From: Stenotrophomonas rhizophila
Lineage (GTDB): Bacteria > Pseudomonadota > Gammaproteobacteria > Xanthomonadales > Xanthomonadaceae
Reading direction: 5' to 3'
Assembly: GCF_000661955.1 (NCBI RefSeq)
Contig: NZ_CP007597.1
Coordinates: 1,357,605 to 1,421,604, forward strand
Length of the DNA: 64,000 nt
The notes beneath the pieces are model-generated. The model was not told the origin of the DNA and made no database searches. It worked only from the letters and a program-made list of their open reading frames with translations. This document shows positions 1-64,000 of the stretch, piece by piece. The translations under genes and the position numbers were made by a program. How positions within the stretch are numbered: the stretch's first letter is position 1; every line of letters starts with the position of its first letter.

Positions 1-1050
1 GGTCGCGGTGATCTGCGCCTGCAGGCTGGCCACGCGCTGTTCGGCCACGGCGTGGATCTGCTTGGCGTCCAGGGTGGCGGCGGTGCTCTGCACGATGTTC
101 TGGGTGTACCAGGCCTGGCCGTTGGGCAGCGCGCCCAGGCCATCGCTGGTGCGCGTGGCCGGCAGGTATTCGGTGGCGATGAAACCGCGCAGGGCGCGGT
201 AGGCCGGCATGATGCGGTACTCGATCATGCGCTTGTATTCGGCGGTGATGCGCGCCTTGTCCGCCTCGGGGAAATCCTCGGGCATGTTGCGTACCGGCGC
301 CCAGAAGATGCTCTCCTCTGCGGTCGGCTTGATCACGGCATCCAGCTGCGGCAGCACCTTTTCCATCAGGTCGCGCGGCTGCACCACGCCGGCCTTCATG
401 CCGTCGCGCATGTTGGCCACGGCCTGGTCAAACAGCGGTGCGATGCCCAGCGAGCGCTTGGACCAGCTGTCGTAGTCGGCCACGGTGTTGAACGGCTGCG
501 CGCCCGAACCGGAGCCCAGGATGGCCATGATGCTGCCCAGGTTGTAGTACTGGCTGACCGGCAGCATCCAGCTGGGGTACTTCTCGGCGGCCAGCGACAT
601 GCGCGCATCGCGCACGAAGATTTCGTAGCTGAGCAGGTCCTGGCCGGTCAGGCCATCGGTGCCGATCTTTTCGACCTTGCCCAGCCATTCCACGGTGAAA
701 TCATGCGACTGCTGGCGGTAGGCGGCCGACAGGATGTTGGGCAGCTGGTCGTTGTGGCGGGCATCGCCCTGGAAGGTGGCCTGCAGCGGGTTGAGCCGCA
801 TCGAGGCATCCCAGTATTCATCGTAGATGCGGTTGAGCTGGGCGGCCTTGCTCTGCTGGCGGACCAGCGGCTGGCGCGTAGGCGCGGCGGCCGGACGTGC
901 GCGCGGCTTGGCCTTGGGCTTGGCGGCAGCGCGGGTCTGCGCGGCAGCCGGTCGGTTGGCCTTCTTCTTGGCAGCTTCAGCCGGTGCGGCGCTGCCGAAC
1001 AGCAGCAGGGCGGCGATGGCGAGCGCCAGGGCGCGGGCGGGATGGGGCAT
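1..1050 (-). CDS. DUF885 family protein, N-terminal part (cut by window edge)
   Basis: The reading frame is open from an ATG at 1050 down to base 1, so the 350 residues visible are the N-terminal part and the C-terminus lies outside. Residues 1-26 form a signal peptide (Arg, then a Leu/Ala core, cleaved near AEA), followed by a Lys/Ala/Pro/Arg-rich linker to about residue 60. The folded part then begins with LNRIYDEYWDASMRLNPLQATFQGD, here quoted only for its key pattern: the YDEYW...P..AT..GD opening is typical of the DUF885 family, helical and presumed metallopeptidase-like periplasmic proteins. The catalytic end is not visible, so activity cannot be judged. No clear ribosome-binding site precedes the ATG. 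Confidence 0.8.
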   Translation of the reverse strand, partial: MPHPARALALAIAALLLFGSAAPAEAAKKKANRPAAAQTRAAAKPKAKPRARPAAAPTRQPLVRQQSKAAQLNRIYDEYWDASMRLNPLQATFQGDARHNDQLPNILSAAYRQQSHDFTVEWLGKVEKIGTDGLTGQDLLSYEIFVRDARMSLAAEKYPSWMLPVSQYYNLGSIMAILGSGSGAQPFNTVADYDSWSKRSLGIAPLFDQAVANMRDGMKAGVVQPRDLMEKVLPQLDAVIKPTAEESIFWAPVRNMPEDFPEADKARITAEYKRMIEYRIMPAYRALRGFIATEYLPATRTSDGLGALPNGQAWYTQNIVQSTAATLDAKQIHAVAEQRVASLQAQITAT

Positions 1051-1146
1051 CGGCGGTATCCGTAAAACACACAGACCGGGGAGCTTGCCCGATCCGTGCG
1101 CATACGGCCAGCGCCGGCCCCTGGTCAGTTTCGTGCGGTACGGGCC

Positions 1147-1920
1147 TCAGTCAGCTGCGGCATCGGCCCGCAGCTGCGCGGCGCGCTCGGCGCCCAGGTA
1201 GCGGGTGATGGCGCGCCGCATCAGGTACAGCAAGGGAATCAGGGCGATGGCAAAGCCCATCTTGTAGACATAGTTGACGCTGCTGACCGCCAGGAACAGC
1301 GAGGTGGGCCACTGCTGCGGGCCCAGCACGAACGCGATCCAGATCACCACGAAGCTGTCCACCAGCTGCGACACCGCCGTGGAGCCGGTGGCGCGCAACC
1401 AGACGTGGCGTTCGCCGGTGGCCCGGCGGATGCGATGGAAAATGGAGACATCGATCAGCTGCCCGACCAGGAACGCCACCAGCGACCCGGCGATGGTCCA
1501 CATGCCCTGGCCGAACACCGCCGCGAACGCGGCCTGGTAGTCGGGCACGCCATGGGCGCTCATCGAGGTGACCCACCAGCTGGCCGGCACCAGCGAGATC
1601 GCGGCGAAGGCGAACAGGAAGCCGTAGCTGATCAACACCACCGCCAGCCATGAGATGAACTTCACCCCGCGGCGGCCAAAGAACTCGTTGATGGTGTCGG
1701 TCATGATGAACACCACCGGCCACAACAACGTGCCGGCGGTGAAGCTGAGCGAGCCGGTCTGGCCGAACAGGTTCCAGTTGAACGGCGCCACCCCGAGGGT
1801 GTCTTCGAGCGCGAAGATCTTCACCCCGATCAGTTCGGCCAGCACCGCGTTGGCGCAGAAGAACGCCGACAACGCGATGAACAACAGCACCGCGCGGTCC
1901 TGCAGCGGCCGCGCGCTCAC
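1147..1920 (-). CDS. Queuosine precursor transporter, YhhQ/VUT family
   Basis: Integral membrane protein of about 257 residues with roughly six hydrophobic helices and the family pattern ELIGVKIF near the N-terminus followed by TDTINEFFGRRG after the second helix. The family imports 7-deazaguanine precursors (preQ0/preQ1) across the inner membrane for tRNA queuosine synthesis; that role is family knowledge. I chose the GTG at 1920, which lies directly behind the stop codon of the DUF502 gene (1924-1922), implying translational coupling. An in-frame start at 1971 would add 17 hydrophilic residues and overlap the upstream gene by 50 bases, which I think less likely. Confidence 0.85.
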   Translation of the reverse strand: MSARPLQDRAVLLFIALSAFFCANAVLAELIGVKIFALEDTLGVAPFNWNLFGQTGSLSFTAGTLLWPVVFIMTDTINEFFGRRGVKFISWLAVVLISYGFLFAFAAISLVPASWWVTSMSAHGVPDYQAAFAAVFGQGMWTIAGSLVAFLVGQLIDVSIFHRIRRATGERHVWLRATGSTAVSQLVDSFVVIWIAFVLGPQQWPTSLFLAVSSVNYVYKMGFAIALIPLLYLMRRAITRYLGAERAAQLRADAAAD

Positions 1921-1921
1921 C

Positions 1922-2599
1922 TCAGCGGTCGCCGGCGCGGGTGAACGGTACGCTTTCCGGCGCGACGGCACCGCCGGAGATGATGAAGCTCATCGCCTGG
2001 TCGACGGTCCAGTCGGTGGGGGTCAGCAGTTCCACCGGCACGATTTCCAGGTAGCCGGAGGTGGGGTTGGGCGTGGTCGGTACGTACACGGCGGCCAGCT
2101 CGCGGTCGGTGCCCTGTTCGCGGATCACCCGCGTGACCAGGCCCACCGACTTCATGTCACGGTGCGGGAAGTCGATCAGCACCACGCGCTGGGTGCTGCC
2201 CGGTTCGGTCTGCAGCATGTCCAGCAGCTTCTTGGCGCTGTCGTAGATGATGCTGGCCAGCGGAATGCGCTTGATGACCGCGCCGAACCAGCGCAGCAGG
2301 CGCTGGCCGATCACCCGGCGGCTGAGCACGCCCACGCTGAGGATCACCAGCAGGGTGGCAGCCAGGCCGATCACGTTCTGCATCCACTCGACCTTGACCC
2401 AGCCCAGGTAATGCGGGAACGAGGCGGCGATCTGCTCGGACAGGGGCACCACCACCGGGCTGGAAATGCCCGACAACAGCACGAACACGAATTTGACCAC
2501 CACCCAGGTCAGCCAGATCGGCAGCAGGGTCAGCAGGCCGGTCAGGAACAGGCGCTGCAGGGAGGGGCGCGGAACGAGTTGGGGGGCTTCGGGCGACAT
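1922..2599 (-). CDS. DUF502 membrane protein
   Basis: 225 residues with two strong membrane segments (about 16-43 and 70-95), then a soluble C-terminal half with the family signatures RIPLASIIYDSAKKLLDM and VYVPTTPNPTSGYL. DUF502 proteins are conserved inner-membrane proteins of unknown function in Proteobacteria. The gene is first in a two-gene unit with the queuosine precursor transporter, whose start abuts this stop codon; the pairing does not reveal a shared role. The family call is firm, the function is unknown. Confidence 0.88.
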   Translation of the reverse strand: MSPEAPQLVPRPSLQRLFLTGLLTLLPIWLTWVVVKFVFVLLSGISSPVVVPLSEQIAASFPHYLGWVKVEWMQNVIGLAATLLVILSVGVLSRRVIGQRLLRWFGAVIKRIPLASIIYDSAKKLLDMLQTEPGSTQRVVLIDFPHRDMKSVGLVTRVIREQGTDRELAAVYVPTTPNPTSGYLEIVPVELLTPTDWTVDQAMSFIISGGAVAPESVPFTRAGDR

Positions 2600-2674
2600 C
2601 GGCGCATTGTAGCGGTGCGGCCGCCCGGATTACCCTGCCTGCCGCTGCAGGGAGCGGCGCAGGGAGGGAATGCT

Positions 2675-3991
2675 GTGTTGAAGGGACTGAAGTGGGTGGG
2701 GGTGACCGTGCTGGGGTTGGGCGCGCTGGTAGGGCTGGTGCTGCTGGTGTCGTGGTTGCTGCCGGTGCCGGCCGAGGAACGCCGGGCGCTGCAGGCCATG
2801 GAGGCGGGGTTGCCCACGATGGCACCCGAACGCAATGCGTTCCCGGCGATCTGGCTGCTGGACCATGACGGCATGACACCGGCGCAGGTGCAGGCGCAGA
2901 CCGCCGAGGATGCGCGCCGTTGGGCGCCGGGGCCGGCCAGCGGCGCGGACCCGGCCGGCGATGCCGTGGCGGACGACACGCGGTTTGCCAAGGTCATGCC
3001 GGCCACCGGCTGGTGCCGGCGCAGTGTCAGCGCCTGTCTGGCCGCGGTACGTGCCGACGCCGATGCGGTGGCGCAGGCCCATGCCGGCCATGACGGGTTG
3101 CACGCCCGCATTGCCGCGCTGGGCGAGGACGATCACTACCGCTCGCTGTTCGTGCCCGACGTGGCGATGCCCTTCCCGTCGTTCCAGGTACTGATGGAGC
3201 GCACCTCGTGGCACGCGCTGGCGCATGTGCGCGGCAACAGCGCCCAGGCATTGCAGGGCACCTGCGAGGATATCCGCACCGGGCGCATGCTGATGGCGCA
3301 CAGCGACAGCCTGCTGGTGGCGATGGTGGGTTCGGCGATGGCCGAGCGCAACGCGGGTCTGTTCACCGAGATCCTGGCCGAGCTGCCGACGGGCACCGCT
3401 GTCCCGGCGACGTGCCGACAGGCGCTTGTCGCCCCCACGGTGGCCGAGCTGGACCTGTGCCTGCCGATGCGCGGCGAGTTTGCGTTCGTGCGGGCGGCGA
3501 TGGCCAACCAGCCGGCGCTGGAGCAGGCGCAAGGCTGGTTGCACGACGAAGGCAAGACCCAGGCCCGCAATGCCTGGCAGATGTCGCGTACCTGCAGCAC
3601 CGAGGTGCAGGCGCAGATCCGCGACGATCGCCCCGTGCAGCTGCCCGCGGCGCCGTCGATCTGGTCATTGGCCTGCGTGGCCAACGCGGCCGGTTGCATG
3701 ACGCTGGCCATCAGCGAGCCGGCATACGACGGCTATTCCCTTCGCATGCAGGATGCCGGCGCCCAGCTGCGGCTGGCGGGGGCGATGCTGTGGCTGCATG
3801 GGCAGCCGCGTGGCCAGACCGACGCGCTGGCCCGCCTGGCCGCGATGCCGCAGGCGCTGCGCAGCACGCAGCGCCCGCCGCAGCTGAGCGCCGATGGGCA
3901 GCGGGTGCAGGTGCCGCGCTACGGTCGCGCGGGCGACGGCGGGCCGGCGTGGATCAGCGCACCGCTGCCGCAGGCGTGGCGCCCGCATTGA
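2675..3991 (+). CDS. Membrane-anchored periplasmic protein, unrecognised
   Basis: 438 residues that I do not recognise. A single N-terminal hydrophobic helix (about residues 6-27, rich in Leu/Val/Gly) suggests an inner-membrane anchor with the rest in the periplasm. The body contains several cysteines at spaced positions (for example WCRRSVSAC, GTCED, PATCRQ, LDLCLP, RTCSTE, LACVANAAGC), compatible with disulfides. I placed the start at GTG 2675 because a good ribosome-binding site, GGAGGG, sits six bases before it; a TTG three bases on is the alternative. The gene is divergent from the DUF502 gene. The open frame extends upstream but overlaps that gene and lacks coding character there. Confidence 0.65.
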   Translation: MLKGLKWVGVTVLGLGALVGLVLLVSWLLPVPAEERRALQAMEAGLPTMAPERNAFPAIWLLDHDGMTPAQVQAQTAEDARRWAPGPASGADPAGDAVADDTRFAKVMPATGWCRRSVSACLAAVRADADAVAQAHAGHDGLHARIAALGEDDHYRSLFVPDVAMPFPSFQVLMERTSWHALAHVRGNSAQALQGTCEDIRTGRMLMAHSDSLLVAMVGSAMAERNAGLFTEILAELPTGTAVPATCRQALVAPTVAELDLCLPMRGEFAFVRAAMANQPALEQAQGWLHDEGKTQARNAWQMSRTCSTEVQAQIRDDRPVQLPAAPSIWSLACVANAAGCMTLAISEPAYDGYSLRMQDAGAQLRLAGAMLWLHGQPRGQTDALARLAAMPQALRSTQRPPQLSADGQRVQVPRYGRAGDGGPAWISAPLPQAWRPH

Positions 3992-4000
3992 GCGGCGCAG

Positions 4001-4717
4001 TTACGGCAGCGGATTGAACGCCGCGCCGTCGCCGATGCTGTCCAGCGTCCAGCGCTGCGTCGAGGCCAGTTTCTCCCAGCCCACCTGTTCGCCGTCCGTT
4101 TCGATGCTGCCGCTTGCGCGGCGTATTTTCGCGGTGGAGTAGTTGATGCTCACCGATCCGGTCTGGCCCGAATTGCGCATCATCGTGTCACTGTCATAGC
4201 CGATCAGCGCGAACGCGTCGTGCTGCCAGCGGAAGGTGAAGCGGGTGGACCCGGTGGCCCAGCTGCCGGCGTTGGAGAAGGCGTACAGGCCCACCTGCAG
4301 CGTGCCGCGCACGATCGACACGCCGCCCGCGCCGTCCTCGAACACGTCCGACAGGTTCGGGTACTCGTGGCGCGGAATCAGCTGGTGGTTCTGCGCGGCC
4401 AGCGCATAGCTGCCATCCGGCCGCGCCCAGGCGATGGCGAGCAGGCGCGGGTTGCTGTCCAGCGGGCTGATGCCCATGCCGTCGTGTTCAAGCACGTTGC
4501 GGGGATCCTGCTGGCGCAGCACCAGCACCAGGTCGGCACGCCGGTCGGCGTTGAGGTCGCCGTCCAGCCGCTGTTCGATGCGCCAGCCGCGCGGCACGAA
4601 GCCGTTCGCATCCGCGGCGGTGGCCGGCAGCGTCGGATAATCCACCGGCGGTATGTCCAGTGCGTGCGCAAGCACCGGCAGGCACAGCAGGGGCAGGGCG
4701 ATAAGCAGGGTACGCAT
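4001..4717 (-). CDS. Secreted protein of unknown function
   Basis: 238 residues. A clear signal peptide covers residues 1-20 (MRTLLIALPLLCLPVLAHA) and places the mature protein in the periplasm or outside. The mature part contains RLDGDLNADRRADLVLVLRQ, a D-x-N-x-D-x-x-x-D pattern like the calcium-binding FG-GAP/VCBS loops, and further on GSTRFTFRWQHDAFALIGYDS, which resembles small secreted proteins that report on a stored quantity. I do not recognise the family with confidence. The ATG at 4717 is chosen because it begins the signal peptide; an upstream in-frame ATG at 4759 would place 14 non-signal residues in front. Confidence 0.7.
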   Translation of the reverse strand: MRTLLIALPLLCLPVLAHALDIPPVDYPTLPATAADANGFVPRGWRIEQRLDGDLNADRRADLVLVLRQQDPRNVLEHDGMGISPLDSNPRLLAIAWARPDGSYALAAQNHQLIPRHEYPNLSDVFEDGAGGVSIVRGTLQVGLYAFSNAGSWATGSTRFTFRWQHDAFALIGYDSDTMMRNSGQTGSVSINYSTAKIRRASGSIETDGEQVGWEKLASTQRWTLDSIGDGAAFNPLP

Positions 4718-4768
4718 GATGCAGGGGCCGACGTTGGGGGCGCCGAGCATAGCAAGCACGCCGCGTGC

Positions 4769-5242
4769 TCAGCCCTTGCGGGCGCCGCCGTTGCGCGCGT
4801 CCGGCTTCAGCCGCAGGTACACCTGCTTGCGTACCCGCGCGACCACCTCGCCCTGTGCGTCGAGAATGTCGTTGCTGAACCAGTGCAGATACTTTTCGCC
4901 ACCGGCCGTGGCGGCACGCAGCTGGTCCAGCAGCGCGTCATCCAGATGGAATTCCGCACGCACCGTGCCGCGACCCGGTTTGAGGAATTCGATTTCGCCG
5001 GCCCGGTCCCACACGTAATAGTCGCGGCCCAGGTTGTGCATCACGGTGAGCATCCAGAACGGATCGGTCATCGCAAACAGGCTACCCCCGAAATGGGTGC
5101 CCACGTAGTTGCGGTTCCAGGGGCGCATGCGCAGCTCGACCTGCACGTGGCGGTAGTCGGGGCTGACTTCGGTGACATGGATGCCGGTGAACAGGAACGG
5201 CGGCCACAGGTTCATGCCGTGGCGGAACACGCTGGCTTTCAT
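4769..5242 (-). CDS. DUF4442 hotdog-fold protein (thioesterase-like)
   Basis: 157 residues from the ATG at 5242. The pattern NRNYVGTHFGGSLFAMTDPFWM is the hotdog-helix signature of the DUF4442/PaaI-like thioesterase superfamily: a substrate-binding helix after a conserved Asn and Gly-Gly-Ser. Families of this fold hydrolyse acyl-CoA or bind acyl groups in the cytoplasm; the substrate here is unknown. A possible upstream start at 5305 would add 21 residues. The gene runs in the same direction as the CHASE2-GGDEF gene that ends 64 bases upstream and may share its transcript. Confidence 0.8.
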   Translation of the reverse strand: MKASVFRHGMNLWPPFLFTGIHVTEVSPDYRHVQVELRMRPWNRNYVGTHFGGSLFAMTDPFWMLTVMHNLGRDYYVWDRAGEIEFLKPGRGTVRAEFHLDDALLDQLRAATAGGEKYLHWFSNDILDAQGEVVARVRKQVYLRLKPDARNGGARKG

Positions 5243-5305
5243 CGGGTCGACCCAGGTTGCGAACGAGGGATGAATCTTACCATTCGCAGGCGTATGGTGT
5301 GGCAA

Positions 5306-6931
5306 TCAGTCGCCGTCGTCGGCCATGTAGCCGTCACGACCCGCGGCCTTGGCCTTGTACAGCGCCGCATCGGCGCCTTCGAAGAAGTGCCGCGGTTCGC
5401 TGCGGATGGCGGGTACCCGCGTGTACACGCCCACGGTCAGGGTGATGTGGACGCATTGCCCGTTTGCACCGGGCACCTCCAGCAGGCGTACCCGTGCCAG
5501 CAGGTCCTCGATCACCTGCACCGCGCCGTCGGCCGCGGTGTCGGGCAGGATCAGCGCGAACTCGTCGCCGCCGAAACGCGCGGCCATGTCGCGCGGTCGC
5601 CGCGCGTGTGCGCCGATCTCGGTGGCGATCAGGCGCAGCACGTTGTCGCCGGCCTGGTGCCCATACACATCGTTATGGTGTTTGAAGTGATCCACATCGA
5701 TCAGCGCCAGGCTCAGCGGGCGGCCACTGCGGCGGCCGGCGTCGTGTTCCTGCTGCAGGGTCTGCTCGAAACGCAGGCGGTTGCCCAGCCCGGTCAGTGC
5801 ATCGCTGTTGGCCTGGCGGCGCCACGCGCTGATCCGCCACAACACCCACGCGCAGATGACGGCCAGCATGCCGGTGAGCGCCGCAGCCGGGGCAAACCAG
5901 AGGTTGCCGGCGCGCAGCAATACGAAGCTGAGCAGAAGGGTGGACGGCAAGGCCAGCAGCGCGCTGGCCGATGCCCGGGGCAGCGACAGGCCCAGGCAGC
6001 ACAGCGCCACCAGCAGGCCGCTGAGCAGGTCCCGCCACAGCGTGGGTGGCAGGGTGATGACCTTGTCGGTGAGCAGCATGGAGGCGACGTTGGCCTGGTA
6101 CTCGCTGCCGCTCATCCAGCGCTCGCGCGTGGTCGGGGTGAGCAGGCGCGGAGCGATGCCGCTGGCGGTCATGCCAACCAGGACCAGCCGCCCGCGCAGC
6201 AGCGCCGGGTCGACGTCGCCGTTGAGCAGGTCGACGTAGGACACCTGCGGAAACCGTTCGGGTGGGCCTGCGTAGCGCACCCGTACGTAATGGTCGCGGC
6301 GCCATTGATAGGGCGAGGACTGTCCCGGGTCCGGACCGCGCAGGCCGGGCAGCGGGCCGCGCGCATCGGCCAGCGCCAGCCCGAGGGCGGGCCAGTGCGG
6401 TGAGCCGATCCCGGCGGTGAGATACAGGCCGCGTGCCACCCCGTCGGCGTCCACTTCGACATCGCTGTGCCCGAGCGTGGCTGCGTTGGCGGCGATCAGC
6501 GGGATCGGCAGCAGTTCCTCGGCCATGTTCGGGCCGCTGGCCGGCGCGGCCAGCACCGGCAGCACCACGTGTCCGTTGCGACGGATCGCCGCCGCCAGGT
6601 CCGCATCCTGCGCTGCATCCTGACGGTCCGGTTCGGACAGCATCAGGTCCAGTACCACCCGAGCGCTGCCCGCCTCGGTGAGGCGGTCAAGCAGGCGTGC
6701 GTGGGTCGAGCGCGGCCAGGGCCACTGTCCGATCTGCTGCAGGCTGTTGTCGTCGATCGCCACGATCAGCAGGCGCGGGTCGGGCGGGTAGTCCCACGCC
6801 CCGACATACGCATCGTAAACCGCCTCGTCCTGCTGCCAGAACCACTGCCAGTGGCTGGCGACGGCGGCCAGGCCGCCCACCAGCGCCGACAGCGCCAGCC
6901 GCTGCGGCCACGACAGTGCCAGTGGTTTCAC
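5306..6931 (-). CDS. Diguanylate cyclase with periplasmic CHASE2 sensor
   Basis: About 541 residues. An N-terminal helix is followed by a periplasmic CHASE2 domain (roughly residues 35-280; FDPR-like opening YPPDPRLLIVAIDD and WPWPR), three membrane helices (about 295-375) and a cytoplasmic GGDEF domain. The active-site motif is intact (GGDEF, 454-458), and an RxxD inhibitory site (R445, D448) sits five residues before it, so c-di-GMP synthesis with product feedback is expected. I chose the GTG at 6931, whose last two bases overlap the stop of the upstream LysM-FecR gene; a second in-frame GTG at 6976 is possible. The two genes probably form one signalling unit, with the periplasmic FecR protein as a partner of CHASE2. 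That partnership is inferred from co-occurrence. Confidence 0.88.
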   Translation of the reverse strand: MKPLALSWPQRLALSALVGGLAAVASHWQWFWQQDEAVYDAYVGAWDYPPDPRLLIVAIDDNSLQQIGQWPWPRSTHARLLDRLTEAGSARVVLDLMLSEPDRQDAAQDADLAAAIRRNGHVVLPVLAAPASGPNMAEELLPIPLIAANAATLGHSDVEVDADGVARGLYLTAGIGSPHWPALGLALADARGPLPGLRGPDPGQSSPYQWRRDHYVRVRYAGPPERFPQVSYVDLLNGDVDPALLRGRLVLVGMTASGIAPRLLTPTTRERWMSGSEYQANVASMLLTDKVITLPPTLWRDLLSGLLVALCCLGLSLPRASASALLALPSTLLLSFVLLRAGNLWFAPAAALTGMLAVICAWVLWRISAWRRQANSDALTGLGNRLRFEQTLQQEHDAGRRSGRPLSLALIDVDHFKHHNDVYGHQAGDNVLRLIATEIGAHARRPRDMAARFGGDEFALILPDTAADGAVQVIEDLLARVRLLEVPGANGQCVHITLTVGVYTRVPAIRSEPRHFFEGADAALYKAKAAGRDGYMADDGD

Positions 6932-8592
6932 AGCAGCAGCCACAGCAGTAGGGCGCCGCCGCCAGCGCCATAGCACGTGCGGCAGGGCAGCGCGACCTGC
7001 TGTGCCGGCGAGAACGGGCCGGCATAGCCGTCGTCATCGATGTACTGCACGCGCACGTGCAGGGTGCCGTGCCAGGGACGCTTCAGCGATACCTCCGGCT
7101 GGTCGACCTCGCGGTCCAGTAACGGGTTGGCGAAATCGCCTTTGCGGTCGATCTGCACGCGGTAGCGTTGACCGGTTTCACCGGCCTGCCAGCGCAGCGT
7201 CAACTGGCCCTTGGCAGCCTGCGGTGGCTGCAGGGCGGGATCGACGGGGGCATCGGTGAGGGTAAGCGCGACCGGGTGGCCGAAGCGACCGCGGTGGCCG
7301 TTGCCATCGCGCGAGGCAACCCGCCAGAAGTACGTGCCCGGGGCCAGGTCCGCGGCCGCGCGTGCATGCGGGCTGGTGCTCTGCTGCTCCAGCACGGGCT
7401 CAAGGAACTGGGCGTCACGCGCGATCTGCAGCACGCTCGTCGCGGCGCCGTCGACCTGGCTCCACTGGAACCGCGGCCGCGCGCTGTTGACGGTTTCCTC
7501 GTTGACCGGGCGCACCGTCAACGGGGGCGGCGGTTGATCGCGCACCTCGAAATCGTGCTCGGCGTCGAGACCTTCCACATCGTCGGCGCTGACCGCGCGG
7601 ACCAGTACGCGCAGCGTGCCGGGCGCCAGGTCCGGCACGGTCAGGGTGGTGGCCGTGGTGTCCTGCGCGAACAGCAGAATCTCGGGTTGGTCGGCACGGA
7701 CCACGTCCACCCGGTAGTGCGCGGCACCGTCCACCGCCGTCCACGCCAGTTGCGCGGGCAGCGGGTCCAGGCGCAGCTGCGCCGGGTCCAGCAGTGGCGC
7801 CGGCAGCAACGGCTCCAGTGGGCCCGGGCGCGTGTCCTGCGATGTGCTGCGGGTGGCCTGGCCGCGGGTGACCAGGCGTTGGCCGCGTGGGTTGCCGACC
7901 TGCACCTTGCCCTGCAGCACTTCGGTGGCCGCGCTGCGCCCGTCACCGCCGGCGCTGACCCGGAACACGGTGCCGCGTACGCTGCTGGTCGCCGTTGGCG
8001 CATCGATGATGTAGCGCGATGCCGGACCAGTTGCCGGCGTTACCCGGTTGCTGGTGCGGCCCTGTTGCAGGCGCACGCGGGTGTCGACCATGCCGGTGTG
8101 CCCGTAGCGGCTGAGCTGGTCCAGGCGCAGCCGCGAGTTTTCGCGCAGCTGCAGCCGCGAATCATCGGCAAAGACCAGGGTGACGCTGGCATCGGCCCCG
8201 GTGACCAGATGCTGGCCGATCGTGAGCAGCTCGCCTTCGATCACATCGCGCAGGCCACCGCGCGCCGCGTCGCCAACCTGCACCGGCCCACGCAGGGCCA
8301 GTACCCGGGCCGGGACAGGCTGCACCGCCAGCCACGCCACCGGGAAACGCAGCTGGCTGCCCGGCGGCAACCGGTAGGGGTCGCTCACGCGGTTGTGGGA
8401 TTGCAGGTGTTGCCACGGTACCGACGGTTTCAGGTAGCGCGACCCCAGGTCCCACAGGGTGTCGCCGGGGCGTACCCGGTAGGTCCAATCCTGGGCCAGC
8501 AAGGGAAATGCGGAGAACAGCAGGGCTGCCACCATCAACAGGCGTGCGGGCAGCGAACAGAGGTGAAGCAAACGGGTCGAACTCACGGTCAT
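6928..8592 (-). CDS. Periplasmic LysM-FecR domain protein
   Basis: 554 residues. A signal peptide ends near residue 33 (FPLLAQ), followed by one LysM domain (about 36-86; YRVRPGDTLWDLGSRYL), which in the family binds peptidoglycan glycan chains. A FecR domain follows (about 105-245; LVTGADASVTLVFADDSRLQLRE opening, with the SSVRGTVFRV motif), then two or three fibronectin-III-like beta domains (about 285-530) containing the WxVDGA and FxWRVASRDGNG patterns. The C-terminus is a short hydrophobic tail. It reads as a cell-wall-attached periplasmic sensor. It is the first gene of an operon with the CHASE2-GGDEF diguanylate cyclase, which it overlaps by four bases. Confidence 0.85.
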   Translation of the reverse strand: MTVSSTRLLHLCSLPARLLMVAALLFSAFPLLAQDWTYRVRPGDTLWDLGSRYLKPSVPWQHLQSHNRVSDPYRLPPGSQLRFPVAWLAVQPVPARVLALRGPVQVGDAARGGLRDVIEGELLTIGQHLVTGADASVTLVFADDSRLQLRENSRLRLDQLSRYGHTGMVDTRVRLQQGRTSNRVTPATGPASRYIIDAPTATSSVRGTVFRVSAGGDGRSAATEVLQGKVQVGNPRGQRLVTRGQATRSTSQDTRPGPLEPLLPAPLLDPAQLRLDPLPAQLAWTAVDGAAHYRVDVVRADQPEILLFAQDTTATTLTVPDLAPGTLRVLVRAVSADDVEGLDAEHDFEVRDQPPPPLTVRPVNEETVNSARPRFQWSQVDGAATSVLQIARDAQFLEPVLEQQSTSPHARAAADLAPGTYFWRVASRDGNGHRGRFGHPVALTLTDAPVDPALQPPQAAKGQLTLRWQAGETGQRYRVQIDRKGDFANPLLDREVDQPEVSLKRPWHGTLHVRVQYIDDDGYAGPFSPAQQVALPCRTCYGAGGGALLLWLLL

Positions 8593-8719
8593 CTGGGCCC
8601 TGCTGGGCGGGGCTCAGCCGTGCGGCCCCCATGGCCCAGACCTCATCCCCCCGAATGGATCGCGGCGTCGTGGACGCCGCGGTCGCATTATTGCCCGGGA
8701 CCCGTGCAGAGTTTCTGAA

Positions 8720-8735
8720 CGTGACTTCCGTCACA
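8720..8735. promoter_or_regulatory. Candidate Clp (CRP-family) binding site
   Basis: The bases CGTGA-CTTCCG-TCACA match nine of ten conserved positions of the CRP/Clp consensus TGTGA-N6-TCACA. The site lies 128 bases upstream of the LysM-FecR start. A weak -10-like AATAAT (minus strand, 8692-8687) lies between them, putting the site centre roughly 45 bases before a plausible transcription start. In xanthomonads Clp is a global activator whose DNA binding is relieved by c-di-GMP, and this operon encodes a diguanylate cyclase. Confidence 0.45.
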
Positions 8736-8797
8736 TTCCATGTGGGCGAGGCGCATCCGTCCGTAGTAACTGAACACGTGGCGCCTCCTGCGCCGGA

Positions 8798-9655
8798 TCA
8801 GAACAGCAGCGATGCCATCCGGCGGCGATAGCGGCCCACCAGATCCTCGTCGGCGATCACCTTGAAGGCATCGATCAGCAGCTTGCGCGGCAGGCCTTCG
8901 GCGAAGGTACGGTCGCTGCGCAGCATGGCCAGGAACTGCTCCAGCGCGGCCTCATCCTCGCCGCCCAGCAGCAACTGCACGCCTCGCAGGTGGCGCGCCT
9001 GCAGGTCATCGCCATTGGCCGCGATGCGTGCGTCCAGCGTTTCGGCCGCCGGTGCGTCCTGCAGTGCGTTGGCGAAATCCAGGCGCGCACGGGCCCGTAC
9101 CGCACGGTCGTCGGTGGCCAGGTTGGCCGGCAGCGCATCGATCAACGTGCTGGCCTCGGCGGTGCCGCCGGTCTGCAGCAGGGCCAGCGCCAGGTCCAGC
9201 TTCAGCTCGTCCTTGTCCGGCTCGGCGGCGATCGCCGCGCGCAGCACGTCGACCTGGGCCTGCGGGTCCAGGGGTTCGGGCTCGGCCACCGCGTCGGCGG
9301 CCGGTTCGGCCGGGGTGACGCCGTGCTGGGCCAGGAACTCGCGCAGCTGGCCTTCCGGGATCGCACCGGGGAAACCGTCCACCAGCTGGCCGCCCTTGAC
9401 CAGGAACACGGTGGGCACCGAACGGATCTGGAACGCCGCCGCGATCTGCTGTTCGGCATCCACGTCGACCTTGGCCAGCTCGAAGGCGCCGTAGTACTCA
9501 GCGGCCAGCTTTTCCAGCATGGGCCCGAGGGTTTTGCAGGGCTCGCACCAGCTGGCCCAGAAATCGACGAGCACCGGCGTCTGCAGGGACTTCTGCAGGA
9601 CCTCGGTTTCGAAGGTGGCGGTGGTGGCGTCGAAGACGTGCGGCAATTCGCTCAT
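8798..9655 (-). CDS. cnoX: Thioredoxin-TPR chaperedoxin, CnoX/YbbN-like
   Basis: 285 residues. The N-terminal thioredoxin domain (about 10-112) carries an intact redox motif WCEPC (Cys37 and Cys40), and the C-terminal 150 residues are helical TPR-like repeats. This is the architecture of CnoX (YbbN), a cytoplasmic holdase that protects proteins under oxidative stress and hands them to GroEL or DnaK. Escherichia coli CnoX has lost the second redox cysteine pattern, whereas this copy keeps a classical WCxPC site, as in the redox-active alphaproteobacterial form. ATG 9655 is preferred over a TTG nine bases upstream. Confidence 0.85.
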   Translation of the reverse strand: MSELPHVFDATTATFETEVLQKSLQTPVLVDFWASWCEPCKTLGPMLEKLAAEYYGAFELAKVDVDAEQQIAAAFQIRSVPTVFLVKGGQLVDGFPGAIPEGQLREFLAQHGVTPAEPAADAVAEPEPLDPQAQVDVLRAAIAAEPDKDELKLDLALALLQTGGTAEASTLIDALPANLATDDRAVRARARLDFANALQDAPAAETLDARIAANGDDLQARHLRGVQLLLGGEDEAALEQFLAMLRSDRTFAEGLPRKLLIDAFKVIADEDLVGRYRRRMASLLF

Positions 9656-9785
9656 GGTCGGCAATCAACGATTAAAGATGTACGCAGTGTATGGGTGCGC
9701 AGGTTGCGGGACGCAACCCCGGCTCCCGGGATCGGCGCAAACCGGTGACAATGCGCGGCGTTCCCCTTGGCCCAGGCAGACCTTC

Positions 9786-10391
9786 ATGCACATTTCGCCC
9801 CGTATCGATCGCGGCATCGGCGCGCTTGCCGCGCTTGTGTTCGTCGTGGCGGTCGTCGGCTTCGGTGCGGCGCTGCCCGGATACCGCGCGCTGTCGCATC
9901 CGGTGGCGCTGCTGGGCGCCACCGGGGTGCCGCATGCACAGGCATTCAGTTGGCTGGGGCTGGTGCTGCCGGGGGTACTGGCCTGCGGGGTGGCGCTGCG
10001 CCTGCTGGTGCGGGTGCCGCGCACGGCGCCCTGGACGCTGCGCGTGGGCGTGCAGCTGCTGGTACTGGCGGGAGCCGGATTTGCCGCGATGGGGCTGCTG
10101 CCGCTGGACGCCAGCGATATTGAAAGCCCGGCCAGCCAGTTCCATGCCAGTGCATGGATGGTGTGGGTGCTGGCGTTCGTGCCGGGCACGCTGCTGTACG
10201 GGCTGGGCGCGCTGCGCGTGCGGGGCTGGCGGCCACAGGCGCTGCTGCACCTGGGCTGCGCGGTGGGCATGGTGGTGGCCGCGTTCGTGCTGCAGGCCTG
10301 GATGCCGGCACCGCTGGCGCAGCGGCTGGCCTTTGCCGTCTGGGCGGTGTGGCTGGTCGCGGCGCTGCCATTGGCGCATCGCCTGCGCTGA
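9786..10391 (+). CDS. DUF998 membrane protein
   Basis: 201 residues with about six hydrophobic helices; only short loops are polar. The pattern SHPVALLGATGVPHAQAFSW in the first loop and the helix DASDIESPASQFHASAW fit the DUF998 group of small integral membrane proteins of unknown function. The start is the ATG at 9786 that opens the first helix; the longer open frame upstream overlaps the divergent cnoX gene. It is followed 138 bases later by leuS, with nothing recognisable in between. Confidence 0.7.
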   Translation: MHISPRIDRGIGALAALVFVVAVVGFGAALPGYRALSHPVALLGATGVPHAQAFSWLGLVLPGVLACGVALRLLVRVPRTAPWTLRVGVQLLVLAGAGFAAMGLLPLDASDIESPASQFHASAWMVWVLAFVPGTLLYGLGALRVRGWRPQALLHLGCAVGMVVAAFVLQAWMPAPLAQRLAFAVWAVWLVAALPLAHRLR

Positions 10392-13169
<2,778 letters not shown>

Positions 13170-13174
13170 TCCAC

Positions 13175-13288
13175 GTAGAGCCGGGTTCTACCCGGCTACC
13201 GTAAAGCCGGGTTCCACCCGGCTGCAGCACCCCCGTAGAGCCGGGTTCTACCCGGCGCCCCCCGGAGCGGGGCAGAGCCCCGCTCTAC
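13175..13288. repeat. Cluster of four GTAG palindromes (SMAG-type REP)
   Basis: Between leuS and lptE lie three direct copies of a 22-base palindrome beginning GTAG or GTAA and centred on CCGGGTT.YACCCGG (13175-13196, 13201-13222, 13235-13256). A fourth, of a different sequence class, is in reverse orientation (13265-13288, ending CTAC). Each can fold into a short hairpin. They match in form the SMAG REP palindromes described in Stenotrophomonas maltophilia, whose headers are GTAG; that match is the main reason for the genus call. They may stabilise or attenuate the leuS message. Confidence 0.85.
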
Positions 13289-13355
13289 GTTCACGCGGCA
13301 TCGGGCATCTTCAGTGCCTGTTGCCGCGCCCGCCCGGCTCCCCCAGACTGTGCCC

Positions 13356-13955
13356 ATGACCCGATTCCTGCTTGCCCTTGTCCTGACCGCGTCCCTTGCC
13401 GGCTGCGGCTTCCACCTGCGCAACAAGTTGATGCTGCCGGCCGATACCGCCGCGGTGAAGGTGGTGTCCACCGCGCCGTACAGCGAGCTGGCCAAGCTGC
13501 TGCGCCGGGGGCTGCAGTCGTCGGGGGCGCAGATCGCCGAGTCGGACGACACCGCCAAGGCGGCCCAGCTGCAGGTGCTGTCCGAGCGCTGGGGTGATCT
13601 GCCCATTGCCATCGATGCCCAGGGCCGTGCCCAGGAATACAGCCTGCGCTACGCGGTGATCTTCAAGTTCCTGCGTGAGGATGGCAGCGAGCTGGTGCCG
13701 CAGCAGGTGATCGAGCTGTCGCGCGACTACGTGTCCCCGCCCACCGACGCCACCGGTACCACCACCGAGCGCGAGATCCTCGCCGACGAACTGCGTCGTG
13801 AGATGTCGGCCTCGATCATGCGCCGCATCGACAGCGTGGTGCGCGCCGAGATGGAAGGCCGCATCCCGGTCAAGCCGGCCACCCCGGACAGCCTGCCGGT
13901 TGAACCGCCGGTGCCGCCGCCGGCGGCCCCTGCTACGCCCATCCCGGGGCACTGA
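13356..13955 (+). CDS. lptE: LPS assembly lipoprotein LptE
   Basis: 199 residues. A lipoprotein signal peptide ends in LAGC (Cys18), followed by GFHLRNK, the typical LptE opening. LptE plugs the LptD barrel in the outer membrane and helps insert lipopolysaccharide. The C-terminus carries a proline-rich tail (about 180-197) longer than in enteric LptE. Its position between leuS and holA is the conserved location and supports the call. It is followed 25 bases later by holA. Confidence 0.93.
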   Translation: MTRFLLALVLTASLAGCGFHLRNKLMLPADTAAVKVVSTAPYSELAKLLRRGLQSSGAQIAESDDTAKAAQLQVLSERWGDLPIAIDAQGRAQEYSLRYAVIFKFLREDGSELVPQQVIELSRDYVSPPTDATGTTTEREILADELRREMSASIMRRIDSVVRAEMEGRIPVKPATPDSLPVEPPVPPPAAPATPIPGH

Positions 13956-13980
13956 CCGGTCCCTCCGGACCGGCGCCAGG

Positions 13981-15018
13981 ATGGAACTGCGACCCGAACA
14001 ATTCGCCAGCCAGCCGGCTGGCCAGGCATTGGCCCCGGTCTATCTGATCGCCGGCCCGGAAACCCTGCGCGTGCTGGAAGCGGCCGACGTGGTGCGCGCC
14101 CGCGCCCGCGCCGACGGCATCGACGAGCGCGAGGTCTTCGATGCGGACGGCCGCGATTTCGACTGGCACCAGGTCGAGGCCAGCTTCAATGCGCCCAGCC
14201 TGTTCAGCCCGCGGCGGTTGATGGAACTGCGCCTGCCCAGCGGCAAGCCGGGCAAGGAAGGCGCCGAAGTGATCAGCCAGTTCTGCGCGAATCCTGCGCC
14301 GGACGTGATCCTGCTGATCACCTGCAACGAATGGAGCAAGGCCCACCAGGGCAAGTGGGCCGAGGCGGTCAATCGCGTCGGCGTGCTGTCGGTGGCCTGG
14401 GCGATCAAGCCGCACGAGTTGCCGGACTGGATCGAACGCCGCCTGCGCAGCAAGGGCCTTCGCGCCGAACCGGCCGCTGTGCAGCGCCTGGCCGAGCGGG
14501 TGGAAGGCAACCTGCTGGCCGCCGCGCAGGAGATCGACAAGCTGGCCCTGCTGGCCGCCGGGCAGACCCTGGACGTGGACACCATGGAATCGCTGGTGGC
14601 CGACGCCGCCCGCTATGACGTGTTCCGCCTGCTGGAGGCCACGTTCTCGGGGCAGCCGGTGGCGGTACTGCGCATGCTGACCGGGCTGCGGGGCGAAGGC
14701 GAAGCGGTGGCGGCGCTGACCCCGATGGTCATCCGCGAGCTGCTGTCCACCGCCGGGCTGGCCCGCGTGCAGGCCCGGGGCGGCAACCTGGCCGCCGAGA
14801 TGAAGAGCCGCGGGATCTGGGAATCGCGGCAGGCGCCGTTCAAGCGCGCCCTGCAGCGCCATCCCGAACCCAAGCGTTGGGAGCGTTTCGTGGCCGAGGC
14901 CGGGCTGGTGGACCGCATGGCCAAGGGCCGTGCCGACGGCGACCCGTGGCTCGGGCTGGAACGCCTGCTGCTGGCCGTGGCCGAGGCCCGCGCCGTGCGC
15001 CTGCTGGCCCGCGCCTGA
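13981..15018 (+). CDS. holA: DNA polymerase III subunit delta
   Basis: 345 residues, standard length. It is the clamp-loader subunit that opens the beta sliding clamp. The N-terminus MELRPEQF...PVYLIAGPETLRVLEAAD is the typical AAA+-like fold of HolA without a functional Walker A, and the stretch EGNLLAAAQEIDKLALLA in the middle is strongly conserved in the family. The gene starts at ATG 13981 and is followed five bases after its stop by nadD, so the two are almost certainly cotranscribed. Confidence 0.95.
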   Translation: MELRPEQFASQPAGQALAPVYLIAGPETLRVLEAADVVRARARADGIDEREVFDADGRDFDWHQVEASFNAPSLFSPRRLMELRLPSGKPGKEGAEVISQFCANPAPDVILLITCNEWSKAHQGKWAEAVNRVGVLSVAWAIKPHELPDWIERRLRSKGLRAEPAAVQRLAERVEGNLLAAAQEIDKLALLAAGQTLDVDTMESLVADAARYDVFRLLEATFSGQPVAVLRMLTGLRGEGEAVAALTPMVIRELLSTAGLARVQARGGNLAAEMKSRGIWESRQAPFKRALQRHPEPKRWERFVAEAGLVDRMAKGRADGDPWLGLERLLLAVAEARAVRLLARA

Positions 15019-15023
15019 GCGGC

Positions 15024-15689
15024 ATGGGCCTGCGCATTCATTACGGCGGTACCTTCGATCCTGTGCACCTGGGCCACCTGGCGATCGCGCGCGCGGCGCG
15101 CGACCAGTTGCAGGTGGCGGTGCGCCTGCTGCCCGCGGCCGACCCGCCGCACCGGGCCGCGCCGGGCGCCGATGCCGGGCAGCGGGCGCACATGCTGGCA
15201 CTGGCGATCGGCGACGAGCCGGGCCTGCTGCTCGATCTGCGTGAGCTGGAACGGTCCGCGCGCCAGCCCGGGGTGCCGTCCTATACGGTGGACACCCTGC
15301 GCGAGCTGCGCGCAGAGCTGGGCCCCCATCAGCCGCTGGCGTGGCTGGTGGGCGCCGATAGCCTGCTGGGCCTGACCGGCTGGCATGACTGGGAGGCCCT
15401 GTTCGGGCTGGCCCACTTCATCGTCGCCGACCGCCCGGGCAGCCCGCTGGAGCAGGCCCTGCCGCCCGCGCTGGAGGCCGCCCTGGCCGGGCGCTGGGCC
15501 GACCACGAGCGCGCGCTGCTGGGCGCCCCGGCCGGGCGCGTGCTGCGCCTGCAGACCCCGCTGCGCGAGGAATCGGCCAGTGCCGTCCGCGCCCGGATCA
15601 CCGCCGGCGAAGACTGGCGCAGCCTGCTGCCGCCTGCCGTGGCCGACTACATCGCCGACCGGGGCCTGTACGGCGCCGGGCGTGTGTGA
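15024..15689 (+). CDS. nadD: Nicotinate-nucleotide adenylyltransferase
   Basis: 221 residues. It converts nicotinate mononucleotide and ATP to deamido-NAD in NAD synthesis. The nucleotidyltransferase signature GGTFDPVHLGHL (residues 8-19) is complete, including the HxGH active-site pair, and the C-terminal ESASAVRARI matches the less strict SxTxxR site in a shortened form. The ATG lies five bases after the holA stop. Conserved gene order holA-nadD-rsfS supports the call. Confidence 0.95.
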   Translation: MGLRIHYGGTFDPVHLGHLAIARAARDQLQVAVRLLPAADPPHRAAPGADAGQRAHMLALAIGDEPGLLLDLRELERSARQPGVPSYTVDTLRELRAELGPHQPLAWLVGADSLLGLTGWHDWEALFGLAHFIVADRPGSPLEQALPPALEAALAGRWADHERALLGAPAGRVLRLQTPLREESASAVRARITAGEDWRSLLPPAVADYIADRGLYGAGRV

Positions 15690-15747
15690 ATACGCGCGGG
15701 GCCTCGGGCCCGTATAATCGGCCCCACATTTATCGAGTTCACCCGCT

Positions 15748-16191
15748 TTGAGCAACCAAGCCCAGCCCCAGACCATCAAGGTCCAGATGCCGAACCCGGC
15801 ACCCTCCAACGCGCAGCTGCTGGAGTGCGTGCGCAAGGCCACCGAAGAACTGAAGGCCAAGGATCTCGTCGAAATCGATGTGATCGGCAAGTCCAGCGTC
15901 GCCGATTACATGGTGATCGCCTCGGGTACCTCCAGCCGTCACGTGAAGTCGATCGCCGATGAGGTCGTCAAGTTCGCCAAGGCCCTGGGCGTGATGCCGC
16001 TGGGTGTGGAAGGCGAGCGCGAAGCCGAGTGGGTGCTGGTCGACCTGGGCGACGTGGTGGTGCACGTGATGCTGCCGCGCGTGCGCGAGTTCTACGCGCT
16101 GGAGCGCCTGTGGACGGTCGGCGACCAGCCGCCGAGCCTGCTGGACGACGACGCCGAAGAAGGCGACGAGTACGGCCACGGCGCACGCTGA
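15748..16191 (+). CDS. rsfS: Ribosomal silencing factor RsfS
   Basis: 147 residues. It binds ribosomal protein L14 of the large subunit and blocks subunit joining when nutrients are scarce. The core from about residue 24 ([20 protein letters not shown], then [23 protein letters not shown]) is the Iojap/RsfS domain, and an acidic tail follows. The start is uncertain: TTG 15748 gives a 13-residue extension, while ATG 15787 ([12 protein letters not shown]) would also give a full domain. Neither has a strong ribosome-binding site. Confidence 0.93.
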
Positions 16192-16214
16192 AGCGGCGCG
16201 TCGCGGACACGATG

Positions 16215-16233
16215 ACGGCGCCGATGGCGCCGT
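16215..16233 (+). other. Short GC hairpin after rsfS
   Basis: An eight-base stem (ACGGCGCC with GGCGCCGT, loop GAT) lies between rsfS and rlmH. There is no T tract, so it is more likely a message-stabilising or processing hairpin than a terminator. Confidence 0.4.
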
Positions 16234-16275
16234 TGTCATTTCAACGGCATCGCCGCAGATGCCGGGAGACTGCAG

Positions 16276-16746
16276 ATGAAAGCCAGGCTGATCGCCACCG
16301 GCGAACGCGCCCCCGCCTGGGTGGCGCAGGGCTTTGCCGAGTACCAGAAGCGCCTGTCGCACTGGTTGCCCTTCGAGCTGGTGGAGATCGAGCCGGGCCT
16401 GCGTGGCAAGGGCCGCGACGCGCGCCGTGCCACCGACGATGAAGGCAAGCGGGTGATTGCCGCGCTGCCGAAGAATGCCTACGTGGTGGCGCTGGATGTG
16501 CCGGGCCGCCAGCTCAGTTCGGAGCAGCTGGCGCAGCGCCTGGAACATTGGCGCGGGCAGGGCAGGGACATGGCCTTCCTGATCGGTGGGCCCGAAGGCC
16601 ACTCGGCGGAAGTGTCCGCGCTGGCCGATGAAAAATGGTCGATCGGTCCGCTGACGTTGCCGCACATGCTGGTGCGCCTGGTGGTGGCCGAGCAGCTGTA
16701 TCGCGCGGCGGCGATGCTGGCCAACCACCCGTACCATCGCGCCTGA
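16276..16746 (+). CDS. rlmH: 23S rRNA pseudouridine-1915 N3-methyltransferase
   Basis: 156 residues, the standard size of RlmH, a small SPOUT-fold methyltransferase that modifies pseudouridine 1915 of 23S rRNA on assembled 70S ribosomes. The SAM-binding knot is visible in AFLIGGPEGHS and the C-terminal LTLPHMLVRLVVAEQLYRA is the family hallmark. It follows rsfS by 84 bases, the usual neighbour, and is followed by the promoter of tRNA-Asn. Confidence 0.96.
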   Translation: MKARLIATGERAPAWVAQGFAEYQKRLSHWLPFELVEIEPGLRGKGRDARRATDDEGKRVIAALPKNAYVVALDVPGRQLSSEQLAQRLEHWRGQGRDMAFLIGGPEGHSAEVSALADEKWSIGPLTLPHMLVRLVVAEQLYRAAAMLANHPYHRA

Positions 16747-16778
16747 CAACGGGCTGGAAGAAAACCTGCGAAAACGGG

Positions 16779-16806
16779 TTACATCCTGTGAAAAACGGGC
16801 TACAAT
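16779..16806 (+). promoter_or_regulatory. Sigma70-type promoter of tRNA-Asn
   Basis: A -35 element TTACAT (16779-16784) and a -10 element TACAAT (16801-16806) are separated by 16 bases. The expected start of transcription is near 16813, only about three bases before the first base of the mature tRNA. Confidence 0.65.
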
Positions 16807-16815
16807 GCGCACCCC

Positions 16816-16892
16816 GCCCGAATAGCTCAGCCGGTTAGAGCACTTGACTGTTAATCAGGGGGTCGTTGGTTCGAGTCCAACTTCGGGCGCCA
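16816..16892 (+). tRNA. tRNA-Asn (GTT anticodon)
   Basis: 77 bases including an encoded CCA end. The seven-base acceptor stem (GCCCGAA with TTCGGGC), the D arm with GCTCAG..GGTTAGAGC, the anticodon stem CTTGA/TCAGG with loop CTGTTAA (anticodon GTT, Asn) and the T arm GGTTCGAGTCC are all visible. It lies between rlmH and a strong terminator and is the only tRNA in the window. Confidence 0.95.
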
Positions 16893-16901
16893 AGTTTTGA
16901 A

Positions 16902-16931
16902 AAGCCTCGCAGCGATGCGAGGCTTTTTTTT
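16902..16931 (+). terminator. Intrinsic terminator of tRNA-Asn
   Basis: A ten-base perfect stem (AAGCCTCGCA with TGCGAGGCTT, loop GCGA) is followed by a run of T residues. It begins ten bases after the tRNA. Confidence 0.9.
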
Positions 16932-17000
16932 GCCCGCCATCCGGGGGGCATCGCGCGCAACGCGGCAATGATCGAAACCAACGCCCACGCCGCCGCCAAC

Positions 17001-17026
17001 AAAAAGCCCGGGCACTGCCCGGGCTT
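17001..17026 (-). terminator. Intrinsic terminator of the TonB-dependent receptor gene
   Basis: The hairpin AGCCCGGGCA/TGCCCGGGCT, read on the minus strand, is followed by five T residues. It lies 23 bases beyond the stop codon of the receptor gene. A shorter T run on the other side may let it work in both directions. Confidence 0.85.
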
Positions 17027-17048
17027 TTCGTTCCCCACATGCGTTACA

Positions 17049-19847
17049 TCAGTTGAAGGTGTACTTGGCCCCCACGGTGAAGTAACGGCCGATGGCACCG
17101 CTGAAGTGCAGCGGGTTGTAGTTGACCGCGCCGTAGGTCGTCGGATCCAGCGGCGCAATGCGGTCGAACACGTTCTGCACCGAGGCGTTCAGCTCGAAGG
17201 CTTCGGTGACGTTCCAACGGCCGGACAGGTCGAAGGTGGTGAACGAGGAGATCTTCGTCACCGGCGTCTCGTCGGCGTAGAAGGCCTGGTAGGAACCACC
17301 GCGCTTGTCGATGTTGTCCATCTTGGAGATGTAGTTGGCCACGCCGCTCACACTCCACACGCCCTGCTTCCAGGTGGTGCCGAAGTTGATACGGTCCTTC
17401 GGCGTGCCGATGCAGTTGGTCACGTCGCAGTTGCCGTGCGTGCCCGCGTAGTCATCGGTGGTGGTGCCGCTGGTGCGCTCGAACTTGAGCACATGGCTCC
17501 ACTGCAGATCCATCTCCAGCTGGCCCGGGCCGATATCGAAGGTCTGGCGGATATCGGTGTCGATACCGCGTACCCGCGACGAGGTGGCGTTGACGTAGTC
17601 GGTGTTGACCGCAAGGATCGTGCCGCTGTTGGGCACGCCATTGAGGTTGTTGCTGTCACGCAGCACATTGCCCGCGGCGATCGCATCGTCGGTGTCGCCC
17701 GGGGCGATTTCGTTGGTGCGCTTGATCTCCCATGCATCCACCGTCAGCGAGGTGGTCGAGGTGGGCTGCATCACGATGCCGACCGAGTAGCTCTTGGACT
17801 CTTCCGGCTTCAGGTCCGGGTTCGGACGGGTGATGATCGCCACCTGGCGGGCCTGGCAATCGGCGGTTGCGCCGGTGATGCCGCAGCGGACCGGATCGAC
17901 CGCGTTGGAGAAGGCGGCCAGGCCACCGTCACCGTTTTCGGCCGGGTTCGGGGCGCGGAAGCCTTCGGCGTAGCTGGCACGCAGCGCCAGCCAGTCAACC
18001 GGGCTCCACTTCACGCCCAGCTTCGGCGTGGCTTTGCCTTCACCGCTTTCGTACTTGTCATAGCGCAGCGCGGCGCTCAGTTCCAACTGCTCCAGCACCG
18101 GTGCGGACAGTTCGGCGTAGCCGGCGTACACGTTCTGCGTGCCGTCATAGGCCGAGTAACCCAGGCCGATGATGTCACCCTGGTCGGTGTAGGTCTGCGG
18201 GGTCAGGCTGTTGCTGGTCTTGCGCCACTCGGTACCCAACGCCAGGCCCAGCGGGCCGCCCTTGAGGTCCATCAGGCTGCGCGACACGGTGAAGTCGAAC
18301 ATGTCCAGGCTGGACTTGGCGCGAGCACTGATGTCCGGCGAGATGTAGTCGTACAGCGCCTGCGAGTTCAGACCGGCATTGTCACCGATGCGCCAGACGC
18401 CACCCGGGCAGGCCGCATTGCCCAGCGCGCAACGCACGGCGCTGTAACGCAGGAAGCCGGTGCGCTTGTTGGTCAGGTCGGTACCCGAATGCAAGTACGC
18501 GGTGTCATAGCTCCACTCGCCCCAGTTGCCCTTCACGCCGACCAGGAAACGATTGAACTCGTTGGTGTTGTTGGTCACGCGCGGACCCACGTCCCACGCC
18601 GAGTAGCGCAGGCGTGCGCCGGTGGCCGACAGTGCCGGCGGCAGGTCCGGGTGGCCCGGGCCCAGCACGGTGGCGCCAGCGCCGCTGTTGGCGTTGACCG
18701 GACCGCCGGGATAGCCCCAACCGCCCGACACGCCCGACGGGGTGTTGGTGAAGGTGGTGTCCTTCTTGGAGTAGCCGATTTCGGTGTACACCTCGCCGCC
18801 TTCGCCGAAGGCGAAGCTGGCGCGGCCGAACACGTTCACGTACTTCTCTTCCGGGGTCAGGTCACGGTACTGCTGGTTCGGATCCCACAGGCAGCCCTGC
18901 GCCTGTGCGGTGGCATCGGTCTGGCCCGGGATGGTGGTCAGGCCGGCGCAGCCCGGCAACGCGACCAGGTGGCCGGTGGCGTCGAACACCGAGCCGTTCG
19001 GGCCCGTGCCGCCGCCGGTGCCGCCGTTGAGGAAGGCGCCGCCGAGGAACTGGGCGTCGGTAGCCGCGTAGCCCCACGGGCGGGTGTCGCCGGTGCCGAT
19101 CCACTTGCGGTTCTTGCGGTCGCTGATCTTGATCGCGTCGGTCTTGCCCACGTCCAGGCTGAAGAACGCATTCCAGCCATCGCTGTTGAGGTCGCCGGTA
19201 CCGGCGGTCAACGTGGCCTTCTTGGCATTGCCATCGCCATCGCCGGAGGTGCCGTAGGAGCCACGCAGGATGGCGCCCTGGAAGTCGCTGCGCAGGATGA
19301 TGTTGACCACGCCGGCGATCGCGTCCGAACCATAGATGGCCGAGGCGCCGTCCTTGAGGACGTCGATACGCTCAACCGCATCCAGCGGAATGGTGCTCAG
19401 GTCGGTGAAGACCTTCTGGCCGTCATCGGCCAGGCCATAGGTGGCCATGCGGCGGCCGTTCAACAGCACCAGCGTCGAGCCGGCGCCGAGGCCACGCAGC
19501 GAGATGCCGGCGCCGCCGCCAGCGAAGCCGTTGCCGAAGGTCTTGGGAATCGAGCCGGAGCCGTCGGCGGTCAGGGTCTGCAGGTATTCGGCGACCGTGG
19601 TCTTGCCGGTGCGGTCGATCTCCTGGCGGGTGATCACCTGGACGGGCGAGGGGGTTTCGGTGTTCGTACGCGGGATGTTGGACCCGGTGACGGTGATCCG
19701 GTCAAGGTTGGTGGCCTGTTCCTGCGCGAACGCAGAAGAGGATGCCAGCGCTCCGACCAGCAACAGGGTGCTGCTGGCGAGTACGGTGGAAATGGATTGG
19801 GCGAGGCTATTGCGGCTGCTGTTGAGCCGTTGGACCGGGTGTTTCAC
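17049..19847 (-). CDS. TonB-dependent outer-membrane receptor
   Basis: 932 residues. A signal peptide ends near AFAQ (about residue 41) and is followed by the TonB-box/plug entry (LDRITVTGSNIPR), the plug domain (about 50-170, with LRGLGAGSTLVLLNGRRM and VERIDVLKDGASAIYGSDAIAGVVNII) and a long 22-strand barrel ending in the outer-membrane C-terminal pattern YFTVGAKYTFN (final Asn rather than Phe, as in many xanthomonad receptors). It takes up a substrate across the outer membrane using TonB energy; the ligand is unknown. I chose GTG 19847 because AGGAGA lies seven bases upstream; a longer frame begins at 19919. The tonB gene lies just upstream on the same strand. Confidence 0.93.
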   Translation of the reverse strand: MKHPVQRLNSSRNSLAQSISTVLASSTLLLVGALASSSAFAQEQATNLDRITVTGSNIPRTNTETPSPVQVITRQEIDRTGKTTVAEYLQTLTADGSGSIPKTFGNGFAGGGAGISLRGLGAGSTLVLLNGRRMATYGLADDGQKVFTDLSTIPLDAVERIDVLKDGASAIYGSDAIAGVVNIILRSDFQGAILRGSYGTSGDGDGNAKKATLTAGTGDLNSDGWNAFFSLDVGKTDAIKISDRKNRKWIGTGDTRPWGYAATDAQFLGGAFLNGGTGGGTGPNGSVFDATGHLVALPGCAGLTTIPGQTDATAQAQGCLWDPNQQYRDLTPEEKYVNVFGRASFAFGEGGEVYTEIGYSKKDTTFTNTPSGVSGGWGYPGGPVNANSGAGATVLGPGHPDLPPALSATGARLRYSAWDVGPRVTNNTNEFNRFLVGVKGNWGEWSYDTAYLHSGTDLTNKRTGFLRYSAVRCALGNAACPGGVWRIGDNAGLNSQALYDYISPDISARAKSSLDMFDFTVSRSLMDLKGGPLGLALGTEWRKTSNSLTPQTYTDQGDIIGLGYSAYDGTQNVYAGYAELSAPVLEQLELSAALRYDKYESGEGKATPKLGVKWSPVDWLALRASYAEGFRAPNPAENGDGGLAAFSNAVDPVRCGITGATADCQARQVAIITRPNPDLKPEESKSYSVGIVMQPTSTTSLTVDAWEIKRTNEIAPGDTDDAIAAGNVLRDSNNLNGVPNSGTILAVNTDYVNATSSRVRGIDTDIRQTFDIGPGQLEMDLQWSHVLKFERTSGTTTDDYAGTHGNCDVTNCIGTPKDRINFGTTWKQGVWSVSGVANYISKMDNIDKRGGSYQAFYADETPVTKISSFTTFDLSGRWNVTEAFELNASVQNVFDRIAPLDPTTYGAVNYNPLHFSGAIGRYFTVGAKYTFN

Positions 19848-19990
19848 AGCTTCTCTCCTGACTGGGAAAACCAACAATGACGATGGATCGGCACTGAAAA
19901 TGAGTGACGACGGCGACAATCTAGGTTTCCGGAGGGTGACGAAGTCGTGAAAAATTGCTTAATTCGGGTCGCCGTCTGTCGGCGACCAAA

Positions 19991-20023
19991 GGCGCGGGGA
20001 GGCCGTGGCCGGTCCCCCGCGCC
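19991..20023 (-). other. Hairpin after tonB
   Basis: A nine-base stem (GGCGCGGGG with CCCCGCGCC) lies 19 bases beyond the stop codon of the TonB gene. Only three T residues follow on the minus strand, so it is at best a weak terminator separating tonB from the receptor gene. Confidence 0.4.
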
Positions 20024-20041
20024 TATTACGTCACTGCGGCC

Positions 20042-20701
20042 TCAGTCCGGCAGGGTGAAGCTGACCGGCACCAGGCCATCGGCCGGCACCTGCTGGCCGT
20101 CCACCATGGCCGGCACGAACCGCCACTGGCGCAGCACCTGCTGGCGGGCGGCGTTGTCCAGCGCCCGCGAGCCACTGCTGCGCTCGATCACCACGCTGGA
20201 GGCCCGGCCATCGGCCTCCACCCGCACCCGCAGCAGCACCGTGCCCTGCTCATGGTTGCGGATGGCGGCGATCGGGTAGGCCGGCGGCGGTGCGCTGCGG
20301 TACTGCAGCAGCGCCCCGGCACCACCGGCAGCCGGCCCCGGCACGCTGGGGGCCAGGACCGGGGCCTGGGGTTCACTGGCCGGCAGCGGCGCCACCGCCA
20401 AGGCATCGTCGGCGTTGGCGGTCGGCGGCGGCAGCGGGGCCACCTGCGGCGTGGGCACGGTGCGCGGCTGCACCAGGGTGGGGACGTCCGGCTTGATCGG
20501 CACCGGGACCGGCGGGGTGGGTTCCGGCGGTACCAGCATCCGTATCTGCATGCGTTCACGTGGCAGGGGCGCGGCCACATACGCTGCCGGGATCAGCAGC
20601 AGCATCAGCGCCAGCACATGCAGGGCCAGGGCGGTGCTCCAGCCGAGCACGCGGGAAACGTCGATCTGCAGCGGCACTACGCGGGGTTGGGTACGGACCA
20701 T
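20042..20701 (-). CDS. TonB-family energy transducer
   Basis: 219 residues from ATG 20701, chosen because AAGGAG lies eight bases upstream. One N-terminal membrane helix (about 17-40, with an ALHVLALMLLL pattern containing the His typical of TonB anchors) is followed by a proline-rich periplasmic spacer (about 55-120) and a C-terminal TonB domain (about 140-219) with YPIAAIRNHEQGTVLLRVRV and LRQWRFVPA. It transmits proton-motive force from ExbB-ExbD to outer-membrane receptors. The gene precedes a receptor gene, but no exbBD is seen nearby, so it must share those proteins from elsewhere. Confidence 0.92.
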   Translation of the reverse strand: MVRTQPRVVPLQIDVSRVLGWSTALALHVLALMLLLIPAAYVAAPLPRERMQIRMLVPPEPTPPVPVPIKPDVPTLVQPRTVPTPQVAPLPPPTANADDALAVAPLPASEPQAPVLAPSVPGPAAGGAGALLQYRSAPPPAYPIAAIRNHEQGTVLLRVRVEADGRASSVVIERSSGSRALDNAARQQVLRQWRFVPAMVDGQQVPADGLVPVSFTLPD

Positions 20702-20876
20702 GCTCCACTCTCCTTGCCAGATGTGCGGGAACATCAAACGTGCGGGCGCGGCCGGTGGGGTTGCAGGACGCAGAAGGCGGGGCCGCGCAATGACAGCAAT
20801 ACCGGAGCGGGGCGCGGCCCGGAAGTCAGGGGGCATGTGGGTGTTTGGCTGGCGCTCAGGAACCGGGCCCGGAACG

Positions 20877-20904
20877 CATGACGGCGCCCGCAGGCGCCGT
20901 CATG
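20877..20904 (-). other. Hairpin after the SIMPL gene
   Basis: A 12-base perfect stem (CATGACGGCGCC with its complement, loop CGCA) lies 18 bases beyond the stop codon of the SIMPL gene. It has no T tract; it may protect the message 3' end or terminate weakly. Confidence 0.45.
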
Positions 20905-20921
20905 TCATGGACCGCTGGCCG

Positions 20922-21656
20922 TTACCGGCCCAGGTCGAACACCACGTCCAGGTTCACCGACACCGACGACTCGCCCGGCGACACCGGGGTGGACACATCG
21001 GCGGCCATCGGCGCGGCGGCCGCACGCATCATCACCGGGCGGAAGTTGCCGCCGCCGTTCTCGGAGATGCTCACGATGCGGCGCACGCGCAGGCCCAGCG
21101 ACTTGGCGTAGGTCTCGGCGCGGGCTTGGGCCTTCTTCAGCGCGGCCAGGCGGGCTTCGTCATACACCGGTTCGGGCTGGTCGATCTCGAACTGCGGGCC
21201 ATTGATCTGGTTGGCGCCCTGGGCGGCCAGCGCGTCCAGCACCTTGCCCAGCTTGGCGATGTCGCGCACCTTCAGGCTGACCGTGTTGCTGGCCTGGTAG
21301 CCGGTGATCTTCGGCGGCTCGTTGTCTACATAGCGGTACTGCGGGTTGAGGTTGACCCCGCTGGTCTGCACGTCACGTTCGGCAATGCCGGCGGCCTTGA
21401 TCGCGGCCAGCACCTTGACCATCTGCTCGGCGTTCTGGCGCATCGCGGTATTGCCATCGACGGCCTGGGTGACCACACCGGCCGACAGCGTGGCCACGTC
21501 CGGTACGCGCTTGGCTTCGGCGTTGGCCGAGATGTTGAGCAGGGTGCTGTCGGCGGCGACGGCAACGGCGGGCGAGGTCTGGGCGTGGGCGGTCATCGAG
21601 GTTCCCAGGGCAAGGGACAGGGCGAGCAGCAGCGGGGACAGGGATGGGCGGCGCAT
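20922..21656 (-). CDS. Periplasmic SIMPL (DUF541) domain protein
   Basis: 244 residues. A signal peptide ends near AHAQ (about residue 25), and the rest is a SIMPL/DUF541 domain: LLNISANAEAKRVPDVATLSAGV at the start, DVQTSGVNLNPQYRY in the middle and KKAQARAETYAKSLG toward the end. The family forms large periplasmic or membrane-associated oligomers of uncertain role, with some members linked to oxidative stress. The start at ATG 21656 is set by AAGGAG six bases upstream; an ATG six bases earlier is too close to that site. Confidence 0.88.
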   Translation of the reverse strand: MRRPSLSPLLLALSLALGTSMTAHAQTSPAVAVAADSTLLNISANAEAKRVPDVATLSAGVVTQAVDGNTAMRQNAEQMVKVLAAIKAAGIAERDVQTSGVNLNPQYRYVDNEPPKITGYQASNTVSLKVRDIAKLGKVLDALAAQGANQINGPQFEIDQPEPVYDEARLAALKKAQARAETYAKSLGLRVRRIVSISENGGGNFRPVMMRAAAAPMAADVSTPVSPGESSVSVNLDVVFDLGR

Positions 21657-21787
21657 GTACATCTCCTTGTGAAGGCGTTGAGGTTGGTGTCGGGGCGATG
21701 AACGCTCCGTGAGCTTTTCCGGGGTTGAGGGGCGATTGGGTGCGGTTGCTTTCGATTCAGACACGGGCCGCAGGTTATGCTTCCGCG

Positions 21788-22396
21788 ATGCTTTATCTTG
21801 CCTCCCGTTCCCCCCGACGTACCCAACTGTTGACGCGCCTGGACCGACCGTTCCGGGCGCTGGACCTTGAGGTACCTGAAGTCCGTGCCGCCGATGAGTC
21901 GGCGCTTGGCTATGTGCAGCGCGTGGCCGCCGACAAGGCGCAGGCCGGGCTGGCCCTGGTGGCCGCCGATGCCGAGGCGGTGGTGATCGGCTCGGACACC
22001 GAAGTGGTGCTGGACGGACGGGTGTTCGGCAAGCCGGTCGACGCCGAAGACGCCGCCGCCATGCTGCGCGCCCTGTCCGGGCGCACCCACCAGGTGATGA
22101 CCGCGGTGGCCGTCGTGGCCCACGGCCGCCAGGACGGTGTGCTGGTGGTGTCGGAGGTGAGCTTCATCGAGATCGACGAGGCCGCCATCGCGGCCTACGT
22201 GGCCAGCGGCGAGCCGATGGGCAAGGCCGGGGCGTACGCCATCCAGGGCGGCGCCGAACGTTACATCCGCCATCTGGCGGGAAGCTATTCGGGTGTGATG
22301 GGATTGCCCCTGCAACAGACCGAGCAGTTGCTGCAGGCGTTTGGCGTTTCGCCCGCTGCTTTCACCACGCCAACGGAGGGTGTCGCCCATGTCTGA
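21788..22396 (+). CDS. maf: Maf nucleotide pyrophosphatase (dTTP/UTP type)
   Basis: 202 residues. The opening [14 protein letters not shown] is the Maf nucleotide-binding signature (SxSPRR), and [17 protein letters not shown] supplies the catalytic Asp region. The protein hydrolyses non-canonical and some canonical nucleoside triphosphates to monophosphates and affects septum formation; the dTTP/UTP subtype is inferred from the gene neighbour. It overlaps rng by eight bases, so the pair is translationally coupled, the common maf-rng arrangement. Confidence 0.93.
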
Positions 22397-23876
22397 AGAA
22401 ATCCTGGTCAATGTCACCCCGCGCGAAACCCGCGTGGCCGTCATCGAGAACGGCATGCTGCAGGAACTGCACATCGAACGTGGCTGGCGCCGCGGGGTGG
22501 TGGGCAACATCTACAAGGGCAAGGTGCAGCGGGTGATGCCGGGCATGCAGGCGGCCTTCGTCGAAGTGGGCCTGGAGCGCGCGGCGTTCCTGCACGCCAA
22601 CGATGTGATCCGCCCGGCCCCGGTGGCCAGCCCGGATACCGAGGGCACCACGTTGCCGCCGCCGTCGTCGGTGCCGATCGTGGAGCTGCTGCGCGACGGC
22701 CAGGACATCGTGGTGCAGGTGGTCAAGGACCCGATCGGGACCAAGGGTGCGCGCCTGACCACCCAGATCAGCATTCCCTCGCGTTACATGGTGCTGCTGC
22801 CGCAGTCCAAGGTGGTCGGGGTCTCGGCGCGGATCGAGGACGAGGCCGAGCGCGCACGCCTGAAGTCGCTGGTCACCGAACTGTCGGCCCAGCACGGGGG
22901 CTACGGCTACATCGTGCGTACCAACGCCGAGGGCCAGCCGGCCGAAGCCATCGCCGAGGACGTGGCCTACCTGTCGCGGGTCTGGAACGTGGTGGAGCGG
23001 CGCGGCCGCGATGCCGCTCCGCTCAGCGTGATCTACGAAGACCTCAGCCTGCCGCTGCGCTCGGTGCGCGACCTGATCCGCAAGGACGTGGACAAGGTGA
23101 AGGTGGACTCCAAGGAAACCTTCACCCAGCTGCAGGCGTTCGTGGCCAAGTACATGCCGGTGCTGGCCGAGAAGATCGAGCTGTACAGCGGCGACCGGCC
23201 CATCTTCGACATGTTCGGGGTGGAGGACGAGATCGGCCGTGCGCTGGACAAGCAGGTGCCGCTCAAGTCCGGTGGCTACCTGGTGATCGACCAGACCGAG
23301 GCGATGACCACCATCGACGTCAACACCGGGTCGTTCCTGGGCCAGCGCAACCTGGAAGAGACGGTGTTCCGCACGAATCTGGAAGCGGCGCAGGCGGTGG
23401 CCCGCCAGCTGCGGCTGCGTAACCTGGGCGGCATCATCATCATCGACTTCATCGACATGGATGACGCAGAGCATCGCCGCCAGGTGCTGCGCACCCTGGA
23501 AAAAGCCCTGGCGCGCGACCACGCCAAGACCACCGTCTACGATTTCTCGCCGCTGGGCCTGGTCGAAATGACCCGCAAGCGCACCGTGGAAAGCCTGGAG
23601 CGGCAGCTGTCCGAGCCGTGCCCGGAGTGCAGCGGGCGCGGGTCGATCAAGACCGCTGAAACGGTCACCTATGAGATCTTCCGCGAAATCACCCGCGCGG
23701 TGCGCCAGTTCGATGCGGCCCGCCTGCTGGTGATCGCCTCGTCCAAGGTGGTGGCGCGCATCACCGATGAGGAATCCACGGCCGTGGCCGAGCTGGAGGA
23801 GTTCCTTGGCAAGTCGATCCGCTTCCAGGCCGACGAGCAGTACCTGCAGGAGCAGTTCGATGTTGTGTTGCTCTGA
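22389..23876 (+). CDS. rng: Ribonuclease G
   Basis: 495 residues, typical of RNase G rather than the longer RNase E. It processes the 5' end of 16S rRNA and degrades some mRNAs. An S1 RNA-binding domain lies near the N-terminus (about 35-130), the catalytic DNase I-like region contains the conserved acidic sites in [13 protein letters not shown] and [11 protein letters not shown], and the zinc-link CPECSG is present near the C-terminus. The ATG at 22389 sits inside the end of maf. It heads a maf-rng-yhdP-tldD run seen in many gammaproteobacteria. Confidence 0.95.
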
Positions 23877-23921
23877 TTCCCGCCCACTGGCGCGCGTGCG
23901 CGCCGGTGCCTTCGCGTTGCG

Positions 23922-26900
23922 ATGAGCACGCCGCTCCGACTGCGACTGCGAAGGATTCGCCGCCATGCCGTGTATGCATTGGCGATCGTGTTGGTGTGCG
24001 TGGCGGTGCTGGTGGGCACCGTCAGTCAAGTGTTGCCGTTCGCCGAGCGCCACCCCGACAAGGTGGCGGCCTGGTTGAGCGCGCGTGCCGGGCAGCCGGT
24101 GCGCTTCGATCATCTGGATACCGCCTGGACCCGCCGCGGGCCCCTGCTGGAACTGAAGGGCCTGCGCATCGGCGAAGGGCAGGGCATCGCCATCGGCGAG
24201 GCCGAGGTGCTGGTGTCGATGTATGCCGGGCTGCTGCCGGGCCACTCGCTGACCGAACTGCGCCTGCGCGGCCTGGCCCTGGTGCTGCAGCGGGCCGACG
24301 ATGGCCGCTGGTCGGTGCGCGGGCTGCCGCAGGCCGGCAGCGGCGACCCGCTCGAGGCGCTGCGTCGCCTCGGCGAGCTGCAGGTGATCGGCGGTCGGCT
24401 GCGGGTGGATGCGCCCTCGTTGAACCTGCAGGCCGAGCTGCCGCGCATCGACCTGCGCCTGCGCGTGAATGGCCAACGCCTGCGCGTGGGCGCGCGCGCG
24501 TGGGCCGACGTCAACGGCCAGCCGCTGACGGCCGTGCTGGACTTCGACCGCCGCCACGGTGATGGCCAGGCCTGGTTGTCGGCCGACCCGGCCGATTTCC
24601 GCGCCTGGTCGCACCTGCTCCAGTTCGCCGGGGTATCGCTGCAGCAAGGCACCGGGGAGCTCAATGCCTGGGTCGACCTGCGCGACCACCGCCCGGTGAT
24701 GGTCACCGCCGACGCCGACCTGCAGGATCTGCGGCTGCGCGGCGCCCCGCTGGCCGATGGCAAACGCCCGCAGCTGGCGCTGGATACCCTGCAGCTGCGC
24801 GCGCGCTGGCGCTGGGTGACCGGCGGCTGGCGCGCCGACGCGCCGCAGCTGCGCATCGGCCTGGCCGGCAGCAGCGAGGTGCAGCGCCTGGACGGCCTGC
24901 TGCTGGCCGGCGGCCAGCACATGGCCCTGGCCGGCGACAACATCGATGCCACCGCGCTGCTGCGCGGGCTGGCGCTCAGCGATCGCATCGAACCAGGTCT
25001 GCGTGAGTGGCTGCAGCACGCCGCGCCGCATGCGCGCATGACCCAGGTGCGGGTCGCCGCCGAACGCGGCGGCCCGGTGTCGATCCAGGGCGAACTGGCC
25101 GACGTCGGCTTTGCACCGTCCGGGCATGCGCCCGGGCTGAGTGGCGTGGGCGGGCGCTTCAGCGCCGACGCCGACGGTTTCCAGCTGGACCTGCAACCGA
25201 ACCGGGTGATGCACTTCGACTGGCCCACCGGCTTCGGCCAGCGCCACGACGTGCGCCTGGCCGGGCAGCTGGTGGGCTGGCGCGACGAAGCCGGCGGTTG
25301 GCGGTTCGGCACCCCGGCGCTGCGCGTGCAGGGCACCGACTACGCCGCCGATGTGCGCGGCAGTGTCTGGTTCCAGGGCGACGGCACCCGGCCGTGGCTG
25401 CAACTGGCCGCGCGCATCGACGACGTGCCGATGACCGTGGCCAAGCGCTTCTGGATCCACTCCAGGATGAGCAAGGGGGCCACCGACTGGCTGGATGCCG
25501 CGCTGGTGGCCGGGCAGGTCCGCAACGGCGTGGGCCTGGTCAGCGGTGACCTCGACGACTGGCCGTTCGACCGCAACAACGGTCGCTTCGAGGCCACCGG
25601 GCATATCAGCAACGGCACCATCCGCTTCCAGCATGACTGGCCGGCCATGGGCAAGGTGGACGCCGACATCGCCTTCATCGGGCCCGGCTTTGAACTGCAC
25701 GGCGGCGGCGACCTGGCCGGCGTGGCGGTGAACCACTTCGATGCCGGTATCGTGGATTTCGGCGAAACCCCGCTGTACGTGAAGGCCACCACCCAGACCG
25801 AGACCGGGGCCCTGCTGGCGATGCTCAAGCAGAGCCCGCTGCACGCCACCTATGCCGAGACCCTGGACAATCTAACCGCCAAGGGCCCGGCCAAGGTCAG
25901 CTATGACCTGCTGCAGCCGCTGCATCCCGACCAGGGGCCGGGCCACATGCTGGGCACGGTCGACCTGCAGGGCGTGGCGCTGACCGAAAAACGCTTCGCG
26001 CTGGCCTTCGACGGCATGCGGGGCCAGGCCCGCTACAGCCGCGACGGTTTCGGTGCCGAAGGGCTCAACGTGCGCCACCTGGGCCAGGACGGGCTGCTCA
26101 GCCTGCGCGCCGGGGGCTTCGTGCGCGACCCGCAGCAGGCCTTCGAATCCGAACTCACCGCGTCGCTGGATGCCGGTGCCTTGCTGGACCGCGCGCCCGA
26201 GTTGAACTGGCTCAAGCCCTACATCGCCGGCAACGCGCGCTGGACGATCGGGGTGACCCTGCCCAAGGTGGCCGCCGGCGCGAAGACCGAGCCGCCGACC
26301 CTGCTGACCCTGCGGTCGGACCTGGTCGGCACCCGCCTGGACCTGCCGGCGCCGCTGGACAAGGACCCGGGCGTGCCGCTGGCAACCACGGTCAACGCCC
26401 AGCTGCCGATGGGCAGCGGCCGGGTGGACGTGGCCTTTGGCCAGCGCCTGGCCCTGGCCGCCCGCACCCACAACAACCAGACCGGCGTGCAGGTGACGCT
26501 GGGCAGCGACCGGGTCGACCGCGACCCGCCGGCCAGTGGGCTGGCGGTCAATGGCCGCAGCGGGTCGCTGGATGCCCTGGAATGGATCGGCCTGGCGCGC
26601 ACGCCCGATGGCGGTGACGGCAAGGACGCCATGCCGTTGCGCCAGGTGGATGTGCAGGTCGGGCAGCTGCTGCTGGCCGGGGGCGTGTTCGCGCAGACCC
26701 GGCTGCAGCTGCGGCCTACGCCGTCCACGGTGGAAGTGCGCCTGGACGGCCCCTCGCTGGCGGGCACCCTGAGCGTGCCCAATGCCGAGGGCGGCACCAT
26801 CGTCGGCAAGCTCAGCCGCGTGCATTGGCAGTCGCTGCCGACCCCGGCCAAGGTGCCCTCCGATGGCGCACCGATCCTTCTGCCGCCCGATGCCACCCTG

Positions 26901-27800
26901 CCGGCCCGGGTCCAGGCCAGTGCCAACGACACCAACCCGGCGAAGATTCCGCCGCTGGCGCTGGACATCGAGGACCTGCAGTTCGGCAAGGCCAAGCTGG
27001 GCCAGGCGGTGCTGCGCACGCGCCCGTTCGGCAACGGCCTGAGCGTGGACCAGCTGCAGTTCCGCGCGCCCAAGCAGGCCATCGACATCCAGGGCCGCTG
27101 GCTGGGCATGGGCGCCGCTGCACGCACCCAGGTCAATGTGGACGTGAAAAGCGAGGACCTGGGCGGCCTGATGCAGAACCTCGACTACGGCGGCCAGCTG
27201 CGCGGTGGCCAGGGCCAGCTCAGCCTGGACGCCGGTTGGCAGGGCGGTCCGTCGGACTTCCAGCTGGGCGCGCTGCAGGGGCAGATGCAGGTCCACGCGC
27301 GCAACGGCCAGTTGCTGGAGCTGGAGCCCGGCGCCGGGCGTGTGCTGGGCCTGCTCAGCGTGACCCAGCTGCCGCGCCGGTTGATGTTCGATTTCCGTGA
27401 CTTCTTCTCCAAGGGCTTTGCCTTCAACCAGGTCGAGGGCGCGCTCGAGTTCGCCAACGGCATGGCCACCACCGACAAGGTGCTGATCGAAGGCCCGGCG
27501 GCCAACATCAGCATCCGCGGCCAGACCGACCTGCGCCGCCAGCAGTTCGACCAGACCATCGACGTCAACCCGCGTGCCGGCAACCTGCTCACCGTGGTCG
27601 GCGCGGTCGCCGGCGGACCGGTGGGCGCCGCCGTGGGTGCGGCGGCCAATGCGGTGCTGGGCAAGCCGCTGGGGGCGATCGGGGCCAAGACCTACCGGGT
27701 AACCGGCCCCTGGGCCGAACCCAAGGTCGAGGTGATCGACCGTGACGATGCCCCGCCGCCACGGGCGGCTCCCGCTGCGTTGCCGCCCCCGGTACGCTGA
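23922..27800 (+). CDS. yhdP: YhdP-family AsmA-like envelope lipid transport protein
   Basis: 1292 residues, the usual giant size. One N-terminal membrane helix (about 14-36) anchors it in the inner membrane; the rest is a long periplasmic beta-rich AsmA/DUF3971-type domain that in Escherichia coli forms a groove bridging to the outer membrane and carries phospholipids (YhdP, with TamB and YdbH). The family patterns include QPVRFDHLDTAWTRRGP near the start and SITQLPRRLMFDFRDFFSKGF-like text near the end (here SVTQLPRRLMFDFRDFFSKG). Position between rng and tldD is conserved. Gene length and position make the call secure; substrate is by homology. Confidence 0.93.
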   Translation: MSTPLRLRLRRIRRHAVYALAIVLVCVAVLVGTVSQVLPFAERHPDKVAAWLSARAGQPVRFDHLDTAWTRRGPLLELKGLRIGEGQGIAIGEAEVLVSMYAGLLPGHSLTELRLRGLALVLQRADDGRWSVRGLPQAGSGDPLEALRRLGELQVIGGRLRVDAPSLNLQAELPRIDLRLRVNGQRLRVGARAWADVNGQPLTAVLDFDRRHGDGQAWLSADPADFRAWSHLLQFAGVSLQQGTGELNAWVDLRDHRPVMVTADADLQDLRLRGAPLADGKRPQLALDTLQLRARWRWVTGGWRADAPQLRIGLAGSSEVQRLDGLLLAGGQHMALAGDNIDATALLRGLALSDRIEPGLREWLQHAAPHARMTQVRVAAERGGPVSIQGELADVGFAPSGHAPGLSGVGGRFSADADGFQLDLQPNRVMHFDWPTGFGQRHDVRLAGQLVGWRDEAGGWRFGTPALRVQGTDYAADVRGSVWFQGDGTRPWLQLAARIDDVPMTVAKRFWIHSRMSKGATDWLDAALVAGQVRNGVGLVSGDLDDWPFDRNNGRFEATGHISNGTIRFQHDWPAMGKVDADIAFIGPGFELHGGGDLAGVAVNHFDAGIVDFGETPLYVKATTQTETGALLAMLKQSPLHATYAETLDNLTAKGPAKVSYDLLQPLHPDQGPGHMLGTVDLQGVALTEKRFALAFDGMRGQARYSRDGFGAEGLNVRHLGQDGLLSLRAGGFVRDPQQAFESELTASLDAGALLDRAPELNWLKPYIAGNARWTIGVTLPKVAAGAKTEPPTLLTLRSDLVGTRLDLPAPLDKDPGVPLATTVNAQLPMGSGRVDVAFGQRLALAARTHNNQTGVQVTLGSDRVDRDPPASGLAVNGRSGSLDALEWIGLARTPDGGDGKDAMPLRQVDVQVGQLLLAGGVFAQTRLQLRPTPSTVEVRLDGPSLAGTLSVPNAEGGTIVGKLSRVHWQSLPTPAKVPSDGAPILLPPDATLPARVQASANDTNPAKIPPLALDIEDLQFGKAKLGQAVLRTRPFGNGLSVDQLQFRAPKQAIDIQGRWLGMGAAARTQVNVDVKSEDLGGLMQNLDYGGQLRGGQGQLSLDAGWQGGPSDFQLGALQGQMQVHARNGQLLELEPGAGRVLGLLSVTQLPRRLMFDFRDFFSKGFAFNQVEGALEFANGMATTDKVLIEGPAANISIRGQTDLRRQQFDQTIDVNPRAGNLLTVVGAVAGGPVGAAVGAAANAVLGKPLGAIGAKTYRVTGPWAEPKVEVIDRDDAPPPRAAPAALPPPVR

Positions 27801-27854
27801 CCTCCTTTCCCGCGCCCGGGTTGCGAACGTGGCCCGCGCCCTCAGATAGATGAC

Positions 27855-29300
27855 ATGACCGATAACGCACTTACCCTTGCAAACGACCGCCTGCTGCTGC
27901 CCGCCGGGCTCGATGCCGGTGGACTGGAACGTACCTTCGGCACCCTGCTGGGCCCGGGCATCGATTTTGGCGATCTGTATTTCCAGCACGCCCGGCGCGA
28001 AAGCTGGAGCGTGGAGGACGGCATCGTCAAGGACGGCGCCCATTCGATCGAGCAGGGCGTCGGCGTGCGCGCCATCGCCGGCGAAAAGACCGGCTTTGCC
28101 TACTCCGACGACATCCACCGCGACGCGCTGCTGGCGGCGGCGCAGTCGGCCCGCGCGATCTCACGCGAGGGCGGGGCGCAGCAGGCGCGCTCGCTGGTGC
28201 GTGGCAACGGCCGCGCGCTGTACCCGGCGCTGGACCCGATCGACGGCATGGGCAACGAAGCCAAGGTCGAGGTGCTCAAGCGCCTGGACCGGTACCTGCG
28301 CGCCGCCGACCCGCGCGTGCAGCAGGTGATGGTGAGCCTGTCCGGCGGCGTGGACACGGTGCTGATCGCGCGCAGCGACGGCGTGCTGGCGGCCGACATC
28401 CGGCCGCTGGTGCGGCTGAACGTGCAGGTGATCGTGGAGCAGCACGGGCGCCGCGAGTCCGGCTATTCCGGCGGCGGCGGCCGTTACAGCTATGCCGAAC
28501 TGTTCGCCGACGACCGCCCCGAGCGGTTTGCCCGCGAAGCGCTGCGCCAGGCGCTGGTGAACCTGGAGGCGATCCCGGCCCCGGCCGGGGTGATGACCGT
28601 GGTGCTCGGCCCGGGCTGGCCCGGCGTGCTGCTGCACGAGGCGGTGGGCCACGGCCTGGAAGGCGACTTCAACCGCAAGGGCACCAGCGTCTATGCCGGC
28701 CGCGTGGGCGAGCGCGTGGCGGCCCCGGGCGTGACCATCGTCGATGACGGCACCCTGGACGGGCGCCGCGGTTCGCTCAACATCGACGACGAGGGCCATC
28801 CCACCCAGTGCACCACGCTGATCGAGGACGGCATCCTGGTCGGCTACATGCAGGATTCGCTCAACGCGCGCCTGATGGGCGTGGCCCCGACCGGCAACGG
28901 CCGCCGTGAATCGTTCGCGCACATGACCATGCCGCGCATGACCAACACCTACATGCGCGCCGGCCAGCACGATCCGGAAGAAATGATCCGCTCGGTGAAG
29001 AAGGGTCTGTACGCGGTCAATTTCGGCGGCGGCCAGGTCGACATCACCAGCGGCAAGTACGTGTTCTCGGCCACCGAGGCCTACCTGATCGAGGACGGCA
29101 AGGTGACCGCGCCGGTGAAGGGCGCCACGCTGATCGGCAACGGGCCGGAAACCATGCAGAAGGTCCGCATGATCGGCAACGACCTGGCCCTGGACGAGGG
29201 CGTGGGGATCTGCGGCAAGGATGGCCAGAGCGTGCCGGTGGGCGTGGGCCAGCCGTCGCTGCTGATCGATGGCATCACCGTGGGCGGCACCCAGGCCTGA
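27855..29300 (+). CDS. tldD: Metalloprotease TldD
   Basis: 481 residues. TldD is the zinc-bearing half of the TldD-TldE protease, which matures microcin B17 and CcdA-like peptides in the cytoplasm. The metal-binding HExxxH (HEAVGH, residues 261-266) is intact, and the C-terminal [17 protein letters not shown] is typical. Its partner TldE (PmbA) is encoded 770 bases downstream at 30071-31438, past the minus-strand yjgA gene, an arrangement that is common in the group. Confidence 0.95.
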
Positions 29301-29383
29301 GCCAGGCGATGCGCCCGTGCTGCCGGTTCGAGCGCCCCGCGGGGGCCAGCCCTGGGCTGGCACCGCCGCGTGGGCAGCCGGGC

Positions 29384-30001
29384 TCAGTCTTCGGCGGTGT
29401 CGTCGCCGTCCTGGTCGTGCCGGTCGTCCTGGTCATCCAGGTCGTCGGCCGAGGTCAGGTTGGCCGCATCCAGGCCCAGCGCGGCCGGCAGCAGCAGCGT
29501 CCGCAGCAGCTGGTAGATCTCGCGGTAGGCGCGCGGCGGCTTGTTCTTGGCTTTCTCGGCCTGGGCGTTGCGCACCAGCGTGCGCAGCTGCTGGCGGTCG
29601 GCATGCGGGTATTCGTCCAGCAGCGCGCCCAGCGCCTTGTCGCCGTCCTTCAACAGGCGCTCGCGCCAGTCTTCCACGCGGTGCATGGTGGCCACTTCAC
29701 GGCGCGAGGTTTCGCTGTTGGCATCCAGCGCATCGCGGATGGCATCCAGCGCGGCATCGTCCTCGCGGCGCATGTGCTTGGCCAGGAACGCCAGCTGGCG
29801 CTTGTGGGCGATGTGCGCGGTGATGCGCTTGGCCTCGGCGATATGCGGCAGCAGGTCTTCGGGCACCGGCACCCGGGCCAGCTGGGCCGGGGTCAGCGCG
29901 ACCAGCTTCTCGCCGAGCGCCAGCACGTCCAGGGCGTCCCGGCGGTTCTGGCTACGGCTGATGTCTAGGAATTCACCGGTATCTTCGTCGCGTCCGCGCA
30001 T
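29384..30001 (-). CDS. yjgA: Ribosome biogenesis factor YjgA/DarP (DUF615)
   Basis: 205 residues, almost entirely helical with two-helix coiled segments. The patterns [21 protein letters not shown] and [17 protein letters not shown] belong to DUF615/YjgA, a late-acting 50S assembly factor also called DarP. A long acidic tail ([16 protein letters not shown]) closes the protein. The ATG at 30001 is chosen by domain fit; the open frame runs 16 codons further upstream to 30049. The gene is divergent from pmbA, its conserved neighbour; 69 bases separate them and must hold both promoters. Confidence 0.93.
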
Positions 30002-30070
30002 CGTCTTATTTCCACATCCGTAAACTGTGCCCCGCGTTGCGCCAGGCACTCACCCGTACAGGATAAAGCA

Positions 30071-31438
30071 TTGAACGTGATCTCCCCTGAAGTCTCCCCG
30101 GCCGACGACAGCCTGCAGCGCCTGGAACAGCTGGCCGACATCTCCCAACGCCTGCTGGAACGGGCCAAAGCCATGGGCGCCAGCCAGGCCGAGGTCAGCT
30201 GCAGCGACGAGCGCGGCCTGGACGTGAATGTGCGCCTGGGCGAGGTGGAAACGGTGGAATCCACCCGCGACCGCGGCATTGCGGTGACCGTCTACTTCGG
30301 CCAGCGCAAGGGCAGCGCCAGCACCGCCGACCTGCAGGACGCCAGCCTGGAATCGACCGTGGCCCAGGCCTGCGCCATTGCCCGGCACACCGAGGACGAC
30401 GCCGCGGCCGGGCTGGCCGAGGCCGCCCTGATGGCGCGCGCGTTCCCCGATCTGGACGGCTGGCACCCCTGGGACCTGGGCGCCGACGAGGCGCTGGACC
30501 TGGCCCTGGCCTGTGAAGCGGCCGGGCGCGAGGCCGATGGCCGCATCAGCAACTCCGATGGCGCCTCGGCCGCCACCTCGCAGAGCCTGTCGGTGTACGC
30601 CAATTCACATGGTTTCATCGGCCGCGAGCGCAGCAGCCACCACTCGGTGGGCTGCGCGCTGATCGCCGGGCAGGGCGACGGCATGCAGCGCGATGGCTGG
30701 TACAGCAGCGCGCTGGCCCGTGAAGACCTGGAATCGGCCGCCGCGATCGGCCGCCGTGCCGCCGAACGCACCGTGGCCCGGCTGCAGCCGCGCTCCATGG
30801 CGACCGCGCAGATGCCGGTGCTGTATTCGCCGGAGGTAGCGCGGTCGTTGATCGGCAGCCTGCTTGGCGCGGTATCCGGCGGCGCGCTGTACCGGCGGGC
30901 CAGCTTCCTGCTCGACAGCGTCGGCACCCGCCTGTTCCCGGACTGGTTCCAGGTGGAGGAGCTGCCGTTGCTGCGCCGCGGGCTGCGTTCGTCGGCGTTC
31001 GACGGTGATGGCGTGGCCACCCGCAACGCGGCGTTGATCACCGACGGCGTGCTGCAGCGCTACATCCTGGGCAGTTACTCGGCGCGCAAGCTGGGCCTGA
31101 CCACCACCGGCAATGCCGGCGGCGTGCACAACCTGAAGGTGGCGGCCAATGCCGGCGACCTGGCCTCCATCGCCCGGCAGATGGGCGAGGGCCTGCTGGT
31201 CACCGAGCTGATGGGCCAGGGCGTCAACGGGGTGACCGGCGACTACTCGCGCGGTGCCGGTGGCTTCCGCGTGGAGAACGGCGAAATCAGCTATCCGGTC
31301 GATGGCGTCACCATTGCCGGCAACCTCAAGGACATGTTCGCGAGCATCGAGGCCGTGGGCAGTGACGTGGACCGTCGCTCGCACGTGCAGGTCGGTTCGA
31401 TCCTGGTCGGGCGGATGACCGTTGCAGGCAACGATTGA
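30071..31438 (+). CDS. pmbA: Metalloprotease-complex subunit PmbA (TldE)
   Basis: 455 residues. It pairs with TldD and lacks its own zinc motif; the pair degrades and matures peptides in the cytoplasm. Characteristic segments are AKAMGASQAEVSCSDERGLDVNVRLGEVETVE at the N-terminus (only its first and last parts are cited: AKAMGASQAEV, GEVETVE), SLSVYANSHGF and the C-terminal GAGGFRVENGEISYPVDG. The start is TTG 30071, ten bases after an AGGATA-like ribosome-binding site; GTG 30077 is possible. Next on the same strand is a DUF4870 gene 78 bases downstream. Confidence 0.95.
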   Translation: MNVISPEVSPADDSLQRLEQLADISQRLLERAKAMGASQAEVSCSDERGLDVNVRLGEVETVESTRDRGIAVTVYFGQRKGSASTADLQDASLESTVAQACAIARHTEDDAAAGLAEAALMARAFPDLDGWHPWDLGADEALDLALACEAAGREADGRISNSDGASAATSQSLSVYANSHGFIGRERSSHHSVGCALIAGQGDGMQRDGWYSSALAREDLESAAAIGRRAAERTVARLQPRSMATAQMPVLYSPEVARSLIGSLLGAVSGGALYRRASFLLDSVGTRLFPDWFQVEELPLLRRGLRSSAFDGDGVATRNAALITDGVLQRYILGSYSARKLGLTTTGNAGGVHNLKVAANAGDLASIARQMGEGLLVTELMGQGVNGVTGDYSRGAGGFRVENGEISYPVDGVTIAGNLKDMFASIEAVGSDVDRRSHVQVGSILVGRMTVAGND

Positions 31439-31516
31439 CGTATCCTATCCCGGCTGCTCTGGCAGGCGGGGAGCCTGTCGCGCAATACCTACACACACCG
31501 AACAAGGAGTTTCACC

Positions 31517-31894
31517 GTGAGCGAATTCGACAACGTCACCGCCCCGCCGCCGGCCCCGACCGGCACCGCGCCGGCCGATCAGCGCACCATGGCGCTGGTG
31601 GCCCACATCCTGGGCATCTTCACCTGGTTCATCGGCCCGCTGATCATCTGGATGATCAACAAGGATGACAGCAGCAAGTCGTTCGTGACCGACCAGGCCA
31701 AGGAAGCGCTGAACTTCCAGATCACCATCACCATCGCGATGCTGATTTCGTTCGTGCTGATGATCGTGATCATCGGCGGCCTGCTGGCCCCGCTGGTCGG
31801 CATCCTGAACCTGGTCTTCTGCATCATCGCCGCGGTGAAGGCGAACAACGGCGAAGCGTACCGCTACCCGTTCACCCTGCGCCTGATCAAGTAA
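31517..31894 (+). CDS. DUF4870 membrane protein
   Basis: 125 residues. A short polar N-terminus precedes three membrane helices (about 27-48, 68-90 and 92-110), with the family patterns FIGPLIIWMINKDDS and QAKEALNFQITI that define DUF4870 (Tic20-like small membrane proteins of unknown function). It starts with GTG 31517, preceded by AAGGAG at good spacing, and ends before a strong terminator. Confidence 0.9.
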   Translation: MSEFDNVTAPPPAPTGTAPADQRTMALVAHILGIFTWFIGPLIIWMINKDDSSKSFVTDQAKEALNFQITITIAMLISFVLMIVIIGGLLAPLVGILNLVFCIIAAVKANNGEAYRYPFTLRLIK

Positions 31895-31920
31895 TCAGTC
31901 CCGCAGTGTGGAAACAAAAA

Positions 31921-31947
31921 ACGCCCGGCACTGCCGGGCGTTTTTTT
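31921..31947 (+). terminator. Intrinsic terminator after the DUF4870 gene
   Basis: A nine-base perfect stem (ACGCCCGGC with GCCGGGCGT, loop ACT) is followed by seven T residues. It ends exactly where the composite repeat begins. Confidence 0.9.
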
Positions 31948-31985
31948 GGCTGGCATCTCCGATCGGGCCGGCCGCGCGCGTGAGG

Positions 31986-32086
31986 GCCCCGCACCCGCCG
32001 GTAGGCCCCTGGTGCAAATGTCCCCCGGCCGCGTGGCGCGGCCTCCTCCTTTATTTTGCCCAGGAGCCTACCGGCGGCTACGGGGC
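31986..32086 (+). repeat. Large palindromic element A1
   Basis: 101 bases. Outer arms of about 26 bases (GCCCCG...CCGGTAGGC.CCTGG and its complement) enclose the family core GCAAATGTCCCCCGG, an apical hairpin (GGCCGCG/CGCGGCC) and CCTCCTCCTTTATTTTGC. GCAAA pairs with TTTGC, leaving an internal loop of C-rich strands. It faces element B1 across a 44-base linker. Confidence 0.8.
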
Positions 32087-32130
32087 TCGGCTTGCGGTGC
32101 GCAGGTGGACGCGACGCTTTTGGGACGGTG

Positions 32131-32258
32131 GTCGGCGGGTCGGGTGCTGGGCCCCGATGCCCTTGGAGGCGAAATCAAGGGGGAGGGGGCGGCCGCAGGC
32201 CGACGCCGGAGGACATTCGCCGGAAAGGGTATCGGGGCCCAGCGCCCGACCCGCCGAC
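32131..32258 (-). repeat. Large palindromic element B1
   Basis: 128 bases. Its 34-base arms (GTCGGCGGGTCGGG...) are complementary except at two positions. On the minus strand the core reads GCGAATGTCCTCCGG, an apical hairpin with CGGCC TGC GGCCG, then CCCCCTCCCCCTTGATTTCGC. Compared with type A the closing pair is G-C instead of A-T (GCGAA/TTCGC against GCAAA/TTTGC), a compensating change. Confidence 0.8.
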
Positions 32259-32343
32259 AGCTGCGTCTGCAAAGGGCTAAAGCACGTTTCTGCTCGCCCC
32301 GCATAGGGGCGAAGGACCTTTTCTGTGTGGTGCTGTTTGCCGC

Positions 32344-33222
32344 TCAGTGATCGCGTTCGACCGCCAGCCGCCCCAGCGCACGCAAGGCATCGGCGCGTTC
32401 GTCGTAGCCGGCCAGGCTGTCGTGCATGCGTTGGCTGAGTGCGGCCAGTTCGGCCTTGGCGCCATCCATGCCGAGCAGGGCGGGGAAGGTCGACTTGGCC
32501 TGCGCCTCGTCCTTGCCGGCGGTCTTGCCCAGCTGTTCGGAACTGGCTTCGACGTCCAGGATGTCATCGCGCACCTGGAACGCCAGCCCCAGTGCACTGG
32601 CGAAATCATCCAGCTGCAGCAGGTCGGTCTGCGGCGCATCGCCACACAACGCGCCCATCCGCACCGCCGCGCGGATCAGCGCACCGGTCTTCAGTGCATG
32701 CATGCGCTGCAATGAAGCCAGCGGCTGCGCATGGCCGGTGGCATCGATGTCCAGCGCCTGGCCACCGCACATGCCGGCGGCGCCGGAAGCGTGGGTCAGC
32801 GCCTGCAGGCAGTGCACGCGCAACAGCGCCGGCAGCGCGGCATCGGCCAGCAGGCCGAACGCACGCGTCTGCAGCGCATCACCGGCGAGGATCGCGGTGG
32901 CTTCGTCGAAGGCGATGTGCGTAGTGGGACGGCCGCGACGCAGCGCGTCGTCGTCCATCGCCGGCAGGTCATCGTGCACCAGCGAATAGGCGTGGATCAG
33001 TTCCACCGCCATTGCCGGTGCATCCAGTGCGTGCTCGTCGGCACCGAACACCTGGCCGCTGGCATACACCAGCAGCGGGCGCATGCGCTTGCCACCGCCG
33101 AGCACCGCGTAGCGCATCGCCTGGTGCAGGCGCTGCGGTGCGTGTTCGGGAGAAGGCAGGCTGGCGTCGAGCTGGCTTTCGATGCGGTCGCGCCAACGCG
33201 CGAACGTAGGCTCAACCATCAT
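32344..33222 (-). CDS. ispA: Polyprenyl synthetase, farnesyl diphosphate synthase
   Basis: 292 residues. It condenses dimethylallyl and isopentenyl diphosphate to geranyl and farnesyl diphosphate in the cytoplasm, feeding undecaprenyl and ubiquinone synthesis. Both Asp-rich motifs are visible: DDLPAMDDD (first) and DDILD (second), with GGKRMRP upstream. The start at the double ATG 33222/33219 overlaps the end of xseB by 8-11 bases. xseB-ispA is the common pairing; the usual third gene dxs is not next. Confidence 0.94.
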
Positions 33223-33472
33223 GGCCGGGTGGATCGAAGCGTTCGGCGGTGTCGGGGCGGGCCGGGTCGCTGAGCAGGCGCACGCGCAGTTCGGCCTGTT
33301 CCAGCGCCTGCTGGCACTGGCGGTACAGGCCGACGCCGCGCTCGTAGGCGCTGAGCGATTGTTCCAGGCTCAGATCACCGGCTTCCATCTTCTCCACCAG
33401 CTGTTCCAGCTCTTCCAGCGACTGCTCGAAGTGGACGACCGGGGAGGTTTCGTTGGGGGACTTCTTGGGCAT
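33212..33472 (-). CDS. xseB: Exodeoxyribonuclease VII small subunit
   Basis: 86 residues, normal size. Several copies bind the large subunit XseA to form exonuclease VII, which degrades single-stranded DNA. The core [27 protein letters not shown] is the family pattern (key part [20 protein letters not shown]), followed by a helical tail [15 protein letters not shown] 33472 is preferred to a TTG seven codons upstream. It is cotranslated with ispA. Confidence 0.94.
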
Positions 33473-33508
33473 GGGACAAGTGTGATGCGCCAACCCAGCG
33501 GGGTCAAT

Positions 33509-34795
33509 TCACGCCGCGCCCGGGGTCCAGCGCAGCTGTGCGTGGTGTTCATCCAGCCAATGCTGCAGCGGTGCGGCGATGACCCGGTCGCCGGCCGCCA
33601 TCAGCACCGCGCCGTCGAACAACAGCGGCAGCTGGCGCCGCTGCCACGGCGGCAGCCCCCGCTGTTGCAGCAGGTCCTTGAGCGCATGGGAGTGGGTGCG
33701 CCCGGGCAACTGGATACGCTCACCGCCGCGGCGCGCGCTCACCTGCAGGGGCGTGGCCAGCTGGCTGGCGCCCAACAGCTCCAGCTGGCCGCCGTCGGGC
33801 AGCGCCAAGGGCGCACGGCCATCCCAGTGCACGCTCCAGTGCGGGGGCAGCGCCAGCGTGGCCGACAGCAGGTGCAGTTCGCTGCGCCACCGGCGGATCC
33901 GCGCGCCCTGCCAGGCGAACTGGGCGTCGGCGTCGTGTGCGGCCGGCAGCAGGTCGCGCTCGATGGCGTCCACCCCGGCGGCAGGCAGCGGCGGCAGCCC
34001 GCAGTTGCGCACCCATTGGCGCAGCAGGCGGGCACGGCGTTCGCGCGGCAGCCGCAGCAGGCGCGTGCCATCCAGCACGCCGGGGGCCAGGCTGCAGCGC
34101 CGCAGGGCGTCCTGGTCGGACACGTCCAGCAACTGCTGCGCCTGCGCGCAGAGTGCGGCACTGCGTGCGAAGGCGGCATCGGCCTGCGGCCAGCGTTGCT
34201 GCAGCAGCGGCAACACGTGCAGGCGCAGGAAATTGCGGTCGGCCTCGTCGCTGGCATTGCTGGGGTCGTCAACCCAGTGCAGCGCCTGCGACTGCGCATA
34301 GGCCAGCAGCGCGGCGCGCGGCACCTGCAGCAGCGGGCGCCACACCGTACCGGTGGCAAACGGCGCCTCGCTGCGGATTGCGGCCAGCCCATCCACCCCG
34401 GACCCGCGCAGGGCGCGCAGCAGGAAGGTTTCGGCCTGGTCGTCGCGGTGATGGGCCAGGGCCAGCTGTTCGCCCGGGCGCAGGGCGCTGGCGAACGCAT
34501 CGCGGCGGGCATGGCGCGCGGCCGCTTCCAGGCCGTGGCCGCTGTCGCGGGCCACGTCGACGCCGATCACCTGCAGGTCGATGTTCCAGGCCGTGCAGAT
34601 CGCCTGGCAATGCTGCGCCCACGCGTCGGCAGCCGGTTGCAGGCCATGGTGCACGTGCACCGCACGCAGGCCGGCATCGCGCTGCGCAGCCGACTGCGCC
34701 AGCCAATGCAGCAGCACGGTGGAATCGAGTCCACCACTGAAGCCCACCAGGACCGGGCGGGGGGCAGCGGAGAGATGGGGCAGGGGCGAGGACAT
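33509..34795 (-). CDS. tilS: tRNA(Ile)-lysidine synthase
   Basis: 428 residues. It converts cytidine 34 of tRNA-Ile(CAU) to lysidine so that it reads AUA. The ATP pyrophosphatase P-loop SGGLDS (residues 20-25) and the HHRDDQAET motif are intact, and the C-terminal recognition domain includes LKDLLQQRGLPPWQRRQLPLL. The ATG at 34795 is the first that precedes the P-loop at the usual distance; the frame stays open upstream for 103 codons that overlap the neighbouring gene region and lack family similarity. Confidence 0.94.
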   Translation of the reverse strand: MSSPLPHLSAAPRPVLVGFSGGLDSTVLLHWLAQSAAQRDAGLRAVHVHHGLQPAADAWAQHCQAICTAWNIDLQVIGVDVARDSGHGLEAAARHARRDAFASALRPGEQLALAHHRDDQAETFLLRALRGSGVDGLAAIRSEAPFATGTVWRPLLQVPRAALLAYAQSQALHWVDDPSNASDEADRNFLRLHVLPLLQQRWPQADAAFARSAALCAQAQQLLDVSDQDALRRCSLAPGVLDGTRLLRLPRERRARLLRQWVRNCGLPPLPAAGVDAIERDLLPAAHDADAQFAWQGARIRRWRSELHLLSATLALPPHWSVHWDGRAPLALPDGGQLELLGASQLATPLQVSARRGGERIQLPGRTHSHALKDLLQQRGLPPWQRRQLPLLFDGAVLMAAGDRVIAAPLQHWLDEHHAQLRWTPGAA

Positions 34796-34862
34796 CGGTT
34801 CGGGCAGGCTCAGGCAGGGAGGCAGTATCGACGCTGCGGGCCAGGCTCGCCACGCACGGCGG

Positions 34863-35423
34863 TCAGGGGGTGGTCGGTTCGGGCACGCGGATGCCCTGGC
34901 GATTGATATGGAACCAGTGGCCGCCTTCCACCGGCGTGTGGCCCTCGCCGTCGGGTGTGCCGGGGCGGCAGCCATTGCAGACCTGGGCGATGCCGTCGGC
35001 GAAGGGCCAGGCGAAATCGAACGTGGCCGGGAACGCCTGCTCCAGCGCGGCGGTGAAGTAGCCGACGCGTGGGCCGATACGGCCGCGCAGCAGGCCCTCC
35101 TCAACGTAATCCGGCCCGCTGTCCCAGGTCAGCACGGCCTGGGTGCGGCCGGTACGGGTCACGTAGTGGAAGCTGCCGGCGGCATATACCGCCGCCAGCC
35201 CGTCGGCATCGTAGGGGAGATCGGGCAGGACGCTGGCGGCGATCCGTGGCGCGCCATTGACCACCTCGCAGCCGGGCAACGCCCACAGGCCGTGTTCCTC
35301 GGTGAGCACCTGGCAGGCCGGTGCCTGGGCCAGCGCGGTGCCAGCCCAGGCCAGCCCGGCCGCCAGCAACAGCGGCCGCGCGTGGCGGCCCCTGCGGCGT
35401 GCGGCCGGCGTGCGTGCCGGCAT
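34863..35423 (-). CDS. Secreted WG-repeat-like protein
   Basis: 186 residues. A basic N-terminus and signal peptide (to about ALAQ, residue 33) direct it out of the cytoplasm. The mature part resembles WG-repeat proteins: GSFHYVTRTGRTQAVLTWDSG, a GKIGYF-like GPRVGYFTAALEQAFPATFDFAWPF (key piece FDFAWPFADGIAQVC) and a final GGHWFHINRQG. Four cysteines may form disulfides. The ATG overlaps the stop codon of the alkaline phosphatase gene by one base, so the two are cotranslated and may act together in the periplasm. The family is only a resemblance. Confidence 0.7.
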   Translation of the reverse strand: MPARTPAARRRGRHARPLLLAAGLAWAGTALAQAPACQVLTEEHGLWALPGCEVVNGAPRIAASVLPDLPYDADGLAAVYAAGSFHYVTRTGRTQAVLTWDSGPDYVEEGLLRGRIGPRVGYFTAALEQAFPATFDFAWPFADGIAQVCNGCRPGTPDGEGHTPVEGGHWFHINRQGIRVPEPTTP

Positions 35424-37132
35424 CAGTTGGCGTCGGCCTTGCGCTCGAACGCCTTCGGCGTGGGCAGGTCCACCGGCACGCCCTTGGCGTCGCATGTGCC
35501 GGCCTCGCACAGGCGCTGGCGCAGGCGCGGGGTGGCCTGCACGATCATGTGGTAGATCGTGTTCTGCTCCATGGTGCCGCGGATGGCCTTGCTGCCCGGG
35601 CCGCGTGCCCAGATGCCGACGTCTTCGCCGCCATGGGTTTCACTCTTGGTCGGCACCAGCGCTTCCTGCATGTAATCGGGGTGCTCGGTGTCCACGTGGC
35701 TCAGGTCCGGGCGACCGGCGGCCGGGTCGAAGCTGCTCGGGTTGTGCGGATACACCTTCGGGCCGGCCGGCTGCTGGTTGGTGGCGCCGGTGTAACCGGG
35801 GCCGTTGGCGTAGCTGAGCGTGGTGTAGGGCAGGCCGAGGCCGTCGCGGGCCACGTCCAGGCCGCCCACGCCGTCTTCGCCGCCCTTGTCCTTGACCTTG
35901 CCCAGGATCGGGTTGCCGCGGGCCGGGTAACCGACGAAGTTCAGGGTGTGCGAATGGTCGGCGGTGACGATGATCAGGGTGTCCTGGTCGGAGGTTGCCT
36001 CGACGGCTGCGCGCACGGCATCGGACAGGGCCACGGTATCGCTGAGGGCGCGGTACGCGTTGCCGCTGTGGTTGGCATGGTCGATGCGCGCGCCCTCGAC
36101 CATCAGCACGTAGCCTTCCTTGTGCCGGGACAGGGTGCTGATGGCAGCCTTGGTCAGCTCGGCCAGGCTGGGCTCGCCGGACGGGTCGTCCTTGCGCTCG
36201 ATCTCGTAGCGCATGTGGTCCGGCTCGAACAGGCCCAGCAGCGCCGGGGCATTGCGCGCGGCCTGCAGCTGCTTGGCGTTCCAGACATAGGCGCCCTGCG
36301 GGTGGGCCTGCTGCCATTCGGTGACCAGGCTGCGGCCGTCCAGGCGCTGGCCGACCTTGTCGTCATACTCGGGATCGCGCTCTTCCACGGTGGTGAATTC
36401 ACCGCGGCCGCCGCCCAGGGCAACCAGCGGACCACGGCCATAGCGCGCGGTGGACAGCAGCTGCTGGGCGATGTCGGTGCAGCCGGCGGCCTTGGCGGCG
36501 TCGGGCACGTCGGTGTCGTTTTCCCAGTTGCGCTCGGGCGAGTGCGCGTAGGTGGCGGCCGGGGTGGCGTGGGTCAGGCGCGCGGTGGACACGATGCCGG
36601 TGGCCATGTGCGCGCTGTCGGCCAGCTGCAGCCAGGTCAGCAGGCCCTTGTTGAGGCTGTCGGCGCAGTCGTTGCGGGTGCCGGCGCTGACGCCGATGGC
36701 GCCCATGTGGGTCTTCACGCCGGTGGTGATGGCGGTCATGGTGCCGGCCGAATCGGGGGTCTGCGAGTCGGTGTTGTAGGTCTTGCTGAATGCGGTGGCC
36801 GGGAAGCGCTCCCAGGACAGCAGGTTCTCTTCACCCGGGTTGCCGTTGCGCTGGCCTTCGAAAATGCGCGCGGCGGCGACCGTGGTGAGGCTCATTCCGT
36901 CACCCAGGAACAGGATGACATTCTTGGCCTTGCCGTCCATGGCGCCGCTGCCGGCGGCACGGGCGGCCCCGCTGCGGTACCACCACTGGGGGGTTTCACC
37001 GGCCGGGTGGGCCACGGCGGGAACATCGATGGCAACCGCGCCGGGGGCCGTGGCGGCGGGGGTACCGGTGGCGCAGGCGCCGAGCAGCAGGGTGGTGGCG
37101 ATGGCCGCCACCAGGGACGTGGAACGGGACAT
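35423..37132 (-). CDS. Alkaline phosphatase, lipoprotein form
   Basis: 569 residues. A lipoprotein signal peptide ends in LLGAC (Cys20), so the enzyme is probably tethered in the periplasm or outer membrane. The PhoA-type catalytic centre is complete: NVILFLGDGM (metal), TPDSAGT (nucleophile Ser), EGARIDHANHSGN, and TADHSHT followed by THGGEDVGIWARGPGS (metal-binding His). It releases phosphate from monoesters at alkaline pH. ATG 37132 begins the signal peptide; an earlier in-frame start at 37201 is unlikely. No Pho box is evident upstream by eye. Confidence 0.93.
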   Translation of the reverse strand: MSRSTSLVAAIATTLLLGACATGTPAATAPGAVAIDVPAVAHPAGETPQWWYRSGAARAAGSGAMDGKAKNVILFLGDGMSLTTVAAARIFEGQRNGNPGEENLLSWERFPATAFSKTYNTDSQTPDSAGTMTAITTGVKTHMGAIGVSAGTRNDCADSLNKGLLTWLQLADSAHMATGIVSTARLTHATPAATYAHSPERNWENDTDVPDAAKAAGCTDIAQQLLSTARYGRGPLVALGGGRGEFTTVEERDPEYDDKVGQRLDGRSLVTEWQQAHPQGAYVWNAKQLQAARNAPALLGLFEPDHMRYEIERKDDPSGEPSLAELTKAAISTLSRHKEGYVLMVEGARIDHANHSGNAYRALSDTVALSDAVRAAVEATSDQDTLIIVTADHSHTLNFVGYPARGNPILGKVKDKGGEDGVGGLDVARDGLGLPYTTLSYANGPGYTGATNQQPAGPKVYPHNPSSFDPAAGRPDLSHVDTEHPDYMQEALVPTKSETHGGEDVGIWARGPGSKAIRGTMEQNTIYHMIVQATPRLRQRLCEAGTCDAKGVPVDLPTPKAFERKADAN

Positions 37133-37281
37133 GGACGGGCATATCTCACAGGTGAATCGGGCGTTCATTATGCAGAACGGCGCAAGGCACGCCGATGACA
37201 CGCTGATTTTCCGTGTGCGCCTCGTTCCGCGGGCGCGGTTGGGCTAAGGTGCCTAGCTGTCGAATTCTCTCTGGAAAGCTC

Positions 37282-38610
37282 ATGAAGCTGGTTTCTGCGT
37301 GGTTGCGGATTCCGTTCTGGCAACGCGTGCTGGGCGGCTTCGTGCTGGGTGCGCTGGCCGGGTGGTTGCTGGGTCCGGCGGCCGAGGTTTGGTTCGGCCC
37401 GTTGGGCGACCTGTACGTGACGCTGATCAAGATGATCGCGGTGCCGCTGGTGTTCTTCGCGGTGATCAACGCAATCTCTTCGCTGCACGGGCAAAAGTCG
37501 GTGGCAGCCCTGGGCGGGCGCACGTTCCTGTGGTTCATCATCACCGCGGCGCTTGCGGTGTGCGTGGGGCTGGCGGTGGGCACGATCCTGCAGCCGGGCA
37601 CGGGCAACCTGAGCCTGAGCATGGACCACGGCTACACGCCGCGCGAAGTGCCCAGCGTGGTGAAGGTGCTGATGGACGTGGTGCCGTCGAACGTGTTCTA
37701 CGCGCTGACGGGCATTGGCACGCGGGTGAACGCGGCCGGTGAGACGGTGCTGGCGGCGGGGCGCGGGTCGATCCTGCCGGTGATCTTCTTCGCCGGGCTG
37801 CTGGGCTTTGCGATGGTGAAGCTGGGCGACAAGGTGGCCGAGGCGCGCAAGCTGACCGGGCAGATGAGCGACATCATGATCCAGGTGACGCGCTTCGTGC
37901 TGGAGATGACGCCGCTGGGAACCTTCGGGTTGATCGCCGGGCTGGTGGGCAGTTATGGGTTCGAGAAGCTGCTGCCGTTGGGCAACTTCGTGCTGGCGCT
38001 GTACGTGGCCTGCGCGTTCCATATCGTGGTGGTGTACGGCGGGCTGCTGCTGTCGCACGGGTTGAATCCGCTGAAGTTCTTCCGCGGGGCGGCGCCGGGG
38101 ATGCAGGTAGCCTTCGTGAGTTCGTCGAGCTTTGCGGCGATGCCGGCGGCGATGCGGTCGATCACGCACAATCTGGGCGTGAACAAGGATTACGCGTCGT
38201 TCGCGGTGCCGTTGGGCGCGAGCATCAAGATGGATGGCTGTGGTGCGATCTATCCGGCGTTGTGCGCGGTGTTCATCGCGCAGTACACGGGGGTGCCGTT
38301 GACGCCGGAGCAGTACATCGTGGTGTTGATCGCGTCGGTGCTGGGCAGTTTCGGTACGGCGGGCGTGCCGGGCACGGCGGTGGTGATGGCGACGGTGGTG
38401 TTGAGCGCGGCGAACCTGCCGTTGGAGACCATCGGGTATCTGTATGCGATCGACCGGATCCTGGACATGATGCGCACGATGACCAATGTGACCGGGCAGA
38501 TGCTGGTGCCGGTGCTGGTGGCCAAGGAGACCGGGTTGCTGGACAAGTCGGTGTACGACAATCCATCCACCAATCTGGGCGTGGACGAGTTGGAGAAACG
38601 CGCGTCCTGA
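37282..38610 (+). CDS. Dicarboxylate/amino acid:cation symporter (DAACS family)
   Basis: 442 residues with eight membrane segments and two re-entrant loops. The fingerprints are the serine-rich loop FVSSSSFAAMP, the ion/substrate site IKMDGCGAIYP (NMDGT in GltP is KMDGC here) and GTAGVPGTAVVM. It takes up glutamate, aspartate or C4-dicarboxylates with H+ or Na+ through the inner membrane; the exact substrate is not decided by sequence. GGAAAG before the ATG at 37282 serves as ribosome-binding site. It is divergent from the alkaline phosphatase gene and ends at a strong terminator. Confidence 0.92.
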   Translation: MKLVSAWLRIPFWQRVLGGFVLGALAGWLLGPAAEVWFGPLGDLYVTLIKMIAVPLVFFAVINAISSLHGQKSVAALGGRTFLWFIITAALAVCVGLAVGTILQPGTGNLSLSMDHGYTPREVPSVVKVLMDVVPSNVFYALTGIGTRVNAAGETVLAAGRGSILPVIFFAGLLGFAMVKLGDKVAEARKLTGQMSDIMIQVTRFVLEMTPLGTFGLIAGLVGSYGFEKLLPLGNFVLALYVACAFHIVVVYGGLLLSHGLNPLKFFRGAAPGMQVAFVSSSSFAAMPAAMRSITHNLGVNKDYASFAVPLGASIKMDGCGAIYPALCAVFIAQYTGVPLTPEQYIVVLIASVLGSFGTAGVPGTAVVMATVVLSAANLPLETIGYLYAIDRILDMMRTMTNVTGQMLVPVLVAKETGLLDKSVYDNPSTNLGVDELEKRAS

Positions 38611-38638
38611 GTGGTACGTTCGAAGGTGATGAGGATGG

Positions 38639-38666
38639 GCCCGCGAAAGCGGGCCTGTTTTTTTTT
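38639..38666 (+). terminator. Intrinsic terminator of the symporter gene
   Basis: Stem GCCCGC/GCGGGC with a GAAA tetraloop, followed by nine consecutive T residues after CTG. It lies 29 bases beyond the stop codon. Confidence 0.92.
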
Positions 38667-38679
38667 AGAAGCTGAAAGC

Positions 38680-38701
38680 AACTTCAACTTCAACTTCAAC
38701 T
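38680..38701. repeat. Hexanucleotide tandem repeat AACTTC
   Basis: Three full copies of AACTTC and a partial fourth in the gene-free region between the symporter terminator and the fap promoter. It is outside any gene, so length changes would not shift a reading frame. Confidence 0.75.
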
Positions 38702-38730
38702 GCTCAAAGCCGGTGTCCGAGTGTTGCTGG

Positions 38731-38922
38731 GGTGGGTCGGCATGGGTGGGTATCCGGGACACGCCGCAAGTCCCGCTCCGCGGCCCGGCCCAGCCGCTGG
38801 CGGCTGTGCGTTCGGACGCATGCGAGGCAATGCCTCGCAAGCAATGCGTCCTCACCCGTGTAGGCTCCGTCGCGCCATCCATGGCGCTCAGGGTCCCGGC
38901 TACCCACCCATGCCGACCCATC
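38731..38922. repeat. Long inverted repeat with nested palindromes
   Basis: Arms of about 30 bases (38731-38760 and 38893-38922; key block GGGTCGGCATGGGTGGGTA) are complementary at all but one or two positions and enclose about 130 bases. Inside are further self-complementary stretches: GCGAGGCA-A-TGCCTCGC and GCGCCAT-CC-ATGGCGC. It fills most of the space between the symporter and the fap regulatory region. No open frame here looks coding. It differs from the A/B elements and from SMAG palindromes. Confidence 0.65.
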
Positions 38923-39150
38923 CACACTGAGTCGGTGTGCACAGGAGAGCAAGAGTTGCACTGCAAAGGCACATGCACTTCCTTTCCCCAGTTAGCCGAA
39001 GCTCGAACGCTGGTGTCGCAATGGAGTCAGAGGATTGCCGTGCTGTTGCCTGTTGCTCTGCCCACCCACCCCAGCCCAGCTTAGGAGCACAAGGCAACCG
39101 CCGCTCTTCGCCCCCGGAGTGCGTGCGACCAACCTGACTACGCGCTGTAA

Positions 39151-39184
39151 ACGGTGTATCAGCCGGTGTAACACAGGTGATACA
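39151..39184 (+). promoter_or_regulatory. Candidate upstream activator site for the fap operon, distal
   Basis: Three related half-sites: GGTGTATCA (39151), GGTGTAACA (39163) and the inverted TGATACACC (39176-39184); the first and third are exact complements. They lie about 150-180 bases upstream of the -24/-12 promoter, the normal range for sigma54 activator sites. The binding protein is not proven. Confidence 0.5.
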
Positions 39185-39261
39185 CCCACGAAGAACCGAG
39201 CAGCGGCGGGCTTGTCGGTCGTGTGATGCGCTTGTTCAGCAGATGTTATCTCCAACGAATC

Positions 39262-39287
39262 TGTAACAACGCTGTTGCGGCGTTACA
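39262..39287 (+). promoter_or_regulatory. Candidate upstream activator site for the fap operon, proximal
   Basis: A 26-base imperfect dyad from TGTAAC to GTTACA with 11-base arms (nine of eleven complementary) around TGTT. The half-site TGTAAC also occurs within the distal site, which suggests the same protein binds both. It is centred about 65 bases upstream of the promoter. Confidence 0.5.
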
Positions 39288-39330
39288 CCCTGGGCGGCGG
39301 CGAAGGCCCGTGTTTGCTCGCGTGTGGAGT

Positions 39331-39345
39331 TGGCACGATTGCTGC
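39331..39345 (+). promoter_or_regulatory. Sigma54 (-24/-12) promoter of the fap operon
   Basis: TGGCACG-ATTG-CTGC matches the consensus TGGCACG-N4-TTGC at every position except one (C for T). The GG and GC dinucleotides have the required spacing. Transcription should begin near 39357, giving a leader of about 20 bases to fapA. A sigma54 activator gene lies at the other end of the operon. Confidence 0.85.
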
Positions 39346-39377
39346 GTTACCCCTCCGCATGTTTCGAGGAGGGCGCC

Positions 39378-39917
39378 ATGGACAGCGTTGTTGCACACCG
39401 CACCACCACCACCACCACCACCGCACTCTGGCTGCTCGCCACCGCGCTGGCCCTGCCGATGGCCGCCCAGGCCTCCGGCGCACGCCAGGGCGTCAAAGCA
39501 CAGCCCGGTGAAATCGTCCTCCTGCGCGACGTCTCCGCCCGGCCGGCCTACCGGCCCGCGCCTCCCGGCATGGCCCTCATCGCCGACCCCTCGCCCAAGC
39601 GCGAAGTCAGCCAGGCCCTGGGCACCTCCACCGGCATGGACGAACTCAGCGACGACGACTATGCATCCCTGGGCTCCAACACCGGCGCCGGCGTAACCCA
39701 CACCCAGACCACCATCGAACGCGTCACCGGTACCAACGTCACCTCCACCCTGGGCAAAGTCACCGACAGCGGCATGCTCTCCGGCGGCCAGCTCAGCAAC
39801 GCCATCGGCGGGCCCATGGGCGCCGTCACTGGCGCCACCCGCGGCATCGGCGACCAGGTGCGCGGCGCGCTTGCGCAGTTCCCGCTCGGCCAACCTGCGG
39901 GCGGGCCCGGCAAATGA
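39378..39917 (+). CDS. fapA: FapA-like first protein of the amyloid operon
   Basis: 179 residues. The start at ATG 39378 follows GAGGAG and is about 20 bases into the predicted transcript. A run of seven Thr (encoded by seven ACC triplets) leads into a hydrophobic signal peptide ending near AAQASG. The mature part is hydrophilic with GSNTGAGVTHTQTTIERVTGTNV. No domain is recognisable; the name rests on its position, size and export signal ahead of fapB and fapC. In Pseudomonas FapA affects the proportion of FapB and FapC in fibres. It overlaps fapB by four bases. Confidence 0.65.
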   Translation: MDSVVAHRTTTTTTTALWLLATALALPMAAQASGARQGVKAQPGEIVLLRDVSARPAYRPAPPGMALIADPSPKREVSQALGTSTGMDELSDDDYASLGSNTGAGVTHTQTTIERVTGTNVTSTLGKVTDSGMLSGGQLSNAIGGPMGAVTGATRGIGDQVRGALAQFPLGQPAGGPGK

Positions 39918-40552
39918 ACCGCCTGCACCGCACCCTCCTGCTGGCCACCGTCATCGCATCGCCCCTGCCGCTCCACGCGCAGCAGCCCGATGACTACGCC
40001 ACCATGCTCACCTACCTCAATACCAGCCGCATCGACGGCCGCGCGCTGTCCGGCGCCGACGGTGCCATCACCGTCAACATGACCGCCGGCGACCTCAACC
40101 AGCAGGCCAACCTGCTTGGCATCGCCAACGGCACCAACGCACACATTGCCATCAACGCCCGCCAGCAACACAGCGCCAACCAGGTGCTCGGCGACGGCCC
40201 GATGGATGCCAGCGCCACCATCGGCGGACAGGCACTGAGCGGCGCCCGCGGCGTCGCCATGATCAACCAGGCCAGCGGGGCCGGCAACGCGACGCTCAAC
40301 GTCGTCACCGCCACGCTGGCGCAACAGGGCATACGCGAGTCGAACGACGAGGCCCTGGCCTCATCGGGGGCGCTCGTGTCAGCAGGGGGGCAGGCGGCCG
40401 TCACTCGCGGCCGGCCGGCCGGAACCCGCAGCGTGGCGGTGGAAGCCACCGCGCTGCAGGGCTTCGACGGCGTCCTGCAACTCAATCAGATCGCGGGATC
40501 CGGCAACGCCACCGCCAATCAACTGAGCATCTCGGTGCAGTCCACCCCGTGA
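39914..40552 (+). CDS. fapB: FapB-like minor amyloid subunit
   Basis: 212 residues. A signal peptide ends near LHAQ (residue 23). Three imperfect repeats of about 28-30 residues begin with AL-S/Q-G (residues 44-71, 107-136, 180-208) and share the pattern ALxG..G...N..aG..N...N, typical of curlin and Fap subunits where Asn/Gln ladders stack in cross-beta cores. They are separated by linkers of about 35-45 residues. FapB is regarded as the nucleator of Fap fibres. The gene overlaps fapA by four bases. No cysteine is present. Confidence 0.78.
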   Translation: MNRLHRTLLLATVIASPLPLHAQQPDDYATMLTYLNTSRIDGRALSGADGAITVNMTAGDLNQQANLLGIANGTNAHIAINARQQHSANQVLGDGPMDASATIGGQALSGARGVAMINQASGAGNATLNVVTATLAQQGIRESNDEALASSGALVSAGGQAAVTRGRPAGTRSVAVEATALQGFDGVLQLNQIAGSGNATANQLSISVQSTP

Positions 40553-40596
40553 GTAGTCACATCCACCCGATTGTCTGTGATGAGAGAGAGGGCACC

Positions 40597-42006
40597 ATGA
40601 ACACCAACATGAAACGGACCGTACTTGCGCTGGCCATTGCCGCCGCGTCTGCTTCCGCCGGCGCCAACGGCTGGGGCAACGATCGCGACAACCAGAACCA
40701 GAATGCGAACATCAACCACGTCCACAACGTGACCGAGACGCGCACCAACACCAATACCAACACCGATACGGATACCGATTCGCGTACCTGGAACCGGACC
40801 CGCAACACCACCACCAACAACAACTCCACCAGCAATACCACCGTCAACAGCAACGTCACCCGCAACCGCAACGTTACGGTGAACGAGAACAGCAACATCC
40901 AGGCTGACGAGCGCAAGGAAAAGAACAACCACGGCGTCGACGTGAACCTTGAAAAGGACATGCGCCTGAGCTCGGATGTGAACTTCTCCGGCGACCCGGA
41001 AATCACCGGCTCGATCGACCTCGATTCGGCCGCGATCGCCATCATCGACAACCGCCAGTCGATCACCAACAACAACGCCGCCAACAGCCTGGTCACCAAC
41101 AGCGCCTCGATCGCCGATGACGTCGGCGCCGATGCCTCCGGCAACCTCGGCTTCAACGTGGCAGCCGGCGACAACAACGCGCAGGACAACGCCGCCTCGC
41201 TGTCCGCGGCAGACGCCTCCTTCAGCTTCGGCATGGCCGACGCCGAAGTGTTCGTCAACCAGTACGGCGCGGGCAACACCACCCTCAACTCCGGCGTGAC
41301 CAACGCTGCGGGCCTGGGCGGCAATGCCTTCAGCGGCGCCTCGGGCAACATCGGTGCCAACGTCGCCTCGGGCAACAACAACGAGCAGAAGAATGCGCTC
41401 GCTGCCTCCGTGGCCACCAGTGCCTATGCCACCTCGAGCATCAGCTCCAACCAGGTATCCACCGGCAACACCGTTGCCAACGCCGGCTACCTGCGCTCCA
41501 TGACCGACACCGTCAACGTCAGCCTGCGTGGGCGCGTGGCCGGTGGCACGCTCGCCGTCGGCGCCGGTACCTACAGCGGCAGCGGCAATGCGTACCAGAA
41601 GGACAACTACTACCTGGATACCTGGAATGGTGAACTCGACCATCCGAGTGGCAATGCAACCGGCCACATCGACATGGACAACGAGATCCAGAATGCAACG
41701 GCCAACCCGAACCGGGAAGGCGTGGGCGGTATCGCCTTTGATACCGATGAGAGCGGCACCAGCCGGTTCGTCGAACTCGGCGTGGCCGATCTGTATGCCA
41801 GCTTGAGCGGCACCGTGTCCACCACCCGCTGGGTGAACGTGGATGCGACCAACACCGCGGCGTTGTCCGGCAGTGCGTTCTCCGGCGCCTCCGGCAACAT
41901 CGGGGTGAACGTGGCCTCCGGTACCGGCAACCTGCAGGCCAACAGTCTGGCCCTGGCAGTTGCCCAGCCGTCCACCGGGGGCGGTGGCGGCGGCACCGGC
42001 GAGTAA
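40597..42006 (+). CDS. fapC: FapC-like major amyloid subunit
   Basis: 469 residues, longer than Pseudomonas FapC as I recall it. After the signal peptide (to about SAGA) comes a strikingly Asn/Thr-rich segment (residues 31-101), then three amyloid repeats (171-205, 243-275, 426-456) with the pattern FSGASGNIG.NVASG..N.Q.N, separated by linkers of about 37 and 150 residues. The last residues are a Gly-rich tail. There is no cysteine, whereas I recall a C-terminal CxxC in Pseudomonas FapC. ATG 40597 follows a purine-rich GAGAGAGGG. Unusually low-complexity and AAC-rich compared with its neighbours. Confidence 0.8.
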   Translation: MNTNMKRTVLALAIAAASASAGANGWGNDRDNQNQNANINHVHNVTETRTNTNTNTDTDTDSRTWNRTRNTTTNNNSTSNTTVNSNVTRNRNVTVNENSNIQADERKEKNNHGVDVNLEKDMRLSSDVNFSGDPEITGSIDLDSAAIAIIDNRQSITNNNAANSLVTNSASIADDVGADASGNLGFNVAAGDNNAQDNAASLSAADASFSFGMADAEVFVNQYGAGNTTLNSGVTNAAGLGGNAFSGASGNIGANVASGNNNEQKNALAASVATSAYATSSISSNQVSTGNTVANAGYLRSMTDTVNVSLRGRVAGGTLAVGAGTYSGSGNAYQKDNYYLDTWNGELDHPSGNATGHIDMDNEIQNATANPNREGVGGIAFDTDESGTSRFVELGVADLYASLSGTVSTTRWVNVDATNTAALSGSAFSGASGNIGVNVASGTGNLQANSLALAVAQPSTGGGGGGTGE

Positions 42007-42048
42007 GTTTGTCCGTTTTCGCAAGCAGTACGCGTTGAGCGCAACAAA

Positions 42049-42118
42049 CCCGGCCATCCGCCAATGGCCGGGCCCCCGGGGGCCCCTGTCCCATTCTCCC
42101 CCTTTGGGGCAGGGGCTC
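42049..42118 (+). promoter_or_regulatory. Multi-hairpin spacer between fapC and fapD
   Basis: The 135-base gap between fapC and fapD holds three foldable units in a row: CCCGGCCAT/ATGGCCGGG (42049-42072), the perfect palindrome GCCCCCGGGGGC, and GCCCCTG...CAGGGGC around CCCCCTTTGGGG. None has a T tract. It could act as a stabilising or partly terminating element that makes fapC message more abundant than fapDEF; that is inference. Confidence 0.55.
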
Positions 42119-42141
42119 CTTCCTTATCCGGAGCCACGCCA

Positions 42142-42840
42142 ATGTTCAAGCACGCGCTGTACGGGTCGTTGTTGCTGCTGATGCTGCCGTTCGGCGCCGC
42201 GCGTGCCGGCGATGTCGGCTTCAGTGGCGTGCTGCCCAACGGCGCGGTGCTGACCCAGCGTGTGGAAAGCATGCAGGAACGGCGCTTCCGCAACGTGGTG
42301 CGGCAACACACCGATTACAGCTGTGGCGCGGCGGCCCTGGCCACGATCCTGCGATACGCCTACCACCTGGAGGCGGACGAAGGAACGGTGATCGAAGGCA
42401 TGATGGGGGTTTCGGACCCGCAACTGGTCCACCAGCGGGGGTTCTCGCTGCTGGACATCAAACGTTACGTTGAATCGATGGGCATGCGCGGACGCGGCTA
42501 CCGCGTCAACGAAGAGCGCCTGCGCTCACTGCGCGTGCCCGGTCTGGTGTTGATGGATGTGCGTGGCTTCCGCCATTTCGTGGTCCTCAAGCAGGTCCGC
42601 AACGATGTGGTGGACGTGGCCGACCCGATCCTGGGCAACCGCAGCATTCCCGTCAGCGAATTTCTGCAGGCGTGGCCGTCGCGCGCCGTGTTCATCGTGA
42701 TCGGGAGTGACTTCGATCGCAACACGGTGCTGCTGCAGCCCGGCGAACGGCCCAGTGCGCGCTCGCTGTATGCCCGGCAGGGGCCGATCACCGACGCGGA
42801 GTTGGTGGATTTCGGCTTCACCCATGCCGACTTGTTCTAG
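42142..42840 (+). CDS. fapD: FapD-like C39 peptidase
   Basis: 232 residues with a signal peptide to about ARAG (residue 23), so it acts in the periplasm. The papain-like C39 triad is visible: Cys61 in DYSCGAAALATIL, His145 in GFRHFVVLK and Asp161 in VADPILG. C39 peptidases cut leader peptides at double-Gly sites in ABC exporters; the free-standing FapD is required for Fap assembly in Pseudomonas. It begins 135 bases after fapC and is followed by fapE after eight bases, so fapDE are translated together. Confidence 0.85.
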   Translation: MFKHALYGSLLLLMLPFGAARAGDVGFSGVLPNGAVLTQRVESMQERRFRNVVRQHTDYSCGAAALATILRYAYHLEADEGTVIEGMMGVSDPQLVHQRGFSLLDIKRYVESMGMRGRGYRVNEERLRSLRVPGLVLMDVRGFRHFVVLKQVRNDVVDVADPILGNRSIPVSEFLQAWPSRAVFIVIGSDFDRNTVLLQPGERPSARSLYARQGPITDAELVDFGFTHADLF

Positions 42841-42848
42841 GAGGCACC

Positions 42849-43607
42849 ATGAATATCGCACGCTGGACGCACGGTGTATTGCTGCTGACCCTGCTGGGGG
42901 CCCTGCCGGCACACGCCGATGAAGGACGGCCCGGCAAGGGCCTCAGTGAAATCCCCGATCCCGAACTGAGCCTGATGCGCGGGCGCTACACGGTCAATGG
43001 CAGTAGCGTGGCGTGGTTCGGGGTGACCATGATCACCCAGTGGAACAGCGGCAACCAGGCCGCCACCAGCGCGCTCACCCTGGGCATGGATTTCCGTGCC
43101 GGCGGTGCGCCGAAGGTGAGCTTCACCCCGTCGGTGACGGTCACTGCCGCCGATGCGCCGCTGCCGGTCTCCACCGGGCGCAGCATCGATGCCAGCGGCC
43201 TGCAGAACGTGGCCGGGTTGACCCAGAGCATCCAGGTTGCCGGTGACGGCAACGTGGCCAGCAATACCACCCACCTCAACGTGCGCGACGGCGATGCACC
43301 CGCACCGGCGGCGCAGGGCCAGCACCTGGCCAGCCTGCAGCAGGGCGGGGTCAGCGCGGTGGCGCAACTGGACGGCAACAACGCCAAGGTGCAGCTGCAG
43401 ATCGACGGCGTCGGCGCGGTACAGCAGTGGATCCGCAGCGGCAGTGTCGGGCAGAGCATCGCCCTGGGCAGCGACGGCCAGGCCGTAAGCAATCGCATGC
43501 AGATCGATCTTGTCCGGCAATCGCTGGCCAGCAACGTCCCGCTCAGCCAGAACGTGGCCCAGGCGATGACGCTGGTGCGGGGTGTCGGCATGGGTCCCGG
43601 CCAGTAG
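42849..43607 (+). CDS. fapE: FapE-like protein
   Basis: 252 residues. A signal peptide ends near AHAD (residue 24). The mature protein has no enzyme motif; it contains two stretches similar in style to the amyloid repeats (SIDASGLQNVAGLTQSIQVAGDGNVASN and SGSVGQSIALGSDGQAVSNRM; key part Q..QVAGDGN and Q.IALGSDG) consistent with FapE, a minor component of Fap fibres or of the export machinery. Its start lies eight bases after fapD with GAGGCACC ahead of the ATG. The assignment leans on gene order. Confidence 0.72.
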   Translation: MNIARWTHGVLLLTLLGALPAHADEGRPGKGLSEIPDPELSLMRGRYTVNGSSVAWFGVTMITQWNSGNQAATSALTLGMDFRAGGAPKVSFTPSVTVTAADAPLPVSTGRSIDASGLQNVAGLTQSIQVAGDGNVASNTTHLNVRDGDAPAPAAQGQHLASLQQGGVSAVAQLDGNNAKVQLQIDGVGAVQQWIRSGSVGQSIALGSDGQAVSNRMQIDLVRQSLASNVPLSQNVAQAMTLVRGVGMGPGQ

Positions 43608-43655
43608 TCCCCGTGGCCGGGCAGGGGGAGTGACACCACAACGTGGACCAAGGCA

Positions 43656-44960
43656 ATGCATACCTCGACACGCGTAACACCGCTGGCGCTGGCGGCGCTG
43701 GCACTGATGGCCGCGGCCGGCGCGCATGCGCAGGCCGCGCCGGCCGATGAGGCCGACGTCAAGGCGCTGATCGCGCAGCTGGAAACCCTCAAGGCCAACT
43801 ACGCGCAGGAAGTGCGCCGGTTGCGCGAACTGGACATGCAGGTGCAGGCGATGCAGGCCCGGCTCACGGGCAAGACCGCGCCGGTGGCCGGTGCAGCCCC
43901 GCCACCCCCACCGCTGCCCGCCGGTACCCCGGCCGCCCCCGCCAGCGCGGACGGCTACGCCAGCAGCGCCGAAGAGGCGCAGCAGGCCAAGCAGGCCTCG
44001 CGGCGCAGCGTGGATGACGTGAAGCAACAGCAGGCGGCGTTGTTCAGCCGACGCTTCACCGTGGAAAACAGCCTCACCTACTCGCGCTATGACCGCAAGC
44101 AGGTGACGCTCAACGGCTTCCTGGCGCTGGATGCGATCTTCCTGGGCAACATCGCCATCGAGAACGTCGAGTCGGACACGCTCACCTACAACCTGGCCGC
44201 GCGCTGGGGCGTGAGCCCCCGGCTTACCCTGAACCTGGACGTGCCCTACCTGGCGCGCAAGACCGTGTTCCAGAAGGGCGGTGCCGGCGGTTCGGCCGCG
44301 GCGATCGCCCAGGAAGAGACCACCGGCAACGGCATCGGGGATGTTGGCCTGAGCGCCAACTACCGGCTGTTCGCCGAGCATGGTCGCTGGCCGGAAACGG
44401 TGCTTACCGTAGGCGCGACCGCACCCACCGGACGCGCGCCGTATGGCCTGGACTGGAAGGTGCTGGAGCGCGACGACGATGACTTCATCCGTTTCGCGGT
44501 GCCCGAACAGCAGCCCACCGGCAACGGGGTGTGGCAGGCCAACGTGGGCCTGTCGGCGGTGAAGACCGCCGACCCGGCGATCCTGTTCGCCAATATCGGC
44601 TACATCCATTCCTTCCCGCGCAGCTTCGACGACCTGGATGCCAACCCGGATACGGTCAACCCGGGCGAGGTGAAGCTGGGCGGGTCGTACTACTTCGGTG
44701 CGGGCGTGGCATTCGCCTTCAACGAGCGCACCAGCCTGAGCATTTCCTTCAGCGACAAGCTGAGCAGCCGGGCCTCCACGCGCTACCGCGATGGGCAGTG
44801 GTTCAAGGTGATCGGCAGCGACGCCAACGCTGGCACGCTGAACCTGGGCATCACTTACGCGCTGAACCGCAATACCACGCTGGTGAGCCTGCTGGGCATC
44901 GGCCTGACCCCGGACGCGCCCGACTTCACCCTCGCCTTCAAAGTGCCGTACATGCTGTGA
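43656..44960 (+). CDS. fapF: FapF-like outer-membrane amyloid secretin
   Basis: 434 residues. After the signal peptide (to about AHAQ, residue 26) comes a charged coiled coil (about 33-71: heptads with Leu/Val in AQLETLKANYAQEVRRLRELD and following), a Pro/Ala linker (72-115) and a beta barrel from about residue 118 to the end. In Pseudomonas FapF is a trimeric barrel with an N-terminal coiled-coil plug that opens to let Fap subunits out; the domain order here is the same. The gene closes the operon and converges with the sigma54 activator gene, with element A2 in between. Confidence 0.85.
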   Translation: MHTSTRVTPLALAALALMAAAGAHAQAAPADEADVKALIAQLETLKANYAQEVRRLRELDMQVQAMQARLTGKTAPVAGAAPPPPPLPAGTPAAPASADGYASSAEEAQQAKQASRRSVDDVKQQQAALFSRRFTVENSLTYSRYDRKQVTLNGFLALDAIFLGNIAIENVESDTLTYNLAARWGVSPRLTLNLDVPYLARKTVFQKGGAGGSAAAIAQEETTGNGIGDVGLSANYRLFAEHGRWPETVLTVGATAPTGRAPYGLDWKVLERDDDDFIRFAVPEQQPTGNGVWQANVGLSAVKTADPAILFANIGYIHSFPRSFDDLDANPDTVNPGEVKLGGSYYFGAGVAFAFNERTSLSISFSDKLSSRASTRYRDGQWFKVIGSDANAGTLNLGITYALNRNTTLVSLLGIGLTPDAPDFTLAFKVPYML

Positions 44961-45005
44961 GTGGCGGGGTGTGCGGCTCCGTTCGGGCGTGCCGGCAGCG
45001 TCGGG

Positions 45006-45109
45006 GCCCCTCGGCGGCCGGCAGGCCCTTGTGCAAATGTCCCCCGGCCGACGCCTGCGCGTCGGCCTCCTCCTTTATTTTGCCAAGGACCTGCCGGCCG
45101 CCAAGGGGC
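45006..45109 (+). repeat. Large palindromic element A2 (solo copy)
   Basis: 104 bases between the convergent 3' ends of fapF and the regulator gene. The arms are 26 bases with two mismatches (GCCCC..GGCGGCCGGCAGG.CCTTG), the core reads GCAAATGTCCCCCGG and CCTCCTCCTTTATTTTGC, and the apical hairpin is GGCCGACGC/GCGTCGGCC with loop CTGC. The left flank (CTCCGTTCGGGCG...AGCGT) resembles that of the composite modules. It could serve as a two-way terminator. Confidence 0.8.
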
Positions 45110-45195
45110 TCGGCTTGCAGGATGCAACGGCGCGCTCTGCTGCCGGCTGCGAAGGTCGGTGTCGTTCGGCGCGCGACAGCTGTCGGTAGATCTGC

Positions 45196-46533
45196 TCAGC
45201 GCAACTCGGGGAGGGCCAGCTGGTGTTTGCGGCAGAGTCGGTAGACCGTTACCCGTGAGACCTGCATGTCGCGGGCGCAGGCGGTGATGTTGAATTCGTT
45301 CTGGCGCAGCGCGTGCAGCAGCGCGTCGCGTTCGGCCGATCTGCGTGCGTCATGCAGCAGCCGCTGCGGCATCTCCAGCTGCGCCGGCACCAGCTCCAGG
45401 TCGGCGGCACTGATCAGTTCGCCGTCGGTGACGATCGCCGCGCGCTGGATGCGGTTGAGCAGCTCACGCACGTTGCCTGGCCAGTGGAAGCGTTCCAGGG
45501 CGCGCCTGGCATCGGCGCTGAAGCCGCGTGCGCGGGTGACGTGGCGGTCGCGGAAGCTGGCCAGGAAGTGCTGGGCCAGCAGCAGGATGTCGCTGCCGCG
45601 GTCGCGCAGTGGCGGTAGCGGCAGGCGCAGGACATTCAAGCGGTAGAACAGGTCGCGGCGGAACTGGCCGCGCTCCACCGCCTGTTCCAGGTCGACGTGG
45701 GTGGCGGCCAGCACGCGAACGTCCACCGCCAGCGGCTTGTTGCTGCCGACCCGTTCGACAGTGCCTTCCTGCAGCACGCGCAGCAGATTGGTCTGCGCAT
45801 CCAGTGGCAGGTCACCGATTTCATCGAGGAACACGGTGCCGCCGCTGGCGGTCTCGAACAGGCCCAGCCGGCGGTTGGCGGCGCCGGTGAAGGCGCCCCG
45901 TTCGTGGCCGAACAGTTCGGATTGGACCAACGCGGCCGGGATGGCGCCACAGTTGACGGCCAGGAACGGCCGGGCATGGCGCGGCGACAATGCGTGCAGG
46001 GCCTGGGCGGCCAGTTCCTTGCCGGTGCCGGTTTCGCCGGTGATCAGTACCGGCAGGTCGACCGGGGCGAATTTGCGGATGGCGCTGCGCGCGACCTGCA
46101 GGACGGGGCTGTCGCCGATGAGCTGCTGCGGTCCGTGCGTGGGCGGCTGCTTGGCATCGCCAGCCAGTTGCTGGAGGCGCTGGACGATGCGGGCCAGGTC
46201 CAGCGGCGCGGCAAAGGTTTCCACGCACACGGCCAGCAGTGCCTGCAGGGCGGGCGAGGGCGGCGGGGCGCCGGCGGGCAGGATGGCCAGCAGGGTCATG
46301 TGCCGGTGTTCGTCGAGCAGGGCCTGCAGGCGGGCCAGGTTGGCCGGCAAGGCGGTGCGCAGGTCGAGCAGGCCGACCACGTGGTCACTGCCGCGCATGC
46401 CGATGGCCACGCAGTCGTCGGTGGCGACGCCACGGACCTGCCAGCCTGCGGCCGCCAGGGCGGTGCGTTCGGCCGTCTGCGGAGACCCAAACCAGATTAC
46501 ACACCGGGCCGGAAATTCAGGGACTGCCGCCAT
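45196..46533 (-). CDS. Sigma54-dependent activator, VpsR-like
   Basis: 445 residues. The N-terminal 130 residues are a divergent receiver-like domain, resembling the front part of VpsR. An AAA+ domain follows with Walker A GETGTGKE (166-173), the sigma54-contacting GAFTGA (213-218), and Walker B VFLDEIGD. A Fis-type helix-turn-helix closes the protein (DMQVSRVTVYRLCRKH). It drives open-complex formation at -24/-12 promoters. Its gene converges with fapF, so it is the obvious candidate activator of the fap operon; in Vibrio, VpsR responds to c-di-GMP, but that property is not visible here. AAGGTG precedes the ATG. Confidence 0.88.
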   Translation of the reverse strand: MAAVPEFPARCVIWFGSPQTAERTALAAAGWQVRGVATDDCVAIGMRGSDHVVGLLDLRTALPANLARLQALLDEHRHMTLLAILPAGAPPPSPALQALLAVCVETFAAPLDLARIVQRLQQLAGDAKQPPTHGPQQLIGDSPVLQVARSAIRKFAPVDLPVLITGETGTGKELAAQALHALSPRHARPFLAVNCGAIPAALVQSELFGHERGAFTGAANRRLGLFETASGGTVFLDEIGDLPLDAQTNLLRVLQEGTVERVGSNKPLAVDVRVLAATHVDLEQAVERGQFRRDLFYRLNVLRLPLPPLRDRGSDILLLAQHFLASFRDRHVTRARGFSADARRALERFHWPGNVRELLNRIQRAAIVTDGELISAADLELVPAQLEMPQRLLHDARRSAERDALLHALRQNEFNITACARDMQVSRVTVYRLCRKHQLALPELR

Positions 46534-46758
46534 GCGTCACCTTGTAGACGAGGATCACGGGCGGAATCTGATGCTGGTCCGGTGGCCTTGGACGTGCCGC
46601 CCCACGTCCGGGTCCGCGGCCTGGACCGACGAGGCGGGCAGGCACTTGGTTTGCTGGCTGTTGCGTGTTCGACAATGAAGGACAACGCGGGTTGGGCGCG
46701 GTAGCGGCCAATAGGCGGGGTACGCAGAAACGTGCCTTGATGCTTTCCAGGCGCAGCC

Positions 46759-46886
46759 GTCGGTGGATCGGGCGCTGGGCCCCCATGCCCTTTCCGGCGA
46801 ATGTCCTCCGGCGTCGGCCTGCGGCCGCCCCCTCCCCCTTTATTTCGCCTCCAAGGGCATGGGGGCCCAGCGCCCGACCCACCGAC
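46759..46886 (+). repeat. Large palindromic element B2
   Basis: 128 bases. The 34-base arms (GTCGGTGG.TCGGGCGCTGGG...) have one mismatch. Core GCGAATGTCCTCCGG, apical CGGCC TGC GGCCG, then CCCCCTCCCCCTTTATTTCGC. Nearly the same as B1 in reverse orientation. Confidence 0.8.
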
Positions 46887-46928
46887 AGCGCCAGAAAAGC
46901 CTGGCTTCCCCTGCTTACCGCAAGCCGA

Positions 46929-47027
46929 GCCCCGTAGCGGCCGGTAGGCCCCTGGGCAAAATAAAGGAGGAGGCCGCCCCGCGGCCGGGGGACATTTGCG
47001 CCAGGGCCCTGCCGGCCGCTACGGGGC
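46929..47027 (-). repeat. Large palindromic element A3
   Basis: 99 bases, G-rich strand on top. On the minus strand the core is GCAAATGTCCCCCGG, apical hairpin GGCCGC/GCGGCC, then CCTCCTCCTTTATTTTGC. The arms run GCCCCGTAGCGGCCGG and onward with few mismatches. Confidence 0.8.
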
Positions 47028-47151
47028 CCTCACGCTCGCGACCGCCCGATCGGAGACGCCAGCCGATCCAAACGGCACCTACCCGCGTACCGTCGTGCTC
47101 ACTCTGCGACGGCCCTTGCAACAGACGCTCCTCTCAAATGGGAGAAGACCC

Positions 47152-47184
47152 AAAAAAAAACCGCTGCAGGGCAGCGGTTTTTTT
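47152..47184 (-). terminator. Intrinsic terminator of the first NlpC/P60 gene
   Basis: Stem CCGCTGC/GCAGCGG with loop AGG is flanked by nine A residues on one side and seven T residues on the other, so it can stop transcription in both directions. It lies 22 bases beyond the stop codon at 47206. Confidence 0.9.
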
Positions 47185-47205
47185 CAACAGGCGGGCGGCG
47201 GTGAC

Positions 47206-47982
47206 TCAGAGGTCGACGCGGCGGGCCTGCATGAACTTGGCGCTCCAGTAGCCGGTCATCAGGCTGTCCACGCGGACGTCCTTGCCGGTGCTGGGGGCGT
47301 GCAGAAAGCGGCCTTCACCAACGTAGATGCCCACGTGGTCAACCCGGCCCTTGCGACCGAAGAACACCAGATCGCCGGCAGCCAGCGCGTTGCGGTCGTT
47401 GATCAGCTCGGCTTCGCCGTCATGGGCCATCTCGCGCGACACGCGCGGCAGTTCGATGCCCAGCGCGGTGCGGAACACGTAGCCCACCAGGCCGCTGCAG
47501 TCGAAACCGCTGTCCGGCGAGGTGCCGCCCCAGCGGTACGGCGTGCCCAGCAGGGTCATCGCGCGGCGCAGCAGCGACTGCACCTTGCCGTTGTCGGCCG
47601 CGCCGCCTACAACGGCGCCGTTGGCACCACTGCTGGCGTCGTAGTTGGCGAGCAGGCGGCTCAGGTCGCCGGCGAACATCGCCGAGCGGTCCATCAGGGG
47701 AATGGTGTCGTTCGCGGCCAGATGGGGAAGCAGGGCGGCGAGGGTGGCACTGGCAGCGGCGTCGGCCTTGCTGCGGGCGGGGGCGTCAGCCTTGGGCTTT
47801 GCCACCGCGGGGGATTCGGGGGTGCTGGCGCCGGCCGAAGCGGCATCGACAGCGGTGGCCGGTGCGGTCTGGGCCCAGGCCGGAAGGCTGGCCAGACAGA
47901 GCGCGAGGGCGAGAAAAACGGAGCGGGTGCAGCGCTGGGGGGCGGCGGTCTGGCCTTGGCTTGGCAGGTCGGCTGTCGTCAC
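47206..47982 (-). CDS. NlpC/P60 (C40) peptidoglycan endopeptidase
   Basis: 258 residues from GTG 47982. A long N-terminus leads into a signal peptide ending near PAWAQ; an Ala/Pro linker and a helical region follow. The C-terminal NlpC/P60 domain (about 125-258) has catalytic Cys in FDCSGLV, His in VDHVGIYVGEGRFLHA and the RWGGTSPDSG entry. It cuts peptide stems of peptidoglycan in the periplasm. A TTG at 48045 opens the frame further upstream but would put the signal peptide deep inside. Next upstream on the same strand is a second, lipoprotein form. Confidence 0.88.
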   Translation of the reverse strand: MTTADLPSQGQTAAPQRCTRSVFLALALCLASLPAWAQTAPATAVDAASAGASTPESPAVAKPKADAPARSKADAAASATLAALLPHLAANDTIPLMDRSAMFAGDLSRLLANYDASSGANGAVVGGAADNGKVQSLLRRAMTLLGTPYRWGGTSPDSGFDCSGLVGYVFRTALGIELPRVSREMAHDGEAELINDRNALAAGDLVFFGRKGRVDHVGIYVGEGRFLHAPSTGKDVRVDSLMTGYWSAKFMQARRVDL

Positions 47983-48072
47983 GCGGCGGTCACTTAATAA
48001 AAACGATGGGTGATGATGCCGTGTAAGCGCAGTGATTAGGTACAAATTTCGTTAATTTTTCGTTTACAAACA

Positions 48073-48088
48073 CGTGATGCACATCACA
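48073..48088. promoter_or_regulatory. Candidate Clp (CRP-family) binding site
   Basis: CGTGA-TGCACA-TCACA matches nine of the ten conserved positions of TGTGA-N6-TCACA and lies in an AT-rich stretch about 91 bases upstream of the chosen start of the first NlpC/P60 gene, in the gap after the second. It may control the former. Confidence 0.5.
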
Positions 48089-48113
48089 AATTTGACCCTT
48101 ACCCCTGTTCAGC

Positions 48114-48635
48114 TTAGTGCAGAACGCGTTTTGCACCGGTGTAGTGGTCCTTCCAGTAGGCCCCCCCGAGCGAGTCCAGCCGGACCGTGCCGCCGGTGCT
48201 CGGAGCGTGCACGAAACGTCCTTCGCCGACGTAAATGCCCACATGTGACACGTTGCCGCGGCTGCCAAAGAACACCAGGTCACCCGGCGCCAGGCGCTTG
48301 GGTTCGATCTTCGGGCCCTGCACGGCGGCCAGGTCGCGCGAGGTCCGGGGCAGCTTGAGGTCGAGCATCTCGCGGTACACGTAGGTCACCAGGCCGCTGC
48401 AGTCGAAGCCCGACTCGGGGGTGTTGCCGCCGTACCGGTAGGGCGTGCCGACCAGGCCGATGGCGCGCATCAGCACCGCATTGGCCGCCTGCGGGTCGTT
48501 GGGAACCACGCTGGGCCAGACCTGGGTGGAGGCGGGCGGGGCGGCGGGGCGGGTGGTCTTGCCGCCGCCACAGGCGCTCAACAGGGCGGTGAGGGCCAGC
48601 AGGGCCAGTCGGGTCGTGCGCGGAACTGGCGTCAT
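48114..48635 (-). CDS. NlpC/P60 (C40) lipoprotein endopeptidase
   Basis: 173 residues. The signal peptide ends with LLSAC (lipobox, Cys22), so the enzyme is tethered to a membrane. The NlpC/P60 domain (about 50-173) contains RYGGNTPESGFDCSGLVTYVY (key part FDCSGLV) and SHVGIYVGEGRFVHA, the catalytic Cys and His. It resembles Spr/MepS and NlpC. Two C40 genes in a row suggest a duplicated peptidoglycan remodelling pair; the first is soluble, this one is lipidated. Confidence 0.9.
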   Translation of the reverse strand: MTPVPRTTRLALLALTALLSACGGGKTTRPAAPPASTQVWPSVVPNDPQAANAVLMRAIGLVGTPYRYGGNTPESGFDCSGLVTYVYREMLDLKLPRTSRDLAAVQGPKIEPKRLAPGDLVFFGSRGNVSHVGIYVGEGRFVHAPSTGGTVRLDSLGGAYWKDHYTGAKRVLH

Positions 48636-48751
48636 GTGCAGGTTGTCCGGATAATGCGCGGCCTCAGAAGGCCGTCATGATGGCGGCGTATCCGGCGGGG
48701 AACAACCCGCCCCACCCGTCTGCCATCGGCAGCGACCAGCCAGAGTTGCGC

Positions 48752-49231
48752 ATGAAGATCGAAAAAGACCGCGTCGTCCGTTTCCACTACACCGTTGCCG
48801 AGCAGGGCCAGGAGCCGATCGAGAGCTCCAAGGACCGTGATCCGCTGGCGATCCTGATCGGCCACGGCAACATCATCCCGGGCCTGGAAAGCGCCATGAT
48901 GGACAAGGAAGCCGGCGCCACCTTCGAGGTGGACGTCAAGGCGGCCGATGCCTACGGCGAACGCCGCGAGGGCCTGACCCAGCGCGTGCCGAAGAAGCAT
49001 TTCGGCACCAGCAAGCTGGTCCCGGGCCAGCAGGTCGTGCTGCAGACCAACTTCGGCCCGCGTGCGGTCACCGTTGAGAAGGTCGGCATGAGCGTGGTCG
49101 ACGTCGACCTGAACCACCCGATGGCCGGCAAGGACCTGCACTTCTCGGTCGAGATCGTCGACGTGCGTGAAGCGGCGGCTGAAGAACTCGAGCACGGCCA
49201 CGTGCACGGCGACGGTGGCCACCAGCACTGA
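48752..49231 (+). CDS. slyD: FKBP-type peptidyl-prolyl isomerase SlyD
   Basis: 159 residues. The FKBP domain is interrupted by the insert-in-flap chaperone domain as in SlyD: VVRFHYTVAEQGQEPIESSKDRDPLAILIGHGNIIPGLESAM (key parts VRFHYTV and GHGNIIPGLE) at the start and NHPMAGKDLHFSVEIVDVREA after the flap. The tail HGHVHGDGGHQH is short but His-rich, and may bind nickel. It catalyses prolyl isomerisation and has chaperone activity in the cytoplasm. ATG 48752 is chosen by domain fit; the frame is open from 48677. Confidence 0.93.
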   Translation: MKIEKDRVVRFHYTVAEQGQEPIESSKDRDPLAILIGHGNIIPGLESAMMDKEAGATFEVDVKAADAYGERREGLTQRVPKKHFGTSKLVPGQQVVLQTNFGPRAVTVEKVGMSVVDVDLNHPMAGKDLHFSVEIVDVREAAAEELEHGHVHGDGGHQH

Positions 49232-49253
49232 GTGCTGGCCAACCCGCCTGATC

Positions 49254-49279
49254 CAACGGCCCGCTTCGGCGGGCCGTTG
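49254..49279 (+). terminator. UUCG hairpin after slyD
   Basis: An 11-base perfect stem (CAACGGCCCGC with its complement) closed by a TTCG tetraloop, 22 bases after the slyD stop. The T tract is short, so it is a probable weak terminator or a stable 3' end. Confidence 0.6.
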
Positions 49280-49356
49280 CCGTTGGGCGCCCCGCACGCT
49301 GCGTTCGTGAGCGCCAACGCCGCCGCATAATGACCGCCTTGCCGGACGGAGTGCCT

Positions 49357-50589
49357 GTGAACGCTGCTTCCCCCCTTCTGCAGCCGGTTGCCGCCGGCGA
49401 CCGCATCGCGGTGCTGGACATCCTGCGCGGGTTCGCCCTGTTCGGCATCCTGTTGATGAACATGGAGGCCTTCAGCGGTCCGCTGGACCTGGCCTTCACC
49501 GGCATCGACCCGCACTGGCACGGCCTGGACTACGCCGCTGACGCGGCCATCTACGTGCTGGTGCAAGGCAAGTTCTTCACCCTGTTCTCGCTGTTGTTCG
49601 GCGCCGGTTTTGCGATCATGGCCCAGCGCGCCGACGCGGCCCGGCGCGCGTTCACCCCGTTCTACCTGCGGCGCAGTGCGGCCCTGCTGCTGATCGGCCT
49701 GTGCCACGCGCTGCTGGTCTGGTCCGGCGACATCCTGGTGGTGTACGCGCTGGTGTCGCTGCCCTTGCTGGCCTGCCGCGAGGCCCCCACGCGCTGGTTG
49801 CCCGCGATGGGCGTGCTGACCTATCTGTGCGCGGCAGCGCTGATGCTGCTGCTGGGCCTGTTGATGGGCCTGTCGACGCACCTGGAACCGGCGGGCACGC
49901 AGGTGCGTGATGCCGTGGCCCAGGCCGGGCACACCATCGACATGCAGCGCCAGGCGTATGGCCATGGCACTTACCTGCAGGCGGTGGTGCAGCGCCTGCG
50001 TGATTTCTTCGCCCAGCTCAGCGCCGTCATCGTGGTGGGCCCGGAAGTGCTGGGCATGTTCCTGATCGGCAGCTGGTTCGCCCGCAGCGGTGCGCTGGCC
50101 ACGCCGGACAATTTCGCGCGGCTGTACCGGTGGCTGCGCTGGGTCGCACTGCCGATCGGGCTGGCCATGATGGTGGCCAGTGCGATCTGGCAGCCCTACC
50201 TGGCGCCGGGAACCTTCACCGCCGCCAGTGGCGCGGCCTTCGCGCTGAATTCGGTGGCGTCGCTGCTGATGTGTCTGGGCTACCTGGCCTGGATCGTGCA
50301 GGTACGCGCGCGGCTTGCATGGCTGGCACCGGTCGGGCGGACCGCGCTGACCCAGTACATCGCGCAGTCGCTGGTGTGCACGTGGGTGTTCTACGGGTAT
50401 GGCCTGGGTGCCTTTGAACAAATGCCACGCGCCGGCCAGGTGCCGTTCGCGATGGCGCTGTTCGCGCTGCAGGTGGTGGCCAGCACGGTGTGGCTGCGCT
50501 ATTTCCGCTTCGGCCCGCTGGAGTGGGTGTGGCGGGCGATGACCTACCTGCACTGGCCGCCGTTGCGACGCGCGGCCACCCCACGTTGA
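49357..50589 (+). CDS. DUF418 membrane protein
   Basis: About 410 residues with some ten membrane helices. The family patterns are RIAVLDILRGFALFGILLMNM near the N-terminus, LFSLLFGAGFA and the C-terminal VGRTALTQYIAQSL...FGPLEWVWRAMTY; they define DUF418, inner-membrane proteins of unknown function related to acyltransferase-like YeiB. GTG 49357 is preferred because GGACGGAG lies just upstream; ATG 49330 is possible and would add nine residues. Confidence 0.85.
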   Translation: MNAASPLLQPVAAGDRIAVLDILRGFALFGILLMNMEAFSGPLDLAFTGIDPHWHGLDYAADAAIYVLVQGKFFTLFSLLFGAGFAIMAQRADAARRAFTPFYLRRSAALLLIGLCHALLVWSGDILVVYALVSLPLLACREAPTRWLPAMGVLTYLCAAALMLLLGLLMGLSTHLEPAGTQVRDAVAQAGHTIDMQRQAYGHGTYLQAVVQRLRDFFAQLSAVIVVGPEVLGMFLIGSWFARSGALATPDNFARLYRWLRWVALPIGLAMMVASAIWQPYLAPGTFTAASGAAFALNSVASLLMCLGYLAWIVQVRARLAWLAPVGRTALTQYIAQSLVCTWVFYGYGLGAFEQMPRAGQVPFAMALFALQVVASTVWLRYFRFGPLEWVWRAMTYLHWPPLRRAATPR

Positions 50590-50703
50590 GCGCCGTCCTC
50601 ACGGCTGGATCGCAGCCGGACATGGCATGCTCATGGCCTGCATGCGCGGTGGCGACAACAGCGTTGCACCGTGTGGCGCACCTTACCGAGTCGAGCATTA
50701 TCC

Positions 50704-52059
50704 ATGAGCAATCACTACGACTATGACCTGATCGTGCTGGGCGGCGGCTCCGGCGGCCTGGCGGCGGCGTTCCGCGCTGCGCAACATGGGCAGCGCGTGG
50801 CGATGCTGGAGCCGGGCGAACTGGGCGGCACCTGCGTCAACGTGGGTTGCGTGCCCAAGAAGGCGATGTGGCTGGCGGCCGACCTGTCGGCCAAGATCGG
50901 CATGGCCGCGGCGATGGGCTTCGACGTGCCGGTGCGGCCGGCGTTGGACTGGAAGGAACTGGTGGTGCATCGCCAGGCTTACATCGCCAACATCCATGCC
51001 AGCTACCTCAAGCGCCTGAACGAAAACAACGTGGTACGGGTGCCGCGCAAGGGCCGGCTGGTGGATGCGCATACGGTGGAATGCAGCGATGGGGTGCGCA
51101 TCAGCGCCACGCACATCCTGATTGCCACCGGCGCCCATCCGCAGCGGCCGGACATTCCGGGTGCGGAACTGGGCGCGGTATCGGACGACTTCTTCAACCT
51201 GTGCAGCGCGCCGGCGCGCGTGGCCATCGTCGGCGGCGGCTATATCGCCGTTGAACTGGCCGGGCTGCTGCAGGCGCTGGGCAGCAAGGTTACGTTGCTG
51301 GTGCGGGGCGAGCGCTTGCTGGAACGCTTCGACGCCGAACTCACCGCGCAGCTGGCCGAGAACCTGCGTCACCAGGGCGTGCAGGTGCATTTCAACTATC
51401 GCCTGCGCGAACTGCGTCGTGAGGGCGAGGCGGTGGTGGCGTACGGCCACGATGGCCCGCACGAGGCGGTGTTCGACCAGCTGTTCTTCGCCACCGGCCG
51501 CCGTGGCAACAGCGCCGGCCTGGGGCTGGAAGCGCTGGGGATCGTGGTGGGCGACAAGGGCGAGGTCGAGGTCGACGACTGGCAGACCACCGCCGTGCCC
51601 AGCGTGCACGCGGTGGGCGACATTGCCGGCAAGGTCGGGCTGACGCCGGTGGCGATCGCGGCCGCGCGCAAGCTGATGGACCGCCTGTTCGGGGGCAACC
51701 CGCAGGCAAAGATGGACTATGCCAACGTCGCCAGCGTGGTGTTTTCGCACCCGGCGCTGGGCGCGGTGGGGCTGAGCGAGGAAGAGGCGCGCGAGCAGCA
51801 TGGCGACGTGCGCGTGTACCGCAGCAACTTCCGCCCGATGCTGGAAGCGCTGTCCGACGGCACCCAGCGCAGCCTGTTCAAGCTGGTCTGCGTGGGCGAA
51901 GAAGAACGCGTGGTGGGCGTGCACCTGCTGGGTGACGCTGCCGACGAGATCCTGCAGGGCTTCGCGCTGGCGGTGAAGATGGGCGCGACCAAGGCCCAGT
52001 TCGATGACACCGTGGCGATCCACCCGACGTCGGCCGAAGAGATCGTTTTGATGCGGTAG
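50704..52059 (+). CDS. gor: Glutathione reductase-type pyridine nucleotide-disulfide oxidoreductase
   Basis: 451 residues. FAD is held by GGGSGGLAAA; the redox-active disulfide is GGTCVNVGCVPKK; NADPH domain AIVGGGYIAVELAG; the C-terminal HPTSAEE carries the active-site His. This matches glutathione reductase, which keeps glutathione reduced in the cytoplasm with NADPH. The ATG at 50704 gives the usual short N-terminus. It is followed by an EamA transporter gene 97 bases downstream and has no partner gene next to it. Confidence 0.93.
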   Translation: MSNHYDYDLIVLGGGSGGLAAAFRAAQHGQRVAMLEPGELGGTCVNVGCVPKKAMWLAADLSAKIGMAAAMGFDVPVRPALDWKELVVHRQAYIANIHASYLKRLNENNVVRVPRKGRLVDAHTVECSDGVRISATHILIATGAHPQRPDIPGAELGAVSDDFFNLCSAPARVAIVGGGYIAVELAGLLQALGSKVTLLVRGERLLERFDAELTAQLAENLRHQGVQVHFNYRLRELRREGEAVVAYGHDGPHEAVFDQLFFATGRRGNSAGLGLEALGIVVGDKGEVEVDDWQTTAVPSVHAVGDIAGKVGLTPVAIAAARKLMDRLFGGNPQAKMDYANVASVVFSHPALGAVGLSEEEAREQHGDVRVYRSNFRPMLEALSDGTQRSLFKLVCVGEEERVVGVHLLGDAADEILQGFALAVKMGATKAQFDDTVAIHPTSAEEIVLMR

Positions 52060-52155
52060 GCGCGCGCATTCGCGCATTCGCGCATTCCCCCAGCGTGCGA
52101 CAATTCGATCTCCATTCCATCCTCCGGCCGCCCCGTGCGGCCGTCTGCCGTCCCG

Positions 52156-53076
52156 ATGCCGCCACCTGTTTCCGCGCTGCCCACCTCTTCCGCCCGCATC
52201 GCTGCCGGCGGCATCGCGCTGGCCGCGGTGGGTGCCATCGCCGCCTCGGGCAAGGCGGTGATCGTCAAGCTGGCCTACCGGCATGGCGTGGATGCCACCA
52301 CGCTGCTGGCGCTGCGCATGCTGATGGCCTTCCCGCTGTTCGCGCTGCTGGCGGTGTGGTCGGCGCGGCGGGCAACGGCGTTGTCGTGGGGCGATCGCGG
52401 CCGGGTGCTGTGGCTGGGCTTCACCGGCTACTACCTGTCCAGCCTGCTCGATTTCCAGGGCCTGCAGTACATCAGCGTGACCCTGGAACGGCTGATCCTG
52501 TATCTGAATCCCACCCTGGTGCTGTTGATCAGCCTGGTGCTGCTGAAAAAGCGCCCCGGGCGCTGGCAGCTGGTCGCGCTGGGGCTGAGCTACCTGGGCG
52601 TGCTGCTGGCGTTCGGGCATGACCTGCAGCTGGAGGGAGGGCGCATCCTGCTCGGCAGTGCGCTGGTGTTTGCCAGTGCCCTGAGCTACGCGCTGTACCT
52701 GTTCGGCAGCGGCCAGGTGGTGGCGCGGATCGGCGCGATCCGGCTCACCGCCTACGCCAGCTGCGTGGCCTGCGTGCTGTGCGTGCTGCACTTTGCGGTG
52801 CTGCATCCGCTGGCCGCGCTGGGGCAGGCACCCACCCCGGTGTACTGGCTGTCGCTGATCAACGCCACCCTGTGCACGGTGCTGCCGGTGCTGGCCATCA
52901 TGCTTGCGGTGAAGCGGATCGGCTCGTCGTTGGCGGCCCAGGTGGGTATGCTCGGCCCGGTATCCACCATCGTGATGAGTCTATGGCTGCTCGACGAACC
53001 CATGGGTCCCTGGCAGATCCTGGGAACCGCCCTGGTGCTGCTCGGGGTGCTGCTGGTCAGCCGCGTACGCGCGTGA
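52156..53076 (+). CDS. EamA-family DMT transporter
   Basis: 306 residues with ten membrane segments arranged as two EamA halves (about 20-150 and 165-300), the drug/metabolite transporter fold. Patterns: ASGKAVIVKLAY in helix one, YYLSSLLDFQGLQYISVTLERLILYLNPT near helix four, WLLDEPMGPWQILGTALVLLGV at the end. Its substrate is unknown. A GTG at 52135 is an alternative start. The stop overlaps the start of the downstream atl gene (GTGA), so the two are cotranslated. Confidence 0.9.
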   Translation: MPPPVSALPTSSARIAAGGIALAAVGAIAASGKAVIVKLAYRHGVDATTLLALRMLMAFPLFALLAVWSARRATALSWGDRGRVLWLGFTGYYLSSLLDFQGLQYISVTLERLILYLNPTLVLLISLVLLKKRPGRWQLVALGLSYLGVLLAFGHDLQLEGGRILLGSALVFASALSYALYLFGSGQVVARIGAIRLTAYASCVACVLCVLHFAVLHPLAALGQAPTPVYWLSLINATLCTVLPVLAIMLAVKRIGSSLAAQVGMLGPVSTIVMSLWLLDEPMGPWQILGTALVLLGVLLVSRVRA

Positions 53077-53441
53077 CACCGGCCGAGGTCGCTTCGGCTG
53101 CCGATGCGGCCGCGCAGGCGCGCGAGCGCATCCTGGCGGTGATCCGCGCGATCCCGCGCGGGCAGGTCATGGGCTACGGCCAGGTGGCGGCCAAGGCCGG
53201 CCTGCCGGGCAGGGCGCGGCTCACCGCGCGCGTGCTGGGCATGAACGAGGACCCGGACCTGCCCTGGCATCGGGTGCTGCGCTCGGACGGTCGCATCGCC
53301 ATGCCCGAGGGGTCGCACGGGTGGCGTGAGCAGAGCCAGCGCCTGCGCGCCGAAGGCGTGGCCATCGAGCGCGGTCGGGTCACGCAGATGCCGCGCAGCA
53401 CCGGCGACGACCTCGACGCCTCCCTGTGGGGGCCGGGCTGA
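53073..53441 (+). CDS. atl: Alkyltransferase-like (ATL) DNA base-damage protein
   Basis: 122 residues. It matches the C-terminal DNA-binding part of O6-methylguanine-DNA methyltransferase, but the active site PCHRV is PWHRV here, with Trp in place of the acceptor Cys. That defines ATL proteins, which bind O6-alkylguanine without repair and flag it for nucleotide excision repair. RGQVMGYGQVAAKAGLPGRARLTARVLG is the DNA-binding helix-turn-helix. It starts at GTG 53073, overlapping the EamA stop. Confidence 0.9.
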   Translation: MTPAEVASAADAAAQARERILAVIRAIPRGQVMGYGQVAAKAGLPGRARLTARVLGMNEDPDLPWHRVLRSDGRIAMPEGSHGWREQSQRLRAEGVAIERGRVTQMPRSTGDDLDASLWGPG

Positions 53442-53540
53442 CCATCGGCACGGGTGTGCGGTGGTTGAATGCGACGACGCAGGAGGCGGCCAGGGCGGGG
53501 CGCTGCGGCTATGATGGGCACGGTTCCAAAGGATGCCCTC

Positions 53541-54212
53541 ATGTTTCCGCGATTGCCCACCGTCACCAAGGCACTGTTGATTGCCAACATCGTGCTGTTC
53601 CTGCTGCAGCAACCGTTCCTGCTGGGCAACGGCACCTTCGAGCCGTTCATGCTGCAGCCGCTGCGCGATGGCTTCGATCCGTTCTCGCCGGGCGGCAACT
53701 TCCAGCCCTGGCAGCTGCTGACCTACGGGTTCCTGCATGGGGGCTTCGGCCATCTGTTCTTCAACATGCTGGCGCTCTTCATGTTCGGCGCGCCGCTGGA
53801 ACAGACCTGGGGCGAGAAGCGCTTCCTGACCTATTACCTGGTCTGCATCGTCGGCGCCGGGCTGTGCCAGCTGCTGGTGGGCATGATGATGGCCGACCCG
53901 GCCACCGTGCTCGGTGCCTCCGGCGGCGTGTTCGGGCTGCTGCTGGCCTACGGCATGCTGTTCCCGAACCAGCGGGTGATGCTGCTGTTCCCGCCGATTC
54001 CGATGAAGGCACGCACCTTCGTGATCGTGTTCGGCGCGATGGAGCTGATGCTCGGCGCCACCGGCTGGCAGCCCGGCGTGGCCCACTTCGCGCACCTGGG
54101 CGGCATGTTGTTTGGCTGGCTGCTGATCCGTTACTGGCGCGGCCAACCGCCGTTCAACAAGCGCCCGCCGGGCGGCGGTCCACGCAAGAACCACCTCCGC
54201 AGCGTCCGCTAG
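53541..54212 (+). CDS. Rhomboid-family intramembrane serine protease
   Basis: 223 residues with six membrane helices. The catalytic dyad is visible: Ser in GASGGVFG (helix 4) and His in VAHFAHLGG (helix 6), with GHLFFNMLALFMFG (helix 2) holding the family His-Asn oxyanion pair. It cuts membrane proteins within the bilayer; the substrate is unknown. ATG 53541 is preceded by AAAGGA. Confidence 0.93.
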   Translation: MFPRLPTVTKALLIANIVLFLLQQPFLLGNGTFEPFMLQPLRDGFDPFSPGGNFQPWQLLTYGFLHGGFGHLFFNMLALFMFGAPLEQTWGEKRFLTYYLVCIVGAGLCQLLVGMMMADPATVLGASGGVFGLLLAYGMLFPNQRVMLLFPPIPMKARTFVIVFGAMELMLGATGWQPGVAHFAHLGGMLFGWLLIRYWRGQPPFNKRPPGGGPRKNHLRSVR

Positions 54213-54239
54213 CGGCGAACATGCAGGCGGCACATCACG

Positions 54240-54264
54240 CGAAGGGCACCCACGGTGCCCTTCG
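54240..54264 (+). terminator. Hairpin after the rhomboid gene
   Basis: An 11-base perfect stem (CGAAGGGCACC with its complement, loop CAC), 28 bases after the rhomboid stop. Only a few T residues follow, so termination would be weak. Confidence 0.5.
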
Positions 54265-54309
54265 TCGTATCCAGGCCACGGGTTGAACAGAAGCAAGGAC
54301 GTTTCGCGC

Positions 54310-55971
54310 ATGAAAATACTGATCCTGGGTGGGTATGGCGTCTTCGGCGGGCGCCTGGCGCGACTGCTGGGCGACCGGGCCGACCTCGAACTGCTGATCT
54401 GCGGCCGCAACCTCGCCGCGGCGACCGCCTTCTGCGACAGCTACACCGGCGCGCCGCTGGTGCGCCCGCTGCAGGCCGACCGGCAGCACATCGCGCCGCT
54501 GCTGCACGCCGAACGGCCCGACCTGCTGGTGGATGCCTCCGGTCCGTTCCAGGATTACGGCGAGCACCCGTACAGCGTGATCGAGGCCTGTATTGCCGCG
54601 CGTATTCCCTACCTGGACTTCGCCGATGCGGCCGATTTCGTGTTTGGCGTGGCGCAGTTCGACGCGCAGGCCAAAGCCGCCGGGATCTTCGTGCTGTCCG
54701 GGGTCAGCAGCTTTCCGGTGTTGACCGCCGCGGTGCTGCGCGAGATGGCCGGGCGCATGGATATCGTGGCGGTGGAAGGCGGCATTGCACCGTCGCCGTA
54801 CGCCGGGATCGGGCTCAACGTGATGCGCGCGGTAGTGGGGTATGCGGGCGCACCGGTGAAGCTGCAGCGCAACGGCGCACCTTCGCACGGGCTGGGGCTG
54901 GCCGAGAGCCGGCGCTTCACCATCGCCGTGCCGGGCAAGGTACCGCTGCGCAACCTGCATTTTTCGCTGGTGGACGTGCCCGACCTGCAGGTGATTCCGC
55001 CCGAGCATCCGACCCTGACCGATATCTGGATGGGCGCCGGGCCGGTGCCGGAAGTGCTGCATCGGGTGCTCAACCTGCTGGCCAGGGCGCGTGCCCGGTT
55101 CGGCCTGCCATCGCTGGTGCCGCTGTCACGGCTGTTCTATACGGTGCTCAACCGGATGAAGTTCGGCGAGCACCGCGGCGGCATGTACGTGCACGCCACC
55201 GGCACGCGTGGCGGCCAGGCGGTGGAGGAAAGCTGGCACCTGCTCGCCGAGGGCGAGGACGGCCCGTACATTCCGTCGATGGCGATCGAGGCGGTGGTGC
55301 GCAAGCTGCTGGCGGGCGAGACGCCGGCCGAGGGCGCGCGGCCCGCCACGCACGCGTTGGCGTTGTCGGACTACGACCGGTTGTTCGAGGGCCGTGCAAT
55401 CTTCACCGGCTTCCGCAGCGAAGACCCGCACGCGCCGCTGTACCAGCAGGTGCTGGGCAGTGCCTTCGCGCAGTTGCCGGCGCAGGTGCAGGCGTTGCAC
55501 GCCGACGCGGGCGCGCGGCGCTGGCGGGGCACCGCCGAGGTGCGGCGTGGGCGCGGGTTGCTGGCACGGATGGTGGCCGCGCTGATCGGGTTTCCACCGG
55601 CGGCCAGCGCGGTGCCGGTCAGCGTGGGCTTTACCCCCGAGCGTGGCGGCGAACGCTGGACCCGCGATTTCGGCGGCCGCCGGTTTTCTTCCTGGCAGCG
55701 CCGCGGGCAGGGCAGGAACACGCACCTGCTGGTGGAGCGCTTCGGCATCGTCGATGTGGCGCTGGCACTGGTGGTCGATGCCGACTGCCTGCGGTTGGTG
55801 GCGCGCCGCTGGTCGTGCCTGGGCATTCCGCTGCCGAAGGCGCTGCTACCTGGCGGAAACACGTTCGAGACCGAGCGCGATGGGCGCTTTGTGTTCGACG
55901 TGGAGATCGCCGCGCCGTGGGTCGGCTTGATCGTGGGCTACCGCGGCAGCTTGGTGGCGGACCCACGGTAG
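54310..55971 (+). CDS. Saccharopine dehydrogenase-like NAD(P)-binding protein with DUF4166
   Basis: 553 residues. The N-terminal half (to about residue 370) is a saccharopine dehydrogenase-type Rossmann domain with ILGGYGVFGGRLARLL (nucleotide loop GGYGVFGG) and LVDASGPFQDYGEHPYSVIEACI. The C-terminal part (about 390-553) is a DUF4166 domain (FGIVDVALALVVDADCLRLV...ERDGRFVFDVEIAAPWVGLIVGYRGSL; key part IAAPWVGLIVGYRG). Reaction and substrate are unknown. Its stop codon TAG is the second to fourth base of a GTAG palindrome, so the repeat ends the gene. Confidence 0.88.
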   Translation: MKILILGGYGVFGGRLARLLGDRADLELLICGRNLAAATAFCDSYTGAPLVRPLQADRQHIAPLLHAERPDLLVDASGPFQDYGEHPYSVIEACIAARIPYLDFADAADFVFGVAQFDAQAKAAGIFVLSGVSSFPVLTAAVLREMAGRMDIVAVEGGIAPSPYAGIGLNVMRAVVGYAGAPVKLQRNGAPSHGLGLAESRRFTIAVPGKVPLRNLHFSLVDVPDLQVIPPEHPTLTDIWMGAGPVPEVLHRVLNLLARARARFGLPSLVPLSRLFYTVLNRMKFGEHRGGMYVHATGTRGGQAVEESWHLLAEGEDGPYIPSMAIEAVVRKLLAGETPAEGARPATHALALSDYDRLFEGRAIFTGFRSEDPHAPLYQQVLGSAFAQLPAQVQALHADAGARRWRGTAEVRRGRGLLARMVAALIGFPPAASAVPVSVGFTPERGGERWTRDFGGRRFSSWQRRGQGRNTHLLVERFGIVDVALALVVDADCLRLVARRWSCLGIPLPKALLPGGNTFETERDGRFVFDVEIAAPWVGLIVGYRGSLVADPR

Positions 55972-56030
55972 CGCCACGCCATGCGTGGCTGTTGCAGCCA
56001 GTCGTGCAGCCACGCATGGCGTGGCTCTAC
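55968..56030. repeat. Inverted pair of GTAG palindromes (SMAG-type)
   Basis: Two palindromes, GTAG.GCCACGCCATGCGTGGC (from 55968) and its inverted counterpart ending CTAC at 56030, separated by about 14 bases. The pair can form one long hairpin. The first overlaps the DUF4166 stop codon. Confidence 0.8.
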
Positions 56031-56086
56031 CACCAGCGGGCGTTCCGGGTCGATGCCTGGTCCGTCGCGGCCGTCGGCGCGCAACG

Positions 56087-56113
56087 AAAAAGGGCGCCCG
56101 AAGGCGCCCTTTT
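56087..56113 (-). terminator. Intrinsic terminator of the first M13 peptidase gene
   Basis: Stem AAAAGGGCGCC/GGCGCCCTTTT with loop CGAA, flanked by A and T runs, works in either direction. It lies 24 bases past the stop at 56137. Confidence 0.88.
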
Positions 56114-56136
56114 CCTGACCGTGCCTGCGGCTGGAC

Positions 56137-58146
56137 TCAGCGCCAGACCTTGATCTGGTCGTTGTCCACGCGCTGCATCGGCTGGCCCGGCTTGCAGCTG
56201 AAGGTCGCACCGAACGCCGGCAGGTTGGACAGCGCGCCATTGGTGCGCCAGCGGCCCGGGGCCAGCACGTCGGCGGTGAGCCGCTGGGCGGCCTCGTTCG
56301 GCGACAGCTGCTGTGCCCACAGCGCGGCCCATGCGCGGAAGAAGCCCTGCTGGGCAGCCGGCTTGGCCGACGGTTCCACTGCCTTGTAGGCTTCCCACGC
56401 CAGTTCCAGGCCCGCCACGTCGGCCAGGTTTTCCTCGCGGGTCAGTTCGCCGTTGACCTTGGCACCCTTGATGCCCGGGAAATCGTACGCGCTGTACTGG
56501 GTGGCCACGCGGCTGCCCAGCAGGGTCCAGGCGGTCTTGTCGGCCGGGGTCCACCAGCTGCGCAGTTCGCCCTTGGCATCCACCAGCGCGCCCTTCGCAT
56601 CGATGGCGCGGGTCAGTTCGTGGGCGACCAGGGCACCGAAGCTGCCGAACTTGTCGGCGGCATCGGCCTTGGCGTTGAACACCGGGCCCTGCAGCACGGC
56701 AGCGGTGACGATCAGGCGGTTCTGCGCGATGTCATAGGCCAGCGCGGGCTGCTGCGGCAGCACGTCCCAGCGGCGGTCGGCGTTGCCCTTGCCGATGCGC
56801 TTCATTTCTTCGCGGTGGCGCCAGGTGGAGGCGATCAGCATGTTGCCGCCGAAGCTGCCACGGCCCATCGGCTGCACGCTGTAGTCGAGGTCGCGCAGTG
56901 GGGTGCCGATTTCGATCTTCAGCGCGGCCAGCTTGGCCTGCGCTTCGGTCTTGGCATCGTTGCTGAGCCAGGTGCTGCGCTTGACCGCATCGATCTGCAC
57001 TTCGCGGATCTTGTCGACGATCACCGCTGCCTGGCGGCGATCATCGGCGGACAGGTACTTGCTGGCATATTCGCGGCCGAGCATCGGGCCGGCGGCGACG
57101 TTGATCGCATCCAGGGTCTGTTCCCAACGCGCCGGGGCGATGGTTTCGCCACGGATCACGCGGCCGCGGAATTCGAACTCGGCATCGCGGTAGGCCTTGG
57201 ACAGGTACGGGGCCATGGCATCGCCCACGCGCCAGCGCAGGTAGGCCTTCCACTGGTCCGGCTTGATGCGGGTGACCATGCCGTCCAGCTGCTTGAACAG
57301 CGCGGGGTCGGCCAGCGAGACGAGGTCGTCGTTGACGCCCTGGACCTTGAGGAACGCATCCAGCTGCAGGTTGCGGTAGCGGCTGTTGAGGTCCTTGGTG
57401 GAGATGGGGGCATAGTTGTTGAACGGGTTGTTGATGCCCGCCAGCGACTGTGCGTTGCGCGCCAGTTCGGTTTCCAGCGCGATGACGGCCTGCGCTTCGG
57501 CGTCGAGCTTGGCCGCCGGGGTGCCGGTGAGGGCCAGGATCTGCTTGACGTAGGCGCGGTAGCGGGCCATCAGCGCGACGGTGTCGGCGTCGGTGCGGGT
57601 GTAGAAGGCCGGGTCGGGCAGGCCCATGCCACCCTGCATGAAGTACCCGATGTGGCGGTCGAGCGCCTTGAGGTCCACGTCGGGGGCAAAGTTGAAGGCC
57701 ACCGGGATGCCGACCTGGTGCAGCGCGGCGATCGAGGCGGGGACGTCCTTGGCCTTCTTGATGGCGTTGATGCGGGTCAGCAGGGGGGCGATGGGGTTGG
57801 AGCCGTCGGCTTCAACCGCGGCTTCGTCCAGGCCGCTGGCCCAGAAGTCGCCGAGCAGCTTCTGCACGGTGCCCTGCGGGGTCTTCATGGACGCATCCAG
57901 CAGCTCGCGCTGCTGCAGGCGGGTACGCTCGGCCAGCTGCCCAAGGGCGGTGGTGGCGCCGGTCTGCGGCACGGGATTGGCTTTCAGCCACGCGCCATTG
58001 CTGGCTTCATAGAAGTCGCTGCACTGGACGCTGACCGCCGGCGCACGCGCGGCCTTCTTCTTCGGCGCAGCGTGCGCGTCGTGTGCGATGACCAGGGAGG
58101 CCAGGCCAAGGCCCAGGGCAATGGCGAGCGGACGGAGGTTGGACAT
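56137..58146 (-). CDS. M13-family metallopeptidase homologue with degenerate zinc site
   Basis: 669 residues. A signal peptide ends near AHAAP; the fold is M13 (neprilysin/PepO) with QCSDFYEASNGAWLKANPVP and the C-terminal CKPGQPMQRVDNDQIKVW. The zinc motif that should be HExxH reads HELTR (His509, Glu510, Arg513): the second His is Arg (CGC at 56608-56610), and the following DDQG is DAKG. Glu572 in ENLAD, the third ligand, remains. The enzyme is probably inactive or altered; a role as a pseudopeptidase beside the intact copy at 58815-60932 is inference. ATG 58146 begins the signal peptide. Confidence 0.9.
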   Translation of the reverse strand: MSNLRPLAIALGLGLASLVIAHDAHAAPKKKAARAPAVSVQCSDFYEASNGAWLKANPVPQTGATTALGQLAERTRLQQRELLDASMKTPQGTVQKLLGDFWASGLDEAAVEADGSNPIAPLLTRINAIKKAKDVPASIAALHQVGIPVAFNFAPDVDLKALDRHIGYFMQGGMGLPDPAFYTRTDADTVALMARYRAYVKQILALTGTPAAKLDAEAQAVIALETELARNAQSLAGINNPFNNYAPISTKDLNSRYRNLQLDAFLKVQGVNDDLVSLADPALFKQLDGMVTRIKPDQWKAYLRWRVGDAMAPYLSKAYRDAEFEFRGRVIRGETIAPARWEQTLDAINVAAGPMLGREYASKYLSADDRRQAAVIVDKIREVQIDAVKRSTWLSNDAKTEAQAKLAALKIEIGTPLRDLDYSVQPMGRGSFGGNMLIASTWRHREEMKRIGKGNADRRWDVLPQQPALAYDIAQNRLIVTAAVLQGPVFNAKADAADKFGSFGALVAHELTRAIDAKGALVDAKGELRSWWTPADKTAWTLLGSRVATQYSAYDFPGIKGAKVNGELTREENLADVAGLELAWEAYKAVEPSAKPAAQQGFFRAWAALWAQQLSPNEAAQRLTADVLAPGRWRTNGALSNLPAFGATFSCKPGQPMQRVDNDQIKVWR

Positions 58147-58275
58147 GTAAAGCGAATCCAGTGTGGATTGGGATCGCGCGAGTGTACCAAGCAAAGCGAA
58201 AAGAGCGTGATGGGGGGGATAACTACGAAGGGCGAGAAGCAACGGCGAACGGCAATGGGCCGCGCGAGCGTTGGG

Positions 58276-58374
58276 GCCCCTTGGCGGCGAACAGGCCCTT
58301 GTGCAAATGTCCCCCGGTCGCCTGCGGCGACCTCCTCCTTGAGTTTGCCAAGGGCCTGTTCGCCACCAAGGGGC
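58276..58374 (+). repeat. Large palindromic element A4
   Basis: 99 bases in the 668-base gap between the two M13 genes. Arms of 26 bases (GCCCCTTGG.GGCGAACAGGCCCTTG) with one mismatch; core GCAAATGTCCCCCGG; apical hairpin GGTCGC/GCGACC with loop CTGCG; then CCTCCTCCTTGAGTTTGC. The stem base pair changes from C-G to T-A against A2 (GGTC/GACC against GGCC/GGCC) are compensating. A4 and A5 face each other. Confidence 0.8.
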
Positions 58375-58548
58375 GTGGCTTGCGGCAGTAGTTGTCCCCT
58401 ACGCTCTACGCGCCGATGGCAGCTGACTTTTGTCGGGCGGATCAGCCGCGACCAGGCGCGGGAAGTGCATTGACTGGCGTCCAGGTGTCTTTGTGGGAAA
58501 GCGCCAGCGTCCAAGGGATCGAGATGGACCGTTGCTGACGCGAGCCGC

Positions 58549-58647
58549 GCCCGTTGGCGGCCGGCAGACCCTTGGCAAACTCAAGGAGGAGGCTGCCGCA
58601 GGCGGCCGGGGGACATTTGCACAAGGGTCTGCCGGCCGCCAACGGGC
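58549..58647 (-). repeat. Large palindromic element A5
   Basis: 99 bases, inverted relative to A4 at 174 bases distance. The 26-base arms (GCCCGTTGGCGGCCGGCAGA...) are perfectly complementary. Minus-strand core GCAAATGTCCCCCGG, apical GGCCGC.CTGC.GGCAGCC, then CCTCCTCCTTGAGTTTGC. The gap bases between the pair and the flanks 58147-58275 and 58648-58706 contain no gene. Confidence 0.8.
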
Positions 58648-58706
58648 CCCAACGCTCGCGACGCACACAACCGGTGCCTATCAAGCCTCTTCGCCAAAAG
58701 GAAGAC

Positions 58707-58746
58707 AAAAAAACGCCCCGATTCCCAAAGGAATCGAGGCGTTTTT
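58707..58746 (-). terminator. Intrinsic terminator of the second M13 peptidase gene
   Basis: A stem of acgcc and cgattcc pairs (one mismatch) with loop CAAA is flanked by a run of A residues (58707-58713) and T residues (58742-58746), lying about 69 bases after the stop at 58815. Confidence 0.85.
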
Positions 58747-58814
58747 CCTGACTCAACCGCATTGCCGGAAAGGTCGCGGGCAATCGCCTGCGGCCGATCA
58801 GGCGGTAGTGCGGG

Positions 58815-60932
58815 TTACCAGATCACGACCTGCTGGTCGCCGGCGCGGACCATCGGCGAGCCGGCCTTGCACTGGAACGCAGCGGCGAAGGTCGGCAGGT
58901 TCGACGGCGCGCCCATGGCGCGGAACTGCGCCGGGGCGTGCGGATCGGTGGCCAGGCGGACCTTGGCGTTTTCCGGGGTGTACTTGGTGCGCCACACGGT
59001 GGCCCAGTTGAAGTAGAAGCGCTGATCGCGGGTGAAGCCGTCGATCTTCGGATCTTCCTTGCCGGCCGAGGCCTTCTGCAGCGCGTCGTAGGCGGTTGCC
59101 ACGCCGCCCAGGTCGGCGATGTTCTCGCCCAGGGTCAGCTTGCCGTTGACCGCCTGGCCGTCCACCTTGTACCCGTCGAACTGCTTGACCAGCTTGCCGG
59201 TCAGGCCGCTGAAGTTCTTGGTGTCCGCCGCGTTCCACCAGTTCTCGAAGTTGCCGGTCGGCCCGAAGCGGCTGCCCTGGTCGTCGTAACCGTGGGTCAT
59301 TTCGTGGCCGATCACCGCACCGATGCCGCCGTAGTTGAGCGCGTCATCGGCCTTCGGGTCGAAGAACGGCGGCTGCAGGATGGCGGCCGGGAACACGATC
59401 TCGTTCTGCAGCGGGTTGTAGTAGGCGTTGACCGTCTGCGGGGTCATGCCCCACTCGGTCTTGTCCACCGGCTTGCCGATCTTGGACAGGCTCCACTTGT
59501 AGTTGAAGGCGTTGGCCGCGCGCACGTTGCCCAGGTAGCTGTCGCGACCGGTGGTCAGGCCGTTCCAGTCACGCCACTTGTCCGGGTAGCCGATCTTCGG
59601 GGTAAAGGTTTCCCACTTGGCAATGGCCTTGGCCTTGGTCTCGTCGCTCATCCAGGTCAGACCCTGGATACGCTCCTTCAGCGCGGCGGCCAGGTTCTTG
59701 ACCAGTTCTTCCATCTTGGCCTTGGCTTCCGGCGAGAAGGCGACCTTCACATACAGCTGGCCGAACGCATCGCCGGCGTCGTTCTCGATGGTGCCCAGCA
59801 CGCGCTTCCAGCGCGGCTTCTGTTCCTTCTGACCGTTCAGGGTCTTGCCGTAGAACGCGTAGTTTTCATCCACGAACGCATCGGCCAGGTACGGCGAGGC
59901 GCCGTCCACGGTGTGGAAGCGCAGGTAGGCGCGCCACACCGACGGATCGGTGTCACCCAGCGCCTTGCTCACTTCCTGGTGGAAGGACGGAATGGCCAGC
60001 GAGAACTTCTCCGGCGCGGCTACGCCCTGGGCCTCGAAGAACTTGGTCCAGCTGAAGTTCGGGGTCAGCTTGTCGGCATCGGCCAGGGTGACCGGGTTGT
60101 AGTACAGCGACACATCGCGCGACAGCTCGACGCTGGACTTGGAGGCCTTGGCCAGGCGGGTTTCGAACTTCACCACGTCAGCTGCCTGCTTGGCCGCATC
60201 GGCGGCGGCAACGCCGGACAGTTCCAGCACCTTGGCCACGTGCGCCTGGTAGGCCTTGAGCTTGTCGGCGTTCTTGGCGTCGGTGTAGTAGGTGGTGTCC
60301 GGCAGGCCCAGGCCACCCTGGCTGGCGTACGCCATGTTCATGCTGGAGTTCTTGAAGTCCGCTTCCGGACCGAAGCCGAACAGCACGTTCTCGCCCTTGG
60401 CCGCGCTGCTGCGCAGGAAGTCGGCGACGGCGTCCTTGCTCTGCAGGCCGTCGATGGCGGCCAGGTCGGCCTTGATCGGCTCGATGCCCTGCGCGTTGAT
60501 CTTGGCTTCGTCCATGCCGGTGGCCCAGAAGTCACCGACGATCTTCTCGATCCCGCTGGGGTTCTTCACCGCCGCGACCTGCTCGGCGAGCTGGTGCTGC
60601 ACGGCAACCGAACGTTCGTCCAGGATGGTGAAGGCGCCCCAGCTGGTGCGGTCGGCCGGAATCTCATTGGCGGCCAGCCACTTGCTGTTGACGTAGTCAC
60701 CGAACGCGTTGCAGGCGTCCAGGCTGGTGTCCAGGTCGGACGGGTGGAAGGCGTTGTAGGCCGGCAGCTTGCTGTCGTCGAGCTTGTACTCGGTGGCAGC
60801 AGCGGCAGGGGTGGCCGGTGCGGCGGTGGAGGCCGCGCTGTCCGTAGCCGGGGTTTCGTTCTTGCCGCAGCCGACCAGCGCGGCCGAAACGGCCAGGGTC
60901 AGCAGAACAATCTTGGGAGTGCGAGCGATCAC
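58815..60932 (-). CDS. M13-family metallopeptidase (PepO-like), lipoprotein
   Basis: 705 residues from GTG 60932, preceded by GGAGG. The signal peptide ends in ALVGC, a lipobox (Cys about 20), so the mature enzyme is membrane-tethered on the outside of the inner membrane or on the outer membrane. The zinc site is intact: HEMTH (His543, Glu544, His547) within IGHEMTHGYDDQGSRFG and ENIADLGG downstream. It cuts small peptides. The frame stays open far upstream (to 62096) but that part lacks coding character and overlaps the oppositely oriented FAD gene. Confidence 0.93.
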   Translation of the reverse strand: MIARTPKIVLLTLAVSAALVGCGKNETPATDSAASTAAPATPAAAATEYKLDDSKLPAYNAFHPSDLDTSLDACNAFGDYVNSKWLAANEIPADRTSWGAFTILDERSVAVQHQLAEQVAAVKNPSGIEKIVGDFWATGMDEAKINAQGIEPIKADLAAIDGLQSKDAVADFLRSSAAKGENVLFGFGPEADFKNSSMNMAYASQGGLGLPDTTYYTDAKNADKLKAYQAHVAKVLELSGVAAADAAKQAADVVKFETRLAKASKSSVELSRDVSLYYNPVTLADADKLTPNFSWTKFFEAQGVAAPEKFSLAIPSFHQEVSKALGDTDPSVWRAYLRFHTVDGASPYLADAFVDENYAFYGKTLNGQKEQKPRWKRVLGTIENDAGDAFGQLYVKVAFSPEAKAKMEELVKNLAAALKERIQGLTWMSDETKAKAIAKWETFTPKIGYPDKWRDWNGLTTGRDSYLGNVRAANAFNYKWSLSKIGKPVDKTEWGMTPQTVNAYYNPLQNEIVFPAAILQPPFFDPKADDALNYGGIGAVIGHEMTHGYDDQGSRFGPTGNFENWWNAADTKNFSGLTGKLVKQFDGYKVDGQAVNGKLTLGENIADLGGVATAYDALQKASAGKEDPKIDGFTRDQRFYFNWATVWRTKYTPENAKVRLATDPHAPAQFRAMGAPSNLPTFAAAFQCKAGSPMVRAGDQQVVIW

Positions 60933-61160
60933 TGTGAATGGCCTCCAGGCCGATGGGTCATGCGTGGGCTGGCCCCTGCGGGGCCGTGGGCCAGACGATA
61001 CGCCGCTGGCCCGGCCTGCAAGGGTGTCGAAGGTCATGGCCGATGGCAAGCCGCCCCTGCGTGGGGCCGGCCACCGCCTTCGGCACGGCCGGACGACCGC
61101 AGCGGCAAAGTCGTGGCCTGTGGGGCGACACGCCCTGCCGTGGCGGTGTATACAACGGCC

Positions 61161-62759
61161 ATGGCAAACCCTTCTGCGCAGGCGTGGGACGCGGTCATCA
61201 TCGGCGCCGGGCACAATGGCCTGGTCTGCGCGGCATACCTGGCGCGCGCCGGCAAGCGCGTGCTGGTGCTGGAGCGCCGCGGGGTGGTCGGGGGGGCGGC
61301 GGTCACCGAGGAATTCCATCCGGGCTTCCGCAATTCGGTGGCGTCCTACACGGTGTCCTTGCTGCAGCCCAAGGTGATCGCCGACCTGGACCTGCCCGGG
61401 CACGGGCTGACGGTGGTGCCGCGCCGCATCAACAATTTCCTGCCACTGCCCGACGGCGGCTACCTGCTGGCCGGCACCGGTCTTACCCAGGCCGAGGTGC
61501 GCCGCTTCTCCGTGCGCGACGCGCAGCAGTTGCCGGCCTACGAACAGCGGCTGGAGGTGTTCGCCGACGTGCTGCGCGCCGTTGCACTGCAGGCGCCGCC
61601 CAACGTGGGCAGCGGACATTGGCTGCAGGCCCTGCCCGAACTGTGGCGGGCGGGGCAGCTGGGGCGGCGGCTGCACGCGCTGTCGCCCGGGCTGCGCCAG
61701 GAGCTGCTGGACCTGTTCACCATTTCCGCCGCCGAGTACCTCGACCGCTGGTTCGAGAGTGCGCCGATCAAGGCGTTGTTCGGTTTCGACGGCGTGGTCG
61801 GCAATTACGCCAGCCCGTATGCGCCGGGCACCGCCTACGTGCTGCTGCACCACGCGTTCGGCCAGAGCAACGGGGTCAAGGGCGCCTGGGGCCACGCCAT
61901 CGGCGGCATGGGCGCGATCACCCAGGCGATGGCGCGCGCGGCCATCCAGGCCGGCGCGCAGATCCGCACCGATGCCGGCGTGCGCCGCGTGCGGGTCGAG
62001 GCGGGCAGGGCGGTGGGCGTGGAGACGCTGGAGGGCGAGTGCATCGACGCCCGCGCGGTGGTGGCCAACGTCAACCCGAAACTGCTCTACGAGCAACTGC
62101 TGGCCGCCGACGAGGTACCGGCGCCCACGCGCGAACGCATGGCCAACTGGCGCTGCGGCTCAGGCACGTTCCGCATGAACGTGGCGCTGTCGCAGCTGCC
62201 GGACTTCCGCTGCCTGCCCGGTGCGGGCGACCACCTGACCGCGGGCATCATCATCGCCCCGTCGCTGGATTACATGGACCGCGCCTACACCGATGCGCGC
62301 CAGCAGGGCTGGTCGCGCGAACCGATCGTGGAGATGCTCATTCCCAGCACGCTGGACGATTCGCTGGCGCCGCCCGGGCAGCACGTGGCCAGCCTGTTCT
62401 GCCAGCACGTGGCGCCGCAGCTGCCGCACGGGCGCAGCTGGGACGATCATCGTGATGAAGTGGCCGACCTGATGATCGCCACGGTGGAACAGCATGCGCC
62501 GGGATTTGCCGCCTCGGTACTGGGCCGGCAGGTACTGAGCCCGCTGGACCTGGAGCGGACCTTCGGCCTGATCGGCGGGGATATCTTCCACGGCGCGCTG
62601 AGCCTCAACCAGCTGTTCAGTGCACGCCCGATGCTGGGCCAGGCCGACTACCGCGGCGCGTTGCCGGGGTTGTATCTGTGCGGGTCCGGCACGCATCCCG
62701 GCGGCGGTGTCACCGGTGCGCCGGGGCATAACGCCGCGCAGGTGATCCTGCGCGGCTGA
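61161..62759 (+). CDS. Phytoene-desaturase-like FAD oxidoreductase (PYROXD2 type)
   Basis: 532 residues. The FAD loop GAGHNGLVCAAYLARAG opens the protein, followed by VLVLERRGVVGGAAVTEEFHPGF and the C-terminal GLYLCGSGTHPGGGVTGAPGHNAA (key parts LCGSGTHPGGG and GHNAA). The family includes bacterial CrtI-related oxidoreductases and human PYROXD2; the substrate is unknown. There is no carotenoid gene nearby. ATG 61161 begins MANPSAQAWDAVIIG. The gene is divergent from the M13 gene. Confidence 0.88.
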   Translation: MANPSAQAWDAVIIGAGHNGLVCAAYLARAGKRVLVLERRGVVGGAAVTEEFHPGFRNSVASYTVSLLQPKVIADLDLPGHGLTVVPRRINNFLPLPDGGYLLAGTGLTQAEVRRFSVRDAQQLPAYEQRLEVFADVLRAVALQAPPNVGSGHWLQALPELWRAGQLGRRLHALSPGLRQELLDLFTISAAEYLDRWFESAPIKALFGFDGVVGNYASPYAPGTAYVLLHHAFGQSNGVKGAWGHAIGGMGAITQAMARAAIQAGAQIRTDAGVRRVRVEAGRAVGVETLEGECIDARAVVANVNPKLLYEQLLAADEVPAPTRERMANWRCGSGTFRMNVALSQLPDFRCLPGAGDHLTAGIIIAPSLDYMDRAYTDARQQGWSREPIVEMLIPSTLDDSLAPPGQHVASLFCQHVAPQLPHGRSWDDHRDEVADLMIATVEQHAPGFAASVLGRQVLSPLDLERTFGLIGGDIFHGALSLNQLFSARPMLGQADYRGALPGLYLCGSGTHPGGGVTGAPGHNAAQVILRG

Positions 62760-62774
62760 GCCGCAGCGACGCGG

Positions 62775-63605
62775 CTACTTTCCGTCAAGATCCGGCTGCA
62801 ACTCTTCGGTCTGCGGCTCGCTGGCATCTACCTGCGGCTTGACCTCGGGGATCCGCGTACTGCGGTCGCCAGTGACCGGCACCGTGCTCACCGTGCCCAC
62901 ATCGACCCGGCCCACCCGCGGCGTCATCCAGATGCTGTCCTGGTACTGCCGGTACTTGTCCGGGTCCCAGTAGCGCTGGTCATAGAACTTGGAGCCGTCG
63001 ATCTGCTCGACCACGCCGTTCGGACCCGGCACCAGGATCTTCACGTTGCCGGCAAAGCCCGTGCGGCTGCCGGTCAAGCGGTGCTGCTCGCGGCGCATCG
63101 CCTGGTTCAGTCGCGGCGCCGCCGCCTCATCACCGAAGCGGGCATAGATCGCCTCGCCCTCGGCGACGGCCTGCGCCTGTTCGGCGGCGCTCAAGTTGGC
63201 CCAGTAGCGCTCGCGCAGCTCGACAAAGCCCTTGTAGCCACGCTCGGCGGCAAGGTCCATCCAGGCATAGGCCAACGCGCGGTTGACCGGCGTGCCGGTG
63301 CCATTCCACAGCATCTCGGCCACCATCGCCTGGGACACCTTGTCCGAATAGAACCCGGCGCGCTGGAAGAACGCGAACGCGGCGGTCGGGTCGTTGCCGC
63401 GCATTTTTTCCATGCCCAGCATGCGGAAGCGCAGGTCCGGGTGGCCGTTGAGGAACCCGGCGCTGATCATCAACGGATCGTCGACCGGATCACTGGGCAA
63501 CGCGGTGCCGGTTTTGGCCTTGGCGGCCGGTGGCGCGGCGGTTGCAACCGCCGGCAGCAGCAGCGCTGCGAAGAGGGGGTAAAGCAGATAACGCGGGGTA
63601 TTCAT
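62775..63605 (-). CDS. Secreted Sel1-repeat-like protein
   Basis: 276 residues. A signal peptide ends near ATAAPP. One Sel1/TPR-like segment is seen, AMVAEMLWNGTGTPVNRALAYAWMDLAAERGY (key part AYAWMDLAAERGY), with helical flanks, then a proline-rich C-terminus. No catalytic motif appears. Such periplasmic proteins often mediate protein contacts; the role is unknown. It converges with the FAD gene by 15 bases. Confidence 0.78.
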   Translation of the reverse strand: MNTPRYLLYPLFAALLLPAVATAAPPAAKAKTGTALPSDPVDDPLMISAGFLNGHPDLRFRMLGMEKMRGNDPTAAFAFFQRAGFYSDKVSQAMVAEMLWNGTGTPVNRALAYAWMDLAAERGYKGFVELRERYWANLSAAEQAQAVAEGEAIYARFGDEAAAPRLNQAMRREQHRLTGSRTGFAGNVKILVPGPNGVVEQIDGSKFYDQRYWDPDKYRQYQDSIWMTPRVGRVDVGTVSTVPVTGDRSTRIPEVKPQVDASEPQTEELQPDLDGK

Positions 63606-63743
63606 AGCATCATTCCTTGATCAGCCCGGGGCGGATGCCGACGGGGGCATGGTCCGGCGGCGATCGGGTCGGGCGCATGCGGCGTACGTCACTATGCCAA
63701 AAGACAGGGCGCGCGACCTGACGGCCGCGCGCCCCTGTTGCGG

Positions 63744-64000
63744 TCAGCGCTTGCTGCCGGTACCGATATGGCGGTCGAAGAAGGCCAGCATTTTCGTGTA
63801 CAGGTTCACGCGTGCGGGGACGCCGTAGAAGCCATGCATTTCCCCGGACTGGATGATCACCTCTTCCGGCGCATTGCCGGCCTCGGTCAACGCCTTGGCC
63901 ATCAGTTCGGTTTGCTCAGGCACCGCACGGGCATCGCGCGCGCCGGCGGCCAGGAACACGGGAATGCGGACTTCGGCAGCACGCTTGGCCGGCGACGCCT
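63744..64000 (-). CDS. S9-family prolyl oligopeptidase, C-terminal end (cut by window edge)
   Basis: The last 85 residues of a gene that begins beyond base 64000. VRIPVFLAAGARDARAVPEQTELMAKAL carries the family Asp (in GARD) and GEMHGF the catalytic His of the alpha/beta hydrolase triad, typical of S9 dipeptidyl or acylaminoacyl peptidases. The Ser and the beta-propeller lie outside the window. The stop is at 63744. Confidence 0.85.
   Translation of the reverse strand, partial: ASPAKRAAEVRIPVFLAAGARDARAVPEQTELMAKALTEAGNAPEEVIIQSGEMHGFYGVPARVNLYTKMLAFFDRHIGTGSKR

Follow-up and report, generated by a model that had tools for sequence, protein, structure and literature searches.

A conserved pair of hairpins within ISL3-type transposon ends in Stenotrophomonas rhizophila

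Composites and related hairpins in the window

The window, a stretch of 64,000 nucleotides from Stenotrophomonas rhizophila (NZ_CP007597.1, positions 1,357,605 to 1,421,604), contains two copies of an intergenic composite in opposite orientation. Copy 1 (31948-32318, + strand) lies behind the gene at 31517-31894 and directly follows a T-run (31941-31947, + strand) in the intrinsic terminator of that gene. Inverted repeats, folds and the alignments and pair counts described below divide copy 1 into hairpin A (31986-32086), whose pyrimidine loop is on the + strand and whose wobble-bearing purine-loop strand is the - strand, a linker (32087-32130) and hairpin B (32131-32258), whose purine loop is on the + strand (all three given on the + strand). 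The left arm of copy 1 is mostly lost, its right end GGGGCGAAGGACC is kept, and a decayed TTTT (32319-32322, + strand) follows as the right duplicate of the T-run. Copy 2 (46711-47151, - strand) contains hairpin B (46756-46889, - strand) and hairpin A (46929-47027, - strand), both read from inverted repeats and folding. It keeps its left end GGGTCTTCTCCC, has lost the right terminal repeat and adjoins the T9 (47152-47160, - strand) of the terminator behind ORF 47206-48045, which we read as NlpC/P60-like. Mechanically listed ORFs cross both copies, and nothing in that list was noticed that marks them as genes.

A sequence-only reading of the window had proposed that the two segments match along their whole length, spacers as well as stems. 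MAFFT alignment of 31948-32306 (+ strand) with 46711-47064 (- strand) bore this out: the similarity is full-length and extends beyond the palindromic arms through the spacers, with ungapped blocks of 180 nt at 88%, 74 nt at 92% and 73 nt at 86%. The limits of the unit had been drawn too short. Its transposon ends had been missed, and the element really measures ~440-480 bp, with true ends at 32318 in copy 1 and 47151 in copy 2. Both copies fold more stably than shuffled sequences (z of -8.0 for copy 1 and -9.7 for copy 2).

The loop stretch CCTCCTCCTTTATTTTGCC has 7 matches in the window at <=3 mismatches and 0 in 100 shuffles. Apart from the two composites, loop matches and repeats revealed a solitary A-type hairpin with the same loop at 44997-45109 (+ strand; L013), in which no B partner or ISL3 ends were seen, and two inverted A-type hairpins (with arms at 58256-58397 and 58526-58667 and 232 bp between the loops). 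The latter region (58256-58667) is a diverged pair of another layout. Across the genome we counted 65 matches at <=3 mismatches and 0 with a reversed-pattern control; 54 of the 65 form 27 composites, each with two opposite loops whose match starts lie 120-127 bp apart. Thus the earlier idea of one duplicated unit stood, but not the count of two, and the search for further copies found many. At <=2 mismatches the loop stretch is present in this genome and in 14 of 24 congeners and absent from 10. Plasmid and phage collections gave no match at E 1e-5.

Simple scans of both copies detected no promoter in either, including the linker of copy 1, and no terminator inside; this negative outcome carries little weight, since the evident terminator at 31916-31947 also escaped the scan. 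None of the hairpins of the two copies is followed by a T-run, the T-runs being those of host terminators outside the element. Rfam 15 at gathering score returned only a tRNA in the window and no family on the composite. In E-value mode, five loci gave three matches, all to microRNA models and all below gathering score, and the region 31800-32500 gave eleven below-gathering matches, three of them to microRNA models and the others mostly on the host terminator; these candidates were rejected. Searches of open-access PMC text gave no description or name for the hairpin pair.

Terminal repeats, target runs and a candidate autonomous partner

Comparison of the copies provides good support for the unit in this genome being a non-autonomous ISL3-family element of the length given above. 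Arms and ends were read in 30 loci, and the terminal inverted repeats are of the GGTTCTTC type. The copies are inserted in A/T runs, in most cases the poly-T of an intrinsic terminator. Both ends could be placed by eye in 18 copies, 13 of 31 loci being left unscored because an end was missing. The same run flanks both sides in 16 of these 18 (11 A/A, two of them broken, and 5 T/T), the remaining two have a run on the right only, and an A-run facing a T-run across the element does not occur. The exact length of the duplication in these copies is blurred by the homopolymers. On a wider scale, 102 composites were scanned for ISL3 ends at <=2 mismatches, and these were found at only 13 left and 18 right flanks; 40 of 142 composites had been set aside for short flanks, and those of G042 and G043 are outside the scan for the same reason. 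Similar ends surround composites of Luteimonas terricola.

Occupied and empty sites were compared for both window copies. Of 14 congeneric loci compared at the site of copy 1, the 13 that have both flanks are empty there, and no loop occurs in any of 15 congeneric loci; in G002, for example, T8 and eleven bases are all that lies between the terminator and the next gene's stop codon. At the site of copy 2, all 15 congeneric loci compared lack the element over the 230 bases that follow the orthologous gene; the far flank was also found in 6, and no loop occurs anywhere in the 15. Together with the shared ends and equal flanking runs, these empty sites give good support to one of the possibilities raised by the sequence-only reading, a non-autonomous mobile unit.

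The probable autonomous partner, judged by its termini, is a 1308-1310 bp ISL3 insertion sequence (IS) of two congeners, with 5 copies in G019 and 2 in G005. It begins GGTTCTTCTCCCATCTGAGGGGAG and ends GAAGAACC, own-genome copies with intact ends match it, and its first 24 nt are identical to those of own copy L004. Its transposase matches Pfam PF01610 (DDE_Tnp_ISL3; E 8e-65 to 9e-65) and scores above the cut-off of NF033550. An 8-bp repeat flanks 7 of 7 IS copies (one with a single mismatch, one being AAATTCAA), and 6 of the 7 sit in an A- or T-rich run. The composite thus resembles ISL3 ISs and their miniature derivatives in its terminal inverted repeats and A/T-rich target, with an 8-bp duplication in the IS and no transposase gene in the unit. 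It differs in carrying a conserved double-hairpin cargo not found in the congener IS, in its strong use of terminator poly-T and in residing in a genome without ISL3 transposase: this genome has 0 PF01610 matches, and the transposase is also absent from the pair-carrying G042, G043, G013 and G023. Mobilization in these genomes therefore cannot be current unless it is by another enzyme.

The hairpin pair across genera and its strand asymmetry

The cargo consists of two long, inverted hairpins about 106 bp apart, both with loops that hardly vary. It occurs in Stenotrophomonas, Luteimonas, Lysobacter, Variovorax, Rhodoferax, Hydrogenophaga and others, mostly without recognizable ISL3 ends. Among neighboring loop pairs, 65 of 72 show the +/- order, most gaps being 104-110 bp (range 74-305), and the loop is nearly identical across orders while the stems differ. 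In Variovorax the pair is sharply delimited as a unit of ~250 bp that carries outer inverted repeats of its own, GTTCRGGGYG; most of the 61 genomes searched have it in many copies. Solo outer palindromes were considered as pre-existing targets in Variovorax; two of 7 genomes have them, with 1 and 2 sites, which does not exceed the reversed-pattern control (0-3 per genome), and so they do not form a target class. The solo palindrome in G050, at a site that elsewhere is occupied, resembles the remnant of a deletion.

Base pairing was examined in the stems, which average 29-38 pairs within 45-nt arms in addition to the structured loop. In 30 copies of hairpin A, 98.6% of 1137 cells are paired, and 8 pairs show double changes compared with a shuffled mean of 1.6 (reached in 0 of 500 shuffles). 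In hairpin B (23 of 30 copies), G-U occupies 38 cells in 14 columns, as against 3 A-C cells in 3 columns. Across 375 hairpins we counted 642 G-U wobbles on the purine-loop strand and 102 on the other strand; the asymmetry is weak in Luteimonas terricola (32 versus 17, sign p 0.17). The hairpins counted are related sequences, so p values are not independent. Two loop positions also covary (n=363): (C,T) 306, (T,C) 40, (T,T) 15, (C,C) 0 and (C,G) 2. One-strand wobble and loop covariation suggest that the purine-loop strand probably works in folded form, as RNA or single-stranded DNA. The structured RNA that the sequence-only reading had also considered is accordingly upheld for the cargo as far as compensatory changes, wobble on one strand and loop covariation go, although strand asymmetry and loop covariation are expected alike of RNA and of folded single-stranded DNA. 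For the third possibility of that reading, a nucleoid or transcription boundary, the analysis covered the gene orientations given below.

A two-layer reading and its competitors

We favor a reading in two layers, to which we assign a probability of roughly 0.78: an ISL3-family miniature element on the outside and an independent, conserved hairpin pair inside as its cargo. In the outer layer, a transposase supplied in trans, seen today in congeners and presumably once encoded in this genome too, would recognize the GGTTCTTC-type ends and insert the element into A/T runs, mostly terminator poly-T, with ~8 bp duplicated. Because the T-run is duplicated, the terminator would remain intact and the insertion should do no harm, which would account for finding the element dispersed behind genes. 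The inner layer would have an existence of its own across Xanthomonadaceae and Burkholderiales, each hairpin being constrained on its purine-loop strand, UAAAGGAGGAGG ... CCGGGGGACAUU. With this constraint the two hairpins would function on opposite strands, and a polymerase arriving from either side would transcribe a working hairpin second. A protein or a ribosome-related factor may bind the purine-rich internal loop of the folded RNA, at the 3' ends of neighboring transcripts; alternatively, the loop may be a single-strand DNA recognition site for a mobilizing enzyme.

The last option leads to a different account, in which the two hairpins make up a REPIN-like mobile element in their own right, as inverted ends recognized in single-stranded DNA by a transposase, and in which ISL3 ends were gained later in some Xanthomonadaceae. 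Single-strand transposases recognize a strand-specific folded form, and the near-fixed spacing of the inverted pair in many genera fits such an element, as do the sharp, multicopy Variovorax unit with its own outer repeats and the one Variovorax site compared, which is occupied in G041 and G088 while the 18 other loci have no loop. The pair also shares with REP, BIME and REPIN sequences (GTAG and CGTC families; RAYT) the layout of extragenic inverted palindromes in many dispersed copies next to genes. However, the hairpins here are ~90-130 nt, several times the 20-40 bp of REPs, show by eye no GTAG or CGTC foot in the alignments and have a near-invariant structured loop common to different orders; for the REP families, stem lengths of 5-13 bp and loop lengths of 2-20 bp are given (PMC3733652). 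RAYT (PF01797) also seems an unlikely helper, being present in high- and zero-copy congeners alike in numbers that do not follow copy number. Loop-pair spacing, isolated loops and wide arrangements disclosed no gene-bearing version either. Among 20 apparently isolated loops, 15 have a decayed partner nearby, 1 is at a contig end and 4 lack a partner. Wide +/- arrangements number 3 in 122 loci; two are neighboring composites, and the third (L179), like L348, encloses ORFs that resemble ordinary chromosomal genes as judged by eye. We hold this account to be possible but doubtful. Streptococcal BOX, RUP and SPRITE repeats and other bacterial miniature elements are likewise short, non-autonomous and strongly structured, and some are terminator-linked (PMC10969869). 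They have different hosts, and the cargo here occurs with and without transposon ends in two proteobacterial classes.

Another explanation would have the pair selected by the host as a bidirectional 3'-UTR RNA element (an mRNA 3'-end stabilizer, terminator aid or protein-binding site) whose spread is only passive. Many composites lie directly behind stop codons, and a composite position, with 1-3 units in tandem, is conserved in G001, G005, G008 and G017. By heuristic gene calls with a codon-position filter, 15 of the 36 composites classed in L101-L220 are between convergent genes, 20 between tandem and 1 between divergent genes (other gene pairs in these loci: 46 convergent, 172 tandem, 56 divergent), and congener composites are 10 convergent, 1 tandem and 1 divergent. 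The wobble asymmetry, stem covariation and coupled loop positions would suit such a role as well. On the other hand, most composites of this genome have tandem genes on either side (10, against 4 with convergent and 1 with divergent genes), genomes differ widely in copy number and in the sites occupied, 10 congeners have no loop match, and promoter or terminator signatures are missing by the weak scan. Moreover, terminator targeting alone would put ISL3-borne copies behind genes. We regard this explanation as rather unlikely. Improbable, and already disfavored, is the idea of selfish or neutral palindromes with a functionless loop, kept alike by gene conversion and replication-dependent correction. 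Template switching can homogenize long palindromes, and in own-genome loci L003 and L015 the top of hairpin B has been cleanly lost. Yet a loop near-identical across orders despite differing stems speaks against it, and neither one-strand wobble bias nor the absence of the (C,C) state is expected under conversion.

We tentatively propose, at somewhat less than even odds, that the double hairpin represents an undescribed class of symmetric structured RNA in Beta- and Gammaproteobacteria. Whichever side transcription comes from, the RNA would include one working hairpin, and a noncanonical purine-purine pair would hold its invariant, purine-rich internal loop. The class would spread on transposon ends (ISL3 in Xanthomonadaceae, another agent in Variovorax) and be read by a conserved host factor. 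It would share with the bacterial structured RNAs of Rfam compensatory pairs, a conserved purine-rich internal loop and intergenic location, and differs in matching none of the Rfam 15 models at gathering score in the loci searched. The strand-specific wobble test could also be useful for recognizing other palindromic repeats that function as a folded strand. These results link a transposon family that seemingly spares terminators to a hairpin pair whose loops are near-fixed across two bacterial classes. If a host factor binds the loop, this would be a many-copy system in which to ask how mobile repeats turn into, or parasitize, RNA processing at gene ends.

An ISL3-type non-autonomous element

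The repeated unit in the window is an ISL3-type non-autonomous element, and it is therefore of a known kind. The sequence-only reading had described a 355-bp intergenic unit present twice in opposite orientation, and its full-length match, spacers included, was borne out by alignment: the ungapped blocks that the two window copies share measure 180 nt (88% identity), 74 nt (92%) and 73 nt (86%), and both copies fold much better than shuffled sequences. The number of copies had to be revised. A 19-nt loop stretch gave 7 matches in the window (none in 100 shuffles) and 65 in the whole genome (none for the reversed control). Of these 65, 54 pair up into 27 composites, each consisting of hairpin A, a linker and hairpin B with opposite loops and match starts 120–127 bp apart. 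The remaining 11 matches stand alone, are truncated or have another spacing; they include two that make up the pair at 58.3–58.6 kb, an inverted pair of A-type hairpins with the same loop (58256–58667; loops 232 bp apart, without a B hairpin) that is more diverged and differently laid out. A solitary A-type hairpin with short flanks resembling those of the composite lies between convergent ORFs at 44997–45109. Elsewhere in the window, a short palindrome with GTAGAGCCGGGTTCTACCCGGC or a near form, present three times in close succession (13161–13256), resembles the usual GTAG-type REP cluster of Stenotrophomonas, and a 152-nt stretch common at 72% to neighbouring ORFs of NlpC/P60-like appearance (47425–47576 and 48327–48478) apparently marks a putative tandem paralogue pair.

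The limits first proposed were also too narrow. Thirty aligned loci, read by eye, showed a longer element with transposon-type ends, arranged as GGTTCTTCTCCCATCTGAGGGGAGCG, arm, hairpin A, linker, hairpin B, arm and ATGGGCGAAGAACC. Copy 1 extends from 31948 to 32318 on the forward strand, with most of the left arm gone; copy 2, on the reverse strand, reaches from a T-run at 47152–47160 inward as far as about 46711 and no longer has the right terminal repeat. Visual inspection located both ends in 18 of the 31 loci (L001–L030 and L058). The same run stood on both sides in 16 of these (11 A/A, including the broken runs of L004 and L016, and 5 T/T) and on the right side only in two (L010 and L017), and none of the 18 combined an A-run with a T-run. 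L058 (G000:C1:3026100-3026920, in the same genome) is a further copy flanked on either side by clean T-runs, with 472 N in its middle, so that it may exceed the other copies in length. L003 and L015 lack the top of hairpin B, and an apparently hairpin-driven deletion has left a short clean palindrome there.

A comparison of occupied with empty sites, as the sequence-only reading had proposed, found both window sites without the element in the congeners examined. At the copy 1 site, 14 congeneric loci were compared, and in all 13 with both flanks the terminator is followed by the next gene with no element between them; G002 has the terminator, T8, eleven bases and a stop codon. At the copy 2 site, all 15 congeneric loci lacked the element over the 230 bases read downstream of the orthologous gene, and the far flank was also located in six of them. 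The loop scan gave no match in the 15 loci fetched for each site. Among the earlier suggestions of a mobile unit, a structured RNA or a boundary, the non-autonomous mobile unit is well supported by ISL3-type ends, paired A/T runs and empty congeneric sites.

The candidate transposase

No ISL3 transposase was found in the S. rhizophila genome. A search of ten congeners with one element turned up its ends alone, about 1.3 kb apart, bounding insertion sequences of 1308–1310 bp that encode a 406-aa protein matching DDE_Tnp_ISL3 and the NCBIfam ISL3 transposase. Among 23 genomes scanned, G019 carried five copies and G005 two; G008, G024 and G041 gave weak, partial matches only and the other 18 gave none. 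An 8-bp repeat flanks all seven copies, one with a single mismatch. Six lie in A- or T-rich runs, several of them adjoining terminator-like hairpins, and one lies in AAATTCAA. From the matching ends and target choice, we infer that the S. rhizophila elements may have been moved by an enzyme of this G019/G005 type.

The hairpin-pair cargo

In 30 copies from the genome, hairpin A has 38 pairs with 98.6% of 1137 cells paired, and 8 pairs were changed on both sides, whereas shuffles gave 1.6 on average and a slid control no more than 2. In hairpin B, counted in the 23 of 30 loci with a recognised loop, the strand with the purine-rich internal loop showed G-U in 38 cells (14 columns) versus A-C in 3 cells (3 columns). 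The alignments, read by eye, show that the G-U pairs stem from C-to-T as well as A-to-G changes, so cytosine deamination alone is insufficient to account for them. Across 375 hairpins from all sources, wobble mismatches numbered 642 on the purine strand and 102 on the other (628 and 101 without the six loop-adjacent pairs); in Luteimonas terricola alone the bias was weak (32 versus 17).

Two loop positions covaried in 363 readable hairpins: (C,T) 306, (T,C) 40, (T,T) 15, (C,G) 2 and (C,C) 0. In loci from a gapped two-part loop pattern, loop identity is partly search-imposed; selection was weaker for the partner hairpins, located with up to 2 and 3 mismatches allowed, and for the BLAST-found congeners. 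The absence of (C,C) is not a search artefact, because the scan pattern permitted C or T at both positions. On the purine strand the positions read G.A, A.G or A.A, never G.G, as they would in a noncanonical pair. No Rfam family matches the hairpin-pair cargo, and no description of it was found in the literature searched; the cargo may be an RNA element or a single-strand DNA recognition site.

Distribution and genomic position

The loop stretch, allowing up to 2 mismatches, was present in 14 of the 24 congeners; among 16 genomes of the order's other genera, one had a single stray match. The gapped pattern found at least 120 stretches in named genomes; the matches listed come from Stenotrophomonas, Luteimonas, Lysobacter, Thermomonas, Pseudoxanthomonas, Variovorax, Rhodoferax, Hydrogenophaga, Ramlibacter, Rubrivivax, Rhizobacter, a Rhodocyclaceae bin and others. 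Among 122 loci listed, of which two came from viral contigs, neighbouring loop pairs had +/- order in 65 of 72 cases, with gaps mostly of 104–110 bp (range 74–305). ISL3 ends (up to 2 mismatches) were present in 13 of 102 left flanks (9 from S. rhizophila itself) and 18 of 102 right flanks (11), after 40 of 142 pairs with too-short flanks were left out, compared with 1 of 204 shuffled flanks. The others came from other Xanthomonadaceae and a record titled Bacillus subtilis SK7B5, with no Burkholderiales record among them. Records of that title (JAHREJ; L115, L125, L137, L173, L180 and L186) carry Xanthomonadaceae-type elements, and the assembly appears to be misnamed. Similar ends, with T- or A-runs, were also seen in the Luteimonas terricola copies. 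A diverged pair occupies one conserved place in G001, G005, G008 and G017, one to three in tandem. Tandem composites with a period of ~325 bp were seen in L069 (G008:C1:1090600-1091600) and L068 (G005), at a place common to several Stenotrophomonas genomes, where copy number varies among genomes.

The Variovorax unit is about 250 bp long and has outer inverted repeats unlike ISL3-type ends. One site was occupied in G041 and G088, and the loop was missing from the 18 other loci in the comparison; of these, G050 and G060 retain pieces of the outer repeat. Outer repeats alone stand side by side at G050:C213:3114-3137, an apparent deletion remnant since G041 has the full element there, and at G060:C2:166881-166904 and G060:C7:106229-106252, the G060 count being no higher than in a reversed-pattern control.

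Gene orientation was taken from heuristic gene calls with a codon-position filter. The 36 classable composites of L101–L220 comprised 15 convergent, 20 tandem and 1 divergent, and the other gene pairs in these loci 46, 172 and 56. In congeners the composites numbered 10, 1 and 1 versus 1, 14 and 7 for other gene pairs; S. rhizophila itself, with 4, 10 and 1 versus 3, 9 and 3, shows no convergent excess. Together, position and strand bias put a putatively working purine-loop hairpin in second place on transcripts entering from either side.
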